DNA of 37,185 bases from Rhodocyclaceae bacterium (GTDB lineage: Bacteria; Pseudomonadota; Gammaproteobacteria; Burkholderiales; Rhodocyclaceae). The DNA lies in NCBI GenBank assembly GCA_019455325.1, contig JACFMQ010000022.1, positions 1 to 37,185 of the forward strand, read 5' to 3'. Position 1 is the stretch's first letter. Each line of letters starts with the position of its first letter. This document shows, piece by piece, positions 1-37,185 of this stretch. The position numbers and the translations under genes were made by a program. The notes under the pieces were generated by a model. That model was not told the DNA's origin. It saw nothing but the letters and a program-made list of their open reading frames with translations, and searched no databases.

Positions 1-522
1 AAGAAGGCTGCGGCCGCGAAGCCGGCGGCGAAGAAGGTCGCTGCGCCGAAGAAGGCTGCGGCTGCGAAGCCGGCGGCGAAGAAGGTCGCTGCGCCGAAGA
101 AGGCTGCGGCCGCGAAGCCGGTGGCGAAGAAGGCTGCTGCGCCGAAGAAGGTGGCGGCTGCGAAGCCGGCGGTGAAGAAGGCCGCTGCGCCGAAGAAGGC
201 CGCGGCCGCGAAGCCGGCGGTGAAGAAGGTCGCTGCGCCGAAGAAGGTGGCGGCTGCGAAGCCGGTGGCGAAGAAGGTCGCCGCCAAGCCGGCAGCGAAG
301 CCGGCCGCAAAACCTGCCGCAAAACCGGCTGCCAAGCCGGCGGCCAAGAAGCCTGCTGCCGCCAAGCCTGCGGCTGCGCCGGCTCCTGCTCCGGCATCGG
401 CACCGGCCGCCGCTGCGCCGGCCCCCGCGCCGACTCCGTCGACCGCTGCCACGCCGGGTCTGAAGACCGCGCTCAACCCGACCGCGGCCTGGCCTTTCCC
501 GACCGGTTCGCGTCCGAAGTAA
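1..522 (+). CDS. Histone H1-like Lys/Ala/Pro-rich protein, 3' part
   Basis: The reading frame is open from base 1, so the start lies outside the window. The visible 173 residues are almost only Lys, Ala, Pro and Val, built from 16-residue units of the type AAKKVAAPKKAAAAKP. These then collapse into KPAA tetrads and an Ala/Pro tail, and the protein ends in LNPTAAWPFPTGSRPK. Proteins of this composition in proteobacteria (AlgP/histone H1-like) are basic nucleoid-associated proteins that bind DNA non-specifically. That role is taken from composition only; no folded domain is visible. A hairpin terminator follows the stop. Codon repetition makes the unit number prone to change between strains. 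Confidence 0.7.
   Translation, partial: KKAAAAKPAAKKVAAPKKAAAAKPAAKKVAAPKKAAAAKPVAKKAAAPKKVAAAKPAVKKAAAPKKAAAAKPAVKKVAAPKKVAAAKPVAKKVAAKPAAKPAAKPAAKPAAKPAAKKPAAAKPAAAPAPAPASAPAAAAPAPAPTPSTAATPGLKTALNPTAAWPFPTGSRPK
25..264 (+). repeat. Five 48-bp tandem repeats inside the histone-like gene
   Basis: Units begin at 25, 73, 121, 169 and 217, each of 16 codons beginning with an Ala/Val pair and then AAGAAG and ending in GCGAAGCCG. Differences between units are mostly GCG/GTG/GCC/GTC swaps at the Ala/Val positions. A partial unit precedes at 1-24, and from 265 the pattern decays into 12-bp KPAA units. The repeats are coding and in frame. Confidence 0.85.
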
Positions 523-539
523 TCGGCGGCAGATGTGGT

Positions 540-575
540 GCGGGGCGAGTTCGCTTGCCCCGCCCGCTCTTTTCC
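540..575 (+). terminator. Rho-independent terminator after the histone-like gene
   Basis: A 10-bp stem with one mismatch (540-549 against 554-563) closes a TTCG tetraloop and is followed by a tail containing TCTTTT. It lies 18 bases after the stop codon. A second perfect 9-bp hairpin (578-598, loop CAT) has no T tail on either strand and lies between the convergent genes. Confidence 0.65.
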
Positions 576-652
576 GTGGCGCGACGCATCGTCGCGCCGC
601 CTTCCTCTGTGCGCGCCCTTCTGCGCGTCCTTCCGTTTTCCGTGTGCGCGGC

Positions 653-1810
653 TCAGCCGGCGAGCAGCCGTTCGATGCGCCGCACCGCTTCCGCCAGCCG
701 GTCGACGTCGGTGGTGTAGGCGAAGCGCAGGTGTCGCTTCGGCGCGTTGTCGCCGAAATCCAGTCCGGGCGTGGCGGCGACGCCGGCCTCTTCGAGCAGG
801 CGATGCGCCAGCGCTTCGCTGTCGTCGCTCAACGCGCCGCAGTCGGCGTAGAGGTAGAAGGCGCCCTGCGGCCGCGCCGCCAGCCGGAAGCCGATGCGTT
901 CCAGCGCCGGCGCCAGGAAGTCGCGGCGGCGCCTGAATTCGTCGCGGCGCGCTTCGAGGATGGTGATCGTCTCCGGCGCGAAGGCGGCGAGCGCGGCGTG
1001 CTGCGCCGGCGTCGACGGCGAGATGAAGAGGTTCTGCGCCAGCTTCTCGACGTCGCGCACGTGGCGCTCGGGAACGACCAGCCAGCCGAGCCGCCAGCCG
1101 GTCATCTGGAAATACTTGGAGAAGCTCTGCACGACGAAGACGTCGTCGCCGGCGGCGAGCGCGGTCGGCGCGTCGCCGTCGTAGGTGAGGCCGTGGTAGA
1201 TCTCGTCGACGATCAACTGGCCGCCGCGCGCGCGGACGCAGCGCGCCAGCGCGTCGATCTCGGCGGCCGACAGCATGGTCCCGGTCGGGTTCGCCGGCGA
1301 GGCGAGGAGGGCGCCGGCGGTGCGCTCGTTCCAGTGGCGTTCCAGGTGGGCGACGGTCGGCTGGAAGTTGCTGGCCGCATCCACCGGCATGCCGACCGGC
1401 CGCCCCTCGAAGGCGCGGACGAAGTGCCGGTTGCACGGATAGCCCGGATCGGCGAGCAGCCATTCGCTGCCCGGCTCGACCAGGCAGGCGAGCGCCAGCG
1501 TCAGCGCGCCGGAGGCGCCGGCGGTGACGGCGATGCGCTCGGCCGGCACGGCAACGCCGTAGCGCTCGGCGTAGAAGCGCGCGATCGCCGCGCGCAGCTC
1601 GGGCAGGCCGAGCGCCGGCGTGTAGAACACGCGGCCGCCGGCGATGGCGCGCTGCGCGGCGTCGACGATGGGCGCCGGCGTCGGGAAGTCGGGCTCGCCG
1701 ACCTCCATGTGGATGATGTCGCGCCCCTCGGCCTCCAGTTGTTTCGCGCGGCCGAGCAGCTCCATGACGTGGAAGGGGGCGATGTCGGCGAGGCGCGAGG
1801 CGGAGGGCAT
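653..1810 (-). CDS. PLP-dependent class I/II aminotransferase
   Basis: A 385-residue fold-type I aminotransferase, the usual length for the family. Visible features are the N-terminal HMEVGEPDFPTP segment that contacts substrate, the GYPCNRHF turn, SPANPTGT around the cofactor-ring Asn, VDEIYHGL, and the Schiff-base lysine K232 in SFSKYFQMTGWRLGW. It would transfer an amino group between an amino acid and a 2-oxoacid in the cytoplasm; the sequence does not fix the substrate. I chose the ATG at 1810 because the protein aligns from there and the next upstream codons run into the pckG terminator. It lies 65 bp downstream of pckG on the same strand, with a strong hairpin between, so it may be only partly co-transcribed. 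Confidence 0.85.
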   Translation of the reverse strand: MPSASRLADIAPFHVMELLGRAKQLEAEGRDIIHMEVGEPDFPTPAPIVDAAQRAIAGGRVFYTPALGLPELRAAIARFYAERYGVAVPAERIAVTAGASGALTLALACLVEPGSEWLLADPGYPCNRHFVRAFEGRPVGMPVDAASNFQPTVAHLERHWNERTAGALLASPANPTGTMLSAAEIDALARCVRARGGQLIVDEIYHGLTYDGDAPTALAAGDDVFVVQSFSKYFQMTGWRLGWLVVPERHVRDVEKLAQNLFISPSTPAQHAALAAFAPETITILEARRDEFRRRRDFLAPALERIGFRLAARPQGAFYLYADCGALSDDSEALAHRLLEEAGVAATPGLDFGDNAPKRHLRFAYTTDVDRLAEAVRRIERLLAG

Positions 1811-1830
1811 GTCGGGGCTTTCGGAAAGGA

Positions 1831-1856
1831 CGAAGGCCGCCCGCGGGCGGCCTTCG
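1831..1856 (-). terminator. Perfect 26-bp palindrome after pckG
   Basis: The segment is its own reverse complement (arms CGAAGGCCGCCCG and its complement), starts 19 bases past the pckG stop codon, and is followed on the minus strand by the T-containing stretch TCCTTTCC. It probably acts as a terminator or attenuator between pckG and the aminotransferase. The weak T tract keeps confidence moderate. Confidence 0.55.
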
Positions 1857-1875
1857 CAGTTTACAGCCGTGGCGC

Positions 1876-3717
<1,842 letters not shown>

Positions 3718-4129
3718 GGCGGTGCTCTCAGAGGAAGAACTGGAAGACGGGAACTACCGTGGCGCGGCGCGCGCTAGGTTGGCCGGCATCCGGACGGATG
3801 CCGGCGCGGAGGGCGTCGGTCGCGGCAGGCAAGGGGGTTGCCCGGCGCTTGTCGAGTGAAACGGTCATGCTCGGCGTTTGTCGATCGCGGCGAGTTCATG
3901 GTGGAGCGACAGGAATCCATAATTATGCCACTCCGGGCGCCTCGCGGCAATGGCGGGGGGCGGCGGGAAGCCTTGATCCATCGGGGTTTCCGGGCGATTT
4001 AGTATTGTTCGGTGATCGGACAAGTTGCCGTTCGCTGTGGAAAACCCCAATTGGAAAGGCGCTGGTTTTGTGCTCTATAATTATGAATTACTGAGCATCT
4101 CCCCCAAGAAGCCAAAGGATTTTCCGGCC
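3718..4129. other. Divergent intergenic region pckG/maeB
   Basis: This 412-bp gap contains no convincing gene; a short minus-strand open frame has no recognisable features. It becomes AT-richer towards maeB. The only clear signal is the plus-strand TATAAT box listed separately. A CATAATTATG tract near 3918-3927 could belong to a promoter for pckG, but no matching -35 box is evident. Confidence 0.5.
4051..4081 (+). promoter_or_regulatory. Sigma70-type promoter of maeB
   Basis: A perfect TATAAT (4076-4081) is preceded by TTGGAA (4051-4056) with a 19-bp spacer, slightly long. It would give a leader of about 40 bases to the maeB ATG, which has AAAGGA as ribosome binding site. Confidence 0.5.
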
Positions 4130-6427
4130 ATGCACAACGACCAGACCAAGGACCAGCTCCGCACCGCCGCGCTCTACTACCACCGCCAGCCGAAGCCCGG
4201 GAAGATCGCGGTCGCGCCGACCAAGCAACTGACCAACCAGTATGACCTGTCGATGGCCTATTCGCCCGGCGTCGCCGCCGCCTGCGAGGAGATCGTCGCC
4301 GAGCCGGCGGAGGTGAGCACGCTCACTTCGCGCGCCAACCTCGTCGGCGTCATCACCAACGGCACCGCCGTGCTCGGCCTGGGCAACATCGGCCCGCTCG
4401 CCGCCAAGCCGGTGATGGAAGGCAAGGGCGTGCTGTTCAAGAAGTTCGCCAACATCGACGTCTTCGACCTGGAGATCGACGAGCGCGACCCGGACAAGCT
4501 GATCGACATGATCGCCGCGCTCGAACCGACCTTCGGCGGCATCAACCTGGAGGACATCAAGGCGCCGGAGTGCTTCCACATCGAGAAGAAGCTGCGCGAG
4601 CGCATGAAGATTCCGGTTTTCCACGACGACCAGCACGGCACGGCGATCGTCGTCGGCGCCGCCGTCCTCAACGGTCTGACCTGGCTCGGCAAGGATCTGA
4701 AAAAGGTGAAGGTCGTCACCTCCGGCGCCGGCGCCGCCGCGCTCGCCTGCCTCGACCTGCTGGTCATGCTCGGCGTGCCGGTCGAGAACATCTGGGTGTC
4801 CGACATCAAGGGCGTGGTCTACGAGGGCCGCGTCGAGGAGATGGACGAGATCAAGGCGCGCTACGCGAAGCAGACCGAGGCGCGCACGCTCGGTGAGATC
4901 ATCGACGGCGCCGACGTCTTCCTCGGCCTCTCGGCCGGCGGTGTGCTGAAGCAGGAGATGGTCGCGAAGATGGCGAAGAAGCCGCTGATCCTGGCGCTCG
5001 CCAACCCCAACCCGGAAATCCTGCCGGAGGACGTGAAGGCGGTGCGCGACGATGCGATCATCTGCACCGGCCGTTCGGACTATCCGAACCAGGTGAACAA
5101 CGTGCTCTGCTTCCCGTTCATCTTCCGCGGCGCGCTCGACGTCGGCGCCACCACCATCACCGAGGAGATGAAGCTGGCCGCGGTGAAGGCCATCGCTGAA
5201 CTCGCCCGCGCCGAGCAGTCGGACATCGTCGCCTCGGCCTACGGCGAGAAGGTCACCGGCTTCGGCCCGGAATACCTGATCCCGAAGCCCTTCGACCCGC
5301 GCCTGATCGTCAAGATCGCGCCGGCGGTGGCGAAGGCGGGCATGGATTCCGGCGTCGCCACGCGGCCGATCCCGGACTGGGACGCCTACCTGCAGAGCCT
5401 CAACGAATTCGTCTACCACTCCGGCCTGATCATGAAGCCGGTGTTCGCGCAGGCCAAGCGCGACCCGAAGCGCATCGTCTTCGCCGAGGGCGAGGACGAG
5501 CGCGTGCTGCGCGCCATCCAGGTGGCCATCGACGAGGGCATCTGCCGTCCGATCCTGATCGGCCGCGAGGAGGAGATCGCGCGCCGGATCGAGGCCGCCG
5601 GCCTGCGCATCCGTTCCGGCGCCGACTTCGACGTCATCCACCACGACCACTGCGCCTTCTTCGCCGAACACTTCGACGCGTTCTGGCAGGAATACCACCG
5701 GCTGATGGAGCGCAAGGGCGTCTCGCCGGACTACGCGCGCCGCGAGATACGCCGCCGGGCGACGCTCTACGGCGCGCTGATGGTCCGCCTCGGCCACGCC
5801 GACGGCCTGATCTGCGGCACCTTCGGCCGCCACGACCTGCACCGCGAGTACGTCGAGAACGTCATCGGCACCGCGCCCGACGTGCGCGCCTACTCATCGA
5901 TGAACCTCTTGATGCTGCCCGGCCGCACGGTCTTCGTCACCGACACCTACGTGAACTACGACCCTTCGGCCGAACAGCTCGCCGACACGACGCTGGCCGC
6001 GGCCGAGGAAATCCGCCGCTTCGGCATCGTGCCCAAGGTCGCGCTGCTCTCGCACTCCTCGTTCGGCACCGAGAACACGCCGACCGCGCAGAAGATGCGC
6101 GAGGTGCTGCGCCTCCTCAACGAGCGCGCGCCGCAGCTCGAAGTCGAAGGCGAAATGCACGGCGACGCGGCGCTCGACGAGTCGATCCGCCAGCAGTCCT
6201 TCCCCAACTCCCGCCTGAAGGGGCAGGCCAACCTGCTGGTCATGCCGACGCTGGACGCCGCCAACATCTCGTTCAACCTGCTCAAGGTGGCGGCCGGCGA
6301 CAACCTCACCGTCGGCCCGATCCTGCTCGGCACGGCGCGGCCGGTGCACATCCTGACGCCGACGGCGACGGTGCGCCGCATCGTCAACATGACGGCGCTG
6401 ACCGTCGTCGACGCCGGCAAGCGTTGA
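4130..6427 (+). CDS. maeB: NADP-dependent malic enzyme with phosphotransacetylase-like domain
   Basis: A 765-residue two-part protein of MaeB type. Residues about 1-430 form the malic enzyme: [11 protein letters not shown], the NAD(P)-binding region [13 protein letters not shown], and the metal/substrate segment [13 protein letters not shown]. It oxidatively decarboxylates malate to pyruvate. Residues about 440-765 resemble phosphate acetyltransferase ([41 protein letters not shown]); in MaeB homologues this part is regulatory (acetyl-CoA response) and inactive as an enzyme. The ATG at 4130 is preferred because AAAGGA stands 8 bases upstream. It is divergent from pckG, and together they connect the TCA cycle with glycolysis. 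Confidence 0.94.
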
Positions 6428-6515
6428 CCGGCTCCGGCTTTGCGGCGGCGCAGCGTGGCGGCGGCGCCGCGGCCGGCTATGATGCGCGGCAGACCGAACC
6501 CGCCCGCCGCGCCGA

Positions 6516-7655
6516 ATGACCGCCGACAACGCCCGAACCGCCCTCGTCCTCCCCGGAGGCGGCGCGCGCGCCGCCTATCAGGCGGGCGTCCTGACGGCGA
6601 TCGGCGAGCTGCTGCCGGACCCCACGGTTAATCCCTTCCCCATCCTCTGCGGCACCTCCGCCGGCGCCATCAACGCGGCGACGCTGGCCTGCCGCGCCGA
6701 CAACTTCCGCGCCGGCGTCGAGGCGCTGAACGACGTCTGGCGCAGCATGCGCGCGCACCACGTCTATCGCGCCGACCCGCTCGGCGTCGCCGCCTCGGGC
6801 GCGCACTGGCTGTCGTCGCTGGCGCTCGGCTGGCTCGTCCGCAAGAGCCCGCGTTCGCTGCTCGACAACGACCCGCTGCGCCAGCTCCTCGCGCAGCGCC
6901 TCGATTTCGCCAACATCGACCGCTGCATCGCCGCCGGCTGCCTGCGCGCCGTCTGCGTCACCGCCTCCGGCTACACCAGCGGGCACAGCGTCAGCTTCTT
7001 CCAGGCGCGCAGCGAGATCGAGCCGTGGCTGCGCACGCACCGCTTCGGCAGCCGCGACCGCCTCGGCGTCGAGCACCTGATGGCCTCGGCGGCGATCCCC
7101 TTCGTCTTCCCGGCGGTCAAGCTGCACCGCGAATGGTTCGGCGACGGCTCGATGCGCCAACTGGCGCCGGTGTCGCCGGCCATCCACCTCGGCGCCGAGA
7201 AGATTCTCGTGATCGGCGCCGGCCGCATGAGCGAGAAGGTCGAGCGCCGGCGCGGCGAGATCTACCCGTCGCTGGCGCAGATCGCCGGCCACGCGCTGTC
7301 GTCGATCTTCCTCGACGGGCTGGCCGTGGACATCGAGCGCATGCAGCGCATCAACCGCACGCTGTCGGTCATCCCGGACGAACTGAAGACGCGCACCGGC
7401 GTCGCGCTGCGGCCGATCGAGACTCTCGTCATCGCACCGTCGGAACGGCTCGACTACCTCGCCGCGCGGCACGCGCGGGCGCTGCCGCGCGCCGTCCGCG
7501 TGCTGCTGCGCGGCATCGGGGCGATGAACCGCGGCGGCGGCGCGCTGACCAGCTATCTCCTGTTCGAGCAGCCCTACACGCGGGCGTTGATCGACCTCGG
7601 CTACCGCGACGCCCAGGCCCGCCGCGACGAGGTTCGGGCATTCCTCGGAATTTAA
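6516..7655 (+). CDS. Patatin-like phospholipase family protein
   Basis: A 379-residue patatin-fold lipid acyl hydrolase. The oxyanion-hole motif [12 protein letters not shown] is near the N terminus, the nucleophile is Ser48 in GTSAG, and the partner aspartate is D210 in [11 protein letters not shown], giving the Ser-Asp dyad. No signal peptide is visible, so it should act in the cytoplasm or at the inner membrane face. The C-terminal third ([19 protein letters not shown]) is characteristic of a bacterial subgroup of unknown substrate. It stands alone, 88 bp after maeB, and is followed by an AT-rich gap with a small inverted repeat (TTTAAAG at 7651 and CTTTAAA at 7664). Confidence 0.88.
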
Positions 7656-7708
7656 AGCATTTTCTTTAAAGCGAATTCTTCGATATCCGTCTTATGTGCA
7701 TATTTTCA

Positions 7709-7736
7709 TTGAGCTATTAAGTTTGGTTGCTAAACT
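7709..7736 (+). promoter_or_regulatory. Possible promoter of the PBP7-type gene
   Basis: TTGAGC (7709-7714) and TAAACT (7731-7736) are separated by 16 bp inside a locally AT-rich stretch, about 40 bases before the start codon. The match to sigma70 consensus is moderate. Confidence 0.4.
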
Positions 7737-7775
7737 GACGTAGAATTCGCTACCCACGCAATGGAGGACCGCCGG

Positions 7776-8777
7776 ATGTCGGCCAAGCTTTTCTCGACGC
7801 TCGCCCTAGGGCTGTTCATCGCCACCGGCGCCTTCGCCGGCGAGGGCGCCACCGCGGCGAGCAAGAAGAAAGCGAAGGCGCCGGCAAAGGTCGCCGGCAC
7901 GGCGCAGCCGCGCAAGGCGGCGCCGGCGGCGACACCGCGCAAGGCCGCCGCCGGCGCCAAGGCGACGAAGGTTTCGGTCGCCGGCAGCGAGCAGTGGCAG
8001 GCGACCCGGAACCTGGCCCTCGCCTCCGGCGCCGCGCTCGTCGTCGAGCAGGGCGGCGGCGAGCCGCTTTTCCAGAAGAACGCCGACGTCGTCGTGCCGA
8101 TCGCCTCGATCACCAAGTTGATGACGGCGATGGTCGTCCTCGACGCCATGCCCGCGCTGCACGAAACGATCGCCATCACCAACGAGGACGTGGACACCCT
8201 GCGCGGCAGCCGTTCGCGGCTGCGCGTCGGCGCCGAGCTGACGCGCGAGGATGCGCTGCTGGTGGCGCTGATGTCGTCCGAGAACCGCGCCTCGCACGCC
8301 CTCGGCCGCCACTATCCGGGCGGCCTGCCGGCCTTCGTCGCGGCGATGAACCGCAAGGCGACCGAACTCGGCATGTACCACACCCGTTTCGAGGAGCCGA
8401 CCGGGCTGTCGTCGAACAACGTGTCGACGGCGCAGGACCTGGCGCGCATGGTCGCCGCCGCGCACCGCTATCCGCTGATCCGCGAGTTCTCGACGACGCC
8501 GGAGGCGACGATCACCGTCAGCGGCCGGCCGCTCGCCTACAACAACACCAACCAGTTGGTGAAGAGCACCTCCTGGGACATCGGCCTCTCGAAGACCGGC
8601 TTCATCCACGAGGCCGGCAAGTGCCTGGTGATGCAGGCCTGGGTCGCCGACAAGCCGGTGGTCATCGTGCTGCTCGACTCCGCCGGCCGGCTCACGCGCA
8701 TCGGCGACGCCAACCGGATCAAGCGCTGGATGGAATCGACGCAGGCCCTGGTCGGCCGCAAGGATCGCAGCGCCTGA
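7776..8777 (+). CDS. pbpG: D-alanyl-D-alanine endopeptidase, PBP7 type
   Basis: A 333-residue low-molecular-weight penicillin-binding protein. A signal peptide covers the first ~22 residues (hydrophobic core LFSTLALGLFIATGAFA), followed by a Lys/Ala/Pro linker. The serine peptidase domain shows all three motifs: S111-x-x-K114 (SITK), S168-E-N170 and K273-T-G. It would cleave D-Ala cross-links in periplasmic peptidoglycan. The ATG at 7776 is chosen because GGAGG lies 8 bases upstream; an in-frame ATG at 7761 overlaps that ribosome binding site. It is shorter than PBP4/5/6, as expected for PBP7/8. It looks transcriptionally independent of the nitrate genes that follow. Confidence 0.87.
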   Translation: MSAKLFSTLALGLFIATGAFAGEGATAASKKKAKAPAKVAGTAQPRKAAPAATPRKAAAGAKATKVSVAGSEQWQATRNLALASGAALVVEQGGGEPLFQKNADVVVPIASITKLMTAMVVLDAMPALHETIAITNEDVDTLRGSRSRLRVGAELTREDALLVALMSSENRASHALGRHYPGGLPAFVAAMNRKATELGMYHTRFEEPTGLSSNNVSTAQDLARMVAAAHRYPLIREFSTTPEATITVSGRPLAYNNTNQLVKSTSWDIGLSKTGFIHEAGKCLVMQAWVADKPVVIVLLDSAGRLTRIGDANRIKRWMESTQALVGRKDRSA

Positions 8778-8895
8778 TCGACGCCCCCGCCGGCAGGGGG
8801 ATCGTGGCGCCGAGCCCGACAGTGCAAGCGATGCCTCCCGGAACCCGCCCCGACGCAGAAACCCGCCCGGCCCCGGCCGCGGGGAGGCGGCGTCG

Positions 8896-10824
8896 ATGAG
8901 CACCTACATCCCGCAGAAGCTCGGCGCCAAGATCAACGCCGTTCTGCTCCTGTTCTTCCTGTTCGCGCTGTCGGTGATCCTCCTCACGCTGTACGTCGCG
9001 CGCCAGCTGGAGGGCGGCGCCGCCGCCATCAACGACGCCGGCTCGGAGCGCATGCGCACCTACGGCCTGGCCCTGCGCCTGCATCAGGTGCTCGACGGCA
9101 CGCAGTCGCGCGAGGTCGCCGCCGCCGAGGCGCGCAACTTCATCGACGAGTTTGAGACGACGCTGGGGCGCCTGGAGAAGGGCGACCCGGAGCGCCCGCT
9201 GTTCCTGCCGCGCGAGGCGCGCGTCCAGGAGCAGATGCGCAAGCTCCGCGACGAGTGGAACCGGAACATCCGGCCGCAGGCCGAGAAGCTGCTGACCTCG
9301 GACGACGACGGCGAGGGGCGCGCGCTGATCGCGGGTTTCGATGCCGCGGTGCAGCGCTACGTGCCCGAGGTCAACGAGCTGGTGCTGATGGTCGAGCAGA
9401 GCAACGCGCGCCACACCAACCTGATGTTCCTCTTCCAGAACGCGCTGGTCGGCTTCTCGCTGCTCGGCACGCTGCTGCTGGTCTATCTGTTCCACAGCCT
9501 GGTGATCCGCCCCGTGGAGGTGCTGCGGGCGGGGATCGAGCGCATGGCGGCGTCCGACTTCGACGTGCGCCTGCCGGTCGCGTCGCGGGACGAGTTCGGC
9601 GAGCTGGCCGCCGGCTTCAACCGCATGGCCGACCACCTCCAGAATTTCTACGCCACCCTCGAAGAGCGGGTGGTCGAGAAGACGCGCAGCGTCGAGGAAA
9701 AGAACCGCGAACTCACGCTGCTCTACGAAATCACCGCCTATCTGGCCGAACCGGCGACGCTCGAGGCCGTGTGCAAGGGCGTCCTGCTCAGGCTCTGCGA
9801 CCTGCTCGACGCGCCGGGCGGCGGCGTGCGCCTGGTGAACGCCGTGACGCGCGAGCCGGAGCTGATCGTCAATCACAACCTGGCCGGCGACTTCGTCAGG
9901 GCGGAAACCCTGCTGCCGGCGGGCGCCTATCTGTACGGCGACGCGGCGGTCCAGTCCGCGCCGGTGATGCATGACCCGATGCGCCTGCCGGCCGGCGTGG
10001 CGCTGCTGATGAGCAGCAAGCACGACGGCTACGCGGCGGTGGCGGTCATCCCGATCCGCTCGAAGAACAACGTCTTCGGCATCCTCAGCCTGTTCTTCCG
10101 GGACGCGCGCACCCTGTCCACCGACGAGCTGCGGCTGCTGGAAGCGGTCGGCCAGCATCTCGGCGTGGCCATCGAGAACCAGCGCCTGGTGGTCCGGGAA
10201 AAGGAGATGGTCGTTTCCGAGGAGCGCAACCTGCTCGCGCAGGAGCTGCACGACAGCGTCGCCCAGTCCCTGGCCTTCCTCAACATCCAGGCGCAGATGC
10301 TGCAGGACTCGCTGCGCGGCGGCCAGCTCGACGCGGCGAGCGTCGAGCTGGAGCGCATGCGCGAGGGCATCCAGGAAAGCTACGACAACGTGCGCGAGCT
10401 GCTCGTGCACTTCCGCATCAAGGTGGACGACGCCGAATTCGAGGACGCCATCCACAGCGCCCTCGAACGCTTCGAGGGCCAGACCGGCATCGCCACCGAG
10501 TTCCGCAAGACCGGCGACGGCACGCTGCCCCCGGCGACGAGCACGATCCAGGTGCTGCACATCGTCCAGGAGGCGCTCTCGAACATACGCAAGCACGCCG
10601 AGGCGAGCCGCGTCAGCGTCGAGCTGCAGGGCTGCGAGAACAAGGTCCGCCTGTCGGTGCGCGACGACGGCCGCGGCTTCGATCCCGGACGCGTCGCGGA
10701 GGCGGGCGGCTCGCACGTCGGCATCGGCATCATGCGCGAGCGGGCGCACCGTATCGGCGCCACGCTGTCGGTCGAGTCGCGGCCCGGCGCAGGCACCTGT
10801 GTTACCCTCTCGCTCTCCAAATGA
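8896..10824 (+). CDS. narX: Nitrate/nitrite sensor histidine kinase NarX
   Basis: A 642-residue membrane kinase with NarX architecture. TM1 is near residues 12-34, followed by the nitrate-binding P-box-like segment INDAGSERMRTYGLAL at 45-60 and a helical periplasmic domain. TM2 is around 176-200, followed by a HAMP domain, a GAF-like domain (about 270-430) and a HisKA_3/HATPase core. The phosphorylated residue should be His452 in QELHDSVAQ; N-box LSNIRKHAEAS and G-box DDGRGFDPG follow. It would sense periplasmic nitrate or nitrite and phosphorylate NarL. GGGGAGG gives the ribosome binding site. The stop codon overlaps the narL start (ATGA), so the pair is translationally coupled. The nitrate transport genes lie immediately downstream. 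Confidence 0.92.
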   Translation: MSTYIPQKLGAKINAVLLLFFLFALSVILLTLYVARQLEGGAAAINDAGSERMRTYGLALRLHQVLDGTQSREVAAAEARNFIDEFETTLGRLEKGDPERPLFLPREARVQEQMRKLRDEWNRNIRPQAEKLLTSDDDGEGRALIAGFDAAVQRYVPEVNELVLMVEQSNARHTNLMFLFQNALVGFSLLGTLLLVYLFHSLVIRPVEVLRAGIERMAASDFDVRLPVASRDEFGELAAGFNRMADHLQNFYATLEERVVEKTRSVEEKNRELTLLYEITAYLAEPATLEAVCKGVLLRLCDLLDAPGGGVRLVNAVTREPELIVNHNLAGDFVRAETLLPAGAYLYGDAAVQSAPVMHDPMRLPAGVALLMSSKHDGYAAVAVIPIRSKNNVFGILSLFFRDARTLSTDELRLLEAVGQHLGVAIENQRLVVREKEMVVSEERNLLAQELHDSVAQSLAFLNIQAQMLQDSLRGGQLDAASVELERMREGIQESYDNVRELLVHFRIKVDDAEFEDAIHSALERFEGQTGIATEFRKTGDGTLPPATSTIQVLHIVQEALSNIRKHAEASRVSVELQGCENKVRLSVRDDGRGFDPGRVAEAGGSHVGIGIMRERAHRIGATLSVESRPGAGTCVTLSLSK

Positions 10825-11507
10825 CGGGGTTTCGAGAGTCGCTCGTGGAACGGACGATACGCGTACTGCTGGTCGATGATCACACGCTCTTTCGCAGCGG
10901 CATCCGGGCATTGTTGCAGCGCCACAAGGAATTCGAGGTGGTCGGCGAGGCCGCCGACGGCCTCGAGGGCGTCAAGCGCGCCAAGTCCCTGAAGCCGGAC
11001 GTCGTGCTGCTCGACCTGCACATGCCGGGCATCTCCGGCCGCGAGGCGGTGCAGTTGATGACCGAGGAACTGCCGGAGACGCGCGTCATCATGCTCACCG
11101 TCTCCGAGGACGCCGACGACCTGATGGACACCCTGCGCGCCGGCGCGCAGGGCTACCTCCTGAAGAACATCGACACCGATTTCCTGATCGAGGCCGTGCG
11201 CCGGGCCGCCGACGGCGAAGCGGTGATGTCGGCGCAGATGACCACCAAGCTGATGAACAACCTGCGCAGCACGAGCAAGGCGGCGGCGCCGGCCGAGGCC
11301 GAGCACGCCAGGCTGTCGCCGCGCGAGCGGGAAATCCTCGGCTTTCTCGCCAAGGGCGCCAGCAACAAGGAGATCGCCCGCGCCCTCGACCTCGCCGAGA
11401 GCACGGTGAAGATCCACATCCAGAGCATCCTCAAGAAACTCGGGCTGACCAGCCGCGTCCAGGCCGCCGTCTACGCCACCGAGCACGGACTCACCCTGAA
11501 GAACTAG
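10821..11507 (+). CDS. narL: Nitrate/nitrite response regulator NarL
   Basis: A 228-residue NarL/FixJ regulator. The receiver domain carries acidic pocket VDDH, phosphoacceptor D65 in VVLLDLHMPG, Thr in MLTVSED and Lys in YLLKNID. The C-terminal LuxR-type helix-turn-helix (LSPREREILGFLAKGASNKEIARALDLAESTVKIHI) occupies about 165-225. A GTG at 10845 is an alternative start. The ATG at 10821 overlaps the narX stop by four bases. The stop codon TAG is embedded in a perfect 16-bp palindrome (11498-11513) whose core recurs upstream of the other nitrate operons here, a candidate binding site for this protein (inference). Confidence 0.92.
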   Translation: MTGFRESLVERTIRVLLVDDHTLFRSGIRALLQRHKEFEVVGEAADGLEGVKRAKSLKPDVVLLDLHMPGISGREAVQLMTEELPETRVIMLTVSEDADDLMDTLRAGAQGYLLKNIDTDFLIEAVRRAADGEAVMSAQMTTKLMNNLRSTSKAAAPAEAEHARLSPREREILGFLAKGASNKEIARALDLAESTVKIHIQSILKKLGLTSRVQAAVYATEHGLTLKN

Positions 11508-11513
11508 TTCTTC
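11498..11513. promoter_or_regulatory. ACTAGT palindrome, copy 1
   Basis: GAAGAACTAGTTCTTC is a perfect 16-bp palindrome; a further three G:C pairs extend it after one mismatch. It contains the narL stop codon. Its centre lies 116.5 bp upstream of the TACCAT hexamer of the nrtA leader. It could be an operator, and its extended hairpin could also help end narXL transcription. Confidence 0.55.
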
Positions 11514-11586
11514 GGGGGTGACACCCGTTCCCCCTGTCTAGCCCTTTCGAGGGCGCCCGCCTCCTCCATCTGCTGCCGCCGTCCGT

Positions 11587-11627
11587 GCTTCCGGCGGATT
11601 TTCGTCGTGTTTCCGGCCCCTTACCAT
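11587..11627 (+). promoter_or_regulatory. Shared promoter element, copy 1 (nrtA operon)
   Basis: Starts with GCTTCCGGCGGATTTT and reaches TACCAT (11622-11627) exactly 35 bases after the element start. Read as a promoter, TACCAT is the -10 and the TTTTCG tract the -35, with a 17-bp spacer. The nrtA start codon is about 60 bases downstream. Three other leaders in the window share this geometry. Confidence 0.6.
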
Positions 11628-11689
11628 GGCGCTTGCAACGCATCTTGCGCCAGGGTTCACAGGCTTTCCCACAAGGAGGGGCAGATTTC

Positions 11690-13099
11690 ATGAAACGGAA
11701 TGCTATGCAGAAAAAATGGTCATCGCACGCCCTGCGGCTCGCGCGCGGAGCGGTGAGTTCCGCCCTGATTGCCGCCTTCGCCATCGGCGCGCCGGCGCTG
11801 GCCGCCAAGGAGAAAGTCGAGAAACCCGACCTCAAGTTCGGCTTCATCAAGCTCACCGACATGGTGCCGCTGGCCATCGCCTACGAAAAAGGCTACTTCG
11901 AGGACGAGGGGCTGTTCGTCACCCTGGAGGCGCAGGCCAACTGGAAGGTGCTGCTCGACCGCGTCATTTCCGGCGAACTCGACGGCGCGCACATGCTGGC
12001 CGGCCAGCCGATCGCCTCGACCATCGGCTACGGCACGAAGGCGCACGTCATCACCGCCTTCAGCATGGATCTGAACGGCAACGCCACCACCGTTTCCAAC
12101 GCGGTCATGGCGGCGCTGAACAAGAAGCTGCCGAAGCAGGCCGACGGCAAGCCGGTGCACCCGATCAAGGCCGAATATCTCAAGGCGGTGATCGACGATT
12201 ACAAGAAGGCCGGCAAGACCTTCAAGATGGGCATGGTCTTCCCGGTGTCCACACACAATTACGAGCTGCGCTACTGGCTTGCCTCGGGCGGCATCCACCC
12301 CGGCTACTACGCGCCGCTGAAAGGCGACACGGGCGGCCAGATCAACGCCGACGTGCTGATCTCGGTGACGCCGCCGCCGCAGATGCCGAGCACCATGGAG
12401 TCGGGCACCATCGACGGCTACAGCGTCGGCGAGCCGTGGAACCAGCAGGCGGTGTTCAAGGGCATCGGCGCCCCGATCATCACCGACTACGAGATCGAGA
12501 AGAACAACCCCGAGAAGGTGTTCGGGGTCAGCAAGGACTGGGCGGACAAGAACCCGGTCACGCACAAGGCGGTGGTCAAGGCGCTGATCCGCGCCGGCTA
12601 CTGGCTGGACGCCGAGAACAACAAGAACCGCCAGGAGGCGGCGAGGATCATTTCCAAATCCCACTATGTCGGCGCCGACTACAAGGTCATCGCCAACAGC
12701 ATGACCGGCACCTTCGAGTACGAGAAGGGCGACGTGCGCCAGGTGCCGGATTTCAACGTCTTCTTCCGCTATCACGCAACCTATCCCTACTACTCGGATG
12801 CCGTCTGGTATCTCACGCAGATGCGCCGCTGGGGCCAGATTCCCGAGTACAAGCCGGATGCCTGGTACATGGAGATGGCGAAACAGGTCTACCGCCCCGA
12901 CATCTACGCCAAGGCCGCCAAGGAATTGATCGCCGAGGGAAAGATGAAGGCTTCCGACTTCCCCGACTTCGACAAGGAGACCGGCTTCAAGCCGCCCAAG
13001 AAGGAGTTCATCGACGGCGTGGTGTACGACGGCACGAAGCCCAATGCCTACATCGACAGCATGAAGATCGGTCTCAAGGGCAAGGAAACCGTCAAGTAA
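11690..13099 (+). CDS. nrtA: Nitrate/nitrite ABC transporter substrate-binding protein
   Basis: A 469-residue NrtA-type periplasmic binding protein. A Sec signal peptide occupies residues 1-38, with cleavage likely after GAPALA. The mature part has the NrtA hallmarks: [76 protein letters not shown] and GEPWNQQAV, then [16 protein letters not shown]. These residues build the oxyanion pocket in cyanobacterial NrtA, so nitrate or nitrite is the expected ligand. The ATG at 11690 has an excellent AAGGAGG upstream. It is first in the operon with nrtB and nrtCD, and the shared promoter element lies about 60 bases before it. Confidence 0.92.
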
Positions 13100-13117
13100 A
13101 CCCGATCGAACCCTGGC

Positions 13118-13153
13118 TGCCGGCGGGACTGCGCGACCGTGCCGCCGCCGGCA
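13118..13153 (+). repeat. Intercistronic hairpin nrtA-nrtB
   Basis: TGCCGGCGG (13118-13126) pairs perfectly with CCGCCGGCA (13145-13153) in the 91-bp gap after nrtA. There is no T tract, so it is more likely a 3' stabiliser for the abundant binding-protein message than a terminator. Confidence 0.45.
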
Positions 13154-13190
13154 ATGCGGATCGTATCGCTGAACAGAGAGAACCATTGAC

Positions 13191-14210
13191 ATGCTGAACC
13201 ATGCGGTAAACATCCTGAACAAGACCGGGCTGACCTGGTTCGTTCCCTTCGTGCGGCTGTCGGCAGGCGAGGACCCGCTGCAGCAGATCAAGGACATCCT
13301 GCGGCAGATCGGCATTCCGGTCGTGGCCTTCTGCCTGTTCCTCGTCATGTGGCACGTTCTCGCGCAGGGCGTGCAGACCAGCCTCGGCACCCTTCCCGGG
13401 CCGATCGACGTATACGTCGAAGCGAAGGGGCTGGTCGAAGAGCACCACAACGAACGGGAAAAGGCGGCCCGCTTCTACGAGCGCCAGCAGGAACGCGTCG
13501 CCCAGGCCCTGGCCGAAAACCCGCAGGCCGACGTCACGATCCGCAAGTGGACGGGCAAGCCGACCTTCTTCGACCAGATCGTCACCAGCCTCTACACGGT
13601 ATTCACGGGCTTCTGGCTGGCGACCTTCATCGCCGTTCCGGTGGGCATCCTGTGCGGTCTTTCGCCGACGATCCAGCTTGCGCTGAATCCGCTGATCCAG
13701 GTTTACCGCCCGGTCTCCCCGCTGGCCTGGCTGCCGATCGTGACGCTGATCGTCAGCGCGGTTTACACCACCTCCGACGGCGCGTGGTTCGAGAAATCCT
13801 TCCTCACCTCGGCGATCACCGTCACGCTCTGCTCGCTGTGGCCGACCCTGATCAATACGGCCCTCGGCGTGTCGACGATCGACAAGGATCTGATCAACGT
13901 CTCCAAGGTGCTGCGCCTGCCGTGGTACACCAAGGTGATGAAGATCGTTCTGCCGTCGTCGCTGGAGCTGATCTTCACCGGCCTCCGGCTGTCGCTCGGG
14001 GTGGGCTGGATGGTGCTGATCGCGGCGGAAATGCTGGCGCAGAACCCCGGACTCGGCAAGTTCGTCTGGGACGAATTCCAGAACGGCAGCAGCCATTCGC
14101 TCGGCCGCATCATGGTCGCGGTCTACACCATCGGCTTCGTCGGCTTCCTGCTCGACCGGATCATGTACATGCTGCAACAACTGGTCAGCTTCGGCAAACA
14201 GTCTCACTGA
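13191..14210 (+). CDS. nrtB: Nitrate ABC transporter permease
   Basis: A 339-residue NitT/TauT-type inner-membrane permease. After a hydrophobic N-terminal segment (about 42-60) comes a charged helical stretch (GLVEEHHNEREKAARFYERQ), then the binding-protein-dependent transport domain with GFWLATFIAVPVGILCG, SPLAWLPIVTLIV and the ATPase-contact loop SKVLRLPWYTKVMKIVLPSSLELIFTGLRLSLGVGW. It forms the channel for the substrate delivered by the nrtA product and is driven by the tandem ATPase encoded 15 bp downstream. Starts at the ATG at 13191 behind an AGAGAGAA site. Confidence 0.9.
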   Translation: MLNHAVNILNKTGLTWFVPFVRLSAGEDPLQQIKDILRQIGIPVVAFCLFLVMWHVLAQGVQTSLGTLPGPIDVYVEAKGLVEEHHNEREKAARFYERQQERVAQALAENPQADVTIRKWTGKPTFFDQIVTSLYTVFTGFWLATFIAVPVGILCGLSPTIQLALNPLIQVYRPVSPLAWLPIVTLIVSAVYTTSDGAWFEKSFLTSAITVTLCSLWPTLINTALGVSTIDKDLINVSKVLRLPWYTKVMKIVLPSSLELIFTGLRLSLGVGWMVLIAAEMLAQNPGLGKFVWDEFQNGSSHSLGRIMVAVYTIGFVGFLLDRIMYMLQQLVSFGKQSH

Positions 14211-14225
14211 GCGAGGGGAGCCCAC

Positions 14226-15944
14226 ATGTCTGCCGTGCTGAAAGCTGTTGAACCATCGACGTCGACCGCCGCGCCGATCCTCGAACTGAAGCATCTGTGC
14301 AAGTCCTACGGCACGGGTCCGAGTGCCACCTCCGTGCTGAAGAACATCAATCTTCGGATCAGGGAGGGCGAGTTCGTCGCCATCGTCGGTTTCTCCGGCA
14401 GCGGCAAGACGACGCTCATTTCGCTGATCGCCGGGCTGATCGGCGCCGACAGCGGCACGGTGCTCCTCGATGGCAAGCCGGTCAAGGAACCGGGCGCGGA
14501 GCGGGGCGTCGTCTTCCAGAGCTATTCGCTGATGCCCTGGATGACGGTTCGCCAGAACGTCGCCCTGGCCGTGGATCAGGTGTTCAAGGAGGCGCCCAAG
14601 GCGGAACGCGACGCGCGCGTGGAAAAGTATGTGGCCATGGTGAACCTCACCCCGGCCATCGACCAGTTCCCCTCCGAACTTTCCGGCGGCATGCGCCAGC
14701 GCGTCGCGGTGGCGCGCGCCCTGGCCGCCAGCCCCGAGATACTGCTCCTCGACGAACCGCTCTCGGCGCTCGATGCGCTCACCCGCGCCAACCTTCAGGA
14801 CGAAATCGTCCGCATCTGGAGCCAGGAGAAGAAGACCGTCATCCTCATCACCAACGATGTGGACGAAGGCATCATCATGGCCGACCGCATCATTCCGCTG
14901 AACCCGGGTCCCGGCGCGACCTTCGGGCCGGAATTCGAGGTGACGCTGCCGCGGCCCCGCGACCGTTCCGGAATGAACCACTCGCCCGAGTTCAGGCGCA
15001 TCCGCAAGGAAGTCACCGCCTACCTGATGAAGGTCGGCCTGGAGCAGACGGTCGACGATGGCGGCGCCGGCACCACGCTGCCGGTCGTGCTGCCCAATAC
15101 CAGCCGCGAGCACCAGGCGCAGCTCAAGGGCGCCGCGGCACAGGAAGCGTCGGCGGAAAACGTCGATGCCTACGTCGAGCTATCCAGGGTTTCGAAGATC
15201 TATCCGAGCAAGAAAGGCCCGGTGACCGTCGTCGAAGAATTCGATCTGAACATCCGCAAGGGCGAATTCGTCACGCTCATCGGCCACTCCGGCTGCGGCA
15301 AGTCGACGGTGCTGTCGATGGTCGCCGGGCTGACCGAGATCAGCGAGGGCTACATCAAGCTCGACGAGCGCAAGGTCGTCACCGCCGGGCCGGATCGCGG
15401 CATCGTCTTCCAGGCGCCGAGCCTCGTGCCGTGGCTGACGGCGTACGAGAACGTCACCCTCGGCGTCGACCAGGTGTATCCCCATGCCACCCGCCAGGAG
15501 CGCGAGGACATCTGCACCCATTACCTGGAGCGCGTCGGCCTGGCGGAGGCGGCCGACAAGAAAGCCGCGGAGCTGTCGAACGGGATGAAGCAGCGCGTCG
15601 GCATCGCGCGCGCTTTCGCGCTTTCCCCGAAGCTGCTGTTGCTCGACGAACCCTTCGGCATGCTCGATTCGCTGACCCGCTGGGATCTGCAGGAAGTCCT
15701 CATGGAAGTGTGGACCCGCGACCAGCTCACGGCCATGATGGTCACGCACGATGTGGACGAAGCCATCCTGCTCGCCGACCGCGTGGTGATGATGACCAAC
15801 GGCCCGCGCGCCAGGGTCGGCCGGATTCTGAAGATCGACCTGCCGCGGCCCCGTTCGCGCAAGATGCTGCTCGAACACCCCGACTACTATCCGCTGCGCG
15901 AGGAACTGCTGAGCTTTCTCTCTTCCGGCGGTCATCCGGCGTGA
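14226..15944 (+). CDS. nrtCD: Nitrate ABC transporter, tandem ATP-binding protein
   Basis: A 572-residue protein with two complete ABC ATPase domains in one chain. Domain 1 has Walker [10 protein letters not shown] (about 55-63), signature LSGGMRQRV, and Walker B LLLDEP. Domain 2 has Walker [10 protein letters not shown] (about 353-361), signature LSNGMKQRV, and Walker B LLLDEP. In cyanobacteria these are two proteins (NrtC, with a regulatory binding-protein-like tail, and NrtD); here the tail is absent and the ATPases are fused. The H-loop His is kept in domain 2 (H508, THDVDEA) but is Asn in domain 1 (N210, TNDVDEG), so the two sites are probably unequal. It powers nitrate uptake through NrtB. 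The symbol is descriptive. Confidence 0.88.
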
Positions 15945-15954
15945 GCGTCTGCCG

Positions 15955-15970
15955 CGCCGGATTTCCGGCG
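15955..15970 (+). repeat. Short inverted repeat between nrtCD and narK1
   Basis: CGCCGGA and TCCGGCG are separated by two bases just after the nrtCD stop; several CCGGATT-like words follow up to 16018. No T tract follows. It may slow transcription into narK1 or be a processing site; the function is unknown. Confidence 0.35.
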
Positions 15971-16049
15971 TACCGAACCGGGGCCTCCCGGATTCTCCCG
16001 GTCCGCTCTCCGGATACCGGCACGGCGCTCGGGAATTGACGTCGCGTAT

Positions 16050-17315
16050 ATGGCGGTAACGCAGCTTCAGAAGCAGATTTCGGTTCTGGTCATGAGCACG
16101 ACGGCTTTCACCGTGTGCTTCATGGTCTGGATGATCTTTGCGGTGATCGGCATCCCGATCAAGGAGGCGCTGGGTCTCAACGAAACCCAGTTCGGCCTGC
16201 TCGCCGCCATGCCGGTGCTCACCGGCTCGCTGGTCCGCCTGCCGCTCGGCATGATGACCGACCGCTTCGGCGGCCGCCCGGTGTTCTTCGCCATCATGAT
16301 GACCACCGTCGTCCCGCTCTACCTGATCGGCCATGCCACCGCCTACTGGCAGTTTCTCGTCGCCGGCCTCTTCGTCGGCGTCGCCGGCGGCTCGTTCTCG
16401 GTCGGCATCGCCTACTGCGCCCGCTGGTTCGAGCGCAGGAACCAGGGCTTCGCCATGGGCATCTTCGGCGCCGGCAACGCCGGCGCCGCCGTGACCAAGA
16501 TGATCGCGCCGAGCATCGTCGTCGCCTACGGCTGGACGATGGTGCCGACGGTCTACGCAGTGATGATGCTGGTCACCGCCCTGGCTTTCTATGCCCTGAC
16601 CTACAGCGACCCGGCGCACAAGGCCGAGACGCATGTCACGGTGCGCGCGCAGTTGCGGCTGCTGAAGGACCCGACGGTCTGGAAAATCTGCCAGTACTAT
16701 TCGATCGTCTTCGGCGGCTACGTCGGCCTGTCGCTGTGGATGACGAATTACTACGTCCAGGAATACGGCTTCGACCTGAAGAGCGCGGCCTTCCTCGCCG
16801 CCTGCTTCTCCCTGCCCGGCGGCGTGCTGCGCGCCATGGGTGGGTGGATGTCGGACAGATGGGGCGCGCACCGGGTCACCTGGTGGGTGCTCTGGGTCAG
16901 TTGGATCTGTCTGTTCATCCTTTCCTATCCGCAGACCGAAGTCACCATCAAGACCGTGAGCGGCCCGGCGACCTATCAGATCGGGCTGAACGTTTACGTC
17001 TTCGCCTCCCTGATGTTCGTCATCGGCATCGCCTGCGCCATCGGCAAGGCGTCGGTCTTCAAGTACATCTCCGACGACTACCCGCAGAGCATCGGCGTCG
17101 TTTCCGGCATCGTCGGCCTGGCCGGCGCCCTGGGCGGCTTCCTGCTGCCGATCCTCTTCGGCGCGCTGGTCGATCTGACGGGCATCCGCTCGTCCTGCTT
17201 CATGCTGCTGTACGGCGTGGTGTGGGTGGCGCTGATCTGGATGTACTGGACCGAGGTGCGCGGCATGGATGTGATGTCCCGGCACCGGGCCGCAGGCGTG
17301 GATACGCTCGAATAA
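16050..17315 (+). CDS. narK1: NarK1-type nitrate transporter (MFS)
   Basis: A 421-residue major facilitator with 12 predicted membrane segments and the nitrate/nitrite porter motifs. The first half has GSLVRLPLGMMTDRFGGRPV, with the arginine expected to bind nitrate, and GVAGGSFSVGIAYCARWFERRNQGFAMGIFGAGNAGAA; the second half has LPGGVLRAMGGWMSDRWGAHRV. Length and sequence style match type I NarK, considered a proton-coupled nitrate importer. It follows nrtCD by 105 bp and probably belongs to that operon. The ATG at 16050 has only a weak ribosome binding site. A perfect 36-bp palindrome stands just after the stop codon. Confidence 0.88.
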   Translation: MAVTQLQKQISVLVMSTTAFTVCFMVWMIFAVIGIPIKEALGLNETQFGLLAAMPVLTGSLVRLPLGMMTDRFGGRPVFFAIMMTTVVPLYLIGHATAYWQFLVAGLFVGVAGGSFSVGIAYCARWFERRNQGFAMGIFGAGNAGAAVTKMIAPSIVVAYGWTMVPTVYAVMMLVTALAFYALTYSDPAHKAETHVTVRAQLRLLKDPTVWKICQYYSIVFGGYVGLSLWMTNYYVQEYGFDLKSAAFLAACFSLPGGVLRAMGGWMSDRWGAHRVTWWVLWVSWICLFILSYPQTEVTIKTVSGPATYQIGLNVYVFASLMFVIGIACAIGKASVFKYISDDYPQSIGVVSGIVGLAGALGGFLLPILFGALVDLTGIRSSCFMLLYGVVWVALIWMYWTEVRGMDVMSRHRAAGVDTLE

Positions 17316-17326
17316 CCCGTCCTTGC

Positions 17327-17362
17327 CGCCGATCCGGAAGGACTAGTCCTTCCGGATCGGCG
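17327..17362. promoter_or_regulatory. ACTAGT palindrome, copy 2 (36-bp perfect inverted repeat)
   Basis: Every base from 17327 to 17362 pairs with its mirror position around the centre 17344/17345. The core is AAGGACTAGTCCTT and the outer arms read CGCCGATCCGG and its complement. It begins 12 bases after the narK1 stop and has no T tract on either side. Its centre is 114.5 bp upstream of the next TACCAT hexamer. It may be both a transcript-end hairpin and a protein-binding site. Confidence 0.6.
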
Positions 17363-17423
17363 AAGCGCCTGCCGACTATCACTTTGCCTGCGCCAGCCCC
17401 CTCCGTTTGCCGCTGCCGGCCGT

Positions 17424-17464
17424 GCTTCCGGAGGATTTTCCGGGGGGTGCGCGCCTTCTACCAT
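17424..17464 (+). promoter_or_regulatory. Shared promoter element, copy 2 (narK2 operon)
   Basis: GCTTCCGGAGGATTTT begins at 17424 and TACCAT at 17459, again a 35-base offset. The presumed -35 is TTTTCC. The transcript would have a leader of about 180 bases before narK2; nothing obvious is encoded in it. Confidence 0.6.
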
Positions 17465-17646
17465 GGCGCGGAGGGGGAAACCTCGAAATGGGGAAGTCAA
17501 TGTCCGTACGGCGGGCATTTTTCGCGTTCGCGGCATGCCGCGTCGTCCGGAATGTCATCCGTCGAGCCGACCGGGAAAGGTGCCGGCGCGGTCGATCTTG
17601 AACTTCGCGTAAATCTGAGTTGGAAACAGCCAAAGGAAAACAGGCT

Positions 17647-19347
17647 ATGTCAAAACTGGCAAGGTGGGAGCCCGAAGATCCGACATTCTGGAAGGAAACG
17701 GGCAGTGCGCTGGCGTGGCGCACGTGCGGCATCACGACTTTTTCATTGATCTTTTCGTTCGCGACATGGTTCGTCATGAGCGCGGTGGTGGTGCGGATGC
17801 CCAACATCGGCTTCAAGTTCACGACCATGGAGCTGTTCTGGCTGGCGGCGATTCCCGGACTCGCCTCGGGCATCCTGCGGCTGATCCATTCCTACTTCAT
17901 TCCGGTGCTCGGAACGCGGCCGGTGGTCAGCATCGCGACGATCATCAAGCTGATCCCGATGGTCTGGCTGGGCTTCGCCATCCAGGATACCTCGACGCCG
18001 TGGAGCACCTTCATGGTCATCGGCTTCCTCTGCGGCATGGGCGGGGGTGACTTCTCCTCCTACATGCCGTCTACCAGCATCTTCTTTCCGAAGCGGCTGC
18101 AGGGCGTCTCGATGGGCATTCAGGCGGGCATCGGCAACATGGGCGTCAGCCTGGTCCAGTTCGTGACGCCGTGGATCATCGGCTTCGCGGCGCTCGGCGC
18201 CATCGTCGGCGGGCCGCAGCCCTTCACGAAGGTCGACGTGCTCAAGGACATCGCGGTGACGAAGGACGCCAGCGGCATCGTCACCGACGTGGTGGCCAAG
18301 CGGCCCGATCTGGCGGCGGCCACGGTGATCACGCGCGAAGGCGACGTGATCAGGGACGTGACGATCACGGAGACGGAAACCACCAAGAACATGAAGGTGG
18401 ATCTGAAGAAGAACGACGCCGGCCTGATCACCGACGTGGTGGTCAAGAAAGTGGTGAAGAAGGACATCTGGCTGCAGAACGCCGCGTTCTGGTATGTCCC
18501 GTTCCTGATCGTGGCCTTCGTCCTCTGCGCGGTCTTCCTGCGCAGCGTCAAGGTGCCGGTGCGAGGCTTCAAGGGGCAGTTCGAGATCCTCAGCAAACTG
18601 AACCGGGCGCGGGTGCATACCTGGAACTGCACGGTCACCTACATCTGCTCGTTCGGCTCGTTCTCGGGCTATGCGGCGGCGTTCCCGATGATGATCAAGG
18701 CCATCTACGGGGGCTTCGACGGCGCGCCGGACCCGCTCGCCTACGCCTTCCTCGGCCCGCTGATCGGCGGCCTGATCCGCTTCCTCACCGGCGGCATCTT
18801 CGACAGGATCGGCGGCAGCAAGGGCATGCACTGGATGACGCTGGGCCAGATCGCCGGCTGCCTGTTCCTCGTCGTCGGCGGCTACCTGACGCCGACCAGC
18901 GTCGAGCAGTTCTCGGGCTTCCTCTGGGGCATGCTCTGGATCTTCCTGATGTCGGGCACGAACAACGCGGCGACCTTCCGCCAGTATCCGATCGTGTTCG
19001 CCTACTCGCCCGCCAAGGGCGCGCAGATGCTCGGCTGGACGGGCGCCTGGGCGGCCTTCGGTCCGTTCATCTGGACCTCGCTGATCGGCGGCTCGATCAC
19101 CAGCTTCGGCAGCGCGATCCCGTTCTTCGTCGGCATCTCGGTCTTCTATGCCTATTCGTGCTGGATCAACTGGTACTATTACACCCGCAAGGGCGCCGAG
19201 CGTTTCGACTACGGCAATGCCGGCGGCACGTGGTGGGACAAGCTGAGCGACGCCGAGAAGGAAGAGATGAAGCGGATCGACCTGCACCTCGGCCCCGAGC
19301 ATGGCGGCAAGGATTCGGGGCGGCCGGCGTACGGCGTCTCCGGCTGA
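17647..19347 (+). CDS. narK2: NarK2-type nitrate/nitrite transporter with enlarged periplasmic loop
   Basis: A 566-residue major facilitator. It begins WEPEDPTFWKETG and has the NarK2/NarU-type nitrate signature (FFPKRLQGVSMGIQAGIGNMGVS; second half GPLIGGLIRFLTGGIFDRIGG; GTNNAATFRQYPIVF). Type II NarK proteins exchange nitrate for nitrite. Between predicted TM5 and TM6, about residues 195-278, there is an unusually long hydrophilic loop. It contains two similar copies, ASGIVTDVVAK and DAGLITDVVVKK; the third NarK here has only a short loop at this place. The ATG at 17647 is preferred over an upstream TTG because AAAGGA is 9 bases before it. First gene of its operon. Confidence 0.88.
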   Translation: MSKLARWEPEDPTFWKETGSALAWRTCGITTFSLIFSFATWFVMSAVVVRMPNIGFKFTTMELFWLAAIPGLASGILRLIHSYFIPVLGTRPVVSIATIIKLIPMVWLGFAIQDTSTPWSTFMVIGFLCGMGGGDFSSYMPSTSIFFPKRLQGVSMGIQAGIGNMGVSLVQFVTPWIIGFAALGAIVGGPQPFTKVDVLKDIAVTKDASGIVTDVVAKRPDLAAATVITREGDVIRDVTITETETTKNMKVDLKKNDAGLITDVVVKKVVKKDIWLQNAAFWYVPFLIVAFVLCAVFLRSVKVPVRGFKGQFEILSKLNRARVHTWNCTVTYICSFGSFSGYAAAFPMMIKAIYGGFDGAPDPLAYAFLGPLIGGLIRFLTGGIFDRIGGSKGMHWMTLGQIAGCLFLVVGGYLTPTSVEQFSGFLWGMLWIFLMSGTNNAATFRQYPIVFAYSPAKGAQMLGWTGAWAAFGPFIWTSLIGGSITSFGSAIPFFVGISVFYAYSCWINWYYYTRKGAERFDYGNAGGTWWDKLSDAEKEEMKRIDLHLGPEHGGKDSGRPAYGVSG

Positions 19348-19432
19348 TCCGGAAAGGGGAAGGGCGGGATGTCGGAAGCGTCCTTCCCGGTTTGGGGCGG
19401 CGGGCCGGAACTCCGGCAGCGCCGCCCGGCGG

Positions 19433-19451
19433 TGGCGGGAGAATCCCGCCA
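19433..19451 (+). repeat. Intercistronic hairpin after narK2
   Basis: TGGCGGGA and TCCCGCCA form a perfect 8-bp stem with loop GAA, followed within a few bases by CATTTTGGG. It is a weak terminator or attenuator between narK2 and the 69-residue membrane protein. A GGCGGCG/CGCCGCC pair lies just upstream. Confidence 0.4.
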
Positions 19452-19492
19452 TCGGCATTTTGGGCCTCGACGATATCGGTGGAATCCTCATC

Positions 19493-19702
19493 GTGAAAAC
19501 CCCGGACACCCTGGTCAACGTACTCGGCATCCTCTACGGTGCGTTCCTCATCGCAGCGGCCTTCGTCAGCAACAGGGCCACCGAGTCGATGCGCATCGAC
19601 GCCCTGTTCATCAAGGGCTATTCCGAAAAAACCCGGCCGATCAATCTGGTGGTCGGCATCGCCGTGGCGTGCTACGGCGCTTGGTCGCTCCTGGCCGGCT
19701 GA
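19493..19702 (+). CDS. Small membrane protein, unknown function
   Basis: A 69-residue protein starting with GTG (MKTPDTLVNVLGILYG after initiation). It has two hydrophobic segments, VNVLGILYGAFLIAAAFV and INLVVGIAVACYGAWSLLAG, joined by a charged loop (NRATESMRIDALFIKGYSEKTRP). The likely topology is a two-pass hairpin in the inner membrane. It lies between two narK genes and ends 20 bp before the next, so it is probably an accessory or regulator of the transporters; I recognise no family. The ribosome binding site is weak (GGAA about 7 bases upstream), so the exact start is uncertain. Confidence 0.6.
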   Translation: MKTPDTLVNVLGILYGAFLIAAAFVSNRATESMRIDALFIKGYSEKTRPINLVVGIAVACYGAWSLLAG

Positions 19703-19722
19703 TCCGCCGGGGCCTGCCAGCG

Positions 19723-21390
19723 ATGATCGTCGACGACGCGCAACGGAACACGGCGGGAACGGCGGGCGCCGTCCGCGGCGGCGTCGACATCGCCGTCTGG
19801 AATCCGGAGGACGAAGCCTTCTGGGCGTCGCGCGGCTGGCGGATCGCCCGCCGCAACCTCTGCATCTCGACGCTGAGCCTGCTCTGCGGCTTCGCCGTCT
19901 GGGCGATGTGGGGCATCATCACCGTGCAGATGTTCAACCTCGGCTTTCCGTTCAAGGCCGAGGAGCTGTTCACGCTGGCCGCCATCTCCGGCCTCTCGGG
20001 GGCGACGCTGCGCATCTCGTCGTCGTTCCTCATCCGGCTGGCCGGCGGCCGCAACACCATCTTCCTGACGACCGCGCTGCTGATCGTGCCGGCGCTCGGC
20101 ACCGGCCTCGCGCTGCAGGACCGGAGCACGCCGCTGTGGGTGTTCCAGCTCCTGGCGCTGCTCTCCGGCATCGGCGCCGGCAACTTCGCCTCCTCGATGT
20201 CGAACATCAGCTCCTTCTTCCCCAAGCGCCTGCAGGGGACGGCGCTCGGCATCAACGCCGGCATCGGCAACTTCGGCGTCACGGCGACGCAGGTGCTGGT
20301 GCCGCTGGCGATGACCGTCGGCGTGCTCGGCGCGCTCGGCGGCGAGCCGATGCTGCTGGCCAAGGACAGCGGCTGGATCTTCGGCCGGATCGAGGCCGGC
20401 ACGCCGACCTTCATCCAGAACGCCGGCTTCGTCTGGGTGGTCGTGCTCGTGCCGCTGACCGCCGCCGCCTGGTTCGGCATGAACAACCTGCTCGGCGCCA
20501 CGCCCGGCCTCGCCTCGACCGGCGGGGCCTTCGCCAGGATCGTCTACCTCCTCGCGCTGACGCTGGCCATCACCGTCCTCGGGCTCTACCTGCATCTGCC
20601 CGCGCCGACCGGCCTCGGCCTGCTCGACATGTGGGTGACGCTGCCGCTGATCATGATCGCCACGCTGCTCGTCATCCGCGTTGCCGTCGCCGGCGAGATG
20701 CGGGCCAACATCGCCGGCCAGTTCGCCATCTTCGGCAATCGGCACACCTGGTCGATGAGCATGCTGTACGTGCTCACCTTCGGCTCCTTCATCGGCTTCT
20801 CGATGGCGCTGCCGCTGTCGATCGCGGTGATCTTCGGCGTCAGCCACGTCGTCGACCCGGCGACCGGGCTGCTCTCGCACACCCTGAAGAACCCGAACGC
20901 GCCGTCGGCGCTGACCTACGCCTGGCTCGGCCCGTTCGTCGGCGCCCTCGGGCGGCCGATCGGCGGCTGGCTGGCCGACCGGATCGGCGGCTCGGTGGTC
21001 ACGCAGGCCGTCTCGGCGACGATGCTCGTCGCCTCCGTCGGCGCCGGCTACCTGATGATGCAGGCCTACCAGTCGGCGACGCCCGAGCAGCATTTCATCC
21101 CGTTCCTGGCGGTGTTCATCGTCCTCTTCGCGGCCACCGGCATCGGCAACGGTTCGACCTTCCGCACCATCGGCGTCGTCTTCGACCGCGCCCAGGCCGG
21201 CCCGGCCCTCGGCTGGGCCTCGGCGATGGCGGCCTACGGCGCGTTCATCGCGCCGGTGGTCATCGGCCGCCAGATCAAGGCCGGCACGCCGGAGGTCGCG
21301 ATGTACGGCTTCGCCGGCTTCTACGCGCTGTGCCTGCTGCTCAACTGGTGGTTCTACCTGCGGCGCGGCGCGGAGATCAGGAATCCCTGA
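19723..21390 (+). CDS. narK3: Third NarK-type nitrate/nitrite transporter
   Basis: A 555-residue major facilitator of the same subfamily as the narK2 product. It starts with VWNPEDEAFWASRGWRIARR and carries FFPKRLQGTALGINAGIGNFGVT in the first half and GPFVGALGRPIGGWLADRIGGSV and GIGNGSTFRTIGVVF in the second. The TM5-TM6 loop is short. Two extra membrane segments appear in the central linker (IVYLLALTLAITVLGLYL, LPLIMIATLLVIRV). The ATG at 19723 follows CCAGCG without a good ribosome binding site, so translation may be coupled to the small gene before it. The stop TGA shares a base with the next ATG. The number in the symbol is only for order. Confidence 0.85.
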   Translation: MIVDDAQRNTAGTAGAVRGGVDIAVWNPEDEAFWASRGWRIARRNLCISTLSLLCGFAVWAMWGIITVQMFNLGFPFKAEELFTLAAISGLSGATLRISSSFLIRLAGGRNTIFLTTALLIVPALGTGLALQDRSTPLWVFQLLALLSGIGAGNFASSMSNISSFFPKRLQGTALGINAGIGNFGVTATQVLVPLAMTVGVLGALGGEPMLLAKDSGWIFGRIEAGTPTFIQNAGFVWVVVLVPLTAAAWFGMNNLLGATPGLASTGGAFARIVYLLALTLAITVLGLYLHLPAPTGLGLLDMWVTLPLIMIATLLVIRVAVAGEMRANIAGQFAIFGNRHTWSMSMLYVLTFGSFIGFSMALPLSIAVIFGVSHVVDPATGLLSHTLKNPNAPSALTYAWLGPFVGALGRPIGGWLADRIGGSVVTQAVSATMLVASVGAGYLMMQAYQSATPEQHFIPFLAVFIVLFAATGIGNGSTFRTIGVVFDRAQAGPALGWASAMAAYGAFIAPVVIGRQIKAGTPEVAMYGFAGFYALCLLLNWWFYLRRGAEIRNP

Positions 21391-22442
21391 TGGCCTCCCG
21401 GCCGCAGGCGGAGCCGGACGGGGCCTGGGCGGGCTGGCGCCCGTTCCGGATCGTCGCCGCCGCGCCCGAGGCGAGGGACGTCGTTTCGTTCCGGCTGGTG
21501 CCGCAGGACGGCGCCGCCCTGCCGCCGTTCCGGGGCGGGCAGCACGTGGCGCTGCGCGCCGGCCCGGCAGGGGCGAGGCGGGTGCGCTGCTACTCGCTGT
21601 CGTCGCTTCCCGATGCGGGCGGCTACCGGCTGACCGTCAAGCGCGTCGGCGGCGGGGAGATGTCCGGGTTCCTGCACGCGCTGTCGCCGCCGTTCGCCGC
21701 CGCCGTGGAACTGATGGCCCCCCGCGGCGACTTTTGCATCGCGCCGGGCGCGGCGGGCGAAGCCTTTCCGGTGGTGCTGATCGCCGGCGGCATCGGCATC
21801 ACGCCGCTGCTCTCGATGCTGCATCAACTGCGGCGCGACGGCTGGCCGGCGCCGGTCGACCTGCTCTACAGCGTGCGCTCGGCAAGCGCGCATGCGTTCG
21901 CCGAAGAGATTCTCGACCTGCAAAAGGCGATGCCGCGGCTCAGCGTCTCCACTTTCTACAGCCGGCCCGAGCCGGCGGACCTGTCGTCGGCCGCCTGCGA
22001 CGTTGCCGGGCGGCTCTCGGCCGCGCATCTCGCCGGCGTCGCCGCGCCGGCGGCGCGCTTCTACGTCTGCGGCCCGGCGGCGATGATCGCCTTCGTCATG
22101 GAGGCGCTGGCCCGGCTCGGCGTCGGCGCGGAGCGGCGCTTCGCGGAAAGCTTCGGCCCGCCGTGCCGGCGGCTTTCCGGCGCGGCGCTGGCGCCGCAGC
22201 CGGTCCAGTTGGTGCGCTCGGGCAGGACGTTCTTGTGGCGGCCGGGCGGCCCTTCGCTGCTGGAACTCGCCGAGGACGCCGGGGTGAACGTCATGAGCAA
22301 CTGCCGCGTCGGCCAGTGCGACGCCTGCGCGGCGAAGCTGCTCGCCGGCGAGGTGGACTGCCCCGGCCAGGAGCAGCCTGCCGCCGACGAATGCTTCCTC
22401 TGCGTCGCGCAGCCGCTGACGCCGCTGATCATCGACCTCTAG
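21390..22442 (+). CDS. FAD/NAD(P)H oxidoreductase with C-terminal 2Fe-2S ferredoxin domain
   Basis: A 350-residue flavoprotein in three parts. The FAD domain has RCYSLSSLP (about 60-70). The NAD(P) domain has GGIGITPLLSML and YVCGPAAMI. A plant-type 2Fe-2S domain at the C terminus has NCRVGQCDACAAKL followed by a fourth Cys near FLCVAQP. The order resembles the Hcr/oxygenase-reductase class. It would pass electrons from NAD(P)H through FAD and the cluster to a partner protein in the cytoplasm. It is fused by overlapping stop/start to the third narK gene. In assimilatory systems a flavin/ferredoxin reductase supplies the nitrate reductase, so it may feed the molybdoenzyme encoded at 26996; a role with a nitric oxide or hydroxylamine enzyme is the alternative. 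Confidence 0.85.
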   Translation: MASRPQAEPDGAWAGWRPFRIVAAAPEARDVVSFRLVPQDGAALPPFRGGQHVALRAGPAGARRVRCYSLSSLPDAGGYRLTVKRVGGGEMSGFLHALSPPFAAAVELMAPRGDFCIAPGAAGEAFPVVLIAGGIGITPLLSMLHQLRRDGWPAPVDLLYSVRSASAHAFAEEILDLQKAMPRLSVSTFYSRPEPADLSSAACDVAGRLSAAHLAGVAAPAARFYVCGPAAMIAFVMEALARLGVGAERRFAESFGPPCRRLSGAALAPQPVQLVRSGRTFLWRPGGPSLLELAEDAGVNVMSNCRVGQCDACAAKLLAGEVDCPGQEQPAADECFLCVAQPLTPLIIDL

Positions 22443-22470
22443 GCCCGCGGCCGCGTCGGGTCGCCCCGAG

Positions 22471-22480
22471 GAACTAGTCC
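22471..22480. promoter_or_regulatory. ACTAGT palindrome, copy 3
   Basis: GAACTAGTCC, imperfect outside the hexamer core. It starts 28 bases after the reductase stop. Its centre is 60.5 bp upstream of the TATCAT hexamer, about half the distance seen in the other three copies. Confidence 0.45.
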
Positions 22481-22490
22481 GTCCGGCCGC

Positions 22491-22519
22491 CCGAAGCTCT
22501 GCTTCGGACGTATTTTTTT
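22491..22519 (+). terminator. Hairpin plus T tract ahead of the yeiH-like operon
   Basis: CCGAAGC and GCTTCGG form a perfect 7-bp stem with loop TCT, followed after five bases by seven T. It could terminate the narK2 transcript. Its right arm and T tract are at the same time the left half of shared promoter element copy 3, so the two readings overlap. Confidence 0.45.
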
Positions 22520-22541
22520 CGCCCCGCCCCCTGCCTATCAT
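22501..22541 (+). promoter_or_regulatory. Shared promoter element, copy 3 (yeiH-like operon)
   Basis: GCTTCGGACGTATTTTTTTC starts at 22501 and TATCAT at 22536, the same 35-base offset. The first 20 bases match copy 4 at all but two positions. The expected leader to the permease start is about 115 bases. Confidence 0.6.
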
Positions 22542-22659
22542 GACGCGAGACGTCGTTGGCGGACCGCTCCGCCAGCGTCCGGGACCGCCGCGCGTCCGAC
22601 CACCCCTCCCGGACCGGAGCGGTCCCTTGTCTCTGCCGTGGAAGGGAAGAAGGTCAGCC

Positions 22660-24414
22660 ATGATCTACACCAGAAAATCACCGGCGCTGCTCATCATCGG
22701 TCTCGTCATGCTGACGTGGGGCTGGCTGAACGCCAGCGGCAGCCTCGACGGCATGCAGGCGTGGCTGCAGCGGAGCGCCCATGCGGAGCACGTGAAGGCG
22801 CAGGCGAAGTTCGACGCCGAGCTGCGCGCGGCCGCGGCGCGGGCCGCGGCCGAGGGCGTGCCGGCGCCGGCGATGAAGATGCCGCCCTCGCGCTTCGACG
22901 AGGCCAAGGCCGGGCAGGCCCGGCTCTCCTGGATCTTCGGCGGCCTCGCCGTCGCCTGCGGCCTGCTGATCCTGCTGCGGACTCCCGGCCGGGGCCACGT
23001 CGACTACTACCTGTCGGTCGTGCCGGGCATGGCCTGGATGCTGCTGATCGCCTTCGTCGTGCGCTGGCTGCTCGACCCGGTCTTCGCCAACTGGGGCCGC
23101 GACGCGCAGGCGACGCTCGGCTTCAACTTCGCGACGATCTTCAACTTCAACTACGTGGTGCTCGGCATCCTCGCCGGCATCGTCATCGTGAACGTCTTCG
23201 GCATCCCCGCCTGGGCGGCCAACGGCGTGCGCACCGCCCGCCTCTTCCTGAAGACCGGCGTCATCCTGCTCGGCACGCTGTACAGCGCCACCGAGCTGCT
23301 GCAGCTGGGCGGCCTGTCGGTGGCGATGATCGGCGCCTTCGTGCTCGGCTCGGTGTGGATCGTGCTCGCGCTCGGGCGCCGCCTGCGCACCGACAATTCG
23401 ATGACCGCGGTGCTCTCGGCGGGCATGGGCGTGTGCGGCGTCTCGGCCACCGTCGCCGTGGCACCGGTGGTGAACGCCAAGCCGAGCGAGATCGCCTACA
23501 CCATCGGCACCATCCTGATGTGGGGCGTCGGCGGCATGTTCCTCTTTCCGACCGTCGGCCACCTCCTCGGCATGGGGCCGGTGCAGTTCGGCGCCTGGGC
23601 CGGCACCGGCATCCTCAACTCCGCGCAGGTCGCCGGCGCGGCGCTCGCCTTCGATCCGAACGGCATCGAGACGCTCAAGGTGGCGGAGATCTTCAACATC
23701 ACCCGCGTGCTCTTCCTGCCGCTGATCGCGCTCTGGCTCGCCGCCTGGTACGTGCGGCACGAGGCCGGCGCGGCCAGGGTCGACCTCGGCCACGTGCTGT
23801 TCGCCAAGTTCCCGGTGTTCGTGCTCGGCTTCCTGTTCATGTTCCTGCTTTCCTCGCTCGGCGCGTTCACGCCGTCGGGCCACTACCAGGGGAAATACTT
23901 CAGCGCCGACGAGGTGAAGCGCGAGAAGCGGCTCGACGACCGGGACGCCGCCGCCCTCGCCGGCGCCCTGTCGCAGCTCGAATCGCCGGCCGGCCGGGCG
24001 GCGCTGCAGGCCTTCCTCGCCGCCCGGTCGATCCACGTCGGCCAGCACCACGCCGAGCCGGAGGACGTGTCGACGGCCCTCTCCGGGCTGATCGCCGAGC
24101 GGCAGATGCGCACGCGCGCGCAGGACGGCCTTCTTGCCGCCGTCGCCAGGCTGCCCGGTCTCGACGCCGAGGCCAGGGCAGCGATCGAGAAGGCGGGCAA
24201 GGCGGCCTGGCACGCCTCGAAGACCATCGGCGCGTTCCGCGACTGGCTGGCCTGGCTGTTCGCCTTCGGCCTGATCGGGCTGGGCATGCAGATCACCGGC
24301 AAGGCCATGCGCCAGGCCGGCGGCGTGCCGCTCTTCATCGGCGGCGTGGTCGGCACGCTGAAGGCGATCGGTTCGCTGCTCGTCGTGCTGCTGTTCGTCA
24401 GGGAATTCGTTTGA
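22660..24414 (+). CDS. YeiH/UPF0324-family permease, enlarged
   Basis: A 584-residue membrane protein with the conserved core of the putative sulfate exporter family (UPF0324/YeiH). Recognisable segments are GVRTARLFLKTGVILLGTLYS, RTDNSMTAVLSAGMGVCGVSATVAVAPVV, GTGILNSAQVAGAAL, FNITRVLFLPLIALWL and a C-terminal GLGMQITGKAMRQAGGVPLFIGG. Family members are usually about 340 residues; this one has an extra N-terminal TM plus Ala-rich helix (residues 1-90) and an insertion of about 110 helical, charged residues before the last segments (about 410-520). The substrate is unproven; an anion is likely from the family, and the context suggests nitrite or another oxyanion. The ATG follows GAAGGGAAGAAGG. 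First gene of a six-gene operon. Confidence 0.82.
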   Translation: MIYTRKSPALLIIGLVMLTWGWLNASGSLDGMQAWLQRSAHAEHVKAQAKFDAELRAAAARAAAEGVPAPAMKMPPSRFDEAKAGQARLSWIFGGLAVACGLLILLRTPGRGHVDYYLSVVPGMAWMLLIAFVVRWLLDPVFANWGRDAQATLGFNFATIFNFNYVVLGILAGIVIVNVFGIPAWAANGVRTARLFLKTGVILLGTLYSATELLQLGGLSVAMIGAFVLGSVWIVLALGRRLRTDNSMTAVLSAGMGVCGVSATVAVAPVVNAKPSEIAYTIGTILMWGVGGMFLFPTVGHLLGMGPVQFGAWAGTGILNSAQVAGAALAFDPNGIETLKVAEIFNITRVLFLPLIALWLAAWYVRHEAGAARVDLGHVLFAKFPVFVLGFLFMFLLSSLGAFTPSGHYQGKYFSADEVKREKRLDDRDAAALAGALSQLESPAGRAALQAFLAARSIHVGQHHAEPEDVSTALSGLIAERQMRTRAQDGLLAAVARLPGLDAEARAAIEKAGKAAWHASKTIGAFRDWLAWLFAFGLIGLGMQITGKAMRQAGGVPLFIGGVVGTLKAIGSLLVVLLFVREFV

Positions 24415-24425
24415 GGAGAGAAGCC

Positions 24426-24554
24426 ATGTCCGGAGAAGAGTTCAAGCGCGGGAATCACCTGTCGATCTTCGCCAGCGATCGCGGGGAAGACATCGGCGCG
24501 CTGGTGCTCGCGCTGCTGATCGCCATCGGAGTCGTGCTGTTTGTCGGCCGCTAG
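24426..24554 (+). CDS. 42-residue single-pass membrane peptide
   Basis: Starts at the ATG at 24426 behind GAGGAGAGAAG, a strong ribosome binding site. The N-terminal half is charged (MSGEEFKRGNHLSIFASDRG) and the C-terminal half is one hydrophobic helix (IGALVLALLIAIGVVLFVGR). It lies 11 bp after the permease gene and its end overlaps the next gene. Its position suggests a small subunit or stabiliser of the permease; no family is recognised. Confidence 0.65.
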   Translation: MSGEEFKRGNHLSIFASDRGEDIGALVLALLIAIGVVLFVGR

Positions 24555-25032
24555 CCCGCGCGGCCTGGCGCCGGCGACGCTGCTGCTCTGCCACCACGGC
24601 ACGCGCGGCGCCGCCGCGGCCGCCGATCTGGCGGTGGCGATCGCGCTGCCCGGGCTGACCACCGTCGTCCATTGCCTGGTCGTGCCCGATCTCTGGGGCG
24701 GCATGCAGGGCGACGACTGGCTCAACGACGCGACGACGCGCGACGCCTTCGGCGCCTACGTCGAGAAGATGCTGGCGGAAGAGGCGCGGGCCGTATCGCG
24801 CGCGATCGAGGCGCAGTGCCACGCGCGCGGCGTCGACTACCGGGCGGCGCTGCGCTTCGGCGAGCCGGCCGCGGTGGCGCTGGCCGTCGCCGCCGAGGTC
24901 GGCGCCGATCTCTGCGTGATCGGTCCGCCGCGCCGCCGGGGCGAGGCCGGCCTGCGTTCGCGCATGCGCCTGGAGCGGCTGCTGCGGGATCTGCCATGTC
25001 CGCTGCTGGTCGCCAGCCGCCGCTCGCGCTAG
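24541..25032 (+). CDS. UspA-like universal stress protein domain
   Basis: A 163-residue alpha/beta protein with the start and end of a UspA fold: TLLLCHHGTRGAAAAADLAVAIA at the N terminus and ADLCVIGPPRRRGEAGLRSRMRLERLLRDLPCPLLVASR at the C terminus. The C-terminal segment lies where ATP-binding members have GxxGx9GS(S/T), but that motif is degenerate here. The best start is the TTG at 24541, with GGAG about 10 bases upstream; it overlaps the preceding small gene by 14 bases. It is a cytoplasmic partner of unknown task in the operon. Confidence 0.65.
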   Translation: MSAASPRGLAPATLLLCHHGTRGAAAAADLAVAIALPGLTTVVHCLVVPDLWGGMQGDDWLNDATTRDAFGAYVEKMLAEEARAVSRAIEAQCHARGVDYRAALRFGEPAAVALAVAAEVGADLCVIGPPRRRGEAGLRSRMRLERLLRDLPCPLLVASRRSR

Positions 25033-25619
25033 CCGGGCCCGGCGACACGGCGCGCGCCGAGATCGCGGTGCCGCTGGCGCCGGCCGCGCTGGCCGACTTC
25101 CTCGCCGACGTCGAGCGGCTGTTCCGGCTCAATCCGCTGCTGACGATCGAATCCTGGCGCGCGTGCGCCGGCGGTTTCCATTTCGTCGCCGACAACGAGA
25201 GCAACGGGCGGCGCATCGACGCTGCCGTCGCCGTCGAGCGCGCGGCCGACGGTTCGACGCTGCTGCTGCGCTACGCGACGGGCCTGAAGCGGGCGACGCA
25301 ACTGGCGGTGACGGCGTCCGGCGGCGGCGCGCGCCTGGTCGTCACCGAGCATTACGCCGCCGTCGCGGACCCGGCCGATCCGCGCCTGGCCGAGGTCGAC
25401 CGGAGTCTCGTGCCCTGGGTCGCCGCGCTGCACCGGCACCTGCGCGCCCGGCGGCGCTGGGGGTGGCTGCCCGGCTGGCGGTGGTGGCACGAACGCTTCC
25501 TGGCCGGCCTGGCGCCGCGCCAGCGACGGATCGTGCGCCTGCTGGTGTGGATCAGCCTGCTGGAATTCATCGCTTTTCTTGGACTGGTCCTGGTATGGAA
25601 CCTCGCCGCGCAACGCTGA
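24996..25619 (+). CDS. SRPBCC (START-like) domain protein with C-terminal membrane helix
   Basis: A 207-residue protein starting inside the end of the UspA-like gene (37-base overlap). The region EIAVPLAPAALADFLADVERLFRLNPLLTIESW and GFHFVADNESNGRRIDAAVAVERAADGSTLLLRYATG follows the strand/helix pattern of SRPBCC lipid/ligand-binding folds. The last residues (IVRLLVWISLLEFIAFLGLVLVWNLAAQR) form a membrane anchor. Ligand and role are unknown. Family assignment rests on pattern only. Confidence 0.6.
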   Translation: MSAAGRQPPLALAGPGDTARAEIAVPLAPAALADFLADVERLFRLNPLLTIESWRACAGGFHFVADNESNGRRIDAAVAVERAADGSTLLLRYATGLKRATQLAVTASGGGARLVVTEHYAAVADPADPRLAEVDRSLVPWVAALHRHLRARRRWGWLPGWRWWHERFLAGLAPRQRRIVRLLVWISLLEFIAFLGLVLVWNLAAQR

Positions 25620-25644
25620 CCTCGCCGCCATCGGAGCAAGGGCG

Positions 25645-26250
25645 ATGAGCGTCGATGCCGCGCACGCGGACGCCGGCCCGTCGCCCGGCGAACTCGCCGT
25701 CCGCGCCCTTTTCGCCGTGCTGCACGGCGCCGCCGTCGGCGAACTGCCCGCCTTCGCCTGGACGCTCGACCTGCCGCAGAGACAGTTGCTGGCCTTGATC
25801 ACCGAACACCTGCCGGAGGCGCTGACGGTCATCCCGCTGTCCGGGCAACGCTATGCCAGCCTGCGGCAGCAGGTGCCGCGGGAGTTCCACGACCTGCTCG
25901 ACCTGATGCTCGCCGCGCGCGCCCCGACGGTGCCGCTGGCGGCGGCCGAGCGGAGCGCCCGCGTCATCGCCGCCGCCTGCTTCGGCCGCCGCTATCTCTG
26001 GCGGGATCTCGGGCTGCGCGGCCGCGAGGACGTCGCCCTGCTGTTCGCCACCTATTTCCCCGCGCTCTACCGCGCGAACGCGCGCAACCAGATATGGAAG
26101 CGCTTCCTCTTCGCGGAGATCTCCGCGCGCCGCGGCAGTGCACCGCTCCACCCGCCGAACTGCGTGCGCTGCGAGGATTTCACGAACTGCTTCCCGGCGC
26201 ATCCGGACGACGCTCCGGCCGGCCTGCCGGGGGGCACCGAAAAAACATGA
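25645..26250 (+). CDS. NifQ-like protein (molybdenum handling)
   Basis: A 201-residue protein whose C-terminal half matches NifQ: ARVIAAACFGRRYLWRDLGLRGREDVALLFATYFPALYRANARNQIWKRFLFAEI, then the Cys motif C173-x2-C176-x5-C182 (NCVRCEDFTNCFP). NifQ normally has Cx4Cx2Cx5C holding a Mo-Fe-S cluster that donates molybdenum to nitrogenase cofactor assembly. Here the first cysteine is missing (Leu168). No nif genes are in the window; instead it sits two genes before a molybdopterin enzyme. A role in molybdenum supply for that enzyme is an inference. ATG at 25645 with GGAGCAAGG upstream. Confidence 0.78.
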   Translation: MSVDAAHADAGPSPGELAVRALFAVLHGAAVGELPAFAWTLDLPQRQLLALITEHLPEALTVIPLSGQRYASLRQQVPREFHDLLDLMLAARAPTVPLAAAERSARVIAAACFGRRYLWRDLGLRGREDVALLFATYFPALYRANARNQIWKRFLFAEISARRGSAPLHPPNCVRCEDFTNCFPAHPDDAPAGLPGGTEKT

Positions 26251-26268
26251 TCGTTCGAGGAGCATGCC

Positions 26269-26754
26269 ATGAACACACCGACGGAAAAGCAGGCGCTGGC
26301 CGAAGAAGCGGCCCGCCGCGCAAAGCAATACGAGCTGGACTACGGGTCCTGTCCGCAGTGCGTGCTGGCGGCGATCCAGGAGACCCTGGGCATCGTGGAC
26401 GACGCCACCATCAAGGCCGTGCACGGGCTGGCCGGCGGCGGCGCGCTGATGGGCAAGGGCGCCTGCGGCGCCCTGACCGGCGGCCTCATCGCCCTCTCGG
26501 TGAAGCAGGGCCGCGACCGCGACAAGCTCGACAAGGGGCGCTTCATGGGCAACTACCAGAAGGGCCGGGATCTCGTCGAGCGCTTCCGCGCCGAGTTCGG
26601 CGGCATCACTTGCGAGGAGCTGCAGCAGCAGTTCACCGGCAAGACCTACGACATGTGGCGCGCCGAGGAGTACCAGGCGTTCAACGAGGCCCGCGGCGAC
26701 AAGTGCGCCGAGGCGACGGCCGCCGTCACCCGCTGGGTGGTGGAGCTGCTGTAG
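26269..26754 (+). CDS. C_GCAxxG_C_C family protein
   Basis: A 161-residue protein of the C_GCAxxG_C_C family. It has an N-terminal helix, GSCPQCVLAAIQETLG with C28 and C31, the family core GGGALMGKGACGALTGGLIAL with C66, then C115 (ITCEELQ) and C146 (DKCAEATAAV). The pattern of spaced cysteines points to a metal or Fe-S/redox function, but no activity is established for the family. It ends the six-gene operon, 18 bp after the nifQ-like gene, with a good ribosome binding site (CGAGGAG). The next gene is the molybdoenzyme, which has its own promoter element. Confidence 0.8.
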   Translation: MNTPTEKQALAEEAARRAKQYELDYGSCPQCVLAAIQETLGIVDDATIKAVHGLAGGGALMGKGACGALTGGLIALSVKQGRDRDKLDKGRFMGNYQKGRDLVERFRAEFGGITCEELQQQFTGKTYDMWRAEEYQAFNEARGDKCAEATAAVTRWVVELL

Positions 26755-26796
26755 CGGTACGCCGGACGGCCTGTGGCCGGCGCGCGTAGTCCTGAA

Positions 26797-26806
26797 GAAC
26801 TAGTCC
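26797..26806. promoter_or_regulatory. ACTAGT palindrome, copy 4
   Basis: GAACTAGTCC, identical to copy 3. It lies 42 bases after the preceding stop codon. Its centre is 117.5 bp upstream of the TACCAT hexamer of element copy 4, close to the 114.5 and 116.5 bp of copies 2 and 1. Confidence 0.5.
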
Positions 26807-26883
26807 ATGCGCAGGTGCGCGGCCGCGCGCGACCCCGTCCGTCCGGCCTAGAAACTGTCATCCCTTGAGCATCCCGCAACCCT

Positions 26884-26924
26884 GCTTCAGGCGTATTTTT
26901 TTCGTCGGATCGTTTGCCTACCAT
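26884..26924 (+). promoter_or_regulatory. Shared promoter element, copy 4 (molybdoenzyme operon)
   Basis: GCTTCAGGCGTATTTTTTTC starts at 26884 and TACCAT at 26919, again 35 bases on. The leader to the catalytic subunit start is about 65-70 bases. The 245-bp gap that holds it carries no gene. Confidence 0.6.
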
Positions 26925-26995
26925 TCGAAGCACGAATTCGACGCGGGATCACCGGCGTCGTGTGCGGCGCACGTTCCCGCGCCCAAGGAAGGCAT

Positions 26996-29200
26996 ATGTT
27001 ATTCGGCAGAACCCAGAAGAACCCCATCAAGCTCGCCGAGCACGGCGCCGTCGAGTGGAAGTACGCGACCTGCGGCTACTGTTCCACCGGCTGCGTCATC
27101 GAGGTCGGCCTCGATGCGGAAGGGCGGGCGGTGGCCTCGCGCGGCGTCGCCGACGCCGACGTGAACCGCGGCAAGCTGTGCGTCAAGGGCCTGGTCGAGC
27201 ACCGGCTGTTCGAGTCCGCCGGCCGCGGCCTCTACCCGATGAAGCGCAAGCATTGGTCCGATCCTTGGGAGCGGACGACGTGGGACGACGCGTTCACCGA
27301 ACTGCACGACGGCATCCGCCGCACCCAGGCCAAGTACGGCCGCGACGCCATCGCCGTCATCTCCACCGGCCAGATGCTGACCGAGGAGTTCTACACGCTC
27401 GGCAAGCTGACGCGCGGCCTGATCGGCACCAACACCTACGACGGCAACACCACGCTGTGCATGGCTTCCGCCGTCTCCGGCTACAAGCGTTCCTTCGGCT
27501 CCGACGGCCCGCCCGGCTGCTACGACGACTTCTCGCACACCAACTGCCTGATCGCCTGGGGCTCGAACCTGCCCGAGCAGCACCCGATCATCTACTACCG
27601 GCTGAAGGACGCGCAGGAAAAGCGCTACTTCCCGCTGATCGTCGTCGACCCGCGCTACACCGCGCTGGCGCAGAACGCCGACATCTACCTGCCGATCACG
27701 CCGGGCACCGACGTCGTGCTGCAGAACGCGATGATGCACGTGATCTTCAAGGAAGAGCTGGAGGACAAGCGCTACATCGAGGCCAACACCAACGGCATCG
27801 ACGAGCTGCGCGCCGAGGTCGCCAAGTACGATCCGACGACGGCCTCGAAGATCTGCGGCATCAACGAGGAGACCATCCGCGTCGTCGCCCGCCTGTTCGC
27901 CAAGGCCAATCCGGGCATGTGCATCTGGACCATGGGCATCAACCAGTCCACGCACGGTTCGGACGGCGTCGTCGGCATCAACAACCTCTGCCTGATCACC
28001 GGCAACGTCGGCAAGCCGGGCGGCTCGCCGCTGTCGATCACCGGCCAGTGCAACGCCATGGGCACGCGCGAGTGGTCGTCGGCCTCGGGCCTGCCCAACT
28101 ATCGCCTGCTCGAATACGAGAAGGATCGCATCGACATCGGCAAATTCTGGAACGTCGATCCGGAGTTCTTCCCGAAGAAGGTCGGGCCGAAGCAGACCGA
28201 CATCTACCAGGTCATGGAGGCCGGCAAGGTCAAGGGCATGTGGCTGATCGCCACCAACCCCATGTCCTCGCTGCCGAACACGGCGCGCGTCAGGAAGGCC
28301 ATGGAGCAACTGGAATTCTGCTGCGTCCAGGACTGCTACACCGACACCGAGAGCGCCCAGTACGCCACCCTCTATTTCCCCGGCGGCACCTGGGCCGAGA
28401 AGAACGGCGTGATGACCAACACCGAGCGGCGCATCAACGTCGTCAACCCGGTGGTCAAGTGCCCCGGCGAGGCGCATCCCGACCTGTGGATCTTCAACCG
28501 GGCGGCGGAGCGCTTCAACACCGAGGGGAAGGTCCCGTTCCCGGAGAAGGCCGCCGACATCTTCCTCGAAATGCGCGAGATCTCGCGCGGCCGGCTCTCG
28601 GACATCACCGGCATGTCGCACGAGCTGCTGGAAAAGTACCGCGGCATCCAGTGGCCCTACACCGAGGCGCAGGCGGCGAGCGGCGAGCGGCCGCCGAAGG
28701 GCGGCGTGCGCCTCTATACGAAGGACGCCACCTTCCGCTACCCCGACGGCCGCGCCAAGCTGATCCCGCTGCCCTTCATCGTGAACTACGAGGTGCCCGA
28801 CGACGAGTATCCGTTCTGGCTGAACACCGGCCGCCTCGTCGAGCATTGGCACGGCCGCACCAAGACCGGCAAGATCGGCAACAACAACAAGTTCAGCCCG
28901 ATCCCGTTCATCGAGATGAACCCCGACGCGGCCGAGGAGATGGGCATCCGCGACGGCGAATACGTGCGCCTGGTGTCGCGCCGGTCGGATGCCGTGGCCA
29001 TGGCCAAGCTGACGCAGCGGGTGCGCAAGAACATGGTGTTCCTGCCCTTCCATTTCCACGACTGCGCCAACCGGCTGACCATCGCCAACCTCGATCCCTA
29101 TTCGCGCCAGCCGGCCTACAAGCAGTCGGCGGTGCGCATCGAGCGGATCGCCAACCAGCGCGAGGCGGCCATCCTGTCCAAGGAAATGCGCAAGTTCTGA
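26996..29200 (+). CDS. NasA/NapA-type molybdopterin oxidoreductase, catalytic subunit (probable nitrate reductase)
   Basis: A 734-residue Mo-bisMGD enzyme. The N-terminal 4Fe-4S ligands are C26-x2-C29-x3-C33 and C62 (CGYCSTGC; KLCVKG with electron-relay K64). The molybdenum ligand is C155 in TTLCMASAVSGYKRSFGSDGPPGCYDD, the form seen in NapA/NasA nitrate reductases. Other cofactor segments are WGSNLPEQHPI, DPRYTALAQNADIYLPITPGTD, GINQSTHGSDGVVGINNL, ATNPMSSLPN and the C-terminal HDCANRLTIANLDPYSRQPAYK. No Tat signal is present, so it should be cytoplasmic like assimilatory enzymes. Partners encoded downstream are membrane and periplasmic Fe-S proteins. Nitrate is the likely substrate from family and context; another oxyanion is possible. 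AAGGAAGG precedes the ATG. Confidence 0.85.
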   Translation: MLFGRTQKNPIKLAEHGAVEWKYATCGYCSTGCVIEVGLDAEGRAVASRGVADADVNRGKLCVKGLVEHRLFESAGRGLYPMKRKHWSDPWERTTWDDAFTELHDGIRRTQAKYGRDAIAVISTGQMLTEEFYTLGKLTRGLIGTNTYDGNTTLCMASAVSGYKRSFGSDGPPGCYDDFSHTNCLIAWGSNLPEQHPIIYYRLKDAQEKRYFPLIVVDPRYTALAQNADIYLPITPGTDVVLQNAMMHVIFKEELEDKRYIEANTNGIDELRAEVAKYDPTTASKICGINEETIRVVARLFAKANPGMCIWTMGINQSTHGSDGVVGINNLCLITGNVGKPGGSPLSITGQCNAMGTREWSSASGLPNYRLLEYEKDRIDIGKFWNVDPEFFPKKVGPKQTDIYQVMEAGKVKGMWLIATNPMSSLPNTARVRKAMEQLEFCCVQDCYTDTESAQYATLYFPGGTWAEKNGVMTNTERRINVVNPVVKCPGEAHPDLWIFNRAAERFNTEGKVPFPEKAADIFLEMREISRGRLSDITGMSHELLEKYRGIQWPYTEAQAASGERPPKGGVRLYTKDATFRYPDGRAKLIPLPFIVNYEVPDDEYPFWLNTGRLVEHWHGRTKTGKIGNNNKFSPIPFIEMNPDAAEEMGIRDGEYVRLVSRRSDAVAMAKLTQRVRKNMVFLPFHFHDCANRLTIANLDPYSRQPAYKQSAVRIERIANQREAAILSKEMRKF

Positions 29201-29223
29201 GAACCCGCGGAAAGCACGAGACG

Positions 29224-31176
29224 ATGTTCAAGCGCCGAGAATACGAACCCGATTACGCCTGCCTGACCGACCAGCCGAGCAAGAGCCACAACCGCTGGGG
29301 GCAGAGCATCGAAACCGTGCCGCCGGACGACCCGCGGCGCGGGCAGAGCCTCAACATCAACGGCGACGGCTGGGTCAGCGACAACCCGAACCGCTACAAG
29401 CAGCACGGCTTCTTCTTCAACGCCGACAACTGCATCGCCTGCCACGCCTGCGAGGCGGCCTGCTCGGAGAAGAACCTCAACCCGCCGCACCACGCCTTCC
29501 GCTCGGTCGGCTTCGTCGAGGGCGGCAGCTTCCCGAACGTGGTGCGGATGAACGTCTCGCTCGCCTGCAACCATTGCGACGATCCGGCCTGCCTGAAGGG
29601 ATGCCCGACCCGCGCCTACACCAAGTTCGCCGAGTACGGCGCCGTGCTGCAGGACCCGGACATCTGCTTCGGTTGCGGCTATTGCACTTGGGTTTGCCCG
29701 TACAACGCGCCGCAGCTCGATCCGGTGAAGGGCGTCGTCAGCAAATGCAACATGTGCGTGGATCGCCTCGAAGTCGGGCTGAAGCCGGCTTGCGTCGCGG
29801 CTTGCGTCGGCCGGGCGCTGGATTTCGGCGTCGTCGAGAACGTTCCGGAAGGGCGCATCCTGGCCCAGGTCGCCGTCCCCGGTTTCCCCCTGCCGGACAT
29901 CACCCACCCGAACACGCGCTTCCAGCAACTGCGCAGCCTGCCGCGCGACATGCGGCGGGTGGACAGCATGCCGATCAAGTACCACCGCGACGACGACAGC
30001 GGCGCCTACGTGCCGATGCTCGATCCCAAGTACGGCTTCGAGCGCCATTGGAGCCTGAAGAAGCTGCTCGGCTCGCACGAGAACTCGCACATCGCCTTCA
30101 CGCTGACCGCGCAACTGGCGGCCGGCGCCTTCGCGCTGCTCGCCGCCCTCGGCACCGTGCTCGACCCGCTGCGCGCGCTGCACGGCAGCGCCATGTGGCT
30201 GCCGAGCCTGTTCGCCATGTTCGTGCTGCTGATGTTCGGCATGACCAAGCTCAACCTCCACCTCGGGCGGCCGCATCGCTTCTACCGCGGCTACTACGGC
30301 CTCAGATACTCGCCGGTGGCGAAGGAAATCTTTGGCGTGACGGTATTTACCGTCGGATTGAGCGGCTATCTCGCACTGGCCGTGGTCCGCGCGTTCGGCG
30401 CGGATGTCGTGAGCTGGCTCGGGCTCGGCGGATACATCCTGACGGCATGGTTCGCCCATCCGCTGATGACCGTGGCGGAGTACCTGTGGGCCTTGGTCGG
30501 CCTGCTCGGCATTGCCTACGGCGGCTTCTACATGATCAGGCTCTACCGCATCAAGGCGCGTCCGTACTGGAACCATTGGCACACCGACGCGAGCTTCGTC
30601 GGGTCCGCGCTGTCGCTGGGCGCGCTGCTGCCGCTCGCCGTCGCGCTGCCCTTCGGGCTCGTCACCGAGCCGCTCGTCCAGGTGCTGGCCGGCGCCTCGG
30701 CGCTCGGGCTGGCGCTCGAAGGCGCCGCGCTGATCGCCCATGCGCGCGACCTGCGCGACGCGAAGAGCGAAGGCGCCGCGTCGTTCTACATCCAGACGAC
30801 CAAGTTCGGCTACCCGTACCTGTTGCGCAACGGCCTGCTCGCCGCCGCGCTGCTGCTCGCGCTCGGCCTCGTCGTGGTGCCCGGCGCCGGCCTCTGGCTG
30901 CTGCTGCCGCTGTTCGCGCTGGCCGTCATGCAGTCGATCCTCGGCCGCGCCCTGTTCTTCGCGGCGGTGATCCCGACGACGATGCCGGGCTCGTTCTTCT
31001 GGCGCAACCCCGGCTTCGTCGAGCATGCCCGCGACATTGGCCTTGCCGACATGCCGCAGGTCGGCGTCGCCTACGAACACCACCACCACTTCAAGATCGG
31101 CGAGCTGCTGGAAACGGTGAGGAATACGACGCCCAGGGAAATATGGGCGCAGACCAAGCGGGTCTTCACCGGATGA
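29224..31176 (+). CDS. DmsB-DmsC fusion: four-cluster Fe-S protein with membrane anchor
   Basis: A 650-residue fusion. Residues about 60-215 are a DmsB-like ferredoxin with four cysteine quartets, starting at C70 (CIACHACEAAC), C115 (CNHCDDPACLKGC), C148 (CFGCGYCTWVC) and C175 (CNMC...CVAAC). Residues about 290-600 are a DmsC/YnfH-type anchor with roughly eight membrane segments (e.g. IAFTLTAQLAAGAFALLAALG, AMWLPSLFAMFVLLMFGMTKLNLHLGRPHRFYRGYYGLRYSP). It should take electrons from, or give them to, menaquinol/ubiquinol and pass them to the catalytic subunit. No signal peptide precedes the Fe-S part, placing it on the cytoplasmic side, opposite to E. coli DmsB. It starts at the ATG at 29224, 23 bp after the catalytic gene, and overlaps the next gene by ATGA. 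Confidence 0.85.
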   Translation: MFKRREYEPDYACLTDQPSKSHNRWGQSIETVPPDDPRRGQSLNINGDGWVSDNPNRYKQHGFFFNADNCIACHACEAACSEKNLNPPHHAFRSVGFVEGGSFPNVVRMNVSLACNHCDDPACLKGCPTRAYTKFAEYGAVLQDPDICFGCGYCTWVCPYNAPQLDPVKGVVSKCNMCVDRLEVGLKPACVAACVGRALDFGVVENVPEGRILAQVAVPGFPLPDITHPNTRFQQLRSLPRDMRRVDSMPIKYHRDDDSGAYVPMLDPKYGFERHWSLKKLLGSHENSHIAFTLTAQLAAGAFALLAALGTVLDPLRALHGSAMWLPSLFAMFVLLMFGMTKLNLHLGRPHRFYRGYYGLRYSPVAKEIFGVTVFTVGLSGYLALAVVRAFGADVVSWLGLGGYILTAWFAHPLMTVAEYLWALVGLLGIAYGGFYMIRLYRIKARPYWNHWHTDASFVGSALSLGALLPLAVALPFGLVTEPLVQVLAGASALGLALEGAALIAHARDLRDAKSEGAASFYIQTTKFGYPYLLRNGLLAAALLLALGLVVVPGAGLWLLLPLFALAVMQSILGRALFFAAVIPTTMPGSFFWRNPGFVEHARDIGLADMPQVGVAYEHHHHFKIGELLETVRNTTPREIWAQTKRVFTG

Positions 31177-31967
31177 GCGCGAGCCGCGCCGCTGCCGGCG
31201 AAGCCCCCGCTCCGGCGGCGGCGGCCCCGCGCGCGGCGGCGCCATGGTCGGAGCGCCGGCGCTTCCTGCTCGACGGCGCGAAGATGGCCTGCGGCGTCGG
31301 CATCTTCGGGCTCGCGCTCGGCAGCCATGTCCGCCAGGCCATGGCGCTGCCGCCGGAGGCCCTGCGCCCGCCGGGCGCCGGCGCCGAGGCCGACTTCCTC
31401 GGCGCCTGCCTGCGCTGCGGCCTGTGCGTGCGCGCCTGCCTGCCCGGCGCCCTCGAACTGGCGAAGCCGGAGGCGCCGGTCGCCGCCGGCACGCCCTATT
31501 TCACGGCGCGCACCGCGCCGTGCGCGATGTGCGAAGACCTCCCGTGCGTCAGGGCCTGCCCCACCGACGCCCTCGACCACGGGCTGACCGACGTCCGCGA
31601 GGCGCGGATGGGCCTGGCCGTGGTCACCGACCGCGAGACCTGCGTGAACCACCTCGGCCTGATCTGCGACGTCTGCTACCGGAGCTGCCCGGCCGGCGGC
31701 GAGGCCATCACGCTGGAGTACCAGCAGTACCGGCGCACCGGCCGGCACGCTGTGTACCTGCCGACGGTGCATGCCGAGCACTGCACCGGCTGCGGCAACT
31801 GCGAGAGCGCCTGCGTGCTCGGCGAACCGGCGATCCGGGTGCTGCCGATCCGGCTGGCGAAGGGCGCGCTCGGCAAGGATTTCCATCCCGTGCCGGCGTC
31901 GTCCGGGGCGGCCGCCGGTTCGCCGGTCGGCGTCATGGTCGTGGCGCCGGCGGGCGCTGACGACTGA
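31173..31967 (+). CDS. NapG-like periplasmic ferredoxin-type protein
   Basis: A 264-residue MauM/NapG-family protein. A twin-arginine signal is visible (SERRRFLLDG, Arg28-Arg30, then a hydrophobic stretch CGVGIFGLALG), so it should be exported folded. After LRPPGAGAEADFLGACLRCG, typical of NapG, four 4Fe-4S motifs follow: CLRCGLCVRAC, CAMCEDLPCVRAC, CVN...CDVCYRSC and CTGCGNCESAC. In Nap systems NapG works with membrane NapH to pass quinol electrons; no napH is present here, so the DmsC-like anchor may be its partner (inference). It starts within the stop of the preceding gene. Confidence 0.85.
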   Translation: MSASRAAAGEAPAPAAAAPRAAAPWSERRRFLLDGAKMACGVGIFGLALGSHVRQAMALPPEALRPPGAGAEADFLGACLRCGLCVRACLPGALELAKPEAPVAAGTPYFTARTAPCAMCEDLPCVRACPTDALDHGLTDVREARMGLAVVTDRETCVNHLGLICDVCYRSCPAGGEAITLEYQQYRRTGRHAVYLPTVHAEHCTGCGNCESACVLGEPAIRVLPIRLAKGALGKDFHPVPASSGAAAGSPVGVMVVAPAGADD

Positions 31968-31986
31968 ACAGACTGGAGGCTCCGAG

Positions 31987-32433
31987 GTGAACGACATGAC
32001 CCTTCCCCCGATGGACAAGCGCGATTTCGAAACGCTCGCCGACTTCCGCTACGAGATCCGCAAGTTCCTGCGCTTTTCCGAGCAGGTCACGCGCAAGGCC
32101 GGCATCACGCCGCTGCAGTATCTGATGCTGCTCAACATCAAGGGTTTTCCCGGCCGCGACTGGGCGACCATCGGCGAAATCGCCGAGCGCCTGCAGGCGC
32201 AGCACCACGGGGTGGTGGCGCTGGTCTCGCGCTGCGAGAAGCTGGGGTTGGTCGAGCGCCGGCGCTCGCTGGAAGACCGGCGCCGCATCGAGGTGCGGCT
32301 GCTGGACAAGGGCGTGGCGTTCCTCGAACGCCTGAGCAGCGTCCACCGCGCGCAGCTCATCCGGCTGGACGGCAAGTTCTCGGTGCCGACCGCCGGCTCC
32401 TTCGTCGGCTGCCGGCCGCCCGGGCCGTCGTAG
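31987..32433 (+). CDS. MarR-family transcriptional regulator
   Basis: A 148-residue winged-helix protein. GITPLQYLMLLNIKG and ATIGEIAERLQAQHHGVVALVSRCEKLGLVERRRSLEDRRRIEVRLLDKGVAFLERL show the MarR DNA-binding core with the typical D-R-R wing. I start it at GTG 31987, which has GGAG 8 bases before it; ATG 31996 is the alternative. It is the last gene of the molybdoenzyme operon, 19 bp after the NapG-like gene. It may tune the regulon, but its ligand is unknown. The C-terminal tail (about 20 residues) looks unrelated to the family. Confidence 0.8.
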   Translation: MNDMTLPPMDKRDFETLADFRYEIRKFLRFSEQVTRKAGITPLQYLMLLNIKGFPGRDWATIGEIAERLQAQHHGVVALVSRCEKLGLVERRRSLEDRRRIEVRLLDKGVAFLERLSSVHRAQLIRLDGKFSVPTAGSFVGCRPPGPS

Positions 32434-32450
32434 CCTGACCCGCGCTTCGC

Positions 32451-32471
32451 CCGGCCGCGGCCTGCGGCCGG
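32451..32471. terminator. Hairpin between convergent genes
   Basis: CCGGCCGC and GCGGCCGG pair perfectly around the loop GGCCT. It fills the 38-bp gap between the stop codons of the MarR and IclR genes and touches the latter. Probably bidirectional; no T tract. Confidence 0.5.
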
Positions 32472-33266
32472 CTAACGCCTGGCGCCGACGTGGCCGAGCG
32501 CGTGCGAGATGTCGTCGGCCGCCGCCTTGACCAGCGTCACCCAGTCCGGCCGGTGCCGGTCCACCGGCGCCGACACCGAGAGGCCGGCGACCATCCTGCC
32601 CTCGTCGTCGCGGATCGGCGCGGCCACGCACTTCAGTCCGAGCTCCGCCTCCTCGTTGTCGAAGGCCACGGCGTGCCGGCGGATCTTGTCCAACTCCTTC
32701 TCCAGCGCCGGCAGCGCGGTCAGCGACGCCGGCGTCTTGCCCGGCAGGCCGGTGCGTTTGGCGTAGGCGCGTACATTCTCCGGGCCGTCCTCGGCGAGGA
32801 AGAGCTTGCCGACCGAGGTGAGATGCAGCGGCGCGCGGCCGCCGACGAGGTAGACCACGCGCACCAGCGAGCGGCCGCTCGACGTGCGCTCGATGTAGAC
32901 GATCTCGTCCTCGTGCCGGATGCCGAGGTTGATCGCCTCACCGATCCGCTCGTGCAGTGCCTGCATGTGCGGGCCGGCGACGTCGCGGATGTTCAGCCGC
33001 GACTTCACCAGGTTGCCGAGTTCGAGCAGGCGGATGCCGAGGCGGTAGGTGCCGGCGTCGTGCCGCTCGACGACGCGCGCGGTGGTCATCGCCGCCAGGA
33101 TGCGGTGCGCGGTCGAGGGGTGCAGGCCGGTGGCCTGCGCCAGATGCTTGAGCGCCACCGGCTCGGGCGACTCGGCGAGCACGTCGAGCAGCGAGGTCAT
33201 GCGCTCGATGACCTGGATGGAGTTCTTCGACTCCCTGCCTTCCTTGGGATTCTGCTGTTCTGCCAT
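32472..33266 (-). CDS. IclR-family transcriptional regulator
   Basis: A 264-residue IclR regulator. The N-terminal winged helix covers about 17-80 (SIQVIERMTSLLDVLAESPEPVALKHLAQATGLHPSTAHRILAAMTTARVVERHDAGTYRLG), and the C-terminal effector domain includes YIERTSSGRSLVRVVYLVGGRAPLHLTSVGKLFLAE and AELGLKCVAAPIRDDEGRMVAGLSVSAP. Such proteins bind small carboxylates or aromatics. It is divergent from the aldehyde-dehydrogenase-like/hydroxyacid dehydrogenase genes across 209 bp and probably controls them. It starts at ATG 33266 with AGGAAC upstream. Confidence 0.9.
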   Translation of the reverse strand: MAEQQNPKEGRESKNSIQVIERMTSLLDVLAESPEPVALKHLAQATGLHPSTAHRILAAMTTARVVERHDAGTYRLGIRLLELGNLVKSRLNIRDVAGPHMQALHERIGEAINLGIRHEDEIVYIERTSSGRSLVRVVYLVGGRAPLHLTSVGKLFLAEDGPENVRAYAKRTGLPGKTPASLTALPALEKELDKIRRHAVAFDNEEAELGLKCVAAPIRDDEGRMVAGLSVSAPVDRHRPDWVTLVKAAADDISHALGHVGARR

Positions 33267-33359
33267 GGGGTTCCTGACGTTTTTCGGGCCCGGCCGTCCG
33301 GCCGCGCCGTCGATTCCGGTCGGGCGGGCGGCGAGCGACTATAATCGCGCCAGCATGCC

Positions 33360-33400
33360 GCTTTCCGGTGTTTTTTTGTTGCACCGCGGTATCTTACCAT
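33360..33400 (+). promoter_or_regulatory. Possible fifth copy of the shared promoter element
   Basis: GCTTTCCGGTGTTTTTTTG begins at 33360 and TACCAT at 33395, the same 35-base offset as in copies 1-4. The GCTTC box has an extra T, and no ACTAGT palindrome stands upstream. A TATAAT (33340-33345) just before it offers another promoter. It drives the operon starting at 33476, about 75 bases downstream. Confidence 0.4.
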
Positions 33401-33475
33401 TTCACAATGCAAAACTGATGGGCGCCGCTCGCTGACCGGCCAGGAGCGCCGCGCCACCCGACAGGAACGACAAGC

Positions 33476-34081
33476 ATGAGATTCGACGACGGCATTCCCG
33501 CCATTCCGCTGTGGATCGACGGCCACGCCTGGTCCGGCGTGTTCGAGGAATTCATCGACGTGCGCGAGGCGGACGGCGAGGTGCGCTACCGCGTGCCGCA
33601 GTGCGGGCCGGACGAAGCGGCGACGGCGGTCGCCTCGGCGCGCCGCGCGCAGCCGGCGTGGGCCGCCGACGCCGCCGGGCGGCAGCGCCTGCTCGGCGAG
33701 CTGGCCGGGCTGCTCGACCAGTTCGGCGGCGACTTCGCCAAGCTCGTCGGCCGCGAGACCGGCAAGGACGTCGACGGCGCGCGCGCCGAGGTCGCCCGCG
33801 CCGTCGACGCGCTGCGCCAGGCTGCCGGCGCAGCGGCGGGCGGCGGCGTGCAGGCGGTGGCGAGCGACGGCGCCGATCCGCTCGCCTCGGCCGCCGCCGG
33901 GCTGGCCGGGGCCTATGCCGCCGGCGCCGCGGCCGTGGTCCTGAGCGACGCGCGCGCGCCGTCCGCGGTCTTCGCGCTGGCCGAGCTGTCGGCGCGCGCC
34001 GGCTTCCCGGCCGGCGCCCTCTGCCTGCTGCACGGCGACCCGCGGGCGCGCGCCGCGCTCGAATCCGCGCTCGCCGGCTGA
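33476..34081 (+). CDS. Truncated aldehyde-dehydrogenase-like protein
   Basis: A 201-residue protein resembling the N-terminal part of an aldehyde dehydrogenase: PLWIDGHAWSG, then the characteristic VPQCGPDEAATAVASARRAQPAWAADAAGRQRLLGELAGLLDQFGGDFAKLVGRETGKDVDGARAEV. The catalytic Cys/Glu region and most of the NAD domain are absent; a later stretch (PSAVFALAELSARAGFPAGALCLLHGD) recalls the ALDH segment before the glycine loop. The family is normally about 480-500 residues. The next gene begins four bases after the stop, so no remnant of the missing half follows. It is either a decayed gene or a repurposed small protein. ATG 33476 with AGGAA upstream. Confidence 0.6.
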   Translation: MRFDDGIPAIPLWIDGHAWSGVFEEFIDVREADGEVRYRVPQCGPDEAATAVASARRAQPAWAADAAGRQRLLGELAGLLDQFGGDFAKLVGRETGKDVDGARAEVARAVDALRQAAGAAAGGGVQAVASDGADPLASAAAGLAGAYAAGAAAVVLSDARAPSAVFALAELSARAGFPAGALCLLHGDPRARAALESALAG

Positions 34082-34084
34082 GAC

Positions 34085-35041
34085 ATGGAACGCATCGTCT
34101 ACCTCGAAGGCGAGTCGATCGTCGCCGACGTGCGCCGCCCGGCCTGCGCGCACGAGTGGATCGAGTACGCGAAGACGACGCAGGCCGAGGTCGAGGCGCG
34201 GCTGGCCGGGGCGACCATCGCCGTCGTCAACAAGCTCTGCATCGACGCCGGCGCGATCGCGCGCCTGCCGGCGCTGCGCATGATCGCGGTGGCCGCCACC
34301 GGCACCAACAACGTCGACCTGGAGGCCTGCCGCGCGCGCGGCATCGTCGTCTCCAACATCCGCGGCTACGCCGTGCATACGGTGCCCGAGCACGCCATCG
34401 CGCTGATGCTGGCGCTCTCCCGCAACCTCGCCGCCTACCGTGAGTCGGTGCAGGCCGGGCGCTGGCAGCGGAGCGAGCAGTTCTGCTTCTTCGACCATCC
34501 GATCCGCGACCTCCACGGCGCCACGCTCGCCGTCGTCGGCGGCGGCTCGCTCGGCAGCGGCGTGGCCAGGCTGGCGGCGGCCTTCGGCATGCGCGTGCTG
34601 CAGGTCGAGCGCAAGGATGCGGCCGCCTGCCGCGCCGGCCATACGCCGTTCGCCGAGGCGCTCGCCGTTGCTGACGTGGTTTCGCTGCACTGCCCGCTGA
34701 CGCCGGAGACGCGGGGCCTGATCGGCGAGGCCGAGCTGCGCGCGATGAAGCCTTCGGCGCTCCTGATCAACACCGCGCGCGGCGGCCTCGTCGACGAGGC
34801 GGCGCTGGCGCGTGCGCTCAAGGAAGGCTGGATCGCCGGCGCCGGCTTCGACGTGCTTTCGCAGGAGCCGCCGGCGGACGATCACCCGCTGCTCGCGCCG
34901 GAGCTGCTGGCGCTGCCCAACTTCCTGCTCACGCCGCACGTCGCCTGGGCCAGCCGGCCGGCGATGCAGGCGCTGGCCGACCAGTTGATCGACAACATCG
35001 AGGCCTTCGCGCGCGGCGAGCCGAAGAATCGCGTGGCCTGA
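34085..35041 (+). CDS. D-2-hydroxyacid dehydrogenase
   Basis: A 318-residue NAD(P)-dependent dehydrogenase of the glycerate/hydroxypyruvate type. Visible are the substrate loop AATGTNNVDLEACRARGI, the Rossmann loop VVGGGSLGSGVARLAAAFG, and the catalytic residues Arg232 (NTARGGLVDE), Glu261 (SQEPP) and His285 (TPHVAWAS). It reduces a 2-oxoacid to a D-2-hydroxyacid or the reverse; glycerate or a related C3 acid is likely but not proven. It is in an operon with the short ALDH-like gene before it and a ModE-like gene after it. Confidence 0.9.
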   Translation: MERIVYLEGESIVADVRRPACAHEWIEYAKTTQAEVEARLAGATIAVVNKLCIDAGAIARLPALRMIAVAATGTNNVDLEACRARGIVVSNIRGYAVHTVPEHAIALMLALSRNLAAYRESVQAGRWQRSEQFCFFDHPIRDLHGATLAVVGGGSLGSGVARLAAAFGMRVLQVERKDAAACRAGHTPFAEALAVADVVSLHCPLTPETRGLIGEAELRAMKPSALLINTARGGLVDEAALARALKEGWIAGAGFDVLSQEPPADDHPLLAPELLALPNFLLTPHVAWASRPAMQALADQLIDNIEAFARGEPKNRVA

Positions 35042-35063
35042 CGATACGCCCCGGGAGGAGATC

Positions 35064-35444
35064 ATGCCGAAGAAACCCCGTCGCCAACCCGATCACGGCC
35101 CGCGCCTGCGCGTGCTGCTCGGCGCCAGCATCGCCATCGGCCCGGGCAAGGCCGAACTGCTCGACGCCATCGGCCGCACCGGCTCGATCTCGGCGGCGGC
35201 GCGCGAGATGGGCATGTCCTACCGCCGCGCCTGGCTGCTGGTCGAGGCGGCCAACGCCGCCTTCGTCGAGCCGCTGGTCAGCACCGCCACCGGCGGCAGC
35301 GGCGGCGGCGGCGCACATCTGACCGACTTCGGCCGCATCGTGCTCGATCGCTACCGGCGCATGGAGTACCACGCGAGCGCCGCGGTCGCCGCGGAATTCG
35401 CGGAGTTCAAGACCCTTCTTCGGCCGCTCGACGATACGGCATAG
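35064..35444 (+). CDS. ModE N-terminal-type winged-helix regulator
   Basis: A 126-residue protein matching only the DNA-binding domain of Mod[77 protein letters not shown]. Full ModE (about 260 residues) has a C-terminal molybdate-binding (TOBE/Mop) pair, missing here. Short ModE-like proteins without it occur in many proteobacteria and are thought to regulate molybdate or molybdoenzyme genes. A strong GGGAGGAG precedes the ATG. A terminator follows. Confidence 0.85.
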
Positions 35445-35486
35445 CGCCGGCGGCTCGAAATTCAGGAGTGGACGGAATCTCGGCAG

Positions 35487-35505
35487 CTCCGCCGTCGGAG
35501 TTTTT
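35487..35505 (+). terminator. Rho-independent terminator before hsdM
   Basis: CTCCG-CCGT-CGGAG followed directly by TTTTT. It separates the ModE-like operon from the restriction-modification genes. Confidence 0.65.
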
Positions 35506-35547
35506 GGCCGTGCTGAACGATCCGGTTCGCACACAGGACAGAGAACA

Positions 35548-37109
<1,562 letters not shown>

Positions 37110-37113
<4 letters not shown>

Positions 37114-37185
37114 ACGCGCAGGAATTGCTATGCGGATTCAACCGGTCGATGCAACACACTAAAGCCTGCGCAAGCAGAAGGAGTA
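37110..37185 (+). CDS. Start of a further open frame, cut by the window end
   Basis: An ATG overlaps the hsdM stop by four bases (ATGA), giving [20 protein letters not shown] and a few more residues before the window ends. Such tight coupling is usual in hsd operons, where hsdS or an accessory gene follows, but the residues seen do not identify it. Confidence 0.35.

Follow-up and report, generated by a model that had tools for sequence, protein, structure and literature searches.

Four operons of a nitrate island in a Rhodocyclaceae bacterium are each preceded by the same promoter design, in which a GRACTAGTYC palindrome lies upstream of a core element with a fixed -10 position, and this design is also found before the nitrate transporter gene narK in many related bacteria. 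Palindrome and core probably serve as the docking point for a regulator that senses nitrate and recognizes a variant of the textbook DNA word. Judging from sequence comparison, we consider it likely that the operons belong to a single nitrate regulon, controlled by a variant of NarX/NarL that has an operator of its own and a class-I type of activation. The evidence lies in the conservation and spacing of the elements, their helical phasing, their association with a NarX-like kinase and the scarcity of textbook NarL sites. The window is the whole stretch of 37,185 nucleotides that was analyzed (contig C28 of the 4.46-Mb host genome).

Each of the four leaders carries GCTTCNG at element positions 1-7, a run of four T (leaders 1 and 2) or seven T (leaders 3 and 4) from position 13, and TACCAT or TATCAT beginning at position 36 (Table 1), just as an earlier, sequence-only reading had described. 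The pattern GCTTCNG-N4-ATTTT-N19-TAYCAT has four exact matches in the window and five with up to three mismatches, where 0.03 are expected and five were reached in none of 100 shuffles. The fifth match, at 33360 with three mismatches, lacks a palindrome and was rejected as chance. A slightly looser pattern with at most one mismatch matches the host genome (4,462,596 bases) only at the four leaders, and a backward control of the core pattern has no match there, so the pattern is not a common genome-wide one. One-mismatch matches occur in 5 of 149 other genomes and backward-control matches in 4, which makes the matches there look like chance. The element is absent from all six congeners (65-99% complete), and this counts against the main reading. 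Orthologs of NrtA were found in 4 of 60 other genomes and of YeiH in 15 of 398; the stretches read, which cover 11 of the 15 YeiH loci, contain no such island or leaders, and a second copy of the whole island was not found in the sequences searched.

Table 1. Genes, promoters and palindromic boxes of the nitrate island, in window positions
Feature	Position	Strand	Remarks
NarX-like nitrate sensor kinase	8896..10824	+	PilJ-type sensor, HAMP, GAF, HisKA_3, HATPase (NCBIfam, Pfam)
NarL-type response regulator	10821..11507	+	NF007935, 225 bits; recognition helix with Q192; proposed ACTAGT reader
Box 1	11496..11515	.	GAACTAGTTC in C-N4-GRACTAGTYC-N4-G dyad; overlaps regulator gene end
Degenerate CTAG box, leader 1	11538..11541	.	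Centred 47.5 bp before the core and 1 bp out of phase
Core promoter 1	11587..11627	+	-10 TACCAT 11622-11627; outside-matrix rank 2 of 74288
Operon 1, ABC nitrate uptake	11690..15944	+	NrtA 11690-13099, NrtB 13191-14210, NrtCD 14226-15944
NarK-type transporter, end of operon 1	16050..17315	+	Orthologs elsewhere often behind this promoter type
Box 2	17335..17354	.	GGACTAGTCC; within 34-bp perfect inverted repeat 17328-17361
Degenerate box ACTATC, leader 2	17375..17380	.	Centre 46.5 bp upstream of core, on phase
Core promoter 2	17424..17464	+	-10 TACCAT 17459-17464; outside-matrix rank 4 of 74288
Operon 2	17647..22442	+	NarK-type 17647-19347, NarK-type 19723-21390, FAD/NAD/2Fe-2S reductase 21390-22442
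Box 3	22466..22485	.	GAACTAGTCC; centred 25.5 bp before the core (predicted -72.5) and in phase
Core promoter 3	22501..22541	+	-10 TATCAT 22536-22541; outside-matrix rank 1 of 74288
Operon 3	22660..26754	+	YeiH-like 22660-24414, unknown ORF 24672-25619, NifQ 25579-26250, C-GCAxxG-C-C protein 26269-26754
Box 4	26792..26811	.	GAACTAGTCC
Degenerate CTAG box, leader 4	26848..26851	.	Centred 34.5 bp before the core and 1.5 bp out of phase
Core promoter 4	26884..26924	+	-10 TACCAT 26919-26924; outside-matrix rank 3 of 74288
Operon 4 first gene, molybdopterin oxidoreductase	26996..29200	+	NasC/formate dehydrogenase-like

The open reading frame 19539-22442 was rejected as a gene fusion, because its beginning is read in a different frame from the NarK gene (ORF 19369-21390, start 19723), and its real part is the reductase from 21390 only. 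Used as a query against genome contigs, this frame gave four distant loci, none of which was used. No Rfam family matches the window at the gathering threshold, leader antitermination of the ANTAR/NasR or NasT type having been considered.

The exact palindrome GRACTAGTYC occurs at only four places in the host genome, each upstream of a core element, and it starts 30-87 bp before that element. These palindromes are the stronger half of what the leaders share and had been missed when the GCTTCNG block, T run and -10 were recognized; being unique to the four leaders, they strengthen the earlier proposal of one regulon. A promoter-like layout with a fixed -10 does precede each structural operon. 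The broader wording that all operons of the island carry it holds for these structural operons, but no ACTAGT precedes the kinase-regulator pair. Boxes 3 and 4 form no hairpin, so the feature that all boxes have in common is a double-stranded word.

The same architecture emerges from narK leaders outside the host. Of 115 narK matches, 109 leaders were used (those of G206, G227, G245, G292, G368 and G342 were left out). An unsupervised EM motif search in 32 of them (35 minus three near-copies, window excluded) returned cCnTcnGGCGAATGG together with a TAnnnT -10 that is likewise placed at position 36, and the resulting matrix ranks the four window sites 1-4 among 74,288 window positions. An offset of 36 for the -10 is seen in 29 of the 30 training leaders that have the left block, in 21 of 32 held-out leaders that have the kinase and no ACTAGT, and in 1 of 10 leaders with neither. 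A consensus of 60 outside and window sites (70 minus ten near-copies) has C2 in 56, T4 in 47, G7 in 59, G10 in 50, A12 in 58 and T13 in all 60 within the left block, and T36 in 57, A37 in 59 and T41 in all 60 within the -10. The T run is peculiar to the window island, as only 1 of 66 core-bearing outside leaders has TTTT at positions 13-16, and it does not belong to the conserved part of the promoter. At position 11 and beyond T13 the window core does not follow the consensus of the outside sites, which speaks against the main reading. R1 took in 29 of the 56 outside sites left after near-copy removal. A sequence-only covariance model gave 16 hits in the window, and these include two of the four sites (4.7 and 3.9 bits); in the host genome (G000) the window sites are absent among its 11 hits (E up to 3; 150 of 3883 candidates scored). 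This outcome is negative for R1 and also counts against the main reading. We attribute the difference between this model and the matrix to a null model that rewards GC-rich spacers, and the background-corrected EM matrix was used instead.

Boxes and cores are in helical register in the relatives. Their distances follow a 10.5-bp period (R = 0.84 for 38 ACTAGT and 0.76 for 87 CTAG words), which persists after collapsing by family and position (R = 0.81 for 21 and 0.68 for 54). If the start of the -10 is taken as -12, the box centres fall near -72.5, -82, -93.5, -104 and -114.5. Helically spaced boxes upstream of a core, as expected of class-I activation, are thus present in the relatives, and box 3 of the window is on phase. 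The full palindromes 1, 2 and 4 are 3.5, 1.5 and 4.5 bp off phase, which does not favor the main reading. E. coli NarL is able to act on ogt as an activator from -77.5, -67.5 and -44.5 via the alpha C-terminal domain, according to the part of PMC7419079 consulted. An activator that touches the -35 region, as suggested earlier for these leaders, may act at the -47 to -33 block.

Both halves of the design follow the kinase. A core score above 12 is found in 55 of 67 leaders from genomes with an ortholog of the NarX-like kinase and in 4 of 42 from genomes without one, and ACTAGT lies within 250 bp of narK in 33 of the 67 and 2 of the 42 (p = 5e-7). Among leaders without ACTAGT, none of which had been used in training, the core score exceeds 12 in 23 of 34 with the kinase vs 2 of 40 without (p = 8e-9). 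The association has z = 3.4 when stratified by family. Several observations run against the main reading: exact ACTAGT is missing in 34 of the 67 kinase leaders, 12 of the 67 score 12 or less for the core, 7 of the 67 do no better than their own shuffles at 1 in 100, and 7 of the 42 leaders without the kinase score above 10, two of these being in a genome (G391) that has box and core.

The E. coli NarL operator has the consensus TACYNMT-N2-AKNRGTA. The best such heptamer pairs in window leaders 1-4 have 3, 3, 4 and 2 mismatches, the two-mismatch words of leader 4 including one that overlaps box 4; the best FNR boxes (TTGAT-N4-ATCAA near -41.5) have 4-5 mismatches and the best sigma-54 promoters (TGGCACG-N4-TTGCA) 3-5. 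All three readings of the window leaders were rejected on these counts, in agreement with the earlier remark that FNR boxes and NarL heptamer pairs are lacking. In the outside leaders, NarL 7-2-7 sites with at most one mismatch occur in 20 of 43 core-less leaders vs 2 of 66 with the core, and FNR boxes in 8 of 43 vs 2 of 66. Near-7-2-7 words with up to two mismatches are present in 15 of the 66 core-bearing leaders and in none of 66 shuffled ones, which weighs against the main reading, and in 8 of the 15 they touch a CTAG word. The box half TAGTYNN differs from TACYNMT mainly at the third base, so box and heptamer are not entirely unrelated.

The proteins show differences too. The window regulator scores 225 bits with the NarL equivalog NF007935, below its cut-off of 250, which is passed by a regulator in each of the 20 genomes whose core-less leaders bear 7-2-7 sites. 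The recognition-helix residues K188, V189 and K192 of NarL have contact roles; the window regulator carries K, I and Q at these positions. Residue 192 is Gln in the window regulator and in all 28 regulators that lie beside the kinase, vs Lys in all 23 NarL equivalogs of those 20 genomes. In the same kinase-linked set, helix alpha-10 changes from Glu to Gln and from Trp to Tyr, Phe or Leu. Q192 is not exclusive to this set, for it also occurs in 8 regulators from 6 core-less genomes, and this tells against the main reading. Among solved structures, VraR and DevR are sequence matches of the window regulator. The window kinase has the NarX-type domain set (Pfam: PilJ-type sensor, HAMP, GAF-like, HisKA_3 and HATPase) and a P-box-like AINDAGSERMRTY, and it scores below the cut-offs of both NCBIfam equivalogs (269 of 553 bits for NarQ and 237 of 578 for NarX).

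In the mechanism that we propose, the kinase would sense nitrate and phosphorylate the adjoining NarL-type regulator, which may then bind the C-N4-GRACTAGTYC-N4-G boxes as well as the weaker CTAG boxes that lie between these and the core. Bound at these sites, it could recruit RNA polymerase as a class-I-type activator to a core promoter that would depend on it, with C.TC.GG.G.AT at -46 to -35, a TAnnnT -10 and no real -35 hexamer. Such a NarX-NarL variant, with altered operator, recognition helix and dimerisation helix, would be shared by many families of the order and would serve a nitrate-assimilation-type island in the window. A bolder extension, which we regard as rather doubtful, is that an order-wide NarX/NarL lineage changed its DNA word from 7-2-7 to back-to-back CTAG boxes and took over from FNR at narK promoters, the kinase itself sensing oxygen through a conserved cysteine cluster of its GAF domain, and that the window kinase, in which the four cysteines and the P-box arginine are all gone, is free of oxygen control. 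If this were true, what was a respiratory switch would now govern the uptake and assimilation of nitrate in air.

Box and core may instead be recognized by separate proteins: the NarL-type regulator would occupy ACTAGT, and another activator, inherited together with it, would use the -47 to -33 block as its class-II site. We judge this possible but not likely. The block, C.TC.GG.GAAT, is unlike the box and lies around -41, where class-II activators bind; there is no evident -35 hexamer, and the block occurs in 23 of the 34 kinase leaders that lack an exact ACTAGT. However, it is tied to the kinase as tightly as the box is, no FNR-like word fits it, and we know of no regulator with such a site. 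It is improbable that GCTTC and the T tract serve to end the preceding operon as an intrinsic terminator, in which case the -10 spacing would be fortuitous or reflect an additional role. Leader 3 does scan as a terminator, since its GCTTCGG pairs with CCGAAGC at 22491-22497 in a seven-pair stem (22491-22507) ahead of the T run (fold z = -3.5), and leader 1 has a six-pair stem before four T (z = -1.1). Yet leader 2 is no better folded than shuffles (z = 0.9) and leader 4 folds weakly (z = -1.4), the scan gave 10 terminator-like sites vs 8.1 expected, and outside leaders keep block and -10 in the absence of the T run, their folding being only marginally stronger than that of shuffles (-5.55 vs -4.62). 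In leader 3 both functions may be combined.

We give scarcely any probability to the idea that the palindromes represent terminators or RNA hairpins of the operons before them and have nothing to do with the promoter; box 1 does extend into the last bases of the regulator gene, and the inverted repeat of box 2 comes shortly after a stop codon, but boxes 3 and 4 are unfolded and the boxes of relatives are phased to the downstream core. Copying of a promoter within the island, which would make box and core a mark of shared ancestry and not of a common regulator, could explain why CCGTGCTTCCGG is common to leaders 1 and 2 and GTATTTTTTTCG to leaders 3 and 4. It is very unlikely given that the four leaders align poorly outside box and core, that their spacing differs and that the same positions are conserved in narK leaders of many other families. 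Hardly more probable than the hairpins is the sequence-only reading taken alone, a local regulon with a sigma-70 promoter, a T-tract -35 and an upstream GCTTC box. Its layout, its proposal of one regulon and its absence of FNR and NarL words are supported, and the pattern is indeed confined to these four places in the host genome; the sigma-70-like -35/-10 pair (none found, 1.3 expected by chance) and the T tract are not, and the unique ACTAGT palindromes are left out of it.

NarL is a textbook response regulator, and the E. coli operator is the natural first guess for any NarX-NarL pair. If the NarX/NarL variant reading is correct, many bacteria of the order use a NarL with another operator and promoter geometry, and because the operator differs, scans for E. 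coli sites would overlook their nitrate regulons. In this swap a few helix residues are coupled to a new DNA word, which makes this case of specificity evolution directly testable, and because the sites are unique in the host genome, they would point to a small set of operons under nitrate control.

Other NarL-family regulators also act at ACT...AGT dyads, as in the DosR/DevR box GGGACT-TT-AGTCCC and the VraR box ACTnnAGT, but there two bases separate the half sites and here none, and the signals and hosts are different. The window system resembles E. coli NarX-NarL in that a nitrate sensor kinase with a PilJ-type sensor domain adjoins a NarL-type regulator, that sites precede narK and nitrate genes, and that each box half, TAGTYNN, corresponds to a heptamer altered at the third base. 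It differs in that the two halves abut around a centre ACT-AGT, that Q192 replaces K192 in a regulator below the NarL equivalog cut-off, and that FNR boxes and 7-2-7 sites are scarce in core-bearing promoters. In E. coli, activation of ogt by NarL is independent of FNR. The E. coli pair acts at a 7-2-7 arrangement of heptamers, as described in the part of PMC4549865 consulted. A narL mutant of Burkholderia pseudomallei is unable to use nitrate (PMC8191878, in part), and the portions of PMC8742066 and PMC8191878 consulted give no NarL operator sequence for its NarX-NarL. Another similar case is E. coli ogt, where NarL sits upstream at helically spaced positions, as is predicted here, and touches the alpha subunit; going by the same part of PMC7419079, the present promoters are set apart from ogt by a different operator, positions further upstream and a conserved -47 to -33 block.

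The four nitrate-island leaders of the window carry a shared 41-bp core element (GCTTCNG followed by TAYCAT), and re-inspection of the sequence finds it at exactly the positions and with exactly the spacing that the sequence-only reading had described. The pattern has five matches in the window at up to three mismatches, compared with 0.03 expected. It is not common genome-wide, since a scan of the host genome at up to one mismatch returns the four leaders only. Among 149 other genomes, one-mismatch matches occur in five and backward-control matches in four, which is chance level, and none of six congeners scanned contains the element.

All four leaders also contain a palindrome that the earlier reading did not mention, GRACTAGTYC (the box), which occurs at these four places only in the whole 4.46-Mb genome (backward control, 42 per strand). 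By eye, an outer C and an outer G flank the ten-base word at a distance of 5 bp in 4/4 window boxes; in relatives, where the form is C-N4-GRACTAGTYC-N4-G, the outer C is present in 32/38 sites and the outer G in 22/38. Box 2 is the centre of a perfect 34-bp inverted repeat (single-stranded DNA fold, -18.8 kcal/mol) directly after the narK stop codon, and box 1 folds too. When all four boxes were tested, no fold was found for boxes 3 and 4, so the feature that the four share is a double-stranded DNA word.

Features of the window by coordinate; operon borders are predicted from leader positions
Feature	Position	Description
Tandem repeats	1-410	15- and 18-base steps; resemble the end of a histone H1-like gene rich in lysine and alanine
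ORF	6516-7655	matches the model of the CBASS cGAMP-activated phospholipase weakly, at 48 bits against a cut-off of 200
Kinase	8896-10824 (+)	NarX-like; PilJ-type sensor, HAMP, GAF, HisKA_3
Regulator	10821-11507 (+)	NarL-type; 225 bits against the NarL model, under its cut-off of 250
Box 1, GRACTAGTYC	start 11501	86 bp upstream of the element at 11587
Operon 1		NrtA-NrtB-NrtCD-NarK
Inverted repeat	17328-17361	contains box 2
Box 2, GRACTAGTYC	start 17340	84 bp upstream of the element at 17424
Operon 2		NarK-NarK-reductase
Box 3, GRACTAGTYC	start 22471	30 bp upstream of the element at 22501
Leader 3 stem and T run	22491-22519	terminator-like; overlaps core promoter 3
Operon 3		YeiH-like / unknown / NifQ / C-GCAxxG-C-C
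YeiH-like protein and unknown ORF	22660-25619 (unknown ORF, 24672-25619)	paired in 10/11 other genomes examined, there outside any nitrate island of this type
Box 4, GRACTAGTYC	start 26797	87 bp upstream of the element at 26884
Operon 4		NasC/formate dehydrogenase-like molybdoenzyme plus partners of Fe-S and DmsC-like type
Molybdoenzyme genes	26996-32433	molybdoenzyme, then parts of 4Fe-4S, DmsC-like and NapG-like type and a regulator of MarR type; this combination is unusual for a NasC-like enzyme
Element look-alike	33360-33400	weak (3 mismatches), without ACTAGT box; precedes short aldehyde dehydrogenase-type ORF

Both words recur among 109 narK-ortholog leaders from the same order, and they tend to do so together with the kinase. 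ACTAGT lies within 250 bp in 33/67 leaders of genomes with a kinase ortholog (E up to 1e-110) versus 2/42 leaders of the remaining genomes, some of which may hold a kinase because only three candidates were scored per listed genome; both exceptions belong to one genome, G391. An EM motif search (width 42) on 32 outside leaders bearing ACTAGT, with the window left out, gives cC.Tc.GGCGAATGG followed by cCcTAa.CT, whose TA stands at position 36. Its matrix ranks the four window sites 1-4 among 74,288 positions (scores 24.4, 22.8, 19.6 and 13.3; next best, 9.9). A covariance model built from sequence only did not recover the window sites. Core scores above 12 occur in 32/33 leaders with kinase and ACTAGT (almost all of them training leaders), in 2/2 leaders of G391, and in 23/34 leaders with the kinase alone versus 2/40 with neither (p = 8e-9), some of these held-out leaders being closely related to training leaders. 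Stratification by family leaves an association between kinase and core (score >10; z = 3.4), and leaders having both span 19 families. The -10 block stands at offset 36 in 21/32 held-out leaders with the left block versus 1/10 without kinase or box.

In the 66 leaders with a core score above 10, ACTAGT centres precede the core by 24.5-26.5, 33.5-34.5, 43.5-48.5, 56.5-57.5 and 67.5 bp, and are phased at 10.5 bp (R = 0.84, 38 sites). CTAG words overall phase likewise (R = 0.76, 87 sites), and after collapse by family and position the values are 0.81 (21 ACTAGT) and 0.68 (54 CTAG). If the -10 block is set at -12, then the box centres lie at about -72.5, -82, -93.5, -104 and -114.5, near the classical class-I positions of CRP. 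Box 3 of the window is centred 25.5 bp upstream of its core. The full palindromes of leaders 1, 2 and 4 (81.5, 79.5 and 82.5 bp) are off phase by 3.5, 1.5 and 4.5 bp, and these leaders contain additional degenerate boxes at 47.5, 46.5 and 34.5 bp, respectively.

The GCTTCNG arm and T run could instead belong to a terminator. This is possible as a double use in leader 3, where GCTTCGG forms a stem with the nearby upstream CCGAAGC, ahead of a T run (fold z = -3.5), and leader 1 has a weaker stem. However, the stem of leader 2 is no better than shuffles, that of leader 4 is weak, and TTTT occupies positions 13-16 in 1/66 outside leaders, and termination fails as a general explanation.

Considered as promoters, the narK leaders are of two kinds. 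Textbook NarL 7-2-7 sites (up to one mismatch) occur in 20/43 core-less leaders versus 2/66 with the core, and FNR boxes in 8/43 versus 2/66. Each of the 20 genomes having core-less leaders with 7-2-7 sites has a NarL whose score exceeds the model cut-off. These over-cut-off regulators have Lys 192 and Val 189 (23/23), and lower-scoring regulators of the same genomes (n = 7) have Arg 192 and Leu 189. Regulators adjoining the kinase (28 found at 29 loci searched) have Gln 192 in every case and Ile 189 in 26/28, both as in the window; residues 188, 189 and 192 are presumably base-touching. Gln 192 is also present in eight regulators from 6/35 core-less genomes, which speaks against a clean split; these group within the kinase-linked set in the tree. 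Helix alpha-10, a dimer contact of NarL in the part of PMC4549865 consulted, also differs between kinase-adjoining and over-cut-off regulators.

Near-7-2-7 words (up to two mismatches) occur in 15/66 core-bearing leaders versus 0/66 shuffled, eight of the 15 touch a CTAG word, and 12/38 boxes match 6/7 heptamer bases counting from the central TA. The box consequently resembles two heptamers set back to back, altered at the third base, and judging by these matches it looks like a variant of the NarL heptamer word and not an unrelated one. No report of an ACTAGT-type NarL operator was found by title and abstract opening in a literature scope that included parts of PMC1274295, PMC8742066, PMC8191878, PMC8139620, PMC5934665 and PMC5829831, with subscription papers and regulon databases outside it; earlier publication elsewhere is possible.

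GAF-domain cysteines occur in kinase orthologs (n = 29) at positions 339 (23/29), 345 and 347 (29/29) and 374 (25/29) in window numbering. The window kinase has Leu 339, Tyr 345, Tyr 347 and Ser 374, so that the cysteine cluster is absent, and Gly replaces the P-box Arg 57 found in 26/28 orthologs. We would guess that it has lost a redox or oxygen input, which would fit an island for uptake and assimilation. The GAF-like domain is without known sensing role in the portion of a review consulted (PMC8199190).

Sequence, spacing, phasing and association are the established part of the nitrate-promoter case. The signal would pass from nitrate through the kinase and regulator to the box, and from there to RNA polymerase. 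The -47 to -33 block may be read by RNA polymerase with the regulator, or by a second protein. According to the part of PMC7419079 consulted, E. coli NarL at ogt acts from -77.5, -67.5 and -44.5 via the alpha subunit, and the regulator proposed here would likewise be box-bound and act on RNA polymerase.
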